Assembly: GCA_022606425.2 (NCBI GenBank)
Contig: JAHDVF020001229.1
Coordinates: forward strand, 806,001 to 870,000
From: Lepidostoma basale
Taxonomy: Eukaryota > Arthropoda > Insecta > Trichoptera > Lepidostomatidae
Direction: 5' to 3'
Length of the DNA: 64,000 nucleotides
Every line of letters starts with the position of its first letter. Positions within the stretch are counted from its first letter, which is position 1. The notes beneath the pieces are model-generated. The model did not search any database, was not told the origin of the DNA, and worked only from the letters and a program-made list of their open reading frames with translations. This document shows positions 1 through 64,000 of this stretch, piece after piece. A program made the translations under genes and the position numbers.

Positions 1-332
1 AGGTCTCACAAAACCACACTGTTTCCCGTCTTCCCCCTGGAATATAATATCTGTTATTGCGCACAGTACAGTCTTTAGAATTTGTGAATTTGCAAGGATT
101 ATTTTATAGTAAAATAAAAACTGAAAACAGTCAAAATCTTATCAAAACGTGAAATTAAATGTTTTTTTAACGAATAATCACAAGAAACAACGACACGTGT
201 CAAATTTTGCGCGCGAAAATACACCGCGCGCGCAAGTCTTATCTTGTCGGCCGCCAGCCGACAACTGAGTTGTAGCGTACATATAGCGATGTCGGCTGAC
301 ATTCGACAAAATAGTGGTAAGGGTTAATGCGC

Positions 333-492
333 TTGTAAATTTGTATTTACACCCGCTCCCGCTATCGCTCCAGCCGGAGCTTCGCCAGGGTTACAAAAGT
401 CAGTGTATTTTGTAACCCTGACGAAGCTCCGGCGGGACCGAAACCGGTTGGATGTTGAAAAGACTATAGTGGATGTGAATACAAATTTACAA
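333..492. mobile_element. Fold-back element, family N, copy 1
   Basis: A 160-bp imperfect palindrome. The outer arms read TTGTAAATTTGTATT and its reverse complement at 481-492 and just inside. The inner arms 373-398 and 408-433 match over 26 bp with one mismatch around a 9-nt loop. Both arms carry the hammerhead-like module, and the right (+) arm is the better preserved. Other family N copies lie at 36.5, 45.7, 51.2 and 56.5 kb. Confidence 0.7.
418..449 (+). ncRNA. Hammerhead-like motif, family N
   Basis: In order: CTGACGA (418-424), an extra A, a stem GCTCC/GGACC, GAAA (440-443), then CCGGTT. With the last A of GAAA this makes the self-complementary ACCGGT followed by T, so the cleavage triplet would be GTT. 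CC before the core can pair with GG after it. The opposite arm (356-388, minus) keeps the GCTCC/GGAGC stem but has GATA for GAAA. The hammerhead assignment is inference from pattern; activity is unknown. Confidence 0.5.
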
Positions 493-496
493 ATGT

Positions 497-905
497 ATTA
501 ATAATATATTTAATAATGCCACAAAACAAATGAAGTGCTTTGTATGAAAGTAAAGATTTCATTTGTTACATAACAGGTATATTTCAATTTTTGATCCATA
601 TATCTGAATAGAAGGGGTGTTAGCAAGCATGTGATTTGAATATTGCAATCCCACAATGATATAGATAAAGTGAATTAGTTTTCGATATCTAAGTCTGGGG
701 ACAGAAGTTCACATCTGGCAACACTGGGAACACTTGAGATTGAGACTACAAACCGTTGTGACTCGACGTTGCCAAAATTAGTTTAGCAACAAGTTATGTA
801 CTCTTAGCTTAAAGCAAGTAACATAATAAAAATTAAACGATCCACCAAAACTCCCGGTGACTCTATAAACAAATATTGTAAAATTTTCCATAATAAAATT
901 ATTAC
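497..905. other. Non-coding AT-rich stretch
   Basis: No open frame of interest and no repeat family recognised. It contains short ordinary sequence only. Confidence 0.5.
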
Positions 906-915
906 AATTTTTTTT

Positions 916-1140
916 AAAACAACGTTTTTTGAACTATTTCCACTTTTGTCTTTATTTCTGTGTACCTGTGATAGATGAGTCAGTTTATAACAGTGTCACC
1001 AGTGTGTCGATGACAGCGAGCCTGGCGAAAGCGGTTGCGGACAAAATAATGACAATAGTGGAAGAATTTAAAAATATCGTTTTAATAAATTATTTTTTTA
1101 AATGAACTTCCATCAAGAGATTTCCGTAAAATCATTTGAT
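916..1140 (+). mobile_element. Fold-back element, family M, copy 1, with shared tail
   Basis: The left arm (916-958, containing CACTTTTGTCTTTATTTC) is inverted at 1041-1085. It is followed by a tail (AAATGAACTTCCATCAA... at about 1100-1140) that recurs at 46.44 and 63.84 kb. The loop region holds a hammerhead-like module. Confidence 0.6.
993..1040 (+). ncRNA. Hammerhead-like motif, family M (decayed)
   Basis: A TGTCGA-T-stem-GAAA series homologous to the better copy at 43552-43603. Stem II is damaged (GACAG against CTGGC) and the hexamer after GAAA is altered. Confidence 0.35.
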
Positions 1141-1202
1141 AAAGTTGTTATAATACTCGTAGTTACCCTATTTTATCGAATATAAAACAAATCATATTAT
1201 AT

Positions 1203-1490
1203 AAAGAAAAAATATATTAACGACGTAAAGGGAACAATAGTATAGTAATAAAGGAAGACCGAAGAAAATTGTATATACTCGTATATTATAATATGTATGT
1301 TTAAAAAAATGTACCATATACTTTAATTAGGTTCAAACGACCTATCGTATACAAACAAAAAAAAGGCATGATCAAATCAATCAAATATTTAATTAAAGAA
1401 ATGAAAAAAATATGTTAGAAAATAATAGTGTAGAAGTATTTTATTTCTTCCCTTCGGAAAGACGGCGTGATGATTAGTTAGTTATTTAAA
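1203..1490 (+). mobile_element. LINE-A 3' fragment, highly decayed
   Basis: Matches other LINE-A copies at the segment encoding the decayed VNDVNGT / GRPRK region (from about 1215) and at the 3' terminus CGGCGTGATGATTAGTTAGTT (1463-1484). The middle holds unrelated AT-rich sequence. Stops in all frames. Confidence 0.6.
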
Positions 1491-1684
1491 ATATGTAAAT
1501 CTTTGATACGTTTCACAAAATAATGCATAACATAACATATACTGTTGCTCTTATTTGTATTTTTAATATTTATATAATTGATTTCAGAACGCTCTGTATA
1601 TATGGTCGGCATAACAATTTATTAAATTTATAATGTTTTCGCAACATTTATCAAAGATTGTATATTGTATTTTGCTTCTCGAAT

Positions 1685-1760
1685 AATGATGTAAAACTCT
1701 AGTATTTAATATTTATGAAAATATCAGATTTCTAGAAGTTTTGTTACATTATTAAATACG
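1685..1760. mobile_element. Family F fold-back arm
   Basis: Contains the F arm signatures GATGTAAAACTC and TTTCTAGAAGTTTT. The opposite arm is not next to it; about 180 bp of other sequence separates it from the next F copy. Confidence 0.5.
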
Positions 1761-1764
1761 GGAT

Positions 1765-1870
1765 AAGGGTTTTCTACGCCCTGGTGGCTCCATATCGTGA
1801 GCTTGCTGTTGCAATCGCGAATATTGATGCTGCAGACAGATATAGAAAATATTACGAACGAGTCAAGTTT
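1765..1870 (+). mobile_element. Possible LINE-O remnant
   Basis: One frame reads roughly LVAPYRELAVAIANIDAADR, which resembles the LFRLAQDREAYA / AIANVGG ends of the LINE-O copies at 25.4 and 49.7 kb. Short and decayed, so it could be chance. Confidence 0.25.
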
Positions 1871-1944
1871 CTAACGTAAGAATTTTTGATATTTTACTAA
1901 ATTCTGATGCCAGAACAGCATGACTTGTAAATATATATTGTTTC

Positions 1945-2075
1945 TTTGACAGTGGTGTAAAACTCTGTATTAAATATTTAATATTGATGAAAACGTATGT
2001 TTTCTAGAAGTGTTTTATTCATTTTGAACATTACAATGCCTAAGCTTGGCGAAACAAGCCATTCTCATAAAACTC
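1945..2075 (+). mobile_element. Family F fold-back copy with motif remnant
   Basis: Left arm with GGTGTAAAACTC, AAACGTATGTTTTCTAGAAG, then GCC-loop-GGC-GAAAC at 2038-2055 followed by AAGCC in place of ATGTC. The hammerhead-like hairpin and GAAA are kept, but the upstream core and hexamer are damaged. Confidence 0.5.
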
Positions 2076-2261
2076 AATCTAATGGACACTGTCCAATGTT
2101 TTGAATTCTTCAAATCATTTAGGAATGGAATTTAGAGACAAAAAGATATTTAGGACAAAAAATAATAGTTCTATTTTATAAACATTATTTTGTGACTGGA
2201 TTGTGAGTAAAATAATTTAAAAAGTACACTGAACTGGTTAATATATTAGTTACTTACTTTA

Positions 2262-2495
2262 ATTATATGTAAACGACGTAAACGGAACAATATATAGAGG
2301 AAAGTCGAGGAAAACGTGGCACGATCGAATCAATCAAATATTAAATATCGGCCACTTGAGAAGTCAGAGAAATTGATGTGCTTGCATGACACGATATATA
2401 AATGTTTAGGAAGCGAACGAAGTCAGGAAATTACAGTATGGCGGTCTATTATTTCTGTCTACCCCTTTGGGGAGACGGCGTGATGGTTTATTCAT
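2262..2495 (+). mobile_element. LINE-A 3' fragment
   Basis: 3' end of LINE-A from the GTAAACGACGTAAACGGAAC segment through the terminus GGGGAGACGGCGTGATGG. It encodes a decayed GRPRKTWHDQINQIL-type C terminus. No intact frame. Confidence 0.8.
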
Positions 2496-2534
2496 GATTT
2501 GGTATTCAGTCAATATCGTTTCCTGTTGAACATA

Positions 2535-2640
2535 TGACTCTCCCATACTTCTCCACATATTCCTATATTGTGCCTTCTGCATCCAGTCACCAGCAAGTAT
2601 TTTTATGTCATCGGTCCATGGTAGAGGTGGAATATTATAG
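2535..2640 (-). mobile_element. LINE-D 3' fragment
   Basis: Shares CCCATACTTCTCCACATATT and CTTCTGCATCCAGTC-like sequence with 10300-10390. The copy is short and ends near 2640, next to the LINE-K copy. Confidence 0.55.
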
Positions 2641-2649
2641 AATATGTAA

Positions 2650-3105
2650 GCTTATTCTGTGATCATGTGATCACCTATGGTCTGGAAACCATTACGCTAA
2701 CTGCCAATATGGTACATAAACTAAAATGTGCGCAAAGGTCCATGCAAAGACAAATGTTAGACGTATTTCTAAAAGACAAAATAAGAAATGAAGAAATAAG
2801 ACGCCGAACAAAAGTCATAGACATAATGGACCTTGTCGCTAAGCAGAAATGGCAGTGGGCAGGTCATGTCGCCAGATAGGAAACAGAGCGATGAGTGCCC
2901 AGAGTCCTCAAATGGAGACCATGGAATTGAAAAACCGGAGTGGGCCGACCCCAAAAAAGATGAGCCGACGACATTATCCCTGTCGCGGGTAAAATGTGGG
3001 AAAGAAAAGCCCAAGATAGAGTGGATTGGAAAAAAATGGAGGAGGCCTATATCCAGCCGTGGAAAGATGGCTGAGGAAGAAGTAGAAGAAGAAGCTTATT
3101 TTTAA
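2650..3105 (+). mobile_element. LINE-K group, 5'-truncated 3' end
   Basis: Reads as the C terminus of an endonuclease/reverse-transcriptase LINE protein: ITYGLETITLTANMV, RNEEIRRRTKV, KQKWQWAGHVAR, and after stops and frame changes EEAYIQPWK. It ends in a (GAA)n tail at 3075-3095. The catalytic RT domain is absent. The longest open stretch is 2667-2879 (70 codons). Confidence 0.8.
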
Positions 3106-3745
3106 CAGTGAAAAATGGGCGAACCTTCAATTCAATCCTAAAGTTCTCCGAGTTGCGTGAGAATGGCCAATTTTAACCCCACCACGTACTACCCAGCACA
3201 AAATTTGTGCGAGACGCTTCTCTTATGGGGTTTAAAATTTCACCCTCCAAATACTTAAAGTCTAAATGCTCTCCAAAGTTACGGAATCCTTTCGACAAAT
3301 ATCGCCAACGCCCGCCTGGGACATGTGTATGCGGTAGGGACTGCAATCCGGCAAAGAACATTGCCGCTTATACCGGTAATGAAGACCACACAGGAACCAC
3401 GTTTTCAATACTAACTATAACAATAAACTATTTGAAAATGTAATTTACCAACACGTAGTTCCGAAGTTTCCTGCATAAGGATACAAAAAAATTAAAAGCA
3501 TAAAAAAACACTATAAAATAAAATGTTTGAAAAGAAAAAGATCATTCATTGAATAAAGATAATGGCGTTGAAATTTTGCATATTAATAATAGAAATATAA
3601 CTTTAAACAATCTCGAAATTTGAGAAATCAAAAAACCAATTAAAAATAAATAAAATATTAAAAATAATCAAATAAATTTAATGTCCAATCTTTGATTTAT
3701 TTCCTTTGTTATAAGTTAATACCTGAACTCCAATAAGAACTTTAA
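3106..3745. other. Non-coding stretch, no recognised repeat
   Basis: A 78-codon + frame (3207-3443) is open but shows no recognised family and no codon pattern that would support a gene. The rest is AT-rich. Confidence 0.4.
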
Positions 3746-3747
3746 AA

Positions 3748-4095
3748 TAACTAACTAACTTACTAACTAACCATCACGCCGTCTCTCCGAAGGGGTAGGC
3801 AGAAAGAATGGACTGACACACTTTTCTTTCCTGACATATTTCTCTCGCTCATACATCGTGTCATGCACGCGCGTCGATTTCTCTGACTCCTCACATGGCC
3901 GACATTCAATATTTGATTTATTTGATCGTGCCACGTTTTCCTCGGTCTTCCTTTATTTCTGGTTCCATTTACATCGTTAACATATAATTTTTTTACCATT
4001 CTTTCTTCATTCATCTTTCCATATGTCCAAACCATCTTAATGATCCTTTCATTATTCTGTTCATAACACCATCATTCGCACCGCATTCATTGTTT
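3748..4095 (-). mobile_element. LINE-A 3' fragment
   Basis: Starts with the complement of the (TTAG)n tail (3748-3770), then CCATCACGCCGTCTCTCCGA. The minus frame 3763-4035 reads ERMVKKLYVNDVNGTRNKGR and then a decayed C terminus. Homology is lost near 4095. Confidence 0.85.
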
Positions 4096-4139
4096 CTCAA
4101 TATAGTAGCATATATACATTTTCCAAAAATAGTTGTCAT

Positions 4140-4288
4140 ACGTGGTGGTCGTAAGAAGGGGAATGTTGTAATATATAAAGCGATCGCTTAACCCAACCAA
4201 TGATAAGTCCTGTAAACGCCTAGACCACCATATTCTGTTTCCAAATAATTTACATCTTCGTCTCTATTGAGATACAATTAATATTAAA
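4140..4288 (-). mobile_element. TIR element family B, partial
   Basis: Complement of the B core (CATTGGTTGGGTTAAGCGAT, AATAGAGACGAAGATG). Matches the copies at 5645, 8940 and 19680. One end appears truncated. Confidence 0.65.
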
Positions 4289-4329
4289 TATTAAATTTTT
4301 GTGCAAATATTGAAACATGAAAAAAATCT

Positions 4330-4796
4330 AAATTATATTGTAAATAGCATTTTCGGTTTTACCGTTAAAATGCCGGTATCTTGTGCGGTTATGATCCCTG
4401 GGATTATTTACGTGTGTGCACACACCCACACATTGATACGCCGTTGGAGCAAACTTTGTTAAGAGTTGCGCCCCCCGCCTCGGCGATTTCACCTACATAT
4501 ATCTATCTCAAATACTTTCACCAAACATCCCCGAGAGGTTTATACACGCTAAGGACTTGTGCACACAGAACGCGGTGCAGCGCGCTAAGACTTTCGGATT
4601 ACAAACATCGCGGCCCCGCGCGGGTGGGGCGCCGGGCGCACTGCTATGAAGTGTTTGTAGAAAGTTATCTAATTGTTACTGCGGTTTGTGTCCTGCTTGC
4701 TCTAGCCAGCGAGAGATGTGTCTTACTAACTAGCCTTTACGCCGCTTCGATCGCCACATTTCTTCGGCCACCACCTCTTCGAACAAAATATCAGTT
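4330..4796. other. Low-copy GC-richer island with a 142-codon chance ORF
   Basis: GC-richer than the surroundings. A + frame at 4381-4809 is open for 142 codons, but it is low-complexity in composition, matches no family I recognise, and its last codons run into the LINE-A tail. I treat it as non-coding unique DNA. Confidence 0.4.
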
Positions 4797-5500
4797 TTTT
4801 ACTAACTAACTTACCATCACGCCGTCTCCCCGGAGGGGAAGGCAGAAAGAATGGAACGCCACACTGTTCTGTCCTTACATATTTCTCTCAGTTTCTCAAC
4901 ATTCATACATCGTGTCATGCACGCGCGTCTATTTCTCTGACTCCTCAGGTGACCGATATTTGATTTATTTGATCGTGCCACGTTTTCCTCGGTCTTCCTC
5001 TATTTCAAGTTCCATTTACATCGTTCACATATAATTTTTTTACCATTCTTTCTTCATTTATTCTTTCCATATATCCAAACCATCGTATTGATCCTTTCAT
5101 TATTTTGTTCATGACACCATCATTCGCACCGCATTCACTTCTTATATATCCATTCGACACTCTATCATATACAGATTTGCCACACATTCGTCTTAGAGAT
5201 CTCATTTCTACTGCATTTATTCTACTTTCATCCTTCTTTTGCCAGTTCCATGCTTCACTTCCATACATAAGGGTCGGCACAAGAACACTATTGTGCACTG
5301 CCATTTTGGCTTTTTTGGATAGGCTTTTGTTTGCTATGACAACTTAAGTGCACCATTTATTCTGTTGCCTGCCCCAACCCTTCTTTCAATATCCTTCTCC
5401 ACCCTCCCACCCTTTGTAAACATACTTCCTAAATAAACAAATTCATCCACTTGTTCCAGATTTTCACCGTTTCCACTAATGTTGCAGACTATCATGCATC
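4797..5500 (-). mobile_element. LINE-A, longest fragment in the window
   Basis: About 700 bp of the 3' half. The minus frame 5005-5304 (99 codons) reads MAVHNSVLVPTLMYGSEAWN, INAVEMRSLRRMCGKSVYDR, ECGANDGVMNKIMKGS. Upstream (5305-5500) the minus strand still resembles the EQVDEFVYLGSMF / RRVGAGNRINGAL part of this protein type. It ends in the complement of the (TTAG)n tail. The copy is 5'-truncated and inactive. Confidence 0.85.
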
Positions 5501-5519
5501 GGTTTTTTTTTTATAGAAA

Positions 5520-5632
5520 TAAACTAACTAACTAACTAACTATCACGCGGGCTCCCCGAAGAAGTAGGCAGAATGAATGTACCACCACACTTTTCTTTCA
5601 TGACATACTTCTCTCGTTTCCTAAAAAAAAAA
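5520..5632 (-). mobile_element. LINE-A 3' terminal fragment
   Basis: The tail complement AACTAACTAACTAACTATCA is followed by about 90 bp of LINE-A 3' sequence, then breaks at an A-run. It lies 20 bp beyond the previous copy. Confidence 0.8.
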
Positions 5633-5644
5633 TGTATTTTTTAA

Positions 5645-5815
5645 GGATTAATTGTATCTCAATAGAGACGAAGATGTTAATTGTTTTCTGGGAACAGAAT
5701 ATGGTGGCCGAGGCGCTTACAGGACTTATGACCTGTCATTGGTTGGGTTAAGCGATCGCTTTATGTTAACAACATTCCCCATTCCTCCCTTCTTACGACC
5801 ACCACATCTGAAAAA
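5645..5815 (+). mobile_element. TIR element family B
   Basis: Contains TGTATCTCAATAGAGACGAA, CTGTCATTGGTTGGGTTAAG and the ACGACCACCACATCTG end. A 60-codon frame through it is shared with the 19.6-kb copy only because the DNA is similar. Confidence 0.65.
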
Positions 5816-6905
5816 AGTTTGTTTTGAAACTTAAATAATGGAAAAGCTACAGTCTTAAATACTGTTATTAGTTATAAAAATGTTTTTATTACGCGTCAAG
5901 CCGTATGTACATACGCGGTGTGTATGTGTGCGGGACAGTCGCAGTTGGATTGAACTTGTGCGTCACTGGTCAGCTAATGTCCGTATATCTGGTGCGTCAG
6001 AGAAAAGTACATCCAAGTGTCTCCGTCAGTAGGAAAAGTCAAACAAAGAAACCGCTAGTACCTATTTACAGCGCGGCTGAGGGGGTACACGCATTTTCAA
6101 GTATACTTTATGAATAATAAATTATTCCGAGGAATCTCATTTTTAAAAACATTATTTGTTTTACTTTGTTATACAAATTATCTCCCCCCCTCAAATTTCG
6201 ACGAGAGCAGACTGTAATTAAATTCTATACCGAGAATGGCGCTCCGAAATTATTTTAATTCCAGGCGAGGCGAGGTATAAAAAATCAATGCATGTTAATC
6301 AAATTTCTTGAAAAGTCTGAGAGAGTCTTACAAACTTAGCGCCGATTAAAAGTTTTAAACACTTATTTTCTCAGTCGGTAATTGCACTTGGGTTTTAGTT
6401 TAAATTCGATGGTGTAATTCGATTTCTACTTCTTTGCCAAATTCTGGTACGAGCAGCTCGCGCTGCACGCTATATCGTAATCTCCAAATTAAAATTAATA
6501 ACTGCCTTCGCATCGCCTCGCGTTCCTAGCATCGATACTACATCATATTATTTTAGTCGCTTTTTATTTCGTCACTCCGAACTAGCTACGTTAGATCCAT
6601 CTCCCCTTCAGAAATTCTCTACTACTTAGTTGTAAATTATACAAAACATCTTAATACCGCCCGAGGGAGGGTCGCGCGGATGCAATTCTGAACCGCCTTG
6701 CCTCAAATATCAATATCCTTTGTAACACCGAGCACAGCTTTATCGAGATAATCATAGTTCTATAGAGGACAGTTTTGTTTCATTCATACCTTTATGTATT
6801 CTGATAATAAACCTACGGGCGTTTAAAACTCCGTAAAACATACTTGTAACAATCGATATTCCTTTTTTAGATGCATTTTAAATCTTGTCGCCTATAAAAT
6901 AAGTA
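5816..6905. other. Low-copy stretch
   Basis: No repeat family recognised. A 70-codon + frame at 5905-6117 has no recognised homology. GC is somewhat raised between 6190 and 6700. I see no splice-flanked exon. Confidence 0.4.
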
Positions 6906-6910
6906 AATAA

Positions 6911-7057
6911 AATGGTTCATATTTGAATAAATATAAATGATTTTTGTATTTTTACAACACTTTTCACATACGTTTTTCGGTTACGACAGAACCTTTTTCA
7001 ATATACAATACAAAATGGTTTAAAAAAGTGCAGTTACATTTATTCAAATATGAATCC
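6911..7057. mobile_element. Fold-back element, family W
   Basis: Left arm GGTTCATATTTGAATAAAT and right arm ATTTATTCAAATATGAATCC, extended with mismatches. The interior carries a hammerhead-like series on the minus strand. Confidence 0.5.
6968..7002 (-). ncRNA. Hammerhead-like motif, family W (weak)
   Basis: On the minus strand: TTGAAAA, an extra A, GGTT...AACC stem, GAAA, then AACGTATG. C3 and G8 of the hammerhead core are not conserved, so it is probably decayed. Confidence 0.3.
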
Positions 7058-7194
7058 ACAACACAAAGTGAAGGCGAATATAAATAGAAGAAAAATGGTT
7101 CAATTTCAAGTTTTCAGCCATTTGAAAATTAGCCCGTATATTATAATAAATTAAATGTATGTTTGTTAAAATAACTAACAATATATTAACGCAA

Positions 7195-7440
7195 GATATT
7201 CTTCTTCTTCTTGTGCCTTATCAGGTTTCACAGATATTGGCCATCATTTCTGAAAAGGATTCGCTGTCTTGTGCCACCTGTATAAACTCTGCGCTCGTTT
7301 TTCCATTCAATTATTTAATCAAGCGTTTGGCTTCTGCCAGAACCACGTTGTCTTTTAATCTTGCCCATTATCATAAGTTGAAGGACATCATATCTCTACT
7401 CGTATATCCAGGGAAATTGGGAGCCGGACAAAAAAATTGA
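7195..7440 (-). mobile_element. Unassigned LINE 3' end
   Basis: Begins with the complement of a (GAA)n tail (TTCTTCTTCTTCTTG). The downstream pattern is typical of LINE 3' ends. The 93-codon + frame is the antisense of this fragment. Confidence 0.45.
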
Positions 7441-7519
7441 ACATTACATTTTAATAATTCTATGCTTCAAAGAACTCTTCTCAAGACTTCTGAATTGCTG
7501 ACCAAATCGGTCTATGGTA

Positions 7520-7805
7520 TACGAAGATACATTATTAAGAAGAGATGATCTTAGAGTCAGAAACGATTCAATGAGATAAAAAAAACAAAGGTCACTGACA
7601 TCTTACAATGTGTAGCGATTCAAAAGTGGCAATAGGCAGGTCACGTAGCTAGAACATCGTACATAAAATAGACAATAAATCTGTTGACTTGGAGACCAGA
7701 AATAGCAAAGAAAAGTTCAGAGTTATCCGAATGAAGTTGGCAAAAGACAGAGTAGTGTGAAAGCTTACGGAGGAGACCTTCGTCCAGGAGTGGACATAAA
7801 TATGC
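7520..7805 (+). mobile_element. Decayed LINE 3' end
   Basis: Frame-shifted reading KVTDILQCVAIQKWQ, AGHVART and EETFVQEWT, the usual order of a LINE-K/J-type C terminus. Several stops. Confidence 0.6.
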
Positions 7806-7989
7806 TCAATAAGAATTAGACTATAAAATTACGTATATAATTTTGGCTCGTGTATTGTAATATTATACCCATATAATCATATCCGTGTCTATTTGGCATA
7901 AACACGCATGTCTGTTTTTGTCGATTTTGAAATTTTAATGTCAATATGTTATTAAATCCCAACTACATATCATAGCAAAAGGTTTTGTT

Positions 7990-8292
7990 TTTAAAACTCC
8001 TAGATTTTGCACAAAGCCAATAGAATAAATTATAAAGAGATATGTGAGGTTGAGGATATTATAAGATAGAGCCGACAGCGAAAAAGGAACTGGTACGGTC
8101 ATGTTCAAAGAATGGACACCACCAGACTCCCCTATATTGCATTGCATAATCAGCCTCATGGGACTCGTCCTCATGGAAGACCTCCTAAAAGATGAAAGGA
8201 TAGCTGGGAGTCTATACCTCACAGGAGGAGCAACACTCTGGAGAACAGAGTACATAGGTATACAACAAGGAAGAAAAAGAAGAAGATAAATT
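7990..8292 (+). mobile_element. LINE-C 3' end
   Basis: Across frames it reads RNWYGHVQRMDTTRLP, LHNQPHGTRPHGRPPK and DSWESIPHRRSN, ending in a GA-rich AAGAAAAAGAAGAAG tail. Homologous to 41868-41998 and 58682-58990 on the minus strand. Confidence 0.7.
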
Positions 8293-8935
8293 ATCAAATT
8301 CAAACATGGTAAAACGTGAATGATATGTAAAAAATCTGACGAAATACGAAAAAAATAGCTCAACAAATTAACGTAATGATTTTTAAAAACAAAATTTATA
8401 ACTCGACTATTTTCATGACGTATTTTTGTATAATAACTTCTTTTAATTTTAAAAGACGAAAAAGCGACATATGTTCTTTTGCTAACTTAATACTGATGTA
8501 TATCCTGTGTATCATATCTATCATGGCTAGGGAGTAATTTTGTCTCGTAATAACCTAAGATCTAATTATTATTATTACTTATGGGACATTGCTGGATAAA
8601 TAAATTACATGTTATTAATTCCGTCGTGGAATATAGAAAATCCTCTAAGGAATACCACCGGTCACAAATTTCAAAGACGATATAATGATTATTTTATTTT
8701 GTTTGGTATTTATTTATTTAGGGTAGCATATAACGATTGTAATACACATATAAAAACATCTAGAAACAATAAAATAAGGCCAACTACATGCTACCACAAA
8801 TATAAATGATAAATAGAATTAACAATATACAGACTTATAAATATTAAAGAGTTAAAATAGTAATAATAATAAAACTAAAGAAACATTATAGAAATACTTG
8901 TACACGAACTACTGGATTTCACCCATTGCGGGCTA
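8293..8935. other. AT-rich non-coding stretch
   Basis: No element recognised. The last 50 bp (CACCCATTGCGGG and flanks) match, inverted, the flank of the B copy at 19850-19900, so family B may extend past its terminal repeat. Confidence 0.4.
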
Positions 8936-8939
8936 TCAA

Positions 8940-9154
8940 TTCAAGAATCAACTGTATCTCAATAGAGACGAAGATGCAAATTGGAAACAGAATATGGTTG
9001 ATTAAGGTGTTTACAGGACTTATGACCTGTCATTGGTTGTGTTAAGCGCACGCTTTATGTAATATAACATTCCGCATTCCACTTTATTTTTTATGACCAC
9101 CATGTCTGGCAAATTTTTGGAAGTTGTATAATTGAGATACAATTGATTCTTGAA
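8940..9154 (+). mobile_element. TIR element family B, best-bounded copy
   Basis: A 215-bp element with about 24-bp terminal inverted repeats: TTCAAGAATCAACTGTATCT at the left and its complement ending at 9154, with one mismatch. The core CTGTCATTGGTTGTGTTAAG is shared with the other B copies. It has no coding capacity, so it is MITE-like. The superfamily is not identified. Confidence 0.7.
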
Positions 9155-10262
9155 ACATTATAGTTTCATATATTTTGAACATAACACAAATTAACTATAA
9201 TGCAAACCGAATCTGAACACATTACAATTACTTTATTTAAATTTAAAATTTACTCATGTAGATTTAAAACATTGATTTTTAAATCGATAATATATTTTGT
9301 TTTAACAAAAATTTCGAATTTCAATAGTGACAAAACTAACCAAAATAAATTCAAACTTAATTCTAAAAATAAAATAAAAACGCATGTCATAGATGTCCTA
9401 TCGGCAAATGAAATTTTTGTTTTGGATTTTGAAGACTTATTTATTTACTTAAACATATAGGATTCCCACTGCTAACCCGAAGCTGTTATAGGCGCTACGA
9501 CGCCTTTCGTCGGATTCGCTCTATTCGTAGGCCCGTCCATCCCTTGTCCATGCGGGACTCAGTATAAGTATATATATATATATTGACAAATCATTTGGAA
9601 CCCAGGTCACATTAAATCTACCTTATTTTATCCTTATATGTCTCGCCGTACATGTAAATTTATAAAAAATATGAAACACTCATAATAAATAAAATAAAAT
9701 GACAAAGGAGTCACAAATACATTTAAAAAATCTTACACATGGGTACATTATAGCAGGAAATCAAAAGAGGGATAGAGGAGACAAATGCAGAATGGGGGTA
9801 GTGGAAGACATTCTTTATTACATGAAGGACAAGGGATTTGTTTAAGGGAGTAACAACATAATTATAATTAAAGATATAGCCGCGAGGGAGAAGGACGAGG
9901 CCCAGCTCTGCGGGTAACCCCCACCCCCAGCGTGACAACCTGCACCCCCTCAGAGGGGTCAGCGACGGCGCGATGACGGTGACATCCGGAGAGACAATCG
10001 ACCGTTTTAAACACATCATACTAATATAATTAACCAACAAAGAGAAACAAGAAACGAAATAGAACAGAAGTAGCAAAGAAACATCAGTAACAGAGAAAGA
10101 CAAAGATGCAACAATAATAAAAGGAAACATGAGAGTCCAGGAGGAGCACCCCCAATCTCTACTGGCTTGAATGATGTCTTGTGTTATGAGAACGGCTAAG
10201 TGTCGGCCTCGGCAAATACATCAGTCTACGCTCTCACGAACACTCTCAGGCATGTTTGCTAA
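9155..10262. other. Low-copy region with a GC-rich insert
   Basis: AT-rich to about 9465. A GC-richer segment at 9466-9565 and a second at 9890-9995 are unlike their flanks. Minus frame 9723-10130 (135 codons) is open but unrecognised. It could be a fragment of an unrecognised mobile element; there is nothing decisive. Confidence 0.35.
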
Positions 10263-10264
10263 CT

Positions 10265-10545
10265 TACTTATATACCAGATGTTGTCCACTGCTGGACATA
10301 AGCCTCCCCCATACTTCTCCACATATTCCAATCTTGTGCGTTCTGCATTCAGTCTGCAACCATTTTTCAAATGTCATCAGACCATCTGCTACTTCTATCT
10401 TCACGTAGTCTCTACTCCACTACCCTTCTGTTTCATATTTATATATGTCCCACAAATGACCATTTGAGCTTAGCCACCCTTTCGACAACAACCGTTACCT
10501 TCACGTTCTACGTATCTCAGTATTCCTCATTCGGACTTACATGTA
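10265..10545 (-). mobile_element. LINE-D 3' end
   Basis: Reverse complement of a LINE tail: TTGTCCACTGCTGGACATAA, CCCATACTTCTCCACATATT, then a segment resembling the GRP..RWxDDI region in decayed form. Homologous to 2535-2640. Confidence 0.6.
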
Positions 10546-10606
10546 GCATGGCTCTTTCATTTTTCTTTGTGCTACACAGAGTGCCCTTATGGCCGAATTG
10601 GTGAAG

Positions 10607-10694
10607 TGCATTCTGCGTTTCAGAAAGTCGTGCATTATGCTTTTTAAAAAGTCATTCATTCTACGTTTCAGGAATTTAAAGTCTGAAACGCAGA
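10607..10694. repeat. Short inverted repeat
   Basis: ATTCTGCGTTTCAG (about 10609-10622) is perfectly inverted as CTGAAACGCAGAAT (about 10682-10695). A third, direct near-copy ATTCTACGTTTCAG lies between them. Origin unknown. Confidence 0.55.
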
Positions 10695-10699
10695 ATTTG

Positions 10700-11250
10700 A
10701 AGACGATTGGAAATAAAGATTTTGGTGTATTACGACAAAAGGCGAGTGGAGGTTAGAAACCCATAGCACGCAGAGACTCGCCACAAACAATGGCTAAAGT
10801 AACAAAGAAATCCGTAATTATTAATTTACATCTATAAAGTCGGCCGCAGCTGGACGGCCACAGCTCTCTTTGATATTACTGACGAATAATAATAAAAAAA
10901 AGTTTCTGTCGTTTTATTTCTTTTGTTAGTTAATTGATTATTTCCTTTCGACCATGTTCGGGCGGCCGGCGAAGACGGTTATATAATGTAATTTATTTAA
11001 AGCGCGCCGCTCTCATCTTATTTTTCCTTTTCGTTTTTATTTTTATTATTTAATTATTTTAGTATTACGCTTATCCGTAGAATGTTATAAAATTACAAAG
11101 TAAATCTCTTTATGTGCGTACTCGGCCGTTCGCGATTTAAGGTGCTCAAGTAATTGGGCGAATTTTTAATAATGAATTTATCCTCAAGATTGTCCAAGAC
11201 CATCCCGCCATTAAAATTTAGAAATATGGGTAGTGTACCAGAGATTTTGC
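10700..11250. other. Non-coding stretch with GC-mixed segments
   Basis: No family recognised. CGGCCG-containing segments at 10840-10860 and 10970-11010 sit in AT-rich DNA. Confidence 0.35.
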
Positions 11251-11252
11251 GT

Positions 11253-11756
11253 GTTTATTATTATTATTTTGTTGGATCGCTCTTTTACATCATTACAGCG
11301 CGAGCCAAATCGATGTAAAGGGTATAGATTTCATATTGATAGGTAGCTTATGATATGTGATAGGAACCAACCTGCCTCTGGTGACACCGGTAGGAAAAGT
11401 AATTAACGCGCTCTCCTCGTCGTGAACGCCTTTCATATTAGTGAAAGTATGTTCAGAAGTCAAAAACTCTTGATTTTGGAGAGTATCTTGTCTTCCTAAT
11501 ATCGAACCATCTCTCATGCATTTCTGTTTATATACAATATACAATATATTATATTATTTTACCTGTTCTCAAAAGATGCCCTCAACTTTAATTTTGTAAT
11601 GTCCATTGATGAAATAAACTGATTTGATTTGATTTATCTATCGCGATTTTATTGTCACGTGAATTCTACACAAAACCAAAAACAGCGTGATAATTACACT
11701 GCCATCCCCAGGAATCAAATATAGCACTTACCACTCGGCCACGAATGTCGTCACGC
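11253..11756 (-). mobile_element. tRNA-headed SINE, split by LINE-E
   Basis: Minus strand. The 3' part (11253-11349) has an (ATA)n tail and a GCGAGCCAAATCGATGTAAA segment shared with 14962-15030. The 5' tRNA-like head is at about 11636-11756 (TGTCACGTGAATTCTACAC, CCACTCGGCCACGAATGTCG). LINE-E at 11350-11634 lies between the two parts. Confidence 0.65.
11350..11634 (+). mobile_element. LINE-E 3' end nested in a SINE
   Basis: + oriented, ending in the 3' tail AAACTGATTTGATTTGATTT (to 11634). It shares ACCTGCCTCTGGTGACACCG-type sequence with 63100 and, inverted, with 13490-13762. The tail type recalls CR1/L2-like lepidopteran LINEs; clade not proven. Confidence 0.65.
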
Positions 11757-11835
11757 CGTTTATACGAGTATATTTACACTTTTTTTTAATTAACTCATCG
11801 TCTGCAAGAGAACATAAACGATCTGTCATGTAAGA

Positions 11836-11970
11836 AGTCGAAAGAATTGAAGTGCGTATATGACTCGCTGTATGAATGCGGAGGAAGCTTTGGAGGTGTG
11901 TCAGAATAGAGTAGTGTGGCGCTCCATTATCACTGCTTACCCTTCCAGAGAAACGGCGTGAAAGTTTGTT
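11836..11970 (+). mobile_element. LINE-A-like 3' fragment
   Basis: Follows LINE-A order: GAAGTCGAAAGAATTGAAGT, CGCTGTATGAATGCGGAGGA, GTGTGGCGCTCCATTATCAC, then GAAACGGCGTGAAAG. A diverged subfamily without a clear tail. Confidence 0.65.
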
Positions 11971-12354
11971 GTTGTTTGTGGGAGTGGTTATTATTATATA
12001 CCCGTTTACTGTCCTGGTGTTGGCCGACGGGAAGGATATGTTAGCACATTTTAAAGTATACATAAAATTAAATGTTTTAATTTCAAGCTTCCTCCATCTA
12101 TCCGCAGAAAGAGTCTTTTTAAAAAAATAACTTTTTTTTTAAACATACAATATAATAAATATATTGTACGAGGAAATAAGCGCAGTGATGCTATAACACT
12201 CTACTGAGTAGCCGCAAAACCAATCTTTGCGCGTTTGTTGCAGTTAAAAAGTTTGGGTACTGCCGTTTTTTATCGTAGTCAGACTTAAATCTGTGCTCTA
12301 CGAGCTTTTATTTCGACGAATTTCGACAAGATTCAGAAAAATGTCATCTTCTTC

Positions 12355-12652
12355 TTCTTCTTTGCTATCCTTCTTCCCTCCACTGCTGGATATAGGCCTC
12401 TTCCAATATCCTCCACTCGTCTCTATCCTGCCCCCTTTGCATCCAAGATATTCCAACCCTTTTGACAATATCATCGGTCCATCTCATCGGTGGCCTTCCG
12501 ACACTTCGCCTATTTGCCCATGGTCTCCAACTGAGTATCTTGGGTGCCCATCTGTTGCCACCCTGTCTAGCCAAGTGTCCAACCCATTGCCATTTCAATT
12601 TTGCCACGGACCGAGTGGCAAAATTAAAAATGTCATGCGTTATCAATATTCA
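12355..12652 (-). mobile_element. LINE-K 3' end
   Basis: Minus frame 12365-12646 (93 codons) reads AKLKWQWVGHLARQGGNRWA, WRPWANRRSVGRPPMRWTDD and LEEAYIQQWREEG, the complete C terminus of this LINE protein. The (GAA)n tail complement is at 12345-12362. Only the very 3' end is present. Confidence 0.85.
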
Positions 12653-13489
12653 TAATTTAAATATAATCTTCCGGTATATAATTTAAATTATTGTATGCTG
12701 GACAACAAACACGACCATTAACACCCATCACGTTTACCGGTTTCAAAACTGTCCAAATCATCATCATCAACACCAAAGCAATTTCATTTTATTACTACAA
12801 CGATGATTCTTCATACATCAAAACAAGGTATAGAACAAATTAAAGTTATTATGTGTAAGCCAAAAATTAATAACAACAGTACATAAAAATTAACTTAACA
12901 TACGAGTACAACATTTACTAAAAACTTTGTTAGTCATTAATTTTAAATTAAAAGTACCAAATTCGTGGACTTTTGCTCTTTCGCCTAGTCCGTTTGTTTA
13001 ATATTTATAATTCTATATTGTACTTTGCAAGTTTTGTTTATTCGTCTGTGTGGATGAACCCACCATACATATACGACTCCCTTAAATGCGCGTGTGTGAG
13101 TAGTTTCTGGTTGCTCGTTGTATTATTTAGCATATTATATGAGCTTATACATATGTTCCAGCGGCGGAGAGTAAAACGTATAAATAATAAAAACGTGATA
13201 ATAAAATGGAACTTCAAAACGCAATGTTTTGTCGATAAGGGAAATTTTAATTCTAAGTTCTCTATTTGAATCTCTCGCCAATATTAGAGAATCCAAAATA
13301 TGTCTATGTAAAAAAATAAAATAAGAAAAACCTGAGAAATGAAAACCCTTTTTTAAATAATAATTATATTTTATCGAATAAACATATTTGGTTTCCAAAG
13401 TGAGAATTGTTCTTTTATAAAGTAAAGTGATTTGAGCAAAGGGTAGGCAGCTAAGTATCTATAGTATAATCGCTTGTTTGTCTGGTTCA
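12653..13489. other. AT-rich non-coding stretch
   Basis: A 98-codon + frame (12973-13269) and an 87-codon minus frame overlap antisense and are compositionally AT-driven. No family recognised. Confidence 0.4.
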
Positions 13490-13762
13490 AATCAAATCAA
13501 ATCAAATCAGTTTATTTTCTCAAAAGACATTACAAACATGTTTTATAGTTTAAGGCATCTATTGAGAACAGGTAAAACATAATAAATATATAATACCAGG
13601 AACGCATGAGAGATGGATCGACATAAGGAATACAAGATACTCTCCAAAGTCAAGAGTATTTGTCTTCTGAACGTACTTTCACGATTATGAAAGACATCGA
13701 TCTCCGAACCGATCATGTTCAGCGGTTTGATTGCTCTCCCCACCGGCATCACCACAGTTCGT
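13490..13762 (-). mobile_element. LINE-E 3' end
   Basis: Begins with the complement of the (TGATT)n tail (13493-13510), then TTTATTTTCTCAAAAGACAT. The minus frame 13543-13755 starts MVMPVGRAIKPLNMIGSEID. This is a typical 5'-truncated LINE insertion. Confidence 0.75.
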
Positions 13763-14047
13763 ATTGCTCAGATTGAACAACTAATTTTAAAAAATATATA
13801 TACATCTACAAGTGTAGGCATTTATTACAAGGTGCTTAGTGATTTAATCATAAAACAAAAAAAGTGAAAATTTTGTTTATCGTAACATGTGTCATGTAGC
13901 ACGGGTGACATCTTTAGAGTGAGGTTAGAACTGCACAACATTATTCACTCACTTTGCACATTTCCATTTGTGATGGGCCTGTATGTTTAACACCAATTGG
14001 GATCAAAAACTCATTTTTGATACTTGACACATTTATAATCATCAGTA

Positions 14048-14269
14048 CAGTAAAACCTCGATATAACTACCTCTATTTTTAACGAACTTCGGATATAACG
14101 GACCAAAAAATACGGTCAAATTTAAAAAAATTAAAAACGTCCTGTTCATATTATACATGCTAAAATTCAAGTGTACATGTAAAAAATTTTAGCGGTCATG
14201 ATAATCACGTCATACGTCAACATGGACACCCCCTCCCTCCAGTTCGTCCGTTATATCGAGGTTTTACTG
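14048..14269. mobile_element. pogo/Tigger-type MITE
   Basis: A 222-bp element with perfect 20-bp terminal inverted repeats CAGTAAAACCTCGATATAAC, flanked on both sides by TA (14046-14047, 14270-14271), the Tc1/mariner-pogo target duplication. Subterminal inverted AACGAACT/AGTTCGT copies follow. No transposase is encoded, so it is non-autonomous. Confidence 0.9.
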
Positions 14270-14271
14270 TA

Positions 14272-14950
14272 TTTTTTTCCGTGCTAATGCAAAAACTGTT
14301 GTTTTGTATAAGTTTAATTATACATGATGATTTCTAGAAAAACATGCGTTATCATTAAATTTTAAAAAACTAAACATGTCCATTAGTGTGTCTTCTTCTA
14401 TTCCTTTTTTTTTTTTGTGAAAACATATTTGTAACTCTTGTTGATATAGCATATTAGCATTTGTGTGTTATTATTTTTTTGCCGATAAAAGAATTTTAAC
14501 CTATGTGTGTCGTTCATTTATTAGTGAATATATAATAGTACATAGAAAAAATAATGTTCACCCTTGTGCGTCATATTTTTTTCGTATAAATAGTATTTTA
14601 GCCTTAAGTTTTCGGACCGCCCATGCTGGGTACGTGTACATGTGTATCTATACGTAGGGTCATCACACCGCTGGGTAAATATTGACTGGAATTGTTTACG
14701 TAGATTTGTAACTAAACCATGGCTCTTACTATCAAGGTGTGTTGGACACATTATTCTCTCTTCGTCCGGACTTGATATTTGAACATAAAATAATGTGATA
14801 TTGTTATAGGAACACATACTCAAATATCTTCAATAGTGTCTAGTAAATGACAGATTATTGACAGGAATTGAAAAAAACAAGTCATGTACTCTTACGTATA
14901 TGTCTTATAACATTTGTCATGCATTATTATAAAACATGTGTCCACCTCTT
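14272..14950. other. AT-rich non-coding stretch
   Basis: Overlapping sense and antisense frames of 64-100 codons have no recognised family. No repeat found. Confidence 0.4.
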
Positions 14951-14951
14951 C

Positions 14952-15150
14952 TATATTATTATTATTTTGTTGAATCGCTCTTTAAATCAATACAGTGCGA
15001 GCCAAATCGATGTAAAGGGTATAAAAAATTCCGCACCAGATCTAAGACAGTGTGACAATCACACTGCCATCGCCGTGAACCGAACTCGGGACCTTCGGGT
15101 GGCATTGAAAGCACTTGCCACTCGGCCAAGAAGGTCGTATTTTTCAATCA
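14952..15150 (-). mobile_element. tRNA-headed SINE
   Basis: Minus strand: a tRNA-like head with a decayed B-box (GGTTCACGGCGATGGCAGTG), then a short body and GCGAGCCAAATCGATGTAAA (plus-strand reading) with an (ATA)n tail at 14955-14970. Shorter in the body than the 48.8-kb copy. Confidence 0.7.
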
Positions 15151-15395
15151 CGAGTACTTTCATTATATTTTCATATATAAATTCAAGGTGCTTTTCACGA
15201 ATGTCAGTATTCCGTCACTCACCATCGTATACTGCATGTCTCCGTTTCAACGAGTGAAATGTTCAAGTATGTTCAACCCTCATTACGACATAGTTTATAT
15301 GACGTGTAAGATTTGAAACAAATTTTAAGCCCTTTTATGTTTTTCTCACCACTAGATTTGTGTAAATAATATCCTTTAAAATGTAGATTTCTTAA

Positions 15396-15462
15396 TAACT
15401 AGCTAACTAACTGACCATCACGCCGTCTCCCCGAAGGGGTAGGCAAAAATAATGGACTGCAT
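15396..15462 (-). mobile_element. LINE-A 3' terminus
   Basis: The tail complement CTAGCTAACTAACTGACCAT followed by only about 45 bp of the 3' end. It is paired with an inverted internal LINE-A segment at 15504-15640. Confidence 0.75.
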
Positions 15463-15503
15463 TTAACAGTTGATTAAAAATAGTTATTTGAAACAATAAT
15501 TTA

Positions 15504-15640
15504 TCAATGAAAGCGAAAACGGCCGTTCAAAATGGAGTTCTGGTCCCAACCCTAATGTATGGAAGCGAAGCATGGAACTGGCAGAAGAAGGATGAGAGCA
15601 GAATAAATGCGGTAGAGATGAGGTCCCTAAGACGTATGGG
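15504..15640 (+). mobile_element. LINE-A internal segment, inverted relative to 15396-15462
   Basis: + strand reads VQNGVLVPTLMYGSEAWNWQ, KKDESRINAVEMRSLRRM. It has no 3' tail of its own. The arrangement (3' end on minus, internal part on plus) fits a twin-primed insertion, though about 40 bp of filler separates the parts. Confidence 0.7.
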
Positions 15641-15799
15641 ATGGTTTGTTTGTTTGCGTTTGTATAATAGTTGATCGGAATATATTATGTCTGAAATTTA
15701 TAAAAATATAAATTAAACCCGATCATTAAATTAAGAATGCTTTAAATACTGCTTCCGATAATGGGAGTGAGTAAAGAGGCATACATAAGATATATACAA

Positions 15800-15975
15800 C
15801 GAAGTCAAAAATACTTGTTGATACAGTCAGTAAATCAGAATGAGACAAATGTTATGGCTACGAAACATTAGTGAATGGACTGGCTGTTTAGGAGCTGTTT
15901 CGTACAGCCGAAGATTGGGAAGCTTTCTCATGATCGAAAGTCAACTTCGGGGAGACCTTACAAGACACAAACAAA
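15800..15975 (+). mobile_element. LINE-O-like remnant
   Basis: One frame reads LFRTAEDWEAFS near 15890-15930, similar to ELFRLAQDREAYA in the 25.4-kb copy. Decayed. Confidence 0.4.
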
Positions 15976-16554
15976 AATAAGTGTAGATCACAAATGAGAC
16001 TAAAAAATTAACTTCGAAACAGAATTTTAAACAAATCGCAGATTGATTTAAAATGTTCTTAATTATTATTTGCTGTATATTTCTTTAATAATATTATATA
16101 CATTAAATGAAAACTAACATTTAATTCGAATTTGCATGATTCGATCGTTTGGCGTTGTTGCCTCAATGGTAAATAATGAAGCCAGCAAAAGTTTTCAATG
16201 GCCACGCCCAAATCGTCGAGTCAACCAAAATAAAATTTGTAACACAGTTTTCCTACACCTATTATTCCCACATTTTTAAAGTTTCCTTTGTCGTCGTGAA
16301 AACCTCACAAAAGTTGGTAGTTTTCAATAAGATATTTAAATGGGGGAAGGCGGGTTAACGACTCGAGTCTTGTAAGTCGGGGCTGGCCGCGCCGCCCCCG
16401 GCCCGCGGCGGGGTTGCGCGCCCCCCGGGCTGATTTGTTCGGCTGCGTAGGTACTAGCTGAATAATTTAGGTACCTATGTAATCATGAGCGTACGCCAGA
16501 TGAAGTATATTTACATGGCGGATGTGCATGGAAAAATAGCCGTCTACAGTCACG
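15976..16554. other. Non-coding stretch with a GC-rich block
   Basis: AT-rich to 16360. Then a sharply GC-rich block (16376-16435, several CCCC/GGGG runs and GCGCGCC) lies just upstream of the (AT)n tract. No gene recognised. Confidence 0.4.
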
Positions 16555-16895
<341 letters not shown>

Positions 16896-17092
16896 TATAC
16901 CATATGTGTGTGTGTATCTATGTATGTATGTTTGCGATTATTTTTCTTAAATATCAAATGATGCATGGTGGTCTTCAATCAATTAACCTCCCGAAGAGTT
17001 ACAACGTTGATCGAACATTTAAGAGGCAGTACTTGTTGATTACAATCAATAAATTCAAACATTGTTATTTTTAAAAATATACAAATATTGAC

Positions 17093-17140
17093 AGGAAAGA
17101 ATAGTGCAGTATATAAAAATATACTGCACTATTCTTTCCT
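17093..17140. repeat. Perfect palindrome at a LINE-A edge
   Basis: Two perfect 22-bp arms (17093-17114 and 17119-17140) around AAAA. The arm sequence contains GGAAAGAATAGTGCAGT, which is LINE-A 3' sequence, so the left arm is a plus-strand and the right arm a minus-strand LINE-A fragment. Confidence 0.85.
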
Positions 17141-17490
17141 GATATACTATTCTAAACTCCTCAATATATTCATACTCGTGTCATGAACACACATCGATAT
17201 CTCACCTGGTCGACATTTAATATGTAATTTATTTGATCGTGCCAGATTTCCTCGCTCGCTCTCTATTTATTGTATCGTTTACGTCCTTTACATGTATTTT
17301 ATTTCTTATCCCATTTCATTATATTGTTTAAAACATTAACTGCATTCACTAATTTTCTTTGCATTTGACACTCTGTCATACCTGTACAAATTTACTACAC
17401 TGTATCTAACAGATTTCATTTCTACACTATTTATTATATTATACTTTCATCCTTCTTTTGCCAGTTCCATTGTTCACTTCCATACTAAAA
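17125..17490 (-). mobile_element. LINE-A fragment lacking its 3' tail
   Basis: Follows LINE-A order on minus from the CTTTCCTGA segment to the CCAGTTCCATTGTTCACTTC segment, with many changes. The expected tail and GGCGTGATGG terminus are missing; the palindrome replaces them. Confidence 0.7.
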
Positions 17491-17621
17491 GAAAAAATGC
17501 AAGAATGAATATTTATACCAACCGCGAAAATCTAGACACAATATACTTTTATATAAAAAAATATTATTTTAACTGAATAATGAGTATTTTCTACTAATGG
17601 TATTTTTATTTCATACATAAC

Positions 17622-17815
17622 TAACTAACTAACTAACCATCACGCCGTCTCTCCGGAGGGGTAGGCAGAAAGAATGTACCGACACACTTTTCTTTCCGGA
17701 CATATTTCTCTCGCTCGTCATGCACGCATGTCGATTTCTCTGACCCCTCACGTGGCCGACATTTAATATTTGATTTATTTGATCGTGCCACGTTTTCCTC
17801 GGTCTTCCTAGTTAC
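17622..17815 (-). mobile_element. LINE-A 3' fragment
   Basis: The tail complement AACTAACTAACTAACCATCA, then a well-kept 3' end through CCACGTTTTCCTCGGTCTTC, where it stops abruptly. Confidence 0.85.
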
Positions 17816-18390
17816 ATATTTATATAGTTACATAGTTTGTGTTATTTAGTTTTGTATATTTGTTTGTACGCATTAAATCATCGTGCAAAACAGGATTCAT
17901 AAATTTCAATTTTTAGATATTTTTATTGTATAGAACATACGTCATAGTTTTACAGGTGTGCGCAACCGTTTATTTTGAATTAACCACTACACACTAAATA
18001 CTCTTTGTAGCTACATTTTGGTGTTATTAACACATCGATTTCAAACTTAACCGTGCAAATGTGTTTCTATTTTATGCGCGGGAGCAAAAAATACGATTCC
18101 ACATATCTTCAAAGCCATGCCACTGTCGAGAGCGCTGTTGACTCATATCATCTAAATAGAAATATTTTTACTATATCCCATTAATCATTCGCCTCGGATC
18201 TGAGAAAAGTTATTTTGTTTTTATTTTACACGTACATTCGGCTTACAGCGGATTCGAACTTGTATTTTATTGGAGAAAAGATTTAACGTGCCGTGCCGAG
18301 CAAAAAGTAGCTGCATAAATATAATAAAAATCTCCCGTTGACTCAATCACTAGCTCCCGGGGAACGATGCAAGCCGACGCGGGGGGATGG
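17816..18390. other. Low-copy stretch
   Basis: No repeat recognised. GC is locally raised at 18060-18140 and 18230-18390. Confidence 0.35.
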
Positions 18391-18786
18391 TATAAAATAG
18401 TTTTACAAAATAAATACGCAAAAAATAAAATAAGTGACTGGGCCCGTTCGTCAGAAAATAGCTCTCCAAAAGATCCCGAACCCGAGACGATCGACCGGAG
18501 GGTTCCCCATCACCAAAAAGATGACGAGATAGTTAATGGTCCACATTCTAGAAGGACGGAGATGCAACCACCAACATGTTATCAGACCTATAAAATAGTT
18601 TTATAAAATAAATACACAAATAAATAAAACAAGGGACAGGGCCCGTGTGTCAGAAAATAGTTCTTCAAAAGATCCCGAACACGAGACAATTGACCGGAGG
18701 GTTCCCGACTACCAAAAAGATGACGAGATAGTTGGCGGTCCACATCTAGTAGGACAGATATGCAACCTTCAAAATGTCATCAGACC
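18391..18786 (+). repeat. 198-bp tandem duplication
   Basis: Unit 1 is 18391-18588, unit 2 is 18589-18786, and a third unit start (TATAAAA) follows. Shared landmarks: TATAAAATAGTTTTA, AAAAGATCCCGAAC, GACCGGAGGGTTCCC, AAAAAGATGACGAGATAGTT. The unit is 66 codons, so the frame is kept. The repeated reading ..QKDDEIVxGPH.. hints at a decayed LINE C terminus (RW.DEI..AGPHW), but this is weak. Confidence 0.8.
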
Positions 18787-18789
18787 TAT

Positions 18790-19540
18790 AAAAAAAAAAA
18801 TTGTTACTGGACCAATCTAGCTTCTTATTTTTAATATAGACCTGTAGCCAATTTCTTGAGAGGAATTGACCTATTGTGAAGTCGATTCCCAGCATTCGAT
18901 CCATATTTTTGGTGATCTGTCCAGGGGTCTTTCTTAGGGTCGGTCGTACAATACGTTGTCAGGGAGTCTGGATGAATCCATTCTTCTAACGTTTGAATAC
19001 AACGAAGTCTTATTCGTTGACTACCCTATCAAACGACATCTTCAATTTCATATTCATAATTATCGTATTTATTATTCAATCACGAAGTGTCTTGCAGATA
19101 TGTTTCAGAATTTCTTCATTGCTTGACCCCTAAGCGTGTTTTTTTTGTAATTGTAGTGTCCGCCCTGCATTAGATTCCCTATGTCAAGATGGTTCGTACA
19201 CTTGTGAATTTACTTGGCTTTAGCTAAATACATTCATCTCTGAACCGTTTCATACATACAGTGAGCTAATCGATGATATTTAATTGTTATGATACATATA
19301 TATTTTATAAACTCTTAGACACATATAGACAGAATGTACCTAAATATTTGATATCCATTACGGAGATATGGTAGATATATAATATATGTTCTCATTGCAA
19401 TATTAATCTAAAGAATGATTAGTGACATATAACAGGTGAACTATTTCAAGGCTCTTCTAGCCGTGAAGATGTTGCCATTTTTACATATCAATATATACGA
19501 GTACGTATAATTTTTATTATTATTATGTTATACTAATTTT
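18790..19540. other. AT-rich non-coding stretch
   Basis: No repeat family or coding signal recognised. Confidence 0.4.
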
Positions 19541-19542
19541 TT

Positions 19543-19850
19543 TATAAGGATTAATTTTAACTCAATAGATACGAAGATGTAAATTGTTTTCTGGAAACTA
19601 AAAACTAGTGTTGATTGAACTAAAAAATGTGATGTGTTTCTCAACATAAGTATCATATATACAATACATCTTTCAAAAATTGGTCGTACGAAGGGAGGAA
19701 TGGGGAATGTTGTTAACATAAAGCGATCCCTTAACCCAACCAATGACAGGTCATAAGTCATGTAAGCGCCTCGACCACCATATTATGTTTCCAGAAAACA
19801 ATTTGCATCTTCGTCTCTATTGAGATACATTTAATCCTTTAAAAAATGAT
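19543..19850 (-). mobile_element. TIR element family B, long-armed copy
   Basis: The left arm 19543-19602 (AAGGATTAATTTTAACTCAA..., TTTTCTGGAAAC) is inverted at 19787-19848, giving arms of about 60 bp. The core is on minus (19680-19785), with about 70 bp of other sequence inside. The outer right flank matches 8885-8935 in reverse. Confidence 0.65.
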
Positions 19851-20740
19851 TAACCCGCAATGGGTAAAATCCAGTATTTGTCTACAAGTATTTGTATACA
19901 TTCAAAAAAAACATTTTATAAATTATCTTTGATGCATCACCCATGAATTTTAATCTCTATCTTGTTTATATATTATATTTACCTGTATTTTTTGGTTCAT
20001 TATGTTTAGTAAAATATGATTCATATTTTTTGGGATTAAATAAAAATTACTTTTAAATCGAGCGATTTTTTAAAAATATAATGCATTCATATTTCTTGTG
20101 TAATTTTAAAATACTTTTTGTTGCATTTACCAAATATTCTTTTTTCACAGCTCTTGAGGAGTAAGCTTATTTCTTTTCCTACTTCTACACTTCATTTAGT
20201 AAACTTCTGACTAAAATGTCGGATTTCAGTACGAAATCAAATGCTTCGTCGTCACACTGTCGTGTTATAAATCCTGCAGGAATGCGGCGCTCACTGTAAA
20301 CAAACTGCCGAAAAATGACGCGTTCAATAGAAGCGAGTTTAATATTGGAAACTAAATCTTTTTAGCATAATAAATATTTTATGTTTTCACGAGTTAAAGC
20401 ACTGCATATTTCTCCGGTGTTTATTTTGGTTTTTACACAAAATTCACTCAACGTGTTTTGAAGGTGATTCAGCTCGTTGCCATAGAGATTGCCTATATAT
20501 TTTACTCTATAAAGATATTTAGAAATTTAACCCTTGCCATACATTTTATGTGTCAAGCTCCCCGAAGCCTTTCTGATTTTTACATGTAAATCTGCAAATA
20601 TTTTGCATTGTATTGTTTCAAGATTAGAGAAAGAAAGGTCCAGAGTTTTTCCGAGTTGGCGGCTTTAATACCTCGTAATGAAAGGTGTTAAGGGATAAAC
20701 CCGTTAAAATTCGTTGATTTTTTAAATGATTTTAACATAA
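19851..20740. other. Non-coding stretch
   Basis: Apart from the B-related flank at 19851-19910, no family recognised. Confidence 0.4.
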
Positions 20741-20741
20741 C

Positions 20742-20935
20742 TAATACGAATGTAAACGTCTGTTTTCTAAAACTTGTCGTACGTTTTATAGTAATGAAAC
20801 ATTTCGCCTTGCTAAGGCATTATCACATTACGAAACATGTCAATCCCACATAATAAATCAACACTTCTAGAAAACAAACGTTATCATTTGACGTTTTAAT
20901 TATTTTAATATATGTGGAGTTAACGTCATTCTTCA
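20742..20935. mobile_element. Fold-back element, family F
   Basis: Left arm AAACGTCTGTTTTCTA...; right arm CTTCTAGAAAACAAACGTT, then a GGAGTTAACGTCATTCTTCA end matching the outer F arm. The interior has the hammerhead-like module on minus. Confidence 0.7.
20796..20826 (-). ncRNA. Hammerhead-like motif, family F
   Basis: On minus: GTGATAA, an extra T, GCCTT-AGC-AAGGC (perfect 5-bp stem), GAAA, then ATGTTTC. C3 and G8 are changed and the hexamer is damaged; the stem and GAAA are intact. Confidence 0.4.
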
Positions 20936-21069
20936 ATAAACAATAATTATGTGAAACACAGTTTAACCACTAAGAAATTAATACGATTAAAAACGTCTGT
21001 TTTAGTTTTATTGTATTATTTTTTTATAGCAATGACACTTTTCTCATAAATACCCGCTTTATTCTTATT

Positions 21070-21143
21070 CATCATCAACCGTCTGTCATCCACTGCTGAA
21101 TGTAGGCCTCTCCCAAAGCCCGCCACCGCCCGCTACCAATTTT
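21070..21143 (-). mobile_element. 74-bp LINE-J insertion with TSD
   Basis: Complement of the LINE-J 3' end (CATCATCAACCGTCTGTCAT, CTGCTGAATGTAGGCCTCTC) flanked by perfect 12-bp repeats TTTATTCTTATT at 21058-21069 and 21144-21155. Extreme 5' truncation. Confidence 0.85.
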
Positions 21144-21155
21144 TTTATTCTTATT

Positions 21156-21820
21156 ACTTTTTTAAATATATATTTGTACAACTTTGCTCAAGAAACAATG
21201 AATAGTTTTATCAATTTATAATTAATTTATTGTTTTATTATATGTTTTTCGAATATAGTATATCCTCATCATCTAAACTACATAATATCTAAATCGCAGA
21301 ACGTAACACTTCAAGATGAACAAACCAAAATAATAAAAAAGGATGTTTATTTTTTCACAATTTTTAACAACGTTTATTTTTAAATTATTTTTTACATATG
21401 TTTGACAACTTTTATTGCGTTATTTAAGGATGAGTTTTTTTTATATATAATATAATGCGAGTTATTTCAGCAGGTTTTAGGTTAGGATGTTAACGTCTAG
21501 CCGTGGGTTCAAAATAATTTCTCCTAGTGGCGCTGGTTTTCTGTATTCCAGCGCATAAACACCCAATTAAACAGAACTGCGGTAATATTTCATAGTTTCT
21601 ATTCAGAGACGGGAATTAACAAGGAAAGTTCAATAATAATTATAACTTAACGAGCCACTGCATACGTATAACCCACCTAGAATTATACCTTTATATTGTT
21701 TACGCCATTATCCCCAGAAGAATGAAAGCAGTCACGAAAGGAGTAACCGGAGAGAGCCTGCCATACGGAAATAAATAGTTAATTATGTAAGGAAAACATA
21801 AATTAATAAATTCACTCTTA
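21156..21820. other. AT-rich non-coding stretch
   Basis: No recognised repeat or gene. Confidence 0.4.
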
Positions 21821-21821
21821 T

Positions 21822-22320
21822 TAACTAACCATCACGCCGTCTCTCCGGAGGGGTAGGCAGAAAGAATGGACCGCCACATTTTTCTTTCCTGACATATTTC
21901 TCTCACTTCCTCAACACTCATACATGGTGTCATGCACGCGGGTCGATTTCTCTGACTCCTCACGTGGCCGACTTTCAATATTTGATTTATTTGATCATGC
22001 CACCTTCTTCTTGGTCTTCCTCTATTTCTGGATCCATTTACATCGTTAACATGTAATTTGCTTACCATTCTTTCTTCATTCATTCTTTCCATATGTCCAA
22101 ACCATCTTAATGATCCTTTCATTATTTTGTTTACAACACCATCATTCGAACCGCATTCACTTCTTATATTTTCATTCGACACTCTATCATACACAGAGTA
22201 TCCACACATTCGTCTAAGAGATCTCATTTCTACTGCATGTATTATACTTTCATCCTTTTTTTGCCATTTTCATGCTTCGCTTCCAAACATAAGGTTCGGT
22301 ACAAGAGCACCGTTGTGTAT
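21822..22320 (-). mobile_element. LINE-A 3' end, well preserved
   Basis: Minus frame 21832-22227 (131 codons) is the longest intact LINE-A C terminus here: MRSLRRMCGYSVYDRVSNEN, LRWFGHMERMNEERMVSKLH, NRGRPRRRWHDQINQILKVG, ending ILSAYPSGETA and the CGGCGTGATGG terminus. Upstream codons to 22320 continue the family. No RT catalytic motif remains. Confidence 0.9.
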
Positions 22321-22344
22321 TTATATGTATCACAATTTATTTTT

Positions 22345-22480
22345 CTGATATTATCGCGATAGCTATTTCAAACAACATGTTTTTCGTAACATCTGATGAT
22401 GCCAACAAAGATTGTCTAAACAGCTGTCGCGACAATCTCAATAAAATAAATTTTGATATGTATAATATCAGTGTTTCAGA
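22345..22480. mobile_element. Fold-back element, family V, copy 1
   Basis: Left arm TATCGCGATAGCTATTTCAA is inverted against AACAGCTGTCGCGACAATCT. The downstream AAATTTTGATATGTATAATA recurs at 62.97 kb. A 64-codon frame runs through it but is not gene-like. Confidence 0.6.
22393..22428 (+). ncRNA. Hammerhead-like motif, family V (intact CTGATGA)
   Basis: CTGATGA (22393-22399), an extra T, GCCAA-loop-TTGTC (4 of 5 pairs), TAAA in place of GAAA, then CAGCTGT and C. ACAGCTGT is a self-complementary octamer and the triplet is GTC. Family member 62951-62962 keeps GAAAC before the same octamer. Confidence 0.5.
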
Positions 22481-22814
22481 AATAAAACATTTAATAATGT
22501 TCGAATATTATAGTGTTTCGGCCAACATAATGGATTATCTAATCATAGATTTGTATTACACATTATATTAAAATATGATATTTAATCGAAATATTCAAAA
22601 CATTTATTCATTTATTTTGATATTGACAGAATTAATTCCGTTATTTGTTTGTTGATACATTTAATTGATATAAATCTTAGAATATTTTAACATTAAAAAT
22701 ATTCCTGAGACAAGTCAAAACGATATTAAAGTTATGCATATTAAGATCATTACATAAGGAAGGATTTATAAATAAATGTACTAGAGATGAGCAATATGAA
22801 GAAGGCTAACAATT

Positions 22815-22880
22815 AGCGAGTGGCGTATTTAATTTTAGCGAGTGGCGTATTTAATTTTGGTGAGTGGCGTTTTTAATTAT
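22815..22880 (+). repeat. 22-bp tandem repeat, three copies
   Basis: Unit AGCGAGTGGCGTATTTAATT plus TT. Units start at 22815, 22837 and 22859; the first two are identical and the third has changes. Confidence 0.9.
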
Positions 22881-23091
22881 ATTGTGGTAGGGCTACAAGG
22901 TACAAGTACGAAGTACGACGAAAATAGTATAAATTTGAGCTTTTATGCTTTTGGTGGTAATGAACAGAATATAATTTAGATATTTTCCAAAAAAATCTTC
23001 CATGTTTTATATATTATATTTTATTAAGAATTATTAAATCATGTGTATTCATGTATGCATTTCCATTACAAAAGTAAATAGATTAAAGCTA

Positions 23092-23235
23092 ACTTACCAT
23101 CACGCCGTCTCCCAGAAGAGATAGGCAGAAAGAATGGACAGCCACACTTTCCTGGCATACTCTCGATTCCTCAACATTCATACATCGTATCACGCCCACT
23201 CGTCAATTTTTCCGAATCCTCACGTGGCCGAAAAT
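23092..23235 (-). mobile_element. LINE-A 3' fragment
   Basis: CTAACTTACCATCACGCCGT, then 3' sequence to the CTCACGTGGCCG segment. The tail is short. Confidence 0.75.
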
Positions 23236-23410
23236 TAATAAATCAATTGACAAATCTAGTACACCTTTTAGAAATCATTCAATTGCCTTTCGTCATACTT
23301 GTTTCATTATTTTCATACTTATTATACTTGTGACAAAAATATTTCGCATGATTAATAAATTTCAATCAATGATTTAAAAAATCTCTACCCCTAACAAAAT
23401 AATCGTTGTG

Positions 23411-23862
23411 ACAAAGATATAAAGACTAAAGTCTTCAACCAATGCGTCTTGCCAGTCATGACGTACGGAGCCGAGACGTGGACACTGACAAAAGGTCTAG
23501 TCTACAGATTCAAGGTCGCCCAACGCGCCATAGAAAGAGCCATGCTTGAGGGACAGATTTAGAAACGAATTTATTAAACGAATCAAACCAAGGTGACTGA
23601 GATGGCTCTGAGGATGGACGGGCTGAAGTGGCGATGGGCTGGCCATATCTGTCGCAGAACCGACGACCGATGGGGGAGACGGGTTCTGGAGTGGAGACCG
23701 CGTACAGGATTCCGCAGAGTTGGACGTCCCTCTGCCCGCTGGACCGACAATCTGAAGAGGACTGCTGGACATGGATGGATGGGAGCGGCAATGGATAAGG
23801 AGCGGTGGCGGGCTTTGGGAGAGGCCTACATTCAGCAGTGGATGACAGACGGCTGATAATGA
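23411..23862 (+). mobile_element. LINE-J 3' end
   Basis: Reads VMTYGAETWTLTKGLVYRFK, then after a small deletion MALRMDGLKWRWAGHICRRT, WRPRTGFRRVGRPSARWTDN, ALGEAYIQQWMTDG (87-codon frame 23593-23856), and a short GATAATGATGAC (GAT)n tail. The deletion near 23550 removes the end of the ERAMLG..LRDRFRN part. Inactive. Confidence 0.85.
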
Positions 23863-24435
23863 TGACAGTGATATAGTTTTTTCGTATACCCTTATCAATA
23901 ACATATTTTCAAATATTTTTAAAAAATGACGAGAAAATACATTTTAGCCAGTGCGGTATATATTATACCTACTCTATTTTACATGTTGTTTATTCAGATG
24001 AAATGTATGTAGGAATCAAGAGCTACTCGTACATATGATGAACCATAAACATCCATCAGAGGAATACCATATAATATAAACGTTTGCCTCCAATAAAAAC
24101 AGAGATTTTGGGTAAGAATTGTTCAAGGTTAGTAACCTTATGTCCATTGAAGACATTCACCCGTACATTTAGAAATTCTAATTTATTTTGGCACAGTGTA
24201 AAATTAAGAAAAGTTTCGCGTGGGGGGTGTATGTAACAAGAATCTAAAACACATCGATTCCTTTATCTACCCCAAAGTAAATAGGCGAAAGTTTGCGCAA
24301 GAATAACAACTCGAAACAACAATTAATCTAAGCGCGTTCGATTGATAGTTGTTTGATAGTGAAATTCGTGCTGGGCCTAATCATCTGGAGTGGAGGAATT
24401 CTGTTTTTCAGCGCTTTTGCATCTTGATCAAATTG
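23863..24435. other. Non-coding stretch
   Basis: No repeat or coding feature recognised. Confidence 0.4.
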
Positions 24436-24610
24436 TGTAGTTCGTCGAGAGTCCACAATTAAAAGCCGCTGGTGGCGTGAGTGAAGACATTAGACACTCC
24501 GACGCACCGCTATCGCTAGTTTTATAACTGCCATTAATACCTGATACACAATGGCGGGTAATTCCTCCTGCTTGTTCGACAGCGCCCAGCGCCCCGTAAA
24601 TTCGAGGAAT
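24436..24610. other. Candidate conserved non-coding island
   Basis: GC-richer, single-copy within the window, with no frame of note. It lies directly before the 16-bp minisatellite. Conservation cannot be judged from one sequence. Confidence 0.25.
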
Positions 24611-24648
24611 TGCCAGATGATGAATTGTTTTTAAATTTATAATTAAAC

Positions 24649-24866
24649 GAATTGTCGTTGAAAGAATCGTCGGTTGAATGAATTGTCAATTAAAGGAATT
24701 GTCAGTTGAAAGAATTATAAGTTAAAAGAATTGTCGGTTGGAGGAATTGTCAGTTGAAGGAATTGTCAGTGGAGAGATTTGACAGTTGAAAGAATAGTCA
24801 ATTAAAGGAATTGTCAGTTAAAATAATTGTCAGTTGAAGGAATTGTCAGTTCAATGAATTAGAGAT
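24649..24866 (+). repeat. 16-bp minisatellite
   Basis: About 14 imperfect copies of AATTGTCAGTTGAAGG in tandem, with a few one-base indels and substitutions such as AATTGTCGGTTGGAGG. Unit not a multiple of three. Confidence 0.9.
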
Positions 24867-25239
24867 TCATGATATTGTTAGCTTAAATAATTTAAGTCTG
24901 AATTTCTCCTTTAAAAATTATAATCCGAAGAAGTGCTTAGTTTCCCATGCTTCTTCAGGTATAATAATTGCGCAATATGTAGCAGGGTAAAATCGTGTCC
25001 GGTTCACCAAAGTGCACTGTAAATCGCTGGTTTGTAACCTGTATCCTGTAATATAAACTACATCACATGATGAGCTATTAATCTTATACCGATTTCGATA
25101 CTAAGGGTGTTTTCGTTTAAGTCATTATGAAATGCTCTTACATCGTATGTTAGATAACATTTTATTTCGTATCTGGCAATCTACAAAACATTATAATTTT
25201 ATTATGTGATGTGTAGAATAATTATTTTGTAATAATAAT

Positions 25240-25575
25240 GGACCGGCTTGGTTAGCAACAATGAGGTGCTATATAGAGCCAGAGTAGTTAAAGAATGGTT
25301 GTCTGATGTGAAGTCTAGAAAGATGGCACATTCGGGACACTTTTTCCGCAACGAGAAATACGGTCTGCTGCACCACATCATGATCAGAAGATTGAGGGTA
25401 GGTCCGGTGCGGGAAGACCCCAGATGTCTTGGCTCGAGAATATCAAAATATGGTCCGGAATTCGGAGGATGGGAGAGTTATTCCGGCTGGCACAGGACAG
25501 AGAGGCCTACGCCAGAGTGAAAGCCGAAATCAGGGGGACCAAATATGGCACTCCAAAAAGAAGAATAATAATAGT
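25240..25575 (+). mobile_element. LINE-O 3' end
   Basis: Overlapping frames read RKMAHSGHFFRNEKYGLLHH, then SWLENIKIWSGIRRMGELFR and LAQDREAYARVKAEIRGTKY, the common C terminus of a LINE protein type, ending in AAAAAGAAGAATAATAATAG. 5'-truncated. Confidence 0.75.
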
Positions 25576-26555
25576 ATTATATTATTTTTTGCCTCTAAGT
25601 ATGGTGTTAATTTAACTATAACACTTTGCATCCTTGGAAATGACACAAAGTCAGCCAAACCTTCCACCACATTGGCAAGATAAGAGATTAGATTTAATAA
25701 TTTTTAGGTCCTCTACAAACCTATGTTAACTTTCGATTTTTTTCTTAAATAATAAAACCGAAGTTTCTAATAATAACAACCAAACTATTTCATAATATTT
25801 GTTTTCTACACCATCAATCTAAAAATGATAAATAAACAGTGAGTATTTGTCGTTTAGAAAGTCAGAAGGATTTTGATCCTGTATTTAATAATCAATTCTA
25901 AGACAAAAGTATGAGCTTTTATGAAGCTTTTTGAAGGCACGTATTAGGTCCACCAGCAAACGCTTACAAATCATGATAAAATGCAAGCAAAGGTTCCATT
26001 CAATTTTAACAGATATTGTTATCATGGCACCAGTTAGCATTTGCATTGTTCCTCAAATTTAGAGATCACGAATGTATGTTTTAATTTGACAACTCTTCGG
26101 TAGCTACTCTACTTGGGATTCCCAACAACACCCATACCAGTCACGACTATGGTGTGTAATGTAATTTTTTATTGGTTTTCATAATTGGAACATCGAATCT
26201 TTGCACGAACGGTTAAATCAAATATTCCATGAGGTCCCTGTCGAGTGAACGAACAATCGAGAAGCGTGCAAGGGATCTTTCACGAAAATCGACTTATACT
26301 TATACATATGTGGTAAGACAAGAAGACAGTTTTGTTGTCTCATGATTCTTGATACATGAGATATCTATCATAGACGTATCTCCGAATATAAAAACTAATA
26401 ACTATTTTTTATTTAATTTTATTTTTAATACTTTAAAAATACATTTGATCAACTGAATGATATAATTCTTAATTTGATATAATGCTAATATAATAATATA
26501 TTTCAACATATAGGCATTTGTTGAAATGGGGGAAATCGTATGTTTATTAGAAGTT
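25576..26555. other. AT-rich non-coding stretch
   Basis: No feature recognised. Confidence 0.4.
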
Positions 26556-26559
26556 TTAT

Positions 26560-26960
26560 AATTAATACGAATAAAAACGTCAGTTTTCTAGAAGTTTTAT
26601 AATATTTTATGGGAATGACATGTTTCGCCCATTCTAATATTTCTGGATCTACCCAAATTATTCTTCGTTAAAAATGTATAAAGTCACATCAATTTTCGTT
26701 AATTAACATATTCTGCTCCATTCACTTGTGTATATAAACTACAACGAGTGGAAGTTTCGTCACATTTGATAATGCCGAAGAAGGGCGAAACATGTCATTC
26801 CCAAAATATATAATAAAATTGCACTAAACCTTATTTAATATGGAGTTTTAGATCGTTGTTCAAGAAACAATAAATTAGAAGTGTTATAATATTATATGGG
26901 ATCGACATGTAATTCCCATAAAACATAAAACTTCTAGGATACAGCCGCTTTCATTCATAT
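26560..26960. mobile_element. Family F fold-back, one copy plus a second arm
   Basis: Left arm 26560-26630 (AAACGTCAGTTTTCTAGAAG, GGAATGACATGTTTCGCCC) and right arm 26770-26840 (GGCGAAACATGTCATTCCC, GGAGTTTTAGATCGTTGTTC), followed at 26870-26960 by another F arm pair. Loop about 130 bp. Confidence 0.65.
26766..26796 (+). ncRNA. Hammerhead-like motif, family F
   Basis: TTGATAA, extra T, GCC...GGC stem, GAAA (26787-26790), then CATGTC, making the ACATGT palindrome with a GTC triplet. ATT after the triplet can pair with AT before the core. C3 is T and G8 is A. Confidence 0.45.
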
Positions 26961-26964
26961 TATT

Positions 26965-28165
26965 AGTTTAATTCATAATATCTGGATTATTTTTCCATAA
27001 TGTACACATTTTTACAACATATCATGTACGTGCGTTAGTTTTATCCCTTTTTTCGAATTTTGCCAATATTAAGAATTCGATTGCTTAAACCGCGCAGTAA
27101 TTCCACGATCGTCTTCAATTTGGTCCATCATTCACATTGTTTACTAATCCATATTAATGTTCCAGTTTTAATTTGTATATTTATAATATTTATTATGTAC
27201 TATATATTTATTTAATTACATTAGAGACCTTATCCGTTTTTCATGTTGTTATTATTCTTTCACATCCTAATTACAATTTACCTGCATACATATACAGGTA
27301 TGTTGGTACAAAAACACGATTTCGCACTGCCATCTTAGCTTTTGTACTTTCATTATACATAGTCGTATAAGAAGCAGTGGTGTCCGTAAATTTTATTTAC
27401 CAAAACGTAGTCATTTAAATATGCTATCTGAGTCACGTGGTCTGGGATTCTCTGGGATCTTTTTTTGCAGGAAGTTTACGTAATATACAAATTATTATTA
27501 ATACTATTTTTTTAACTACAGCTTATCAACGATTCAGTATAGAAAAAAAATAATCAATTAATACTGATTATTAATTACTTAACCATTAAATGATTAGTTT
27601 TTTTTCTACCGTCCCACTTGTCAACGGATCGCCAAGAGATTATTATAAATATGATTTATCGTGTGAGGTGAGGTCTTTGAACCTATAAATTAAAATGATA
27701 ATCATTGAATTGACTTTGTAAAAAATGTACCGAGTCGATTTGTTGAATTATTATACTGTATACAGTATGTTTCGGAACTTTCGATCGTTAACGAATAAAT
27801 AAAATTATGATACAAAAAAATACACTTTTATATTGATTTCAGCAATCAATACTGTGACCATTTTGTATATAAAATACTTATTCTTATTAATAATTGAAAT
27901 TTCTTGATAAAAATTGTTGATTAAAATTTTTTTTTTCGAATCGTGTTTCCAAAAATTATATCCGTTTTTTTTTCTCCGTTTATATATTGTATATTATAAT
28001 ACTATAGTACAAACATTCTTACATTATTTGTTTTGGCATGTGGTTTGAAGTTGCATTCGATTTGGCCCCCGTTGTCAAATTTAGAAAAAGGACATTTGAA
28101 ATGTTTTATTTAATACATTACTAGGATGTTAACCTAGTACTCATAGTTAATATTTATAATCATTA
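26965..28165. other. AT-rich non-coding stretch
   Basis: No repeat or gene recognised. Short AT-driven frames only. Confidence 0.4.
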
Positions 28166-28169
28166 TTTC

Positions 28170-28262
28170 TCTTGTTCAAACGGCTTCGGCAACTCGCTGC
28201 CATGTACCAGAAGATGGCAACGAGCTGCAAAAAACAGTTGAAATTGGAATAACAAGTTAAAT
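28170..28262. mobile_element. Fold-back element, family Q, copy 1
   Basis: Arms GGCAACTCGCTGCCATG and ATGGCAACGAGCTGC with further matches outward (TTCAAACGG / CAGTTGAA). A related sequence is at 34448-34478, minus. Confidence 0.5.
28208..28240 (+). ncRNA. Hammerhead-like motif, family Q (decayed)
   Basis: CAGAAGA (U4 replaced by A), extra T, a GGCAACGAGCTGC hairpin, AAAA in place of GAAA, then CAGTTG. Recognisable only by comparison with the other families. Confidence 0.3.
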
Positions 28263-28738
28263 TTAACTAAGTCTATATTATAATTGTATAACTGTTCTTA
28301 TAATTGTATTCATTTCATTAAAATATTAGGAAGCAAAATTTGATGGTTAAGTTTATTTAAAAATTAAATACAGTTGTATGTATTTTGTGTGAATACAATT
28401 AGTTTTTTTGTGAATACAAGTAATATTTTGTGTGAAAACAAGAAGAGTTTTGTATGAATACAATTAATTCATTTATAGTAACTGACAGCCATATTTTATA
28501 CTAAAACAACTAATGGGATTGATTGTAGAATTAACTACAATCAATCCAATTCAATCAAGTAGTTTATTAGTCTCAAAAAAATAATGGGCACCACAATTTA
28601 AGGTAATAACCTGAAAATGCTTTCTGTTGCACGTTTCTATTTATTTGTACGAGTTCCTTTCTACTTTGGGAAGTATTTTTCAACGGGCGTAAAATCAGGA
28701 AATTTATTAATTTTCTTGTTTTTCATTTTTTGGAGAAA

Positions 28739-28968
28739 AAATCCCCGCTTTGTGGAAAAACTCATAACCGATACGAATAACAACCTTTACTCTTTTGAGA
28801 TCAATTCTTTCAAGTCAACTTTTCCTATTTTATATAACCGTTTCGTTTATCGGAATATGGACTTGCCTCGTTACAGGATGCCAAATAAAATTAGTTAGAT
28901 TAATGCAAAAACAGAGAAAATCATTTCCCAATTGCGCTTTTCTTTTGTTCTTGTTTTAAATTAATATC
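28739..28968 (+). mobile_element. Repeat X, copy 1
   Basis: Homologous over about 230 bp to 47222-47457 (minus). The + frame continues through NPRFVEKLITDTNNN and NSFKSTFPIL, and the second copy reads NPHFVEKLITDSNNN and NSFKSKFPIL. I do not recognise the family. The shared frame may simply reflect recent common ancestry. Confidence 0.65.
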
Positions 28969-28969
28969 T

Positions 28970-29404
28970 GTATTCGTAACTCCATTTAACTTTTTGATAA
29001 AGCAATGAAAATAACATTAAATTCACTATAAACTCTCGTATATTAAAAATTCTCGTTGATCAGTTTTGTTTTATTTATTTGTGGCGGTCCAAACTTCCTC
29101 CTGGAAGAAAGCGTGACTTAAAATAATAAACAACTTAATCAAATCGTTGTAAAAATTGTGATGCTTAATTTATTGTTTCTTCAACAATGGTGTAAAACTC
29201 CATGTTAAATAATTATTACGAATGGACTTGAACTTGGACTTGGATATTCTGGCTTACAGAGGTTCAGCTCTAATAGCTATTCCTCTTACGTCTGTAAGAA
29301 ACATTGTCGGAATGTGATTTGGTAGTTGTTTTATGATGGGGCTAAATGTATGGCCCGGAGTGTCCCTCCGAAAGAGGGCGAAAGGGGATTTAGGGTTTTT
29401 GATA
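28970..29404. other. Non-coding stretch with one F outer arm
   Basis: 29175-29225 (TTGTTTCTTCAACAATGGTG, AAAACTCCATGTTAAAT) is the outer end of an F arm. The rest is not recognised. Confidence 0.4.
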
Positions 29405-29575
29405 AAGAATGAAAACGTCTGTTTTCTAGAAGTTTTTTTATAATTAATGTAACTGATATGGTCCGCCTGTCAAAGACATTTTCAAATGTCACATTTGATC
29501 ATGCCTGAGACAGGCGTAACATGTCATTGACATAAATTATAATAAAACTTCTAGAAAACAGACGTCTTCCTCAGT
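29405..29575. mobile_element. Fold-back element, family F, best copy
   Basis: Left arm AAAACGTCTGTTTTCTAGAA, right arm TTCTAGAAAACAGACGTC, length about 165 bp. Both arms retain parts of the hammerhead-like module, and the right arm is nearly complete. Confidence 0.8.
29486..29533 (+). ncRNA. Hammerhead-like motif with stem I, family F
   Basis: TTGATCA (29495-29501), extra T, GCCTG-AGA-CAGGC (perfect 5 bp), GTAA (29516-29519), CATGT, C (29525). Flanking stem I is in register: AT/AT next to the core and triplet, a small internal loop, then ATGTC (29486-29490) with GACAT (29529-29533). Core changes: C3 to T, G8 to C, A13 to T. Confidence 0.5.
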
Positions 29576-29650
29576 ATTAACTAACTATCTAACTAACCAT
29601 CACACCGTCTCTCCGAAGGGGTAGGCAGAAATAATGGACTGTCACACTTT
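29576..29650 (-). mobile_element. LINE-A 3' terminus
   Basis: CTAACTATCTAACTAACCAT followed by CACCGTCTCTCCGAAGGGGT and the ATAATGGACTGTCACAC segment. Confidence 0.8.
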
Positions 29651-29663
29651 AACCGGTGCGGCA

Positions 29664-29707
29664 TTCCATCCTTCCCTTTTCGCCCCCGCGGGAGACGGCG
29701 TGATGGG
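29664..29707 (+). mobile_element. LINE-A 3' terminal piece, opposite strand
   Basis: CATTCCATCCTTC and GGGAGACGGCGTGATGGG are LINE-A 3' sequence on +, directly after a minus-strand terminus, so it forms a small inverted pair. Confidence 0.55.
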
Positions 29708-29709
29708 TT

Positions 29710-30628
29710 CCAAACCTCATCGCCACATTGTATTAACGTTATTATTAATATAGAAAATTAACGTTGCACTTTGCAGTTCTCAATTTTCGACTTCAATTGT
29801 TGTAATTTTAAGAAATATGTTTTGAACATTTGATGTTTTCATTCGTATTAATTAAATTGTTGTAAAATGAAGTATACCCTGAACGCCAAGAAGAAAAGTA
29901 AATAGGTATCAGAGCAAGACACTCACGGATGTGCTCAAAGAGAGTGTTTAAATATTTTGTAGACATATTATGATAAAAGTGGAGGGAAGGTAACCACCGA
30001 GCCGCTGGTCCGATCAAATCTCTCAATAGCTGCATCCTGGAGACTGACGGGTGACAGAAGCACATGCATAGTTTACAGGATGGATCACAAGGAATACGAC
30101 TAAGAAGAAGAATAAGATAAAATGTACCAATATTTTGGGAACACCGTGTATATAAAACGAGAGATTTTTAATATCGAAATAAACATGCAAGATGAAAGAG
30201 CCCAAGTACGTCGCGCCCAAACTGTTTGTGTAGAGACCCCGCGACGCTAGCGCCAGGGCAGCGCCACTTCCTCGTAACAAATTTTGTTTATTATTAAAAT
30301 AAAAACAAATGCTATCTAAAATGCATGAACTCTGTTGTTTCAGCTGACATCCGTCTAGCTGGAACCCGCTCGGGTCGTCTGGTTTATTTAAAAATCTATT
30401 GTTACTTATTCACTTCTTGGTACGTCCCATTCTACAAGTTATTCTGATGTTGTTACAGTTGTGTTGACTTTTCCTTAAGACCCACAGGAATTTTTTGGAA
30501 TTTATTACGACCACTTCAATGCTTGCGTCTTATTCAGCGCATTACCATTATTTTCTTTTTAATTCAAAATTCTTTTGTATCAATAAAAAAAACTTACGAT
30601 TACAATCAAACATTTTTATACGAGTTTA
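29710..30628. other. Non-coding stretch
   Basis: Overlapping minus frames of 85 codons (29808-30280) have no recognised family. Part of 29950-30110 resembles a decayed LINE end (AGAAGAAGAATAAG at 30100) but is not assignable. Confidence 0.35.
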
Positions 30629-30629
30629 T

Positions 30630-30740
30630 TATACGAGTATGTTGAGATCAAATCAATCAAATATTAAATGTCGGGCACGCGAGGAGTCGGATAAGTCAAC
30701 GTGCATCCATACCACAAGGGACGAAGCGAGTGAAAAATAT
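30630..30740 (+). mobile_element. LINE-A internal 3' fragment
   Basis: GATCAAATCAATCAAATATT, AAATGTCGGGCACGCGAGGA and the decayed RACM..MN region. Cut off by the LINE-L tail complement. Confidence 0.65.
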
Positions 30741-31345
30741 GTCTTCTTCTTCTTCTTCTTTTAATAGATCTGACGATCTGTGACACAGAAATCATGTCTC
30801 GTCGGATGATGAGATCCAGCTATCCCTCCATCTCTTAGACGATCTTCCAGGTGGGTGGTGTCCGGGGATTTCATAAACGACTGTATATGCAACTCCATTC
30901 GGGCTACATGGTCCCTCCAGTATCTTCTTCTGGATCTACTCCACTGAACGATATCCTCTATTTCGCAAGTTTTTCTTATGTCTGCGTTGCGGACACGATC
31001 TCGGAGAGTTTTTCCAGTAATTGATCTTAGGACCTCCATCTCCGATGTTCTTAGTAGTCCCTTGGCTCGCACAGTGTCGGCCCGCGTCTTTACCGCGTAC
31101 GTCATGAGAGGTCGCACGCATGTTTTATAGATTCTGATCTTGCTGTCGATACGCATGTGCTTGTTCTTTCAGACCAGATTCTTCAGGCATCCTGATACAG
31201 CAGATGCTTTATTGACTTGTTCTCTACTTCAGTATAAAGGTCATTTTGCTGCAGATCTCTACTCCCAAATATCTTAAACTCATTACTTGCTCCACAGGTA
31301 CATCACCAACAGACAGCTTACATCTTGTAGGTTGCCTAGATATAG
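30736..31345 (-). mobile_element. LINE-L 3' end
   Basis: Complement of a (GAA)n tail at 30738-30760. Minus frame 30761-31156 (131 codons) reads MRIDSKIRIYKTCVRPLMTY, TSEMEVLRSITGKTLRDRVR, ARMELHIQSF. Upstream to 31345 the minus strand continues with decayed linker sequence. Typical LINE C-terminal region without RT motifs. Confidence 0.85.
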
Positions 31346-31750
31346 TGAGAAAAATATGTATTATAATATAATATATCTTAGATTTAGGTCTTAAGCAACT
31401 TAAAGCGGGTATCTCTCGTGCTAATGGGTATCTCGTATAAATTGTATAATATGTAATTGTTGTATTTTTAATACTCAGAATAATAGGTTAGATTTTACTT
31501 AATGTTTCCGCCGAGTAAGATTTTTTATATGTACATTAGTTACACAGGGTATCAATTATTTTAATTGCAGCCTCTTTGTATTGTGAAGCACATCAACAGA
31601 AGTAATAATTAAAAATCCTTTTCTTCTATTACAACATACAGATCGCTGGTGTTGTGTATGTACTATTGCTTTTTAACAGTGCCGTAGTGAGATACAAATT
31701 ACTAATTGTATTTATTTTTATATAAACTTAAGGCGTTTACACTGGAATTC
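31346..31750. other. AT-rich non-coding stretch
   Basis: No feature recognised. Confidence 0.4.
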
Positions 31751-31811
31751 CACAATGAAGATTTTTTATGAATTACAATACTGTTTTTTCCACTTTAGAG
31801 TTTATTTTTCT

Positions 31812-31845
31812 GGGCATGTTTCGAAGGCTTACACCTTCATCATCG
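31812..31845 (-). ncRNA. Hammerhead-like motif, family G, left arm
   Basis: Minus: CCGATGA, T, GAAGG-TGTAAG-CCTTC, GAAA, CATGCC. The cleavage triplet is altered (GCC), so this arm should be inactive. Confidence 0.5.
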
Positions 31846-31975
31846 GGAATCTAAAATCCTTCCAAAATTTAGCCCATTGATATGTCTATCGTTATCTTCC
31901 TAGTACTAAACACATGTTGTATATAATTCTAGGTTCTTGCACTCAGTTTGTAATAATTTTGGTTAGTTTATATCG

Positions 31976-32019
31976 TTCTCCCGATGATGAAGGTGTAAGC
32001 CTTCGAAACATGTCGAGAA
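31976..32019 (+). ncRNA. Hammerhead-like motif with perfect stem I, family G
   Basis: TTCTC (31976-31980), CCGATGA (31981-31987, U4 as C), extra T, GAAGG-TGTAAG-CCTTC, GAAA (32005-32008), CATGT, C (32014), then GAGAA (32015-32019). TTCTC pairs with GAGAA directly beside the core and the GTC triplet, as in a hammerhead. Predicted cleavage after 32014. Confidence 0.6.
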
Positions 32020-32204
32020 AAATAAACTCAAAAGTGGAAAAAATAATGTTTTAATTCATAAAAAATCGTAATTGTATTTGTAATATTTTAACGAATAAAA
32101 AAATAAAATCTACAATAGTTTAAACCAATGTATTATTTATATATATACAATATGTTTTAAAGAAAAAAATATTTTTAATTTAATTTATATACTAAAAAGG
32201 AATT

Positions 32205-32480
32205 AACTACACCCATCAGACCCAAAATGACTTACGGAATCCAAGCGAAATAGACACTGACAGAACGAAACTTCTCCTTCAACATAAATGAAAACATTGC
32301 GACCTATCGTGGGTAGAGAACCCTTAGTGACAGATTTGTAGAACCTGCAATATTTATGACATTGTGAGTTGAAGCAGAGAAGACGATTTTAAAGGGGGTT
32401 GTACAAAATAAACACTACAGCCATCAATAAGATAAAGAGAATGTTGAACATGAAGACGATAAAGAAGACAACACCAAATT
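32205..32480 (+). mobile_element. Decayed LINE 3' end
   Basis: PIRPKMTYGIQAK and LTERN in frame, then stops. A/GA-rich end (AAGACGATAAAGAAGACAAC). Resembles the RPxMTYGxExWxLT segment of LINE-J/K. Confidence 0.6.
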
Positions 32481-32744
32481 GATATCCTGTCTGAACATTA
32501 TTAGGAATTTACAGCTTTATTTTTTGTTGCTTTTAACATTCCCTCTTATAGAGTTCAAATAATATTTTGCCACGCCTCTGAAAGACCCAATCGTGTCTTA
32601 TAAATTACTCAAACTATTCGCATATAATTAAAACACATACCTATGGTTACAGTGGTTTTTCAAATGAAATATTGTGTCCCTACTTACATATTATCAAATC
32701 GGAATAATGGTGGAACCTATGTGTAACGCAGTATCAATTTACTG

Positions 32745-32905
32745 TAATTGTTTATAATAATACCCATGTGAGCTGCATGCCCCGGCAATGTCGACAAGCT
32801 CACTTTAACCCGCCGCCATAAATTCATTGTGTCGCCGATTCTAACAATACGCAGCCATTTTCATAATGCATGCAATTTTCCGAGATCTGTTTTTATATAC
32901 GTGCT
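32745..32905. other. Candidate conserved non-coding island
   Basis: Higher-GC, single-copy in the window. It contains TTCATTGTGTC (Sox-like) and ATAATGCATGCAATTTT (POU/homeodomain-like) strings. A regulatory role is only a suggestion. Confidence 0.3.
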
Positions 32906-33119
32906 TTTACATTACTTATAAATTGATGTAATAAATTACAGCAAGTTTACACACAATCGCGCTTTTTATTTATTTCACATTTTAGCCCTTTGTCACACTA
33001 AGCGACAATTGTCGCACTGTGCTGTTACAATTCACAATACATGAAACAAGATACAAATGAATTATTTGTAATAAAATATATTTACATACATGTATAATAT
33101 ATATGATAAATACAAAAAG

Positions 33120-33165
33120 TAACTTACCCTCACGCCGTTTGACGGGAGGGGTAGGCAGAGAGTAT
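33120..33165 (-). mobile_element. LINE-A 3' tip
   Basis: AACTTACCCTCACGCCGTTT, GGGAGGGGTAGGCAGAGAG. Only about 45 bp. Confidence 0.65.
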
Positions 33166-33182
33166 ATTGAAATTATTTATAT

Positions 33183-33350
33183 GAGTTTGTCGCGATATCA
33201 AGTGTTACAAACATCTGATACAGTTGTGTGTAACGCTTGTTGATGCCAACAAAGGTAGGCGAAACTTGTCATTTCCGTAAAATGTAATAAAACTTCTAGA
33301 AAAAGACATAAAATATGTAATATGGAGTTTCACATCATTGATCAAAAAAT
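33183..33350. mobile_element. Chimaeric fold-back: V-type left part, F-type right part
   Basis: 33183-33240 (TTGTCGCGATATCAAGTGTT, ACATCTGATACA) resembles the V left arm. 33241-33350 is an F right arm (GGCGAAACTTGTCATTTCC, AACTTCTAGAAAAAGAC, GGAGTTTCACATCATTGATC). Confidence 0.55.
33241..33270 (+). ncRNA. Hammerhead-like motif, F-type (partial)
   Basis: TGA, T, GCC...GGC stem, GAAA, CTTGTC. One base of the ACATGT palindrome is changed and the core is incomplete. Confidence 0.35.
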
Positions 33351-33871
33351 AATAAATAAATTGTTTGGTAGTCCAAAAAAAGTGTTTGGTTGTCCATTCT
33401 CCCAGCCTACCTTCTCGGTAATATGGCGTTTGTTAGTTACGTAAAAAATATTCAGTAATAAAACAAATGCCATGTTTCGCCTTACTAATAATTGATTTGA
33501 TTTTCGAACGGAACATTATAGTACCTTGGATGAACACGTTTAAAAATGCAAGGTATTGTAGTTTTAAATTAATATTTTTATCGAAAGCAATTTATTTCGT
33601 AGAATATTTCCAACACAATGGTATGAAAGCGCCTTGCGCCGCGAGTAAAAATAGCATTTTATTAAATGCACCGGCGAGCGAGTGTTCATCATTGAACGAA
33701 AAAGTATGAATTCCGATTCTCAATTTATCAACCTAAAATTACAAGCAACCGGAGAAGTAGATTATTTCTGGAAGGGTCAAATGCGATATAAAACAAGAAG
33801 TAGGAAAATATTTATGTATGCGCCGAATTGAAATGCCGCTTCATAATTTGGGATATATTCTTATATGATAT

Positions 33872-34142
33872 TATGAACGAATAGACGAGATAAGAATGGT
33901 TAAAATGTTGTATACAAGCAGTGTGAGTGAAAAGAGAAGCCGTGGAAGACCAAGAAAAACATTACCAAATTAATCAAATACTGAAAGGCGGCCAAATTCG
34001 AAGTCGAAAAAATCGACGTGCGTGCATGTTACGAAGTATGAATGTGGAGGAAACTAGAGGGGTATGTCAGGACAGAACTGTATGGAGGTCCATCCTCTCT
34101 GCCTATCCCTTCGGGGAAACGGCAAAATGTTTATTTAGTTAA
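33872..34142 (+). mobile_element. LINE-A related 3' end
   Basis: A 71-codon frame (33927-34142) ends CQDRTVWRSILSAYPFGETA. The preceding region holds decayed GRPRKT and GQIRSRKNRRACM. The 3' tip GGGGAAACGGCAAAATG differs from the main family. Tail-to-tail with the next feature. Confidence 0.75.
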
Positions 34143-34164
34143 TTAGTTTTGATATTACAATCAA

Positions 34165-34325
34165 TCAATCATCACGCCGTTTCCCCCGTATGAGTAGGCA
34201 GAGAGAATGGACCGCCACACTACTCTATCCTGACAAACCTCTCTAGCTTCCTTCACATTCATACAACGAGTCATATACGAACGTCGATTCTTCTGACCTT
34301 TAACATGACCTTCAAAATGTAATTA
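34165..34325 (-). mobile_element. LINE-A related 3' end, opposite strand
   Basis: CAATCATCACGCCGTTTCCC, GGACCGCCACACTACTCTAT, then the CRSYTRCMNV-type segment. Same diverged subfamily as 33872-34142, 3' ends facing each other 20-25 bp apart. Confidence 0.7.
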
Positions 34326-34447
34326 AGTTTGATATTGTATCTATATTTAATGAAATTCAATTAAATTTAAATAAAAAATACTAAATATATTTTTTTTTAT
34401 GTATTACATACATATTTAATTAAAATCCCCTAATGTTTTTGTCTTCA

Positions 34448-34478
34448 CCCGGTTTTGGTAGCTTGCTGTCATCTTCTG
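34448..34478 (-). ncRNA. Hammerhead-like motif, family Q, copy 2
   Basis: Minus: CAGAAGA, T, GACAGCAAGCTACC hairpin, AAAA, CCGGG. Decayed in the same positions as the 28.2-kb copy. No clear opposite arm. Confidence 0.3.
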
Positions 34479-34710
34479 GTCCTGTATCTATATTTTCTCC
34501 GTTCTCGTCCCAGACAAATTAAAAGCCTTACAAGGGGAGGGCGCGACATAGGAAATTGACTTTTGTATGGGATTTTGCAGGATTGTAGTACCCCCTAGGA
34601 GTCGTCCATAGTCAAAGTAAGAAAGCGCAACGGCCAACCACTTATAGAAAAAAAGTCTTCAAATTTTTCACCTTAGATATTAAATAATATTTTTGTTTGA
34701 AAACATTGTT

Positions 34711-34740
34711 AATTTATTTTTTCTTTGTTTCCAGGTAAGT
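34711..34740 (+). promoter_or_regulatory. Candidate recursive-splice site
   Basis: A pyrimidine tract (TTATTTTTTCTTTGTTTCCAG, 34714-34734) is joined directly to a perfect 5' splice site GTAAGT (34735-34740). TTAAT at about 34709-34713 could serve as branch region. Juxtaposed 3'/5' splice sites with a zero-length exon are the hallmark of ratcheting points in very long insect introns. The site is in low-copy DNA, not in a recognised repeat. Transcript evidence is needed. Confidence 0.5.
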
Positions 34741-34980
34741 TCCAATAATCCACTCTACAAAGCCGCTGCTCCACTCCGGTCGTAAGTAAACTTTGGAAAT
34801 TAGTTTGCCAAGATGGCAACACTATTTAAAACGGTACTCCACTCTGATATAATTAGAATAATGAATTTTTTTTGTTATGAATATTTCTACCGCTATACCT
34901 GATTAAGTAAAATCCCATTTCTGTTGTTCAAACATCAGAATACAACCCCATTACAAAATCAATACATACAATCTCGTTAC

Positions 34981-35198
34981 ACTGCCATCTTCTTCTTTCG
35001 GCTAGCCACATCCCGGTAATTGGGGATCGGCTTTCCTAATATAGTTCCGCTAAGCTTCATGATCCTGGGTCATCTGGCTGTCCAGTCCCAGCGCCCTCAG
35101 GTCGTTCCTGAGAGACGTCCACGTTTCAGGAGGGCAAACTGGCCCTAAATTTCCATAGTCCAATTGCCTTTTGGACAATATATTCATGACGATGTTCG
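34981..35198 (-). mobile_element. LINE 3' end at the edge of the 35-kb array
   Basis: Starts with a (GAA)n tail complement (ATCTTCTTCTTTCGG), then GCTAGCCACATCCCGGTAAT, a sequence I know from lepidopteran LINE 3' ends. It is flanked by near-identical 25-bp sequences (34956-34980 and 35199-35223, three differences), a probable target-site duplication. Confidence 0.7.
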
Positions 35199-35830
35199 AA
35201 ATCAATACAAACGATCTCTTTACAATATGATCTCTTTATAATACCATATCTTTACAGCACGATCTCGTTACAAAACCATCTGTGTACAACACGATTTCGT
35301 TACATTACTATATCTTTACAACACGATCTCGTTATAATACGATATCTTTACAACACGATCGCGTTATAATACGATATCTTTACAACGCGATATCGTTATA
35401 ATACGATATATTTACAACACAGTCTCGTTACAAAAACGATATGTGTACAACACGATCTCGTTATAATACAATATCTATACAACACGATCTCGTTATAAAA
35501 CGATATCTTTACAACACGATCGCGTTATATTACGATATCTTTACAACACAATCTCGTTATAAAACGATATCTTTACAACACGATCGCGTTATAATACGAA
35601 ATCTTTACAACACAATCTCGCTATAATACGATATATTTACAACACGATCTCGTTACAATACAATATATTTACAACACGATCTCGTTATAAAACGATATCT
35701 TTACAACACGATCGCGTTACAAAACGATCTGTGTACAACACGATCTCGTTACAATACAATATATTTACAACACGATCTCGTTATAAAACGATACCTTTAC
35801 AACACGATCTCGTTACAATTCTATATCTAA
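35199..35830 (+). repeat. 32-bp minisatellite built from two 16-mers
   Basis: About 19 copies of a 32-bp unit: ACAACACGATCTCGTT plus ATAATACGATATCTTT. The two halves are diverged versions of one 16-mer, so this is a small higher-order repeat. The 61-codon frame within it is an artefact, as 32 is not a multiple of three. Confidence 0.95.
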
Positions 35831-35929
35831 AATCAGTACACTTGCACTTATCTTATTTATATGTATGTCTTGATAACTGTCACGCCTTATATTATGTATG
35901 AATACAGTACTTTTATATGTCACTGTGCC

Positions 35930-36185
35930 ACTTTCTCGTCTTGTTCATTATGCCACAGCGCAAACCCAGGCGTTGCAGGGGTTAAGGGGGCTCCGAGGGG
36001 GCGTTAGAGGAAACATATTTCAGAATATGAATATTAATGCGGCGTCGGCGGTGTTATGACATGTCACTGATGAACGAATTAAGAGTTCATCCGCTGCTAA
36101 CCAACTGCCCCCTCGCGTTACCTCTGCCCCCCCGCCTGCCTCCACCCCTGGTCGCCAGGTGTAACAACCTTATACATTTTTTTAG
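35930..36185. other. GC-rich single-copy island
   Basis: Runs such as GGGGGCTCCGAGGGGGCG and TGCCCCCTCGCGTTACC flank an AT-richer middle. No frame or repeat recognised. Candidate conserved non-coding DNA. Confidence 0.3.
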
Positions 36186-36344
36186 CTCTCGTACAAATCT
36201 TCGTTAAAACAAGGTTATTAATTTTACGATTAATATGAAAAGTATGAAGCTCTTAATTTGTGGTGTGACGTTATTAAAAATATTGTAAACACTTTTATTT
36301 TGTTTTCTACCACTTAATTTTGTTTTATCGTGGATAAAATTAAA

Positions 36345-36435
36345 AAAGATCCCTGAGATGGTTTGGACATATGGAACGAACATTATGGCGATCCATCCTC
36401 TCGGCCTACCCCTCCGGGGAAATGGCGTGATGGTT
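36345..36435 (+). mobile_element. LINE-A fragment with internal deletion
   Basis: GATGGTTTGGACATATGGAA is joined directly to CATTATGGCGATCCATCCTC and the GGCGTGATGG terminus, followed by a (TAG)n run to 36453. About 200 bp of the usual sequence is missing. Confidence 0.75.
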
Positions 36436-36455
36436 AGTAGTAGTAGTAGTAGTTA

Positions 36456-36575
36456 TCGAACCAACCGGATTCGTTCAAGTCAGAGTTTTGCAAGAGTTAC
36501 AAAAACCGACTGTTTGTTTTTGTAAACATTCGTCAGGGTGTGAAACCGATCAGTTCGATTGAACAAAATAATACG
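36456..36575. mobile_element. Fold-back element, family N, decayed
   Basis: TCGAACCAACCGGATTCG at the left; GTTACAAAAAC / GTTTTTGTAAAC inner arms; GTCAGGGTGTGAAACCGAT at the right. The hammerhead-like core is largely lost. Confidence 0.5.
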
Positions 36576-37109
36576 GTATAAAGCTAAAAAAAAAAGTTAT
36601 ACGAGTATTTTAATAAATTTTTATGTTTACGAATAAAACAGTCTGTTTCTTTATATTTTAAGGGATAAACATGTTTTGCCTTGCTATCAAATGTCTTAGC
36701 GTGATGATATTTAATTTCATGTATTTACTTGAAATAGTATACATGTACACAACACATGTTGTATTAAAAAACAATTAAACATTCAATTATAATTATAAGG
36801 TTACAATATAAGGTTACATTTTGTTTACATGTTTATTTAATGCTATTCTAAAAAAAAATATGCTCTGCTCACTTTTGACATCCTCCGGTATACCTTCATA
36901 AATTTTAAATGCGTTTATACATTAGAGAATTCTTAGATTCATTTTTTTTTTCTGAATGAGAGCCTTAGTTTATTTTTTATCTTGTTTCATATTGATGTTC
37001 ATGTTGATTACTTTTTATCTTTCTTAAAAATTCTTGCGAGGTGTGCCCATTAACAATTTTGGGAATTAGTAATAAAACGTTTTATGTATTATAATTATTT
37101 TTTATAATG

Positions 37110-37460
37110 AAATAATTTTGAGTTCTTTCAGCATCACTTTAATCCTGGCATATCTGCTTCTCCTCAAAATTATCCTCATTGCCCTTTTCTGGAGAATGGT
37201 TAATCTTCGCATATCTTCTTCATTTGCTAAAAATAATACAGTGTCGGCCTGCCGACGCTTCTTCGCTCTACTGGATTGTCATACAACACTCTTTTGGGGA
37301 GCTCCAGATCCCCCATGCGGTGCAAGTGCCCTAGCCAGCGCACTCTGTTAATCTTTATAAACTTGACCACGCTGACGTCCTGGTATAGATTGTAGAACTC
37401 TGTGTTGTTTCTCCTTGAGTGAGTCCGAAGATTCTTTCGACCTTATTTATCAATATGGTA
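37110..37460 (-). mobile_element. LINE-R fragment
   Basis: Minus reads RVRWLGHLHRMGDLELPKRV and LYDNPVERRSVGRPTL, preceded by decayed NNTEFYNLYQDVSVVKFIK. Homologous to the preceding part of this protein type found at 62150-62470. Confidence 0.75.
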
Positions 37461-37464
37461 ATAC

Positions 37465-38055
37465 AATCGATATCGAACTTATCATCAGGTCATATGATAA
37501 AGGGATGAGATAAATTAGGTTAGAAATTACTTGGACAACAATGTACAACCAATCCCACGATACCTTATTTAATAATTAATTATGATAATACATTAGTTAT
37601 TTTGTTTCTGAAGCGTACTTTTGTTTAGCAGTTTAACTTCGTAAATTGAGAGTATTCGGTTACGTATGTATGTATGTAATATAAATGTATATGCTTATAA
37701 TGAATATCCACGTTCACTCACACAAACAAAGATAATGTATTATCCGTATAGGGATATGTGTAATATATAAGTTTGGGAAATTAGTTAGGCGCCATATATG
37801 TTATCGAATTAAGAAAATTTGTTTCAACGTAAATTCAGTTAGCGTCATGGAACAAAAACATTCGAAATCTTTGAATCGTTAGAATTAAGTTCCATTTCAT
37901 TATACCATTTTTCCTTTATTATTTTTAGGTTATAAATATTACAATTACACGTGGTTATTTATGACGAACGATATGAATTTTGTTTGCGATTTTAATTTTA
38001 TCATTTATGAACTTAAATCACTATGTCTTCTAAATACGCCATACTTTGTGTTGTT
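37465..38055. other. AT-rich non-coding stretch
   Basis: No feature recognised. Confidence 0.4.
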
Positions 38056-38059
38056 GTGA

Positions 38060-38430
38060 TGCTTTTTTTCACTTTTTCTTTCTTATATACCTTGTATATA
38101 CAACACTTATATTAAAAATTAAAATTACATAGACATGTTTCGGACAACCTATCCTTCTTCAGTGATACATATTATAAAGATAACATTTTTAAAATATTAT
38201 AAAATTGTCTACATGATCTGTTATAACTGTTATAACTATATTTGTTAGAACAAAAGCATAAACGTTCCGAAATAAATCTTTATAACATCTGTCAGATCAT
38301 GTAAACAATTTTATAATATTTTTAAAATGTATGTTTATAATGTGTATCACTGAAGAAGTAATATTTTATTTTTTAATATAAATGTTGTAAATACAAAGTA
38401 CATAAATAAGAAAAAGTGAAATTAAATCAT
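38060..38430. mobile_element. Fold-back element, family H, copy 1
   Basis: The outer arms GTATATACAACACTTATATT and the TATAAATGTTGTAAATAC counterpart, plus inner matching arms around 38165-38230 and 38290-38345, make a palindrome of about 370 bp. The right arm keeps ACTGAAGAAG but lacks the hairpin and GAAA. Confidence 0.7.
38132..38162 (-). ncRNA. Hammerhead-like motif, family H, copy 1
   Basis: Minus: CTGAAGA (consensus-compatible core), extra A, GGAT-AGGTT-GTCC (4 pairs with one U-G), GAAA, CATGT, C. The palindrome ACATGT and triplet GTC are intact. Stem I pairing is not obvious. Confidence 0.55.
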
Positions 38431-38559
38431 TATCTTTTTTAACTTTTTTATACATTTCCTTGTTTCGAAGATTTATATTTATAAAGAGGAAGTAGTATTT
38501 TAGTAATTAAAAATCAAAGTTATTATCAATGTGACATGCTAGCATTTATATTTTTTTCC

Positions 38560-38815
38560 AAAAATGAGTGTTTACAATTATATAATAAATTGGATGTTTG
38601 ACAAAGTACAATTTTTGCACCGTCTTGAACTTAAAGCTCTTTGTATGTATAGCTCACTTACATTGCTCACCATATTATCGGTTCATGGGACGCGTAGCAT
38701 TTTGCAATGCATCCACGTTTTGAATGCCTGTAACCTGTTCATAGTCCTAATTTTAAGGGTCCATTACTCAACTCCGTATAGGAACGGCTGGAACATCGTT
38801 GAGTCAGTCTAGAAA
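38560..38815 (-). mobile_element. LINE-T fragment
   Basis: Minus reads RLQAFKTWMHCKMLRVP, a stop, then TDNMVSN, close to the RLQAFEMWxYRRMLRI motif of insect LINE proteins. The + frame here is antisense. Confidence 0.65.
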
Positions 38816-39579
38816 AACGAATATTAATTGGAATTTCTTGGTAGTAATTCAATGTAACATAACTTATGAAAACAAGTTGCAACCCGTGAAATATTTACGG
38901 AAGTAAAGATTTTCTGCTTTTTAACTGTAGGTACAATCGTAATCAGTAAAAAGTTTTAACTTTTAATGAAATTATTTTTTCACACACATAAAAAATTCAC
39001 AATTAACAATATCAATTGTTTTCCTTTTGTTTTCTACACTACTGTGATAGAACAATAATCTGAAGAAATTTTTAAAATAATTTAGAACGTTTTCGGGCAT
39101 GCGCATCGAGTGGATTTCTAATTACTTTTAAAATATTATCTTACTTTTTCCTATTTATATTACGATAAAAATAAAACTAATTTTAAATTCTTTAATAGTA
39201 TGCGAGCTATATTTAATATATTCAGCGAGTTGCCGAAATTGATCAAAGCCAAAAATCAAATGGAATTATACTAAATAATAATAATAATTTTTTATTATTA
39301 TTATTTGTAATGAAAAAACTAGTCTGGTGTTCCATTTTATGCACCTGCTATTGAAGAAAAGTTTGTGAGTTTGTTAGTGTGCGTTAATCAGCACATTTGT
39401 TGGAGCGAGATCGGCGATAAACATTGGGTATTTAACCCTCCTTTCCCTATGATGGGTATCTTCTACACGTTGCTTCTAATAACCATCAATATCTCAATAA
39501 ATACAAAGTTAAGATTTTAGGTATTCCTACATAATATATTTACGCATTGATTTAAAGAATAATATTAATAATAATCAAA

Positions 39580-39800
39580 ATGTATCAGGTTCATCGGAGG
39601 TATTTTGTAAACATCGGAAACAAATTCACGCATAAACAGCACTGTTAGTGCGCGACACTATGCATCACATATCGCATCTCACTCCTGCATACTTCAGTGT
39701 GGAAGCGCGAGGAGCTCAATGTTCTCACTGCCGCCGGCAGTAGCTCTCGGGCTTGCAACCAGAGTGGACCTATGCCCGTTCCTTGAGGGTTGCCAGATGT
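39580..39800. other. GC-richer low-copy island
   Basis: GAAGCGCGAGGAGCTC and CTGCCGCCGGCAGTAGC lie in AT-rich surroundings. No repeat or frame assigned. Confidence 0.3.
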
Positions 39801-39964
39801 TTTTTTAATGTTTTCAGCAAATATCTCAATTATTATAATTTTTGACTTCAATTATAATTAATTAAGGGGATTAGCTAAAAATGTTCTTATTTTTCCGATT
39901 TAAATTCGCAAATTTTTTATCGGGTACTGACTACCCAACACCGGAACGCGCGTTTTTATTTTAA

Positions 39965-40290
39965 CACTGTAAGGGCACTTGGCTAGACAGGGTGGCAACA
40001 GATGGGCACCCAGGATACTCAGTTGGAGACCATGGGGAAAAAGACGAAGTGTCGGAAGGCCACCGATGAGATGGATCGATGATATTGTCAAAAGGGTTGG
40101 AAAATCTTTCAAATCAAATCAAATCAGTATATTTCATCAACAGACATTACAAAAATTATTTTTAAGGCATCTATTGAGAACTTCACTTGAAAACAATATT
40201 GGATACAAAGGGGGCAGGATAGGGACGAGTGGAAGAAATTGGAAGAGGCCTATATCCAACAGTGAAGGGAAGAAGGCTAGCAAAGAAGAA
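39965..40290 (+). mobile_element. LINE-K 3' end interrupted by LINE-E
   Basis: ARQGGNRWAPRILSWRPWGK, RRSVGRPPMRWIDDIVKRVG (39979-40100), an insertion, then the GQDRDEWKKLEEAYIQQ equivalent (40201-40262) and a (GAA)n tail at 40270-40298. Confidence 0.85.
40109..40198 (-). mobile_element. Short LINE-E tail nested in LINE-K
   Basis: Complement of the (TGATT)n tail, then AACAGACATTACAAAAATTA and TTTAAGGCATCTATTGAGAA. It is bounded by GGAAAATCTT at the left and a similar GAAAACAATATT at the right, an imperfect target duplication. Confidence 0.75.
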
Positions 40291-40359
40291 GAAGAAGGGA
40301 ATGGTTAAAAAAGTTCGTTTTTTTATCGTTATTTTGCGTTTTATTTAAGTTTCGTACAG

Positions 40360-40640
40360 AGTGCATAACACGCGGAACGCTGGCTGCGAGTCCCCGAGCT
40401 GCGCTACTCGCAGTATTATGTCCTCGCAATAATTGTTTCCTCCGAACACTCACATTATTCCCGCCTCCCGGTGCTCTGTCGCCGTCTCTCCTCGCGGCGG
40501 CATATTCCCGCTCAGCTTATGTTGCCAACAACATTGGATATACTGTGCTGAATGCAGAGTCGCTTTGAATGCGTTTTCGAGGAGTGGAATCAGTTTTCCG
40601 GTCTCTAACGGGTTTTACACTTCGAGAGGTGGAAATTGAA
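40360..40640. other. GC-rich single-copy island
   Basis: CpG-richer than its surroundings (CACGCGGAACGC, CTCGCGGCGGC). A 68-codon + frame has no recognised homology. Could be conserved non-coding or promoter-like DNA. Confidence 0.3.
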
Positions 40641-41029
40641 TGCGTTACAAAAATTTCTACATCAATTGTGTTTATTCCTATAGAATTTGTTTTGTTACGG
40701 AAATGGAATATTTTCACCGACAGTTAAGAATAAAAAATATATAAGCTTATCACAATGACACAACACAACATTTTGTATGCAATCCCCTACGTAAGCTGGA
40801 AATATTAGTACAGTTTTGTGAATAAAGATCGCGTCTGGGATCGTTCTCGTGTTTTTAGAATTAAGACACAAGCATTAATACACACAAAAAATTATGTTAT
40901 TTTAAGCACATCAACGTTTAAACCTAAAATAAAACTATCCTCAAATACTTATTTCAATGAAATTTTAAATGAAATATGATTGTTAAAATTTAAAAAACTG
41001 TTTATTTATCACAATTTCTTTTTATTCAC

Positions 41030-41330
41030 TGAGAGGGTAAGCAGAAAGAATAGACTGCCACACTTATCTTTTCTGACATACTTCTCACGATTCCTCAACA
41101 TTCATACATCGTGTCATGCACGCACGTTGATATCTCAGAATCCTTACGTGGCCGACATTCAATATTTGATTTATTTGATCGTGCCACGTGTTGTCTTCCT
41201 GTATTTCTAGATCCATTTACATCGTTAACGTGTATTATACTTTTTTTACCATTCTTTCTACATTCACTTGTTCCTAGTGTGCAAACCATCTTAATGATCC
41301 TTTCGTTATTTTTGTGGATAATATCAAGTG
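41030..41330 (-). mobile_element. LINE-A fragment without terminal tail
   Basis: GAGAGGGTAAGCAGAAAGAA, then the usual order to the CATCTTAATGATCC segment. The (TTAG)n tail and GGCGTGATGG are missing. Confidence 0.8.
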
Positions 41331-41509
41331 GGAAATATTTTACTTCGCTTCAGTTAAGTGTTAAATTGTAGTATAAACACAATCTTTTTTTTTATATATT
41401 CAAATACATTGATTTTGCATTAACAATAAATAACAAATTAGGATTTCCAAAATTACAACGTAAATCGTAATAAAGTATGTAGCCCAGAAATAATAGGGTA
41501 ATTTAATAT

Positions 41510-41800
41510 GTGCCCGCTGTATGCTTGACACGGCGAAGTTGAAATTTGTTTGCAAACGGAGATTAACTGAGTTATCTCGGCGGGGTAGAAAATGTGAGCA
41601 AATGGATTAAATGTAATTTTAATATATATGATGTCAGTAGTTCGGCGCGGATTGTATTATTTGTGCTGTTTACGTTAACTGCCTAATGTGGCGCCAACGG
41701 AATTACGTACACGTACTTTGTGTACGTTTAGACACCCCGTGTGTGTCGGATACACGCGCGGCGCGAATACTACATTCAAAAATGGAATTCGCGCTGGACC
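41510..41800. other. GC-richer low-copy stretch
   Basis: GTACGTTTAGACACCCCGTG and CACGCGCGGCGCGAATAC; overlapping sense and antisense frames only. No family recognised. Confidence 0.3.
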
Positions 41801-41867
41801 TAATACTTCACATTTCTGTTTCTCACACATCAACGATTTTATCTTATACTGAAATTGAAACGAATAT

Positions 41868-41998
41868 CTTTTTTCTTCTTTTCTTCTTTGTTGTAGACCT
41901 ATGTCATCTGTTCTCCAGAGTGTTGCTCCTCCTGTGAGGTAGACTCCCAACTATCCTTCCATATTTAAGGAGGTCTTCCACGAGGACGAGTCCCATGA
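41868..41998 (-). mobile_element. LINE-C 3' end
   Basis: (GAA)-type tail complement, then GTTGTAGACCTATGTCATCT, GAGTGTTGCTCCTCCTGTGA and GGAGGTCTTCCACGAGGACG, matching 58690-58800. Confidence 0.75.
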
Positions 41999-42354
41999 AT
42001 TTAGAAGTAATAATTAATTTAATAACAGTTAAATTTCTTTCATTGACATATTTCTTGGAACTGTTTACTCGTACTTATATGACTGTGTTTTTATTCGATA
42101 AAGTTGTGTTTTATTTTCTTTTAGAAATCAGGAACCTTTTTCTACTATGTTACGTGTCAGCCCTGTTTTAAAAGCATTGCATAGGTACCTTACCCAGTGT
42201 TATATACGAGTAAAATCATAAACATAAATCTTTTATGAAATAGTATGATAATAAAAAAACATATTATAAGTAAAAAAATATAATTTATTAAATATTAAAT
42301 ATCGGCCAAGTAAGCATCACCAGCCTCTGCTTCTTTTTTTTATTTTTTATTGAA

Positions 42355-42605
42355 TCTTCTTCTTCTTCAGCCTATTCACATCCACTCCTGGACAAAGGCC
42401 TCCTCTATTAGCTTCTACACCAATCTGTATAGTGCAGACTCCATCCAGGTTATGCCGACGTGTCGGTTCAGGTCATCCTGCCACCGTAGTTGCGGTCGCC
42501 CTGCACTTCTCTTTGAGGTCCACGGTCTTCAAGTCAGCAGTCTTCTTGATCGTTTTTTGTCCAACCTTCTGGCTTAGTAACATGCCCATTGCCATTTGAG
42601 ATTTT
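42355..42605 (-). mobile_element. LINE 3' end, unassigned
   Basis: TTCTTCTTCTTCAGCCTATT, CACTCCTGGACAAAGGCCTC, GACGTGTCGGTTCAGGTCAT, ending CATGCCCATTGCCATTTGAG, the complement of the (Q/L)xWxGHxxR region. Tail complement at the left. Confidence 0.65.
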
Positions 42606-42653
42606 TAAATTATTTTTGATATTTTTAATTTCTGATTTGCGATCCTTCATAGA

Positions 42654-42664
42654 TAGATAATCAA
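42654..42664 (+). repeat. Target-site duplication, left
   Basis: TAGATAATCAA, identical to 43187-43197 and flanking the LINE-A insertion between them. Confidence 0.75.
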
Positions 42665-43186
42665 TTTGCAATAGATAAAGCTAGAATGGCAGTGCACAAT
42701 GGTGTTCTTCTACCGACCCTTATGTATGGAAGCGAAGCATGGAACTGGCAAAAGAAGGATGAAAGTACAATAAATGCAGTTGAAAAGAGATCTCTTAGAA
42801 GAATGTGTGGATACTCTTTGTATGGATACTCTGTGAAGTGAATGCGGTGCGAATGATGGTGTCATGAACAAAATAATGAAAGGATCATTAAGATGGTTTG
42901 GACATATTAAGAGAATGAATGAAGAAAGAATGGTAAAAAATTATATAATATGTTAATGATGTAAATGGAACCAGAAATAGAGGAAGACCGAGGAAAACGT
43001 GACACGATCAAATAAATCAAATATTGAATGTCGGCCATGTGAGGAGTCAGAGAAATCGACGTGCGTGCATGACAGGATGTATGAATGTTGAGGAATCGAG
43101 AGAAATATGTCAGGAAAGAAAAGTGTGGCAGTCCATTCTTTCTGCCTACCCCTTCGGGGAGACGGCGTGATGGTTAGTTAGTTAGT
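42665..43186 (+). mobile_element. LINE-A insertion with TSD
   Basis: A 522-bp, 5'-truncated copy. Starts at ARMAVHNGVLLPTLMYGSEA and runs to the RACMTGCMNVEESREICQER / VWQSILSAYPFGETA end, GGCGTGATGG and (TTAG)3. Several indels break the frame. Flanked by 11-bp TAGATAATCAA repeats; the right repeat overlaps the tail by TTAG. Confidence 0.9.
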
Positions 43187-43544
43187 TAGATAATCAAAAG
43201 ATAATAAATAATTAATATTCCTGGCTTCGATTACTGCCGAAAAATTGTTTTGTTTAATTCCAGACCTTAGCTTATATAGATGGGGAAAACCGAATAAGGC
43301 AATGCCAACCTTATGGACGAAGAACAACTATTATATTTAATTCAGTAATAATAAAAACAAAAGTACAATTTGTTCAAACGTTTTATATAAATATGTGAGC
43401 TATAATAAAATTTTCCATTGTATTGAATATGAATCTTCTTGAATACCTGTAATACCAATATTTAAATTCAGTAAATTTTACATAAATATTTAAAAATTAT
43501 TTTTGTATAGAATCATGTTTACCAACCCTGATCTGTATGTATCG

Positions 43545-43650
43545 GTTTGCAATAGTGTCACCAGTCTGTCGATGCCAGTAAGCCTGGCGAAACCGGTCAC
43601 TATCGAAAAAAAGACAAAAGTGAAAGTAGTTAAAAAACATCGTTTTTTTT
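43545..43650 (+). mobile_element. Family M fold-back, right half
   Basis: Motif plus right arm (AAAGACAAAAGTGAAAGTAG, TTAAAAAACATCG). The left arm is not present. Confidence 0.6.
43552..43603 (+). ncRNA. Hammerhead-like motif with stem I, family M
   Basis: ATAGTG (43552-43557), an 8-nt spacer, CTGTCGA (43566-43572), extra T, GCCAG-TAAGC-CTGGC... (stem 5 bp), GAAA (43589-43592), CCGGT, C (43598), then ACTAT (43599-43603). CACTAT pairs perfectly with ATAGTG. A6 of the core is T. The hexamer is ACCGGT and the triplet GTC. Confidence 0.55.
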
Positions 43651-43779
43651 ATTATTATTTAAATATTATTCCATACTATTTTAATAGCATTTTAATATTA
43701 TTATATTTTAATATTTCTTCTCCCATTATATTACTATTATGTGAGAAGGGGCTTTGGAATTGTAGATATATAAAATAGA

Positions 43780-44010
43780 GTTTTTTTTTATGATTGTTCA
43801 TGAAACAATTAATAATATAATAACAAATGTTTTCCCCTTTTTCAAGAACAACTTAATACAAAAACGGGTAACAAAACGCAACATGCATCTGTTCATTCTT
43901 GATTTTAATTTAAAAACAACACAAAAGAATCCCCCACCCCGACGCCTACCTACCCTTGACAAATTACTAGTTTCCACACAATGATTGGTACCTATCATTT
44001 GATCAATGAT
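43780..44010. other. Non-coding stretch with chance frames
   Basis: Mirror frames of 64-66 codons on both strands, no recognised family. Confidence 0.4.
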
Positions 44011-45010
44011 AATACTTCAACCCCAGCCGCCACCCCTCCCCGCCAGAGATTGCCGCCACAACTGCACCTCCACGCGACTAATGAAACAATAGCGGGCGCT
44101 TTAGATGCCAGGCGCTAATAGACGCCTCGGCTCGGCAGGACGCGCGTATTAACATATTTTAACGACGCGGGACATGCGAGTACATTATTGCCTTACAATA
44201 TAATAAATATTCACGTTACAAGCTGTATTTTCATAAACACCACTTTCGCCTTACTTTTCGACACCCACGATGAATACGTCAATCGTACTTTTAGTGAATT
44301 CACGAAGCAATTATGTTTTTTAAAGCAAAAGTATAAGTTTTAACTGGTTTAACGCTATAAGCGAGTATACTCGCTTTCAAATCCGGTGCACGGCAGGCCG
44401 GCCATATAAAATTAGCGCGTATACACGCTATACTTCAACACTCTTAATCTAGCCAAGTTTTAATGTTTTATATAATTTAATATTTTAAACGCAAAATTTG
44501 GAATCATTATTGAATATTAATGTTTCGCCGATTGTCTAATTCGCGCAATACGAGCGAGACTTTTATTTTCAAATTAGTTTTGCCCATATTAATTCGCGCT
44601 CGGTGACCTCCAACCATGGCGGAATATAAATCTGGTATGCACCGAACGATGGTTAATTTGCAACGAACATTCCCAAGTTTTGCCATTCAATTACAAATAA
44701 TTGACTAGAACGTTACTATTACCAGGTGAATAGGACATTAGAAACGTAATAAAAACTTTTCTTACAAAATTATCGTATTTTCATGTATCGGGGCGTACGT
44801 TTGACGGGGTATCACACATGCAGGTAGGCGCCCGGCGCGGGTGCTGGAGGGGGTAATTTGGCGAGAGGGCGGGGGCGGGGGCAGCGATAGGAGCCGTAGG
44901 GCCTGGTACGACCGGGTACTATTCCGGCATTATAAACCTTGCCATTAATAATTATAATACATACACCAGCACCCCGCACCACCGCGCACAAGTGGCAGCG
45001 CGCAAGAAAC
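44011..45010. other. GC-mixed low-copy region
   Basis: Islands at 44020-44170 (CGGGCGCTTTAGATGCCAGG, CGCCTCGGCTCGGCAGGAC), 44390-44420, 44600-44760 (homeodomain-like TAATTG/AATTAC strings and an E-box CAGGTG) and 44800-45005 (GGCGGGGGCGGGGGCAGCG). No repeat family or exon seen. Best block of candidate conserved non-coding DNA in the window. Confidence 0.35.
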
Positions 45011-45680
45011 TAATTCCATTTCTACAATATTATTTTATTACATTGTACAAGTGTGCTATGCGAAGCCTTGTCTTATTCATCACAATATTCGATACTTTTC
45101 CTTTGTAGTTATGAATCGAAAAATATTTCCAGAAAATTCTAGAATTATTCTTAAGACATTATCTACTTTAATTATTTTTACAAAACGCGTCTTACTTACA
45201 ATAATTTTCGCTATATCGCACGCTTAATAGTAAACTGACCGATTATGGTTTAGGTCGTAATTGAGTTAACATTAGACAGAGGCTTGTGTTAAGACTATCC
45301 ATTGTTTCGCGTTAAAATTAAGTCAAAATTCCGCCAATTGACCTCCATTACACTATATCGGTATTTTTCATTCGTACGTGTTTTTCGACTGTTTTTGTTA
45401 AAACATCGACTCATGTCAGATTGAGAAAAACTTGCTTTTTTTAGTTGTTGATTTACTGTTTCTTGCTAGTTTGTCTGGATATTCTATAATTATTTTGGAT
45501 GATTTAAAAGCCTGAATTAGACCGAAGGAAATATTCCCATAATTTCATATGAAGCGCTCAATTGTGTGGTGTGGGTAAACAAAATTAAGTAATGTAAAAA
45601 AGGGTAATTTATTATTTGTTTTTTAACCACATTTCAAAAAGCAATCACATTTACTTTATTTTTCCACCGCTTTATTTTGT
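45011..45680. other. Non-coding stretch
   Basis: Nothing recognised. Confidence 0.4.
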
Positions 45681-45685
45681 TTTTT

Positions 45686-45785
45686 CGAACCAACCGGTTT
45701 CACATATAATATTTGTTTTTGGTAATCCTGACGATCCTCCGGCGTAGGCGAAGCCGTTTTATTTGATAAAACAATAAAACATATT
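45686..45785. mobile_element. Family N fold-back, partial
   Basis: TCGAACCAACCGGTTTCAC at the left, CCTGACGATCCTCCGGCGTA at the right. The left arm has lost its core. Confidence 0.6.
45728..45756 (+). ncRNA. Hammerhead-like motif, family N
   Basis: CTGACGA (45728-45734) intact, then TCCTCCGGCGTAGGC with a shortened stem, GAAG for GAAA, CCGTT. Decayed 3' half. Confidence 0.4.
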
Positions 45786-45789
45786 TCTA

Positions 45790-46060
45790 TTTTTCTTGTT
45801 TATACACTTTGTATATACAACACTGATATTAAAAAAAATAAAATTATGTAGACATGTTTCGGACAAATAGTCCTTCTTCAGTTAAGATACGTACTTGTAA
45901 AAATATTATAAAATTGTTGTTGTTTACATGATCTGACAGATTTGTTGTTAACATCATAAGATGGACTGTCTATATAATTTTTTTATTTTTATATCAGTGT
46001 TGTACATACAAAGTGTATAAAAAAGAAAAATAGATATAAACCATCATAACAACACAAATT
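45790..46060. mobile_element. Fold-back element, family H, copy 2
   Basis: Outer arms ACACTTTGTATATACAACAC and the inverted GTGTTGTACATACAAAGTGT, about 270 bp in total. The left arm has the complete motif; the right arm motif is decayed. Confidence 0.75.
45851..45881 (-). ncRNA. Hammerhead-like motif, family H, copy 2 (complete core)
   Basis: Minus: CTGAAGA, extra A, GGAC-TATTT-GTCC (4 perfect pairs), GAAA, CATGT, C. All core positions fit the CUGANGA...GAAA consensus apart from the extra A before stem II. Stem I pairing is weak. Confidence 0.6.
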
Positions 46061-46311
46061 ATGACGTATATAGAAGAAAAAAAAAATTTAAAAACAATGA
46101 CACACATCTTTAACCGCAAATTGATCAAATAAAATATAATATTTGACCATGGTAAGAAAAAATCGTAATTCAAAAGTAGTACGTTAACAGGTTCATTTAA
46201 ACGCATATTTGAATACCTCTCCATTGAAAACAGTATTTAACATAGTCAGTATATTACTGTTGAATTAAGGGTAAAGATATTATTTTTTGGCAAACAGGAT
46301 TTATTATACAA

Positions 46312-46372
46312 CAATATTCCATTATTTCTGCCTACCCTTTCGGGGAGACGGCGAGATGGTTAGTTAGTTACT
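46312..46372 (+). mobile_element. LINE-A 3' tip
   Basis: CCATTATTTCTGCCTACCCT, GGGGAGACGGCGAGATGGTT, AGTTAGTT. About 60 bp only. Confidence 0.8.
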
Positions 46373-46439
46373 TTTTTTTTCATGTTTAAAACAGAATCAT
46401 ATATTCCGCCATCCTAAGACAAGTGAAAGTTATATTAAA

Positions 46440-46520
46440 ATGTATCGTATTTATTTTTATTATTATTATTTAAAAGAAACTTCCATCAACAGATTTCAGT
46501 AAAAGCATTAGATTATCTTA
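46440..46520 (+). mobile_element. Family M tail fragment
   Basis: AAGAAACTTCCATCAACAGA, TTTCAGTAAAAGCATTAGAT, matching 1100-1140 and 63860-63905. Confidence 0.55.
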
Positions 46521-46524
46521 GAAT

Positions 46525-47050
46525 TTTTTTTGGGGGTTTTGTCCATCTATCGTCAGAGCTGCCACTCTTCCGATGATGTCCGACACTTTTTCTGGTTCTA
46601 ATAATGTTTTAAATGGACCAAATGTTTAAATTAAATGGCTATAGCGACATGCATATTAAAAAAAATGAATCGCTTTAAAAACATTACTTTTAATTGCTTA
46701 AATTCTTGGCCCTTTTTAGAATGCTATCGTCTAAAGGGGAACGATGATTGTGTAATCCAATGAACCGAATGGCTCCTGGAACTAATTGCAAATATATCAA
46801 TCTCTCATTGATCGGGATTAGTTACATGGATTTTATATTACATCATCAATTAAATTTTGCCCTGCAGAATGTTTTTAATGATTCAGTAATGCCATTAGCT
46901 TTGTCCCGACTTTATTATGAGATCTCCACACTGACAAACACTGTGTTCCAAAGATATTTAGTTAAAAATGCATTATAATCAATCTACCGCTTCACGTAAC
47001 TCTCATCGTTATATTTGACATTAGGCATAGCTAACGATGTAAATACAAAC
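46525..47050. other. Non-coding stretch
   Basis: A 76-codon + frame (46748-46978) has no recognised family. Nothing else seen. Confidence 0.35.
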
Positions 47051-47054
47051 AAAC

Positions 47055-47221
47055 AACTAATCATCATGCCGTCTCCAAAAAGGGTTAGGCAGAAAAAAAT
47101 GGACCACCATATTTTTTTATCGGAAAAAAAAAACAATTCGCTTTCAACATTCATGCACGTGTCATGCACGCACGTCGTTTTCTCCGACTCCTCACACGTG
47201 GCTGGCATTTATTATTTGATT
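47055..47221 (-). mobile_element. LINE-A 3' part, left of inserted X
   Basis: AACTAATCATCATGCCGTCT through CACGTGGCTGGCATTTATTA. The sequence resumes at 47458 after repeat X. Confidence 0.8.
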
Positions 47222-47457
47222 GAAGAGGTTAATTAAAAACTAGAGCAAAAGAAAGCGCAATAGAAATGAGATTTTTTCTGCTTATGCATTAATCTAAGTT
47301 TTCTTTTGGCTTTTTGTAACGAGTCTATATTCCGATAAATGAAACGGTTGTGTAGGTATAATAAAATAGGAAATTTTGACTTGAAAGAATTGAAATGCAA
47401 AGAGTTAAAGTTGTTATTCGAATCGGTTATGAGTTTTTCCACAAAGTGGGGATTTAT
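47222..47457 (-). mobile_element. Repeat X, copy 2, inserted in LINE-A
   Basis: 236 bp, homologous on minus to 28739-28968. It sits between two 27-bp near-repeats of LINE-A (CACGTGGC..GGCATTTATTATTTGATT at 47195-47221; 47458-47484 with a few differences), so it is a mobile unit with a long target-site duplication. Minus frame 47233-47460 reads NPHFVEKLITDSNNNFNSLH. Confidence 0.75.
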
Positions 47458-47775
47458 CACGTGGCCGTCATTTAATATTTTATTTATTTGATCATGCCAC
47501 GTTTCCTCGGTTTTCCTCTATTTCTAGTTCCGTTTAAATTGTTAGCGTATGCTTATCTTTATCATTCTTTATTCATTCATTATTTTCCAAGCCATCTCAA
47601 TGATTTTTATTATTTTGTTCGTAGTGCCTTAATTCGCGCTGCATTTCCTTCTTATATTTGAGTTTGACGCTCTATCATTTACATTTGAGAGACCTTATTT
47701 TTTCAGTTTAGGGTTTCACTTCTACACATACCGATCGAAACAAGAACACTGTTGTACACTGATTTCTTTGCATGG
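47458..47775 (-). mobile_element. LINE-A, continuation after X
   Basis: CACGTGGCCGTCATTTAATA, CATGCCACGTTTCCTCGGTT, decayed to GAAACAAGAACACTGTTGTA, the complement of the AVHNSVLVP start. Confidence 0.8.
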
Positions 47776-47844
47776 TATATCTGTCTATAGTTAATGCCTT
47801 ATTAATGTGTGTAATATATATATATATATATATTATAATATAAT

Positions 47845-47962
47845 CATCATCGGTTGTCCCTCGTGTTCGAGGAAGACTGTCCTTCACGGTTGTGGGTCTG
47901 CATGTGACTGAAGACCCCGATCCTGGACCCAAAATAAAATAAATCTCTCTCTCTCTCTCCCA
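47845..47962 (-). mobile_element. Possible LINE/SINE 3' fragment and (TC)n
   Basis: GGTTGTCCCTCGTGTTCGAG and GAAGACTGTCCTTCACGGTT are followed by CTCTCTCTCTCTCTC at 47945-47960. I have seen the first phrase as a dispersed insect repeat, but the family is not identified. Confidence 0.35.
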
Positions 47963-47984
47963 ATATAAAATATTATATTAGTAT

Positions 47985-48190
47985 AACAGATGATCGGTGG
48001 ACCAGACGTACCCTGGAGTCACGACTGAAAACCGACCACAGAAATCCTGGCAGACGATAAGCAAGATGGTCTGATTACATCAAGCGAGTGGCGAGGGTTA
48101 GAGAGTTTTGGAAGTCGGAAAGAAATGTCTATATCCAACGCTGGACAAATAATGGCTGATGTTTATGATGATGATAACATGCTAGAGCAT
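47985..48190 (+). mobile_element. LINE 3' end with (GAT)n tail
   Basis: RWSDYIKRVARVREFWKSER and NVYIQRWTNNG in frame, ending GATGTTTATGATGATGATAA. J/K-like. Confidence 0.75.
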
Positions 48191-48194
48191 GATT

Positions 48195-48765
48195 GATAAC
48201 GAAAGGTGACCGTGATCGCATTATGGTCAATTTTCCAGGCTATTATGATAACGGACTCGGCATTTTTCAGTATTGAAGAGGCATCAATCGCGTTACGCTT
48301 TTTACAGATATCATTCTCATTAATATGTCACAAACGTAATACACAATTGCCGGCCGCAAACAGCTCGCAATTATCAACATACTCAACCTCAAATTACTGT
48401 ATCGGTTTATTAATAAGTATGCATTGTTATATAGTTAATTAGATAATTTGGAAAATTGCAACCGGCCGGTTGTGTTTTCTGATTCCTCATCAAGGTAGCT
48501 AAGTACGTACAAACACACGGCCGACATGTTATTCATCACAAACGACAGGCTTTTTTTATTTTTAACTAGTAATATTACCAAGTTGTTAAAATGTTTAATG
48601 ACCATATACAGTATAATGATACCAGAAAGAGTAATAATTTCATATATACGTATGTAACTTCATAAATATTTTTTCGTCAAGTTATTATGTTACTTCGTAC
48701 TGTATGTACGTTTCGATGTAAAAAATTTCTAGAATAAGATACTAAAAACTAACTAATTGGCTACT
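48195..48765. other. Non-coding stretch
   Basis: A 78-codon + frame (48206-48442) is not recognised. Otherwise AT-rich. Confidence 0.35.
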
Positions 48766-48767
48766 TA

Positions 48768-48960
48768 ACGGCCTTCAAGGCAGAGTGCAACAGCCACGAC
48801 TGCAAAACCATGGGTCCCGGGTTCGATTCCCGGCGATAACAGTGTGAACGAAAAATCTCACGCTGTCTTTGGTGTGACAGAATTTTACTTGATAATCAAA
48901 ATAACGATAGAAAAGCTACCTATCACATGTCATGAGAATCAATAGCTAAAAAAATGTATA
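48768..48960 (+). mobile_element. tRNA-headed SINE, best copy
   Basis: A tRNA-like head with B-box GGTTCGATTCC (about 48830) preceded by GGGTCCCG, then GCGATAACAGTGTGAACG, a body ending ATCACATGTCATGAGAATCA, and an A-rich end. The head does not fold into a complete tRNA with a normal acceptor stem, so I call it a SINE rather than a tRNA gene. Confidence 0.75.
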
Positions 48961-48999
48961 AACTAATTGTGTTCAAATAATATGTTGTATAAAATAAAT

Positions 49000-49080
49000 G
49001 TGGAAAGAAACGGGAAACTGCCATATAAAAGGCCCAAGTGGAATCCCAAGAACCTGCAATGGACTTTGTGGCAAACCAAT
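49000..49080 (+). repeat. Repeat P, copy 1
   Basis: GTGGAAAGAAACGGGAAACT, AAGGCCCAAGTGGAATCCCA, GACTTTGTGGCAAACCAATC. Copy 2 is at 49459-49560. LINE-A separates the two. Confidence 0.55.
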
Positions 49081-49103
49081 CCCTATAATTGAAACTGAAA
49101 AAT

Positions 49104-49450
49104 TGCTAACCATCACGCTCTCTTATTGAAAGGGTAGGCAGAGAGTATGGACTGCTACACTGCTATCATCATATGCTAATACACCATAACACGCCCGCTC
49201 GTCGATTTTTCCAACTTCGAATGTGACCGCCCTTTAGTAATTGATCAATTTGGTCTTGCCATGTTTTCCTCGGCCGTCCTCGGCTTCTCTTTCCATTCAT
49301 ACTGCTTGTACATATTTTTTAAACCTTCTCTCATCCATTTTTTCCATATGCCCAAAACATCTAAATGATCCTATTTATTTGTTATTTTAAAATCATCTGA
49401 CTTACATTCTATATTTCGTCGTTTGATATTCTATCATTTATAATTCTTAG
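49104..49450 (-). mobile_element. LINE-A-like 3' end between P copies
   Basis: GCTAACCATCACGCTCTCTT, GGGTAGGCAGAGAGTATGGA and the rest of the 3' order to 49450, in diverged form. Confidence 0.7.
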
Positions 49451-49458
49451 ATTAAAAG

Positions 49459-49560
49459 TGGAAAGCAACGAGAACTACTGTATGAAAAAGGCTCAAGTGG
49501 CATTACAAGGGCCAACAAAGATGATCACGGACAAACCATTCACTAGGGTTGAAAAAATAA
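49459..49560 (+). repeat. Repeat P, copy 2
   Basis: GTGGAAAGCAACGAGAACTA, AAGGCTCAAGTGGCATTACA, GATCACGGACAAACCATTCA. Family unknown. Confidence 0.55.
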
Positions 49561-49639
49561 TTAATTCTAATTTTTTAAATATATCAGCAGCTGTTGTCGA
49601 GTGTAAAAAATAGAGAGGTCTCATATTTGGGTCATGAGG

Positions 49640-49800
49640 AGTTAGTAGAGGGCAGCTGTCCTGGCTGCGGAACATCAAAGAGTGGACAGGAATTACAAGA
49701 GTTCAAAACCTGTTTCAAGTTGCGCAGGATATAGATGACTTTGCTGCCGCGATCGCCAACGTTGGGGGGACCTGACACGGCACCGAAAGAAGAAAATATA
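49640..49800 (+). mobile_element. LINE-O 3' end
   Basis: NIKEWTGITRVQNLFQVAQD and IDDFAAAIANVGGT in frame, ending AAAGAAGAAAATA. The usual C terminus is complete; the upstream part is missing. Confidence 0.75.
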
Positions 49801-49884
49801 TCATCATTGAGTTCAAGAAAATATATCAAGTTGCAAAAATAAATACGTTTGCATATACCTTAGCAAATTATCTACCACATTTTT

Positions 49885-50055
49885 GCAGAGGGTACGCAGA
49901 GAGAATGGACTGCCACATTCCCCTCCTAACATACATCAAGCCTCCTTCACACATATTCAGAGCGGCAAGCACTCGCGTTGATTATTCCAACTTTTAACAT
50001 GGCCGGATTTTTAAATTGAATTGTTTTAGTGATGTCACATTTTCTAAGATATGCC
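49885..50055 (-). mobile_element. LINE-A related fragment
   Basis: GCAGAGGGTACGCAGAGAGA, ATGGACTGCCACATTCCCCT, decayed afterwards. Confidence 0.6.
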
Positions 50056-50159
50056 GTTTTTGTTATGGATCTTCTTAAAAATAGAGATTGTTAATTTAAT
50101 CCAGTTTCAAATCGACAAAAGAAATCTTATCAAATTAAAATACAATTTTGTTTTGAATA

Positions 50160-50285
50160 CATTATGACTGTCACACCTAAAATCCCGGGTTCGATTCCTG
50201 GTAATGGAAGTGTGATTGTCACACTGGTCTGGTGTAGAATTCACGTTACAATAAAATGGGGATGGATTAGCTTCATATCACATGT
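50160..50285 (+). mobile_element. SINE fragment fused to a family F arm
   Basis: B-box onward: CCCGGGTTCGATTCCTGGTA, AGTGTGATTGTCACACTG, AATTCACGTTACAATAAAAT, ATATCACATGTCGG. At 50286 the sequence switches to F. Confidence 0.7.
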
Positions 50286-50365
50286 CGGGTGAAACATGTC
50301 ATTAACATAAAATGTAATAATTTTATTAGAAAAACTGACGTTCTCATGGAGTTTTACATCAAAAC
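50286..50365 (+). mobile_element. Family F right arm
   Basis: GTGAAACATGTCATTAACAT, AAAACTGACGTTCTCATGGA, GTTTTACATC. The hairpin part of the motif is missing; GAAAC-ATGTC remains. Confidence 0.6.
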
Positions 50366-50390
50366 ACAAAATACGAAACTTGTGTTGCGC

Positions 50391-50772
<382 letters not shown>

Positions 50773-50774
50773 GT

Positions 50775-51175
50775 ACGCCAAAGAAGTAAAACTTCTTACA
50801 TGCGCACATGAGTACGCGCGCGTTTTTTTTACTTTTTTTTTAAATGTAGAATATGCTTTTAACGCGGGTTTTTATTTGTAATAGTGCTAATCCCTGGGTT
50901 AATTCTCAGGTCGATTCGCTTGAGTCGAGCCGGAACCCCGTCCTGGACTCGCTTAGCCCGTGGCGTGCTCCCGATTACATCATCTAATATGTATAATATG
51001 AGCATTCCTCGTAGTACACCGAGGAAAGTATTCCGTTATCGGCGCGGCAGTAAAAACTATGTTGTGCTAGGTTCAGAGAGGTTGGCTTAGGTTAGTTTGG
51101 CTTAAAATCAGGGCTACCACTTATTCTATTATATAATAAAAATACAATAAAATATTTTTTTTTCTATACTTTACA
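50775..51175. other. Non-coding stretch
   Basis: GC-richer at 50890-51090 with a 68-codon + frame (50884-51090) that I cannot assign. Confidence 0.35.
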
Positions 51176-51179
51176 TTTA

Positions 51180-51300
51180 CACCACCTTTATTTTGTTTTA
51201 TTGAACCAACCGGTTTGGTTTCCGCCAGAACTTCGTCAGGGCTACAGAAGCTCCGGCGGAAGCGAAACCGGTTGTTTAGGTAAAACATTAATTTATTGAA
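51180..51300. mobile_element. Fold-back element, family N, compact copy
   Basis: GAACCAACCGGTTTGGTTTC on the left arm, GAAGCGAAACCGGTTGTTTA on the right. The arms meet with almost no loop at 51240. The minus arm keeps CTGACGA (complement at 51232-51238) but lacks a good GAAA; the plus arm keeps GAAACCGGTT but has lost CTGACGA. Confidence 0.65.
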
Positions 51301-51540
51301 GTGATTTATTTATTATTAAAATTTGTTTTTAATAATTTCACATTAAGTGTAGCATCTCAAATTAAGTGCTTCATACTAAAGTATAAAAATAAAATTATCT
51401 GAAAATGTATAATGTATAATACATATATTAAATGTTAAAAAATTTAAACACTGTAGTTATACGTAACATATTTTATTTCATGTTAGATTGTCGCGCAGAC
51501 ATTTTACCAACTAATGTTGCCATCATCAGGTGTTATAATC

Positions 51541-51615
51541 GGTTGGTGGTCTAGACGACAAACCGCATAGCTCCTGATCCAAGGGATTTGGGTTCAAACC
51601 TGAACACGACCAGAT
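51541..51615 (+). mobile_element. tRNA-like SINE head, different type
   Basis: GGTTGGTGGTCTAGACGACA (A-box-like) and GGGTTCAAACC (B-box) at tRNA spacing. The arms do not make a full cloverleaf by eye. Probably a SINE relic. Confidence 0.4.
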
Positions 51616-51619
51616 TCCT

Positions 51620-52600
51620 TCTCCATAATAATGATCTATTTTCTGCTCATATTGGAGATTGCATAATAAATTTTAAAGGCATTGATTCAATACCTTGGAT
51701 AAAAAAAAACTAATATGCACAAGAGCTAGGAAAGAATGGAGACGTTTCTTGGAGGAAGCAATGACCAAGGATTGTAACACTGAATATAAAAGGCAGAGTA
51801 GTTTGTATAAAAATAATATAATATATATTTTTTCCCAATACTACTCATTTCATATTATCAACGTTGCATAATAATTAACTCATTTAAATTTATTTAATTA
51901 TGAATACGAAAATACGGGTCACCTATTTGAAATAAACCACCCTATTCAAGACGCCTTGGTTAGATTTATCTAGCTTTAGATTTATTGCTTTATTTATTAT
52001 TATTGCTTTAAATTTATCTAATATCTTTATGGATTTCACAAAATCTTAGTTTTTGTTTTCTGAGAGCTCCGATAAGATAGTGTCATGACCTGATTTAATT
52101 TAAAATTTATAAACGGAAAACGTCGATAATGAAATAATCTGTTTTCACTTTATTAACCATGCGTGAAAAGGAACATTTTCTATATAAATAAAGTGCTATT
52201 ATGAACCCCATCACACTCTGTTAGACGTATATAATTAAAATTATGAACAATCTTTTAGTTATTTATTTGAAATATTTAATGAAATAAAGAATTTGATTTG
52301 TCCAGCCCTTTCTTTTATTTTTACTCGAACGCTACAGTGGCACCGAGTAACAGCTTACCAAACTTGCAATCGCATCTTATCGAATGTTTCCGACATTTCG
52401 ACTCGTTTGTTACCAAAGTGTAGCGAAAAGTTAATTAAGAACTTGAGCAAGGAATTACTTTATATGTATTTAATGGAAATTAATTCTTGGCGGCTTATTG
52501 TATTGCTCCGCTGCATCTTTATAATGGGACTCTAAGAAGAGCCTTTTAATCATTTGCGAATTTCTGGATAAAAGTATTATTTACTGTCCGTTGTGCTTTA
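51620..52600. other. AT-rich non-coding stretch
   Basis: An 80-codon + frame (52293-52535) is not recognised. Nothing else seen. Confidence 0.4.
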
Positions 52601-52607
52601 AACATAA

Positions 52608-52955
52608 AAAAGGATGAAAATAGAATAAATGCAGTAGAAATAAGATCTCTTAAACAGATATATGTAAAACTCTTTATTATAAAGTGCCCAATGCAAATAT
52701 GAGAAGTTAACGCAGTGCGAATGAAAGTGTTATGAACAATATAATTAAAGAGTCAAAGATGATTCGACACGAAAATAATAAGGATAAAATGGAGAAAAAT
52801 TATATGTTAACGATGTAAACGGAACAAGAACTAAAAGAAAATGTGGCATTTTCAAATCAATCAGATCTTAAATCTCGGCCACGTGAAATCGACGGTCGTG
52901 CATGACACGCTGTATAAATATTAAAGAATCAAGAGAAGTTAGTCAGGAAAGTTGT
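52608..52955 (+). mobile_element. LINE-A, strongly decayed
   Basis: AAAGGATGAAAATAGAATAA (KKDENRINAVEI), AACGATGTAAACGGAACAAG, CTCGGCCACGTGAAATCGAC, ending at a GTCAGGAAAG segment. No tail. Confidence 0.75.
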
Positions 52956-52999
52956 TGGTTCTTGGGACGCCGCTCGGGCCTTTAAAGAGATAGTTTAAT

Positions 53000-53205
53000 G
53001 AGAATTACTGTATATTCTTTAAAGCTATTGATTCTCATGACATGTGATAGGCAACTTACTAGTCTATCGCCATTTTAATTGTCACGTGAATTCTACCAAA
53101 TCAAAGACAACTTGATATATGTCCTATCATCGCCGGGAATCGAACCTGGGACCTTCGGCGCGGTAGTTAAAGCTATTGCCTCTTTGCCACGAAGGTCATC
53201 AATGT
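53000..53205 (-). mobile_element. tRNA-headed SINE
   Basis: Minus: CCTTCGTGGCAAAGAGGCAA (A-box side), GTCCCAGGTTCGATTCCCGG (B-box), body TGGTAGAATTCACGTGACAA, end ATCACATGTCATGAGAATCA and AATAGCTTTAAAG. Same family as 48768-48960. Confidence 0.8.
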
Positions 53206-53280
53206 TTTAAGTATATTAATTTAAAACACTTAGGAAATTGAAAATAACTTGGTTTATTATCCACAAAATATTATTAAAAA

Positions 53281-53320
53281 ACACGACATGTTTCAAAGGA
53301 TACCTCCCATCTTCAGGTGT
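53281..53320 (-). ncRNA. Hammerhead-like motif with stem I, family I, left arm
   Basis: Minus: ACAC, CTGAAGA, extra T, GGGAGG-TAT-CCTTT stem (with G-U pairs), GAAA, CATGT, C, GTGT. Stem I ACAC/GTGT lies directly beside the core and triplet. All CUGANGA and GAAA positions fit. Confidence 0.65.
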
Positions 53321-53434
53321 ATATATAAAATAACTAAATTATAACCAGGTTAATTTTTTAATTTAAATTGTTGTACCGAATTTTATTTGCGTTTTTTATA
53401 TTAGTCTTTTTTGTTTAGTTTTTATTATATATTT

Positions 53435-53473
53435 ACACCTGAAGATGAAGGTATCCTCCGAAACATGTCGTGT
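53435..53473 (+). ncRNA. Hammerhead-like motif with stem I, family I, right arm
   Basis: ACAC (53435-53438), CTGAAGA (53439-53445), extra T, GAAGG-TAT-CCTCC (one mismatch), GAAA (53460-53463), CATGT, C (53469), GTGT (53470-53473). Predicted cleavage after 53469. Confidence 0.65.
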
Positions 53474-53519
53474 TTTTTTAATATTTTGTGGATATTAAAT
53501 ATAGTTATTTATAAGTGTA

Positions 53520-53980
53520 TTGCTATAGAATTCCACAGTGTTAATGCCTTAGCTTTCAATATTTTAATTAAAATAAAATCATATTGCATTTTTGTATACA
53601 CATCTCAATAACAACATTAGTATTTAAGTATACGAAAGTTACACGAAATTTTATCAAACAAGCGCATGAAAACGCCGAATAAATCCACTGTGTTTCAAAT
53701 TCCTGATCCATTCCCGTGAAAACGTAAAATAAAATTAAAAAAACAGCCTCCATGGTCTATCAAAAAGCTTAATAAACGGAAATTATGTCATTTTCTGTTT
53801 TATGTCACACGGTGCTACGTTTTCCCGCGTTCCAATTTTAAAAGCGATTTTCAATTGGAAAATTTAGACACAGTGATCACTATTAGGCCTTGTTTTCACT
53901 GACGAAGTTGTACATTGTATGCAATGTATTAAAATTGATATAACGAATTTAATAAAATGTTTAAATTGAAAAAAACTTTC
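53520..53980. other. Non-coding stretch
   Basis: Nothing recognised. Confidence 0.4.
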
Positions 53981-53984
53981 AATA

Positions 53985-54140
53985 CTTACTAACAATCACG
54001 CCGCCTCCCCAAAGGGTTAGGCAGAAAGAATGAACCGCCATACTGTTCTGTCCTGACGTACTTTTCTCGCTATCACTACATCCATACAACGTGTCTAGCA
54101 AGCACGTCAATTTCGCCGACATTTAATATTTGATTGATTC
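53985..54140 (-). mobile_element. LINE-A 3' fragment
   Basis: ACTTACTAACAATCACGCCG, GGTTAGGCAGAAAGAATGAA, GCCGACATTTAATATTTGAT. Confidence 0.8.
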
Positions 54141-54179
54141 TGGTTACATATTTTTATTGTTTCTGGAATCTTACTCTTC

Positions 54180-54800
54180 TTCTTCCTCTTAGCTTAGGTC
54201 GTATGACCTGTCTGTGGCGGTGAGCTGTCCTGGGATGATGATGTCCAGCCACCTCTCCATCTTTTTGGCGGCCTTCCTGGTAGTCTCTTGCTGCCTGAGT
54301 TTTCATCTTTAACAATTTTTGTAATTCTCTTATTCTCCATATAGTCCACGTGGTCTTTGCAAAAGCGCCTTTAGCTTCTTCCCCATCTTACTATGTCCTT
54401 AACGCCACAGACAGACCTTATCGTTTCATTTCTGATCCGATCTCTGAGGGTTTTGCCTGCGATGGAGCGTAGGGTTCGCATTTCTGCTACTCTAAGAAGG
54501 TTCCTAGTTCTATTGATATCGGCTCTGACCTCTATTCCATAACTCATGATGGGGCAGAGGCATGCCTTTTGTATCTTGACTTTACATTCGGTTATCATGT
54601 ATTTGTTCCTCCATATGGTGTCGCGCAAGCAGCCAACCACAGCACTCGCTTTGGTGGTTTGTGCTCGCACTTCGTCATATAACATAGGTCACTATGGCTA
54701 CATATTATTATCTCTACACCTAGGTAAGTGAATCACACGATTTTCTCAATGGGTGTATTATCGATGATCAGTTTAGAGTTTCTGGAAAAATGCTGCAAAT
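54180..54800 (-). mobile_element. LINE-L, longer fragment
   Basis: Minus frame 54371-54685 (104 codons) reads MLYDEVRAQTTKASAVVGCL, RDTIWRNKYMITECKVKIQK, MRTLRSIAGKTLRDRIRNET and VKDIVRWGRS. The 3' part to 54180 is shifted. The tail complement TCTTCTTCTTCC is at 54177-54190. Confidence 0.85.
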
Positions 54801-54870
54801 TTCCTTATTAAATAATTAATACGAATTAAAACGTCTGTTCTATAGAAGTTCCAGTAAATTTTATGTCAAA

Positions 54871-54902
54871 GACATGTTTCGCTTTGCTAAAGCATTATTA
54901 AA
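54871..54902 (-). ncRNA. Hammerhead-like motif, family F
   Basis: Minus: TTAATAA, T, GCTTT-AGC-AAAGC (perfect 5 bp), GAAA, CATGT, C. The core CUGANGA is decayed; stem II, GAAA, palindrome and triplet are intact. Confidence 0.4.
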
Positions 54903-54924
54903 TTTCCATTTTTTTCATGTTGTT

Positions 54925-55160
54925 TTAGCCCCAATGGATGGTGACAGACTCGCGTATACGGCCACTTACGAAATCCCCTCCGGACACCGCCCACCTGTTT
55001 CACCTTTTTCGTCTTTTTCTTATTTTTGCGTTGCGGACACGATTAGAAAGTTCTTCCAGTAATTGATGGAGGGAGAGCTGAGCCTCATCATCAAAAGAGA
55101 CATGATTTCTGTGTCACAGATCGTCACATCTATTAAAAGAAGAAGAAGAAGCAGAAGATT
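54925..55160 (+). mobile_element. LINE-L 3' end, internally rearranged
   Basis: 54925-55005 (+) matches the ARMELHIQSFMKSPDTTHL segment. 55022-55064 is the upstream GKTLRDRVRNA segment on the opposite strand. 55065-55160 (+) is the 3' end (GACATGATTTCTGTGTCACA) with AAGAAGAAGAAGAAG. Confidence 0.7.
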
Positions 55161-55264
55161 TTTTAAAAATAAAATGGAACTTCTAGAAAACAGACATTAT
55201 ATTATTTACTATTGAATTATACATCATTGTTTAAGAAACAATAAATTATTTATAAATTTGTAAC

Positions 55265-55775
55265 ACCTACCTTTGATTCAAATCCTTGGAATACAACAAA
55301 TATATTGCTGATAAATTACGAACAAATATTACTTTATTTTTTTTTATATTTCTATAAAAAGCGTTATAAAATTTTCGCCAGATACAATTTTATCAAATTT
55401 AACGTATTAACAACTTGCAAACGCGTTTCTTCTCAAACCTATTGTACATTTTTCGAGTTTAGTTCCTTCCGATATGCATTCTGCCAGTGGATGTTTTGGT
55501 GGAAAAAACAAGCTTTGTTGCTGAAATTTGCTTTGAGAGGAATACAAAAGGGAAAATGTTGTATTGCGAGAAATTGACATTCTTACAGTGGCGGCATGTG
55601 ACAAAAACAATGTAACACAGAATTTGTATGAACGTTTGTTAAACAAGGTAAATATCGAAAAGTTAGTTTTTTCGCCGTAGATTTAATATTGTTAAATTGG
55701 TAAGTTAGTTCCTCTAAAAAAATCATCCGGTGTTTCAAAGAGATTTTACAATGGCTCTCCGAAAATATTATATTT
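55265..55775. other. Non-coding stretch
   Basis: Sense/antisense frames of 79-90 codons with no recognised family. Confidence 0.4.
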
Positions 55776-55779
55776 TTTA

Positions 55780-56240
55780 ACTAACTAACTAACTAACCAT
55801 CGCGCCGTCTCTCGGAAAGGGTAGGCAGAAAGAATGGACTGCCACACCTTTTTTCTCTGCCATATTTCTCTCGCTTCCTCAACATTCATATCGTGTCATG
55901 CACGCGCATGGTTTCCCTGACTCCTCACGTGGCCGACATTCAATGTGCCGCGTTTTCCTCAGTCTTCATCTATTTCTAGTTCCATTAACATCGTTAAGAT
56001 ATACTTTTTTACCATTTATTATTTCCATGTGTCCAAACTATCTTAATGATCCTTTCATTATTTTGTTCGTAACACCGTCATTTGCACCGCATTCACTTAT
56101 ATTTTTATTCGACACTCTATCATACACAGAGTATGCACCCATTCGCCTAAGAGATCTTATTTCTACTGGATTTATTCTACTTTTATCCTTCTTTTGCCAG
56201 TTTCATGTTTCGCTTCCATACATAAGGGTCGTTATTTTTT
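55780..56240 (-). mobile_element. LINE-A 3' end
   Basis: (TTAG)n complement CTAACTAACTAACTAACCAT, then the full 3' order to the GSEA..WQK equivalent at 56180-56230. Small indels. Confidence 0.9.
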
Positions 56241-56394
56241 AACATTTATAAATCAGCGATATTATGATACAAGGTATACTTTAACGATGTGAATGGTTAT
56301 GAAAACACAGGGTGACCAAATTAATCCATTTCTAAGGGTTAGCAATGTTAGAAGTCGGAATAATCAAAGTGCGTGTATTACGAAGTATTTTTTT

Positions 56395-56530
56395 TAAAAC
56401 TATGTTTTTTAAGAACTGCTTTTGTCTTTATTTCGACAGCAATAATTTTATATATTTTTTTTGTTTTTGTAACCTTGACGAACCTCCGGTGGGAGCAAAA
56501 CCGGTTGGTTAAATAAATAAAATAAATAAA
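56395..56530 (+). mobile_element. Family M left arm and family N right arm, joined
   Basis: 56395-56440 (AAGAACTGCTTTTGTCTTTA) is M-type; 56462-56520 (GTTTTTGTAACCTTGACGAA, AAAACCGGTTGGTT) is N-type. Either a hybrid or a copy linking the two families. Confidence 0.5.
56471..56510 (+). ncRNA. Hammerhead-like motif with stem I, family N
   Basis: AACC (56471-56474), TTGACGA (C3 as T), extra A, CCTCC/GGAGC-type stem, AAAA (G12 as A), CCGGT, T (56506), GGTT (56507-56510). AACC/GGTT is a perfect stem I in register. Confidence 0.5.
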
Positions 56531-56609
56531 GTAGTATGGAAACAAAATATAAAAATGTTTTTTGTAATGATCCCATTCAATAAATTGATTGATTCACACG
56601 AAAGTATAA

Positions 56610-56690
56610 TATGATTACTTCTGGAAGGAATACTGCCACACTGACATTGGCATATTTGGGATCCTTCTGATATACGGTGTTCTTTTCATT
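56610..56690 (+). mobile_element. LINE-E-like internal piece
   Basis: GAAGGAATACTGCCACACTG, CATATTTGGGATCCTTCTGA, matching 63215-63275 on the same strand. Confidence 0.5.
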
Positions 56691-56998
56691 TTCATTTCAT
56701 TTATTTTTTTTAATAAATCAAAAGGCATCACATAATTATTTTCCAATACACTGAAGATACATAAGTTAGAGATACATAATAATGAATAATAAATAATATA
56801 TGATAATAATAAAGAAAAAAACATAAGATAAAACAAATTAATAAAATTAGTTTACAATACTACTTACTATTGAAAAATACGTCGACCTCCGTTGTGACAC
56901 TATGATATTTAGCAAAGATATTGCCCTACCTACCGACAAAGCCATTGCCAGCATGTTTCTGCATCGTTTACAACCGTCTATCAGTCGAAAGAAGTAAA
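56691..56998 (-). mobile_element. LINE-E 3' end
   Basis: TTAATAAATCAAAAGGCATC at the 3' side; minus frame 56847-57029 reads LIDGCKRCRNMLAMALSVGR, AISLLNIIV. It faces the + piece at 56610-56690. Confidence 0.6.
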
Positions 56999-57037
56999 CA
57001 TCCAAGTTATTTAATATGTATGTATACATGAATGTAA

Positions 57038-57066
57038 ATAAAGCGCGAGAGGTGTTTCAGGACAGC
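57038..57066 (+). mobile_element. LINE-A scrap
   Basis: AAAGCGCGAGAGGTGTTTCA, GGACAGCA. The expected following segment appears at 57843 (GGAATGGCGGTCTATCATTT), so the copy looks split. Confidence 0.55.
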
Positions 57067-57230
57067 AGTCTTCTTCATGGTTACAACCCTGAGGATTGGT
57101 CTGCAACAAGCTTCACTCGTTTCCTCCACTCAGTCATGTCTCCAGCCAGTCTCTTCATCTCTGTGTAGCTGCCACAGCGCATGTCCTTAATCACCTGGTT
57201 CAAAGAGGCGTCCCTTGAGCCAGTTATGAA
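57060..57230 (-). mobile_element. LINE-U 3' piece
   Basis: Minus reads GSRDASLNQVIKDMRCGSYT, EMKRLAGDMTEWRKRVKLVA and DQSSGL, a LINE C terminus, with a TCTTCTTCAT tail complement. Confidence 0.65.
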
Positions 57231-57514
57231 GCATTCAGAAACACAAAGCTGGAATGAACGTGGGAGATACAATTCTAGAATACAAGGAAGTATTTGAACC
57301 ATTTGATCTATGCATGAAGGTAAATATTGTTTACAAAGATTGTCTTCAAGACACAAAATACATGTCGATGTTTTGAAGTAAAGATTTAAGGTATATATTT
57401 ATCATTTATGATCTCTTGAATACAGGTGTAAACAATATATGTACAAGTATTGACGATAATACAAGTTTCCTGAAAAAAAAAATTATATAGGTACATGTAT
57501 TCTAATCATAATAT

Positions 57515-57785
57515 CTATAAATAGGCAAAAACCCAAATGTTATGGAGAATATTTCTAATTACGAAAGAGCGAGAAAATGCACGGCCTCTGCAATTCCTGC
57601 CGTCGATCATTCCCTCTGCGATAGTTATAAGCAGGCCCGGGTGCCTGATGTTTTGGCCTATCCAGTTGGCTCCTTGCTGGGCAATCCTTTTGAGCATTTG
57701 ACTCGTTTCTCCGGCCCTTCTAATTCCTCGCTGTCTTGGATGTGTTCCGACCAATGGACCCCCATTGTGCAAAGAAGAAGAAGTA
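57515..57785 (-). mobile_element. LINE-U upstream piece
   Basis: Minus reads MLKRIAQQGANWIGQNIRHP, GLLITIAEGMIDGRNCRGRA, which normally precedes the QVIKDMxCGSY segment. Both pieces lie in the expected order but are about 285 bp apart, so an insertion or duplication separates them. Confidence 0.65.
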
Positions 57786-57835
57786 TACAACCGTCTATCA
57801 GTCGAAAGAAGTAAAAGGGGTAGCGTTATGGCGGG

Positions 57836-57905
57836 TTAGAAGGAATGGCGGTCTATCATTTCTGCCTACAACTCCAAGGAAACGGTGTGATGATAAGTTA
57901 TAAAT
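57836..57905 (+). mobile_element. LINE-A 3' terminus
   Basis: GGAATGGCGGTCTATCATTT, CTGCCTACAACTCCAAGGAA, ACGGTGTGATGATAAGTTA. Confidence 0.65.
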
Positions 57906-57914
57906 GCAACCAAA

Positions 57915-58285
57915 ATTTAATAAAACACCTTAACGGTCAGTGGTGGCGATCGACAATTTTGCCAACACCGTTCGCCTTGTCCCATCAATCTTAGTGCATT
58001 TATTGTAGCATCAATTAAGGTGGCAATTTGGCAACAAAGAGCATTCCGTAATCGAATCCCCTCCCTGGAAATCATCGGCGGACTCGGCAGCTCCCCGAAA
58101 ACAGGATATTAGTGCATTTCCCTTATCAAAGGCCCTAGTAATTAAGGCCACTAATACGATTACTGGCTTGTTCGAAGTCGCCTATCGAGAGCCCGGCGGA
58201 CAAAATAAAAATCTCCGACTATGGATGCTGAATAATAAACAAGCCGTAGAAATTATTTCCCTCGTCGGAAAGGTGATTATTCCTT
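57915..58285. other. Candidate conserved non-coding element
   Basis: Low-copy, GC-balanced and free of repeats, with TTAGTGCATTT occurring twice (about 57991 and 58109), a TCF/LEF-type ATCAAAGG at 58125-58132, several TAATTA/TAATTAAGG homeodomain-like strings and GATTACTGG. No coding frame. The composition is that of a developmental enhancer, but conservation is untested. Confidence 0.4.
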
Positions 58286-58424
58286 CTCCATATTTTATGT
58301 ACTGACTTTTTAATAATATTTATCCAAGAAAATCTTATTTAAAATAAAAACTTTTACGTCGAAGAAATTGTATTTTTAATAATAGACAATATAATTATAT
58401 TGACGAATTTTTTATTAACTTATC

Positions 58425-58665
58425 TCCCCTAAGGAGTAGGCAGAAATAAGGGATTGCCACACCTTTCTTTTCTGGCATACTTCTCTCGCTTCCTCAATAT
58501 TCATACTCGTATATGCACGTCGATTTCTACGACTCCTCACGTGGCAGATATTCAAGATTGGATTTATTTGATCTTTCCACATTTTATTCGGTCTTCCTCT
58601 ATTTCTAGTTCCATTTAAATGGTTAATATATGCATTTTTTACCATTCTCTATTCATTCATTCATT
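58425..58665 (-). mobile_element. LINE-A 3' fragment
   Basis: CTTATCTCCCCTAAGGAGTA; minus frame 58415-58645 reads MVKNAYINHLNGTRNRGRPN, NPILNICHVRSRRNRRAYTS, EAREVCQKRKVWQSLISAYS. Confidence 0.85.
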
Positions 58666-58681
58666 ATTTATTTAATATGGA

Positions 58682-58990
58682 GTTATACTTCTTCTTCCTT
58701 GTTGTAGACCTATATGGTCGGTTCTCCGGAGTGTTGCTCCTCCTGTGAGGTAGACTTCCAGCTGTCCTTCCATCTTTTAGGAGGTCCTCCACGAGGACGA
58801 ATCCCGTGAGGCTAATTATGCAATGCAATATAGGGGAGTCGGGTGTTGTCCATTCTTTGAACATGACCGTACCAGTCCATTTTTTGCTGTCTGCTCCATC
58901 TTATAATATACTCAACGTCTCATATTCTGGTGTTCCTTACGCGATCTCTCAGTGTCTTGCCTGCTATCGTCCTCAAAACGTGTTTGATCC
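58682..58990 (-). mobile_element. LINE-C 3' end, best copy
   Basis: CTTCTTCTTCCTTGTTGTAG at the tail; minus frame 58664-58864 starts MFKEWTTPDSPILHCIISLT (antisense-shifted); upstream complement of the RIRNTRxxxVEYIIRWSR segment to 58985. Confidence 0.75.
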
Positions 58991-58994
58991 TTGG

Positions 58995-59295
58995 GAATTA
59001 TACATCATTGTAGAAAAAAACAATAAATCCCCTGTTTTTGATTAACTTACACTGCACCACAATTTTAAATCAGACACAACCATATGTTTTGCCAATATCT
59101 CTTTTATATGTTGCATCAATGTGTACATTTTAGAAATGGAAATCAAAGAATAGAAATTTATCTACATTCATATATAATATAATATGTATAATATATTTTT
59201 TTTTTCACAAATTAGACATATACCTGTATAACATTCACACATGGTTTCAAGACAAAAAATAGTGCCTGTCGAAAAATTTCAAATATTATTCTAAT
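58995..59295. other. AT-rich stretch with a family F arm tip
   Basis: 59000-59035 (GGAATTATACATCATTGTAG, AACAATAAATC) resembles an F arm end. The rest is not recognised. Confidence 0.35.
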
Positions 59296-59612
59296 TTTAT
59301 GAACAAAATAATGACCTTTCATTATTTTGTGATCCTTATCATTGAGATCGTTTGGACATATGGAAAGAATGAAAGAAAAAAGAATGGTAAAAAATTTGTA
59401 GAACCAGTAATAGAGGAAGGCCGAGGAAAACGTGGCACGATCAAATATATCAAATATTGAATGTCGGCAATGTGAGGAGTCGACGCGCGTGCATGATACG
59501 ATGTATGAATGTTGAGGAATCGAGAGAAATATGTCAGGAAAGAAAAGTGTGGCAGTCCATACTTTCTACCTACCACTTCGGGGAGATTAGTTAGTTAGTT
59601 AGTTAGTTATAA
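59296..59612 (+). mobile_element. LINE-A 3' end
   Basis: TGAACAAAATAATGACCTTT, GTTTGGACATATGGAAAGAA, GTGTGGCAGTCCATACTTTC, ending GGGGAGATTAGTTAGTTAGT. GACGGCGTGATGG is deleted just before the tail. The tail has five TTAG units. Confidence 0.85.
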
Positions 59613-59799
59613 TATTTTTCTTTTTTTAAATTACAAACGATATTTACTAGTTTATTCGAACCATATCTTAGTTCCTACTTATTCTATTTTTGAAACATTA
59701 AAAATATGGTTTTGGTCAAAAAGTGAATTATAAAAATATATACACTTGTTGAATTGTGCAAGTATATTGGCATCATTCTCTCGTTTCCGAGATGAATGA

Positions 59800-59912
59800 A
59801 TGATATGAATGTTGAGGAAGCGAGAGAAATATGGCAGGAAAGAAAAGTGTGGCAGTCCATTCTTTCTGCCTACCCCTTCGGGGAGACGGCGTGATGGTTA
59901 GTAAGTTAGTTA
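59800..59912 (+). mobile_element. LINE-A 3' terminus
   Basis: ATGAATGTTGAGGAAGCGAG, GAAAAGTGTGGCAGTCCATT, GGGGAGACGGCGTGATGGTT, AGTAAGTTAGTTA. About 110 bp, very close to consensus, so probably young. Confidence 0.85.
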
Positions 59913-59914
59913 AG

Positions 59915-60660
59915 ACAGGCTTTTTACTTATTAGTTAAAGACAAAATAAATATTTCGATAAAATTATTATGAGTATCAACATTATATAACTATTATGAAA
60001 AAAATACATTCAAATTAAATTTATGGATACTCGTATAACCAATATCGCGTTCTACAATGGATCCGTTTTCGATTCGATGAAGGGTATCACTCATTTGTTT
60101 TTATTATTTTCTACCAGCACGCGCTCTACAAACACAAAGCTATAAATACGAAATATCAAAAGCATCTCTCACCTACCCGCATTATTTATTACGAGGGTTT
60201 GAATTATTCTCTAATAAATTTAAGTGAATTTTCAAAGTGGATAGTTACCAATGGATTCTCTCTAATTAGATTGAATTTTGCGCTTCGTTTTGTATGTACG
60301 TGGAAGGCTTATAAATCATTCGCCGGCCGGATGTAATTTTTCACATTTTCCTTCGCTTATATCTGATACCGGTTGCGTGACAGCGAGTTTGAGCATTTTT
60401 CACGTTTTTAGATTAATTAGACAAATATGTTTATATTTTATACTTCTTATGTTACTACTGCAAACAACGCAATCGCACCGCGCTAGCCTCGAAGATAACA
60501 AATGCATCGCCAGTTCACATTTATAATTGATTGTTAAGATTATTATCCTACGAGTTTTGTTAATTGATTTCAATGCACCGCTTCAACCCTAGTTCTTTGC
60601 ATTTTTACGGGAGATAAAAATGTAAAGGTTACGAGATCAAATAAAGTAATTAAGTAGATG
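59915..60660. other. Low-copy non-coding stretch
   Basis: An 82-codon + frame (60278-60526) is not recognised. No repeat seen. Confidence 0.4.
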
Positions 60661-60664
60661 TTTT

Positions 60665-60792
60665 AGAAGAAGGATGAAAGTAGGATAAATGCCGTAGAAA
60701 TGAGGTCACTAAGAAGAATGTGCGGAAAAACAACGTATGATAGAATATCTAATGATGAAGTAAGAAAGGAATGTAAGGCGGATGAATGCGTC
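60665..60792 (+). mobile_element. LINE-A internal fragment
   Basis: KKDESRINAVEMRSLRRMCG, KTTYDRISNDEVRKECKADE. Ends exactly where the LINE-J tail complement begins, so it was the LINE-J target or was truncated by it. Confidence 0.8.
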
Positions 60793-60978
60793 ATCATCAT
60801 TATCATCATCAGCCGTCTGCCACCCACAGCTAAACGTAGGCCTCTCCCAAAGCACGCCACCGCCCCTTATCCATTGCCGCTTCCATCCATCTATGTCCAG
60901 CAATCCTCTTCAGATCGTCGATCCAGCGGGCAGGGGGACGTCCAACTCTACGCAATCCTGTACGTGGTCTCCACTCCA
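60793..60978 (-). mobile_element. LINE-J 3' segment of a twin-primed insertion
   Basis: (GAT)n complement TCATCATCATTATCATCATC, then the complement of ALGEAYIQQW..., up to GTGGTCTCCACTCC, the complement of WRPR. Confidence 0.85.
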
Positions 60979-61200
60979 CGTGACGTGGACACTGACAAAA
61001 TGTCTAGTCTACAGATTCAAGGTCGCCCAGCGCACCATGGAAAGAGCCATGCTTGGAATAACCTTGAGGGCAGATTTAGAAACGAATTTATTCAACAACA
61101 AACCAAGGTGACTGAGGTGGCTCTACGGATAGGCGGGCTGAAGTGGCGGTGGGCTGGCCATATCTGTCGGAGAACCGACAGCCGATGGGGAAGACGGAAA
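60979..61200 (+). mobile_element. LINE-J 5' segment, inverted
   Basis: GTGGACACTGACAAAATGTC through KVAQRTMERAMLGITLRADL, VTEVALRIGGLKWRWAGHIC, RRTDSRWGRR. It is the element part directly upstream of the 60793-60978 segment but in opposite orientation, with about six bases missing at the junction. Confidence 0.85.
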
Positions 61201-61445
61201 TTTAGAAATCCTCAAGTGACAAAATAATTAATAGTTAGATTCCTCCTTTTACTCCTTTCTCCTTAAATACTTTGTCTACATTAAATCTCCCAAGCTCCCA
61301 TTCCCAATCAAATGCAAATTCATCATTTATTATTTCTATATAAATTATGTCTTTTCAAATGTATGTTTTTTCTAAATTACATTTTTTTTTATATGTTCAT
61401 CATGTATTATTATTATTTATTAGTTCTTACTGATAAAAAATATAT
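61201..61445. other. AT-rich non-coding stretch
   Basis: Nothing recognised. Confidence 0.4.
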
Positions 61446-61531
61446 ATATTATTATAGTACTTATAACAAATAGCCCAGGGAAATTTTTAAATTTGAATTA
61501 TTGTGTCGAATTTTAAATGCGTTTTTATATT

Positions 61532-61992
61532 CTTCTTATTCTTCTTCGTCAGCCCTTATCGGTCCACTGCTGGACATAGGCCTCCTCCCTTCCCTTCCAC
61601 TCGTTTCTATCTCCTGCCAGCCGTAGCCACATTTCCCCCCCCCCCCCTTACGGCAGCAATGTCGTCGGCCCACCTTTTTTGCGGCCTGCCGACATTTTTC
61701 CTATTCTCCCTTGGTCTCCACCTTATTATTTTCTGGGTTCATCTATCCTCACTCTGTCTCGCCACATGACCCGCCCATTGCCACTTCAGTCTCGCTTGTC
61801 GTTCCATGATGTCCGTTATTTTTGTTCGGCGTCTAATCTCCTCATTTCTGATTCTATCTCGGAGACTGACGCCGAGCATATGTCTTCCCATGGAACGTTG
61901 CGTGACTCTCAATCTTTCTACATTTCTCTTGGTGAGGGTCTTCATTTCCATCCCATACGTCATCACCGGCAGTATGCATGAATCATAGACAT
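61532..61992 (-). mobile_element. LINE-K group insertion with 11-bp TSD
   Basis: 461 bp between perfect GTTTTTATATT repeats (61521-61531, 61993-62003). Tail complement CTTCTTATTCTTCTTC. Minus frame 61739-61966 reads MMTYGMEMKTLTKRNVERLR, VTQRSMGRHMLGVSLRDRIR, QARLKWQWAGHVARQSEDR. 5'-truncated. Confidence 0.9.
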
Positions 61993-62041
61993 GTTTTTAT
62001 ATTAGTCATTCTTTATTAAGTTTTTATTATAATATATTTTT

Positions 62042-62080
62042 ACACCTGAAGATGGAGGTATCCTCCGATACATGTAGTGT
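62042..62080 (+). ncRNA. Hammerhead-like motif, family I, copy 2
   Basis: ACAC (62042-62045), CTGAAGA (62046-62052), extra T, GGAGG-TAT-CCTCC (perfect), GATA (A14 as T), CATGT, A (H17 still allowed), GTGT (62077-62080). Stem I and II are perfect; GAAA is damaged. Confidence 0.55.
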
Positions 62081-62149
62081 TTTTTAATTATTTTTTTAAT
62101 AATTAGTGGATTAAACAAAGTTATTTTCGATTTCCTAAGTATATTAACC

Positions 62150-62470
62150 TGACGTCATTGTATAGATCGTAGAGCTCCGTATTGAATATTTTTATCCATG
62201 TCTAACAATCCTTAATGGATTCGAGGATTCTGCAGAAAATTACCCTTTCGAAGCAGTCGTATCGCGTTTCGTCGTCGGATAAAACTGGTCTTATCAGTAT
62301 TGTATTTAATATGGACATTGTTTTTCTGGATAGTTGAAGCGACTTCAATTGTTTAACGAGACCAAAATTACTTCGGTTTGATGAAAATATCTTCTTTATT
62401 ATCTCTTCTCTGATATATTTTTTATTATAGACTATGGCACCTAGGTACGTGAGCTTTTTCATAGTTTAAT
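62150..62470 (-). mobile_element. LINE-R fragment
   Basis: Minus frame 62202-62462 (86 codons) reads MKKLTYLGAIVYNKKYIREE, RSNFGLVKQLKSLQLSRKTM, SILNTILIRPVLSDDETRYD and CFERVIFCRILESIKDC, the YLGxxV..EIxKRI..LIRPVL..FERxxLRxI order of a LINE C-terminal half. Confidence 0.85.
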
Positions 62471-62474
62471 TAGT

Positions 62475-62930
62475 ATACGTCATATTCGCGAGATGAACGA
62501 TTGTTTTAATCAATATATTTAGTTTGTTTAATATATACAAACATGTCTGTCTTCAATGTGAACCATTGCGAAAGTGCAAACAGACACATTCAATGCAATA
62601 TAAGTACAGTTCAATAAAACGTACGAGGAATGCTGTTCCTTCGATCGGCTTAATAAATTTATGAAATTCTGTTGTGTGTATTGGTGCTGTCTACGGACGG
62701 ATCTTCGCCCTGGATGCAAATTCTGCTTTCTACAGGATGATCCAGTCATCTAAATGACTGCAATATGTTTACAGGATGTTTTTGCAGAATTTCAAATACA
62801 TATTTCATTTAATTTGATTTGAGTCATTTTCAAAAATGTTAATACATTTATAGGTATACACGTTGTTTTAGTTGTGATTAAACGAATTATCAAAAAAAGT
62901 ATTCACTTTGAGAACTGTGAATGATTTGTT
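62475..62930. other. Non-coding stretch
   Basis: A 73-codon minus frame (62528-62749) is not recognised. Confidence 0.4.
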
Positions 62931-62934
62931 TCGT

Positions 62935-63015
62935 CTAGTTATGGTTGTGCGAAACAGCTGTCGCGACAATTCGTAAAAATAAATTGTGATATGTATAATA
63001 ACAGTGTGTCAAATT
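62935..63015 (+). mobile_element. Family V fold-back, copy 2, right arm
   Basis: GAAACAGCTGTCGCGACAAT (62951-62970), AAATTGTGATATGTATAATA. GAAAC-AGCTGT-C is intact; the upstream core is lost. Confidence 0.55.
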
Positions 63016-63089
63016 TAAACTATTAATAAGATTCCTGATAATTACCTGCGACAGCGCCGATATCAGTTGTTCTTTGCTCCGTCACGCAG

Positions 63090-63300
63090 AACCAACTTGC
63101 CTTTGGTGATGCCAATAGGAAGAGAAATTCGGACGTTGAATCAAATCGTCTCGGATTCGGACATTTTCAGTGTCAGTGAGGCAGTGTTCATAAAAAATAT
63201 ATTGCAAATTCTGGAAAGAGTACTGCCTAGCTGACGTCGACATATTTGGGTTTCTTCTGATATGTATGATTTTTGGTTTCATGACGTTGTTTTATCTTTG
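63090..63300 (+). mobile_element. LINE-E-like 3' part
   Basis: GAACCAACTTGCCTTTGGTG, TGCCTAGCTGACGTCGACAT, ATTTGGGTTTCTTCTGATAT. Related to 11350 and 56610. An (AATAA)n-like end follows at 63370-63390. Confidence 0.55.
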
Positions 63301-63794
63301 TTACGCCGTTTGGTTCTCAAATGAGTTACATAAATGTTTTTCGTTTATTATGTCTCATTTGTGTATCATGTATAAATAAAATAAAATAAAGTACAATAAA
63401 TAAAATCACAATCCTCCCAATTAATCTGGTAGATTCCACTTTGGTTGAATATTGTCGCGAAAAACCAAAAATACAATTGTGATATATAAAACAAAGTTTT
63501 TAATTAACAATTTAAGATTAATTTTATTTATTAATGCATGCTTCCACGTGAATTACATTCTAATGTAATTAAAATAATTTTCATTTTGATTTTTGCACAT
63601 TTATTGAACTTAATTCATTTTAAGTATTAATTTTAACTCAATAAAAAAGTGAATTTAATTTAGCTAATAAGTTAACACAACATTTATTGATTCTGAGGCG
63701 GTGCGAAGTTCGTCGGGTCAGCTAGTAAATAAATAAAAATTCGGCTTTTTGTACACTTAGTTCCTTTGTAACTACTCCCATTTTATTTCTACAG

Positions 63795-63910
63795 CGACCG
63801 AAATAAAGACAAAAGTGGAGCTCGTAATTAAAAAAAACATCGTGTTATTGAATTATTTTTAAATGAACTTTCATCAATAGATTTCATTAAAATCATTAGA
63901 TTATATTTCT
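63795..63910 (+). mobile_element. Family M right arm and tail
   Basis: CGAAATAAAGACAAAAGTGG, AACATCGTGTTATTGAATTA, TTTTTAAATGAACTTTCATC, ATTAAAATCATTAGATTATA. Confidence 0.6.
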
Positions 63911-64000
63911 ACATATATTTTGTCAACATATTCTATTCGCCATGTTGAATTGCACTATTTTGTTACCAGCACCAACTTCGTTTGATGTCTTTCACTATCA

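Follow-up and report, generated by a model that had tools for sequence, protein, structure and literature searches.

What are the small fold-back repeats that share one tiny hammerhead-type RNA module in a 64-kb stretch of Lepidostoma basale DNA (the window, analyzed here at its full length of 64,000 nucleotides)? Several families of such repeats occur in the window, and they appear mostly as pairs with the module pointing outward. A sequence-only reading of this DNA had inferred pLTR-like or retrozyme-like units of several lineages that had kept a ribozyme. The interpretation we prefer, to which we give a probability of roughly 0.7, is that the fold-backs derive from Penelope-like elements (PLEs), as head-to-head pairs of pLTRs that lack an ORF and carry a minimal, nearly stem-III-less type I hammerhead.

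The hammerhead-like module is real. A descriptor scan, with weights set after the first matches had been seen, found 11 matches in the window, as compared with a mean of 0.32 and a maximum of 2 per shuffle in 60 order-3 Markov shuffles, and eight of the 11 exceeded the best shuffle match (24.1). The word GAAACATGTC occurs 10 times in the window versus 0.39 expected, and CTGANGA alone 39 times versus 17.6 expected. Looser descriptors gave no excess: the core (at most one mismatch) with hairpin and GAA, omitting the hexamer, was found 8 times versus 3-9 in six order-2 shuffles (5 versus 0-3 with exactly one extra base), and GAA with any self-complementary hexamer 28 times in the window versus 29.2. 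Thus, it is the combination, together with particular words (GAAACATGTC, GAAACCGGTT), that is in excess. A core, a hairpin (stem II), GAA(A) and a self-complementary hexamer with C, T or A after it do co-occur above chance, but CTGANGA is not universal, being changed in three families (beta, gamma and zeta). The extra base reported before stem II is present in 17 of 18 aligned modules. Among the scan matches the spacing is one base in nine of 11, two bases in the match at 53316 (minus strand), and zero in the match at 11754 (minus strand), which is the weakest and sits at the threshold; the 19 shuffle matches had 0, 1 and 2 spacer bases in 9, 4 and 6 cases, respectively.

Profiles resolved six families (alpha, beta, gamma, delta, epsilon and zeta) with 37 matching places, fewer than the at least nine families proposed earlier under letters that lacked coordinates. 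The proposal that arms of different families fail to align is upheld at E < 0.01; five cross-family profile matches, involving only alpha, beta and epsilon, cover the module and at most 17 nt beyond it. Adjacent pairs of the same family are head-to-head with modules outward in 13 of 16 cases, every family at least once, and same-direction in two of 16; solo copies are present as well. In several pairs, the arms start at differing places near the centre. The arms cease to be similar 66-98 nt past A9 in alpha, beta, epsilon and one zeta pair; in two delta pairs this happens after 24-40 nt.

Table. Arms and single copies of the module-bearing families, with positions in the window.
Feature	Positions	Strand	Evidence
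Alpha fold-back left arm, module at 53316	53233..53354	-	descriptor scan, profile
Alpha fold-back right arm, module at 53439, stem I ACAC/GTGT	53402..53516	+	descriptor scan, profile
Alpha single copy, module at 62046, perfect 5-bp stem II, GATACATGTA	62009..62135	+	descriptor scan, profile
Beta fold-back left arm, CCGATGA core at 31846-, GAAACATGCC	31751..31855	-	profile
Beta fold-back right arm, module at 31981, stem I TCTC/GAGA	31972..32076	+	descriptor scan, profile
Gamma fold-back left arm; similarity to long arm starts near predicted cut	916..1038	-	nhmmer E 0.0011
Gamma fold-back right arm, degenerate module 999-1041	972..1093	+	nhmmer E 5.4e-16
Gamma single copy, module CTGTCGA T GCCAG..CTGGC GAAACCGGTC	43526..43664	+	descriptor scan, profile
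Delta fold-back 1 left arm, CTGGCGA core at 388-	345..399	-	nhmmer E 1.3e-7; R1 25.1 bits (in build set)
Delta fold-back 1 right arm, CTGACGA at 418, AACCGGTT octamer	407..486	+	descriptor scan, profile
Delta fold-back 2 left arm, module at 51239	51170..51250	-	descriptor scan, profile
Delta fold-back 2 right arm, core-truncated module	51247..51302	+	profile
Delta fold-back 4 short arm, starts at GAAACCGGTT	45664..45701	-	profile
Delta fold-back 4 right arm, decayed module	45718..45776	+	profile
Delta single copy, module at 56475, TTGACGA core	56464..56543	+	descriptor scan, profile
Epsilon fold-back 1 left arm, module at 38162	38058..38209	-	descriptor scan, profile
Epsilon fold-back 1 right arm, module absent downstream of CTGAAGAAG	38304..38421	+	profile
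Epsilon fold-back 2 left arm, module at 45881	45780..45930	-	descriptor scan, profile
Epsilon fold-back 2 right arm; similarity starts 4 nt before predicted cut	45967..46043	+	profile
Zeta fold-back left arm, GTGATAA core; hexamer not self-complementary	20735..20843	-	profile
Zeta fold-back right arm, short, starts at CGAAACATGTC	20831..20905	+	profile
Zeta fold-back left arm; similarity to long arm starts 13 nt before predicted cut	26558..26663	-	profile
Zeta fold-back right arm, TTGATAA core at 26766	26749..26857	+	profile
Zeta copy, 5'-truncated, same direction as 26749-26857	26905..26962	+	profile
Zeta fold-back left arm, TTGAAAA core	29397..29504	-	profile
Zeta fold-back right arm, TTGATCA core at 29495	29481..29587	+	profile
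Zeta copy with module, TTAATAA core	54810..54919	-	profile

The stems covary. In the alignment of 18 modules, stem cells are paired in 77.8% of cases (47.8% when shuffled, 42.7-45.0% when slid by one base), and the covariation score is 0.758, versus 0.221 for shuffles and 0.118-0.246 for slides by 1-3. Compensatory change in stems I and II, the check that had been suggested for the module, was found, with 63 cells changed on both sides versus 30.2 in shuffles; two of the five covariation measures do no better than the shuffles (two-sided-change pairs, 9 versus 8.8; further pair types, 28 versus 24.9). When each window family is represented by a single copy, stem II has 29 Watson-Crick cells of 30 (permuted mean 14.3, reached by one of 720 permutations) and stem I has 18 standard pairs of 24 (permuted mean 10.8, reached by two of 720). 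With a copy from outside the window (L080) included, these numbers become 34/35 for stem II and, leaving out delta, 21/24 for stem I. Stem I directly adjoining the core, also claimed earlier, is complete in alpha, beta and zeta (4/4 pairs) and nearly so in gamma (3), but poor in epsilon (2) and in the delta arm used (1). Other delta copies have better stem I pairing, as judged by eye.

Copies outside the window were found on two MAG contigs by a search pattern that demanded the CTGANGA core, W after it and GG..CC in stem II, so that these features are not independent evidence. L080 has a well-paired module with stem I CCCC/GGGG and a 5-bp stem II. The module of L081 is weaker, its stem II scoring no better than chance stretches, and 29-nt inverted arms of 97% identity lie on its 5' side. 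The Rfam hammerhead models, which had been proposed as a check, gave no match in the whole window or in the isolated beta and L080 modules at E up to 10; in these models stem III is different and an inserted base is not foreseen. Among seven folded monomers, we read both stems in the minimum free energy structure of beta alone, and stem II in five. Four of seven folded fold-back transcripts (alpha, beta, delta1 and zeta29) show base pairing between the module and the opposite arm, which suggests that ribozyme activity would belong to the source RNA and not to fold-back transcripts.

Minimal type I hammerheads of Penelope-like elements were reportedly described by Cervera & de la Pena (2014) and by Lunse et al. 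(2017). By published description, they share with our modules the core, stems I and II and the near absence of stem III; they are thought to act as dimers, occur scattered through non-coding DNA of animals and within pLTRs, and have a role in PLEs described as unknown (PMC7761336). The modules of the window lie, in contrast, in ORF-less head-to-head fold-backs of six families, with no PLE ORF among those searched: none encoding RT and GIY-YIG domains was found and no Pfam match came from the 20 ORFs searched out of the 34 that reach 110 aa (unbroken frames only), as expected for ORF-less derivatives, and the only [YF][VIAML]DD string in six frames is inside a stop-ridden frame. In the rotifer Adineta vaga, Penelope pLTRs are described as inverted, most commonly head-to-head, with unequal arms, and as reaching a few codons into the ORF (12 in one family, 22 with the tail), all of which resembles the window, whereas they flank ORFs or captured genes and have 8-10 bp target-site duplications in some copies and none in others (PMC3846280). 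In the Poseidon PLE of Anolis carolinensis, the ORF starts at stem II, C3 and G8 lie ahead of the start codon, and the hammerhead is cut 26 bp after that codon, as compared with 25 nt counted in alpha (PMC11167929). An extra U that belongs to an A9-U-G start codon agrees with this layout; A9, the extra T and G10.1 read ATG in alpha, beta, gamma and zeta and AAG in delta and epsilon, with no ORF to anchor the codon. The lizard element differs from ours in being a full element in tandem repeats with an active protein, and its RT start lies 111-118 bp into the ORF, beyond the 66-98 nt at which arm similarity ends in four of our families (PMC11167929).

These likenesses have to be weighed against other origins of the repeats. 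Small size, full-length fold-back shape and the lack of RT among the ORFs and frames tested would suit DNA-transposon MITEs of several transposase-moved families, whose terminal inverted repeats happen to hold a small conserved hairpin recognised as DNA. A partly conserved unpaired core (CTGANGA, GAA, NUH) with two covarying stems is, however, the pattern of a hammerhead, and the differing arm starts and the same-direction and solo copies also speak against this origin, which we regard as improbable. No convincing target-site duplication, and none of fixed length, was found in 12 pairs with uncertain ends, the one below p 0.05 being a T/A run; this would count against both the MITE and the PLE interpretation. 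Animal non-LTR retrozymes, non-autonomous units spread via small circular RNAs cut by tandem type I hammerheads, share with the AT-rich units of the window a short, non-coding sequence and a hammerhead-like module, but the published description is of tandemly repeated units about 300 bp long (PMC7229834), most invertebrate ones having a stable helix III (PMC7761336). Here, head-to-head pairs prevail, a palindrome replaces stem III, and no tandem direct hammerhead units, nor any TRF array containing a module, were found in the window; this origin is very unlikely. The sequence-only reading is supported for pLTR-like units of several lineages, by the head-to-head arms, the ATG in four of six families and published PLE anatomy, and not for retrozyme-like ones.

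A different doubt, which overlaps the PLE interpretation and departs from it on catalysis, is that the module is no longer a ribozyme and was retained from one as a structural signal (for RNA dimerisation, protein binding or RT stop). The cores are substituted in beta (CCGATGA), gamma (CTGTCGA and GTGTCGA) and zeta (mostly TTGANAA, the C3-G8 pair becoming U3-A8 with both changes in three of five module copies), while the stems and extra base persist, and GAA and the palindrome are retained in at least one copy of each of these three; GAA and NUH are retained in at least one copy of all six families. Preserved structure therefore does not prove preserved catalysis, and the claim that the ribozyme was kept applies to structure and not clearly to chemistry, the cores of three of the six families being altered. 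Mutants of the lizard hammerhead are described as leaving insertion in vitro unaffected (PMC11167929). Moreover, the starts of eight of 21 arms fall from -14 to +6 relative to the predicted cut, close to the stem II base (P 0.005 for this interval but 0.034 for any interval, another 21-nt interval holding nine). Against this, the canonical CTGANGA core is present in alpha, epsilon and two of four delta modules, as well as in L080 and L081, where the search pattern required it, and a plain hairpin would not need it. We consider loss of catalysis unlikely but a serious alternative.

The lizard PLE protein is described as cleaving and extending both strands from the same RT start site, and cleavage of its hammerhead as occurring only with the protein present (PMC11167929). 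By analogy, the elements of the window would share these properties and the start codon after G8. Under the PLE interpretation, the transcript would bear the module at the ORF start, with A9, the extra U and G10.1 forming AUG. The palindrome ACAUGU or ACCGGU alone could not close a normal stem III, and either two copies (tandem units or two RNAs) would pair through it or the PLE protein would assist, the RNA being cut after GUC or GUU. The endonuclease would then cut both target strands, and RT would start on both sides from one shared internal site of the RNA. The two cDNAs would be joined through their 5' ends, in many cases close to the module, to give an ORF-less fold-back whose two pLTRs meet 5' to 5' and whose modules and 3' ends face outward. 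More tentatively, and with little confidence, we suggest that a class of such fold-backs arises by two-sided target-primed reverse transcription with RT halting at the hammerhead, either folded or cut. The two cDNAs would join at that point, and one arm would thereby preserve a record of the ribozyme structure. Zeta would then have moved with U3-A8 in place of C3-G8 and may use the module other than for fast cleavage, and many dispersed minimal hammerheads in animal genomes could have their origin in this process.

Under the PLE interpretation, repeats of this kind would no longer risk being classified as DNA-transposon MITEs. If the fold-backs are two-sided PLE insertion products, each would record the start and stop of RT relative to the ribozyme, and the families with altered cores would be natural mutants that test the need of cleavage for movement.

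The hammerhead-like module recurs in the window as a CTGANGA-like core, one base, a 4-6 bp hairpin, GAA and a self-complementary hexamer followed by C, T or A. A descriptor scan gave 11 matches, whereas 60 order-3 Markov shuffles averaged 0.32 and never yielded more than 2; 8 of the 11 exceeded the best shuffle score. Core and hairpin were separated by one base in nine of these matches, by two in one, and by none in one, the weakest. The sequence GAAACATGTC occurred 10 times in the window, compared with 0.39 expected. No excess was observed for the core, hairpin and GAA without the hexamer (8 matches versus 3-9 in six shuffles), nor for GAA joined to any self-complementary hexamer (28 versus 29.2). 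The sequence-only reading had proposed hammerhead covariance models as a check; the Rfam run returned zero matches, and hence no hammerhead family, at the gathering threshold, and at E up to 10 it returned microRNA and snoRNA/scaRNA models and one viral intronic RNA model, with no hammerhead among them.

Profiles built from the arms separated six fold-back families, where nine had been counted before under letters that carry no coordinates and do not map one to one onto ours. Families were defined from the descriptor matches, and zeta was added via GAAACATGTC and arm similarity. Altogether, 37 places in the window passed E 0.01 in the family profile searches, and the parts listing takes in 27 of them. 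Cross-family profile matches at E < 0.01 numbered five and involved alpha, beta and epsilon only; all of them sit on the module and reach at most 17 nt past it.

Fold-back families carrying the module, with arms named by core coordinate and strand
Family	Arms	Basis
alpha	53316-, 53439+, 62046+	arm profiles
beta	31846-, 31981+	arm profiles
gamma	43566+, 999+	arm profiles
delta	388-, 418+, 51239-, 56475+	arm profiles
epsilon	38162-, 45881-	arm profiles
zeta	20826-, 26766+, 29495+, 54901- and others	arm profiles

The predicted stems were examined in an alignment of 18 modules, namely 16 from the window and those of two MAG contigs, L080 and L081, with several copies of one family included. In this alignment 77.8% of the stem I and II cells are paired (90% in stem II and 65.6% in stem I), compared with 47.8% in shuffled and 34.9-45.1% in slid alignments, and 63 cells are altered on both sides, compared with 30.2 and 10-27, respectively. 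Two other counts did not rise above the shuffles, namely pairs showing a two-sided change (9 versus 8.8) and further pair types (28 versus 24.9). With one representative per family, picked among the well-preserved copies, 29 of the 30 stem II cells are Watson-Crick against a permuted mean of 14.3, and the true arrangement is the only one of 720 permutations to reach 29; stem I has 18 standard pairs out of 24 against a permuted mean of 10.8, with 18 reached in 2 of 720. The model built from the alignment, which its own rows match by construction, has 18 window matches at E < 0.01, including 16 from the build set. A candidate at 6964-7006 (-), matched at E 0.006, was rejected, as the inverted sequences flanking it do not resemble any of the six families.

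Two hexamers occur, ACATGT in four families (alpha, beta, epsilon and zeta) and ACCGGT in the other two (gamma and delta); the hexamer has decayed in zeta 20826 and delta 388. Within a single RNA it could close at most a pair or two, and between two RNAs it could form stem III, by analogy with the dimeric mode mentioned in PMC7761336. Among seven folded monomers, both stems appeared in the MFE structure of beta, and stem II was present in five. Half of the families carry core substitutions: U4C in both arms of beta, A6U in gamma (one copy additionally with C3G), and C3U with G8A in zeta, where both occur together in three of five module copies. The zeta changes preserve a Watson-Crick pair at 3-8, which is curious in view of PAc, the Poseidon PLE of Anolis carolinensis, where this pair is critical but can in part be swapped (Frangieh et al. 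2024, PMC11167929). Decay of C to T and G to A could yield the same letters.

Exactly one base lies between core residue A9 and stem II in 17 of the 18 aligned modules. In alpha, beta, gamma and zeta this base is T and forms ATG together with A9 and the G that opens stem II; in alpha, the A of this ATG is 25 nt from the predicted cut. In PAc the ORF starts at stem II, with C3 and G8 located ahead of the start codon and the cut 26 bp past it (PMC11167929). The extra U may thus be part of a PLE start codon. In one family of rotifer Penelope, the pLTR extends 12 codons into the ORF, or 22 with the tail (PMC3846280). The extra base is A in delta and epsilon, which suggests a structural need too.

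The arms are predominantly arranged head-to-head, with the modules outward. Places of one family lie next to each other within 500 bp in 16 cases, of which 13 have this orientation, 2 share the same direction and 1 is tail-to-tail (the delta pair 36453-36577, whose right arm reaches only E 0.073, was left out of the count), and head-to-head pairs occur in all six families. The sole tail-to-tail case is a third zeta copy at 20976-21043 (-) facing 20831-20905. Another zeta copy, 26749-26857 (+), is followed in the same direction by a 5'-truncated one, 26905-26962 (+), which resembles a PLE partial tandem. The right arm of the first epsilon fold-back (38304-38421) lacks only the segment that starts at stem II and ends a few bases beyond the cut, opposite an intact module.

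Counted from A9, arm-to-arm similarity continues for 66 and 69 nt in alpha. The corresponding values are 89 and 89 nt for beta, 98 and 94 nt for epsilon, 69 nt for the zeta pair at 29.4 kb and, for two delta pairs, 24 and 40 nt; these lengths are lower bounds because about 20 nt beyond the end of arm similarity are common to the alpha copies. The ends were read in this way because those of profile matches are limited by preset arm lengths. One arm is shorter in several pairs. Of 21 arms compared (hand-set regions, a beta arm left out and delta 36529+ badly aligned), 8 have the start of similarity in the interval from -14 to +6 around the predicted cut, with P 0.005 under a uniform model and 0.034 by scan statistic, another interval holding 9 arms; this gives only a hint of arm starts clustered near the cut. 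A GTGGA box is found 19-25 nt past the predicted cut in four of six families (alpha, beta, the 999+ copy of gamma, and delta), and with position restricted, four families were reached by 12 of 300 random sets.

We read the fold-backs as ORF-less head-to-head pLTR pairs of PLEs with a minimal PLE-type hammerhead, at a probability of about 0.68, which is held down by the weaker module of L081 and by a search pattern that itself fixed the extra base in L080 and L081. The same arrangement, inverted pLTRs with head-to-head most frequent, was reported for rotifer Penelope in 2013, where some copies have TSDs of 8-10 bp (PMC3846280). In our set, the test on 12 pairs detected no TSD, and k-mer counts showed no common 3' motif above resampled flanks. 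An origin of the fold-backs as DNA-transposon MITEs appears unlikely.

Under the PLE reading, the ribozyme would be a property of the source PLE RNA, where it would be completed by tandem or intermolecular pairing or by the PLE protein. In predicted whole-transcript folds, the module pairs with the opposite arm in four of seven cases (alpha, beta, the first delta and the zeta at 29 kb), so that these fold-back RNAs should not self-cleave; both epsilon fold-backs have one arm without a module, and gamma is mixed. In PMC11167929, the PLE protein cut and extended both target strands, the RT start site being no different. Because such a protein acts on both strands, two cDNAs could be extended toward one another and become linked at the 5' ends, which would produce an outward-pointing fold-back without an ORF. 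For the elements studied here, the module, its covariation and its orientation are observed in the sequence, and we infer cleavage, two-sided priming and cDNA joining.

The window is AT-rich (GC 31-37%) and probably animal DNA, with long TA/AC microsatellites and numerous fold-backs. The 20 of 34 window ORFs of at least 110 aa that were tested gave no Pfam match, and the sequence tested showed no remains of an RT or endonuclease; one RT-like ORF has five relatives with uninformative names. Other repeats include a tandem array at 35211-35828 (32-bp unit, 19.3 copies, 84% matches), a 199-bp unit present twice head-to-tail at 18391-18793 (86% matches), and four larger inverted repeats whose arms are about 0.8-1.8 kb apart (2261-2488/3769-3989, 4133-4300/5628-5814, 41026-41192/42994-43160 and 58416-58611/59401-59593), none of them among the 37 profile places. 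The promoter-box letters GGTTCGATTC and GGCCGAGTGGCAAGTGC, tRNA-like, occur to the left of the alpha fold-back (below 53233, - strand) and at about 15110-15161 (-), and may mark tRNA-derived SINEs.

Relatives were sought in other collections. The GTDB contig scan, whose pattern required the core to be followed by A or T and stem II to have GG..CC at its base, gave eight stretches, six of which we judged to be chance. The module of L080, a Zoogloeaceae MAG contig, looks genuine, with three stem II pairs beyond the pattern and stem I CCCC/GGGG. That of L081 (Prevotellaceae) is probable: stem I is CCTT/AGGG, and stem II has a mismatch and scores no better than the chance stretches. On its 5' side lies a 29-nt, 97% inverted repeat, which would fit a head-to-head junction even though a second module is absent. 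The module is near one end of each stretch examined, and L081 passes from AT-rich sequence with a TG repeat into GC-richer sequence, from which we infer eukaryotic, perhaps insect-host, DNA in MAG assemblies. In IMG/VR, module scans gave 52 and 25 stretches, of which two of 77 reached a stem score of 8, both without the extra base; two stricter patterns gave 0 matches, and one further pattern matched one contig only, with 59% GC. We regard these viral-contig matches as chance.

The module is real and covaries, and we class it as a minimal hammerhead of the PLE type, shared by six families of fold-backs within a single window. Among the titles and abstract openings listed in searches of open-licence papers, none mentions ORF-less PLE fold-backs with hammerheads. 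The component parts are already known, and the ORF-less head-to-head form in several families is a useful new member set.
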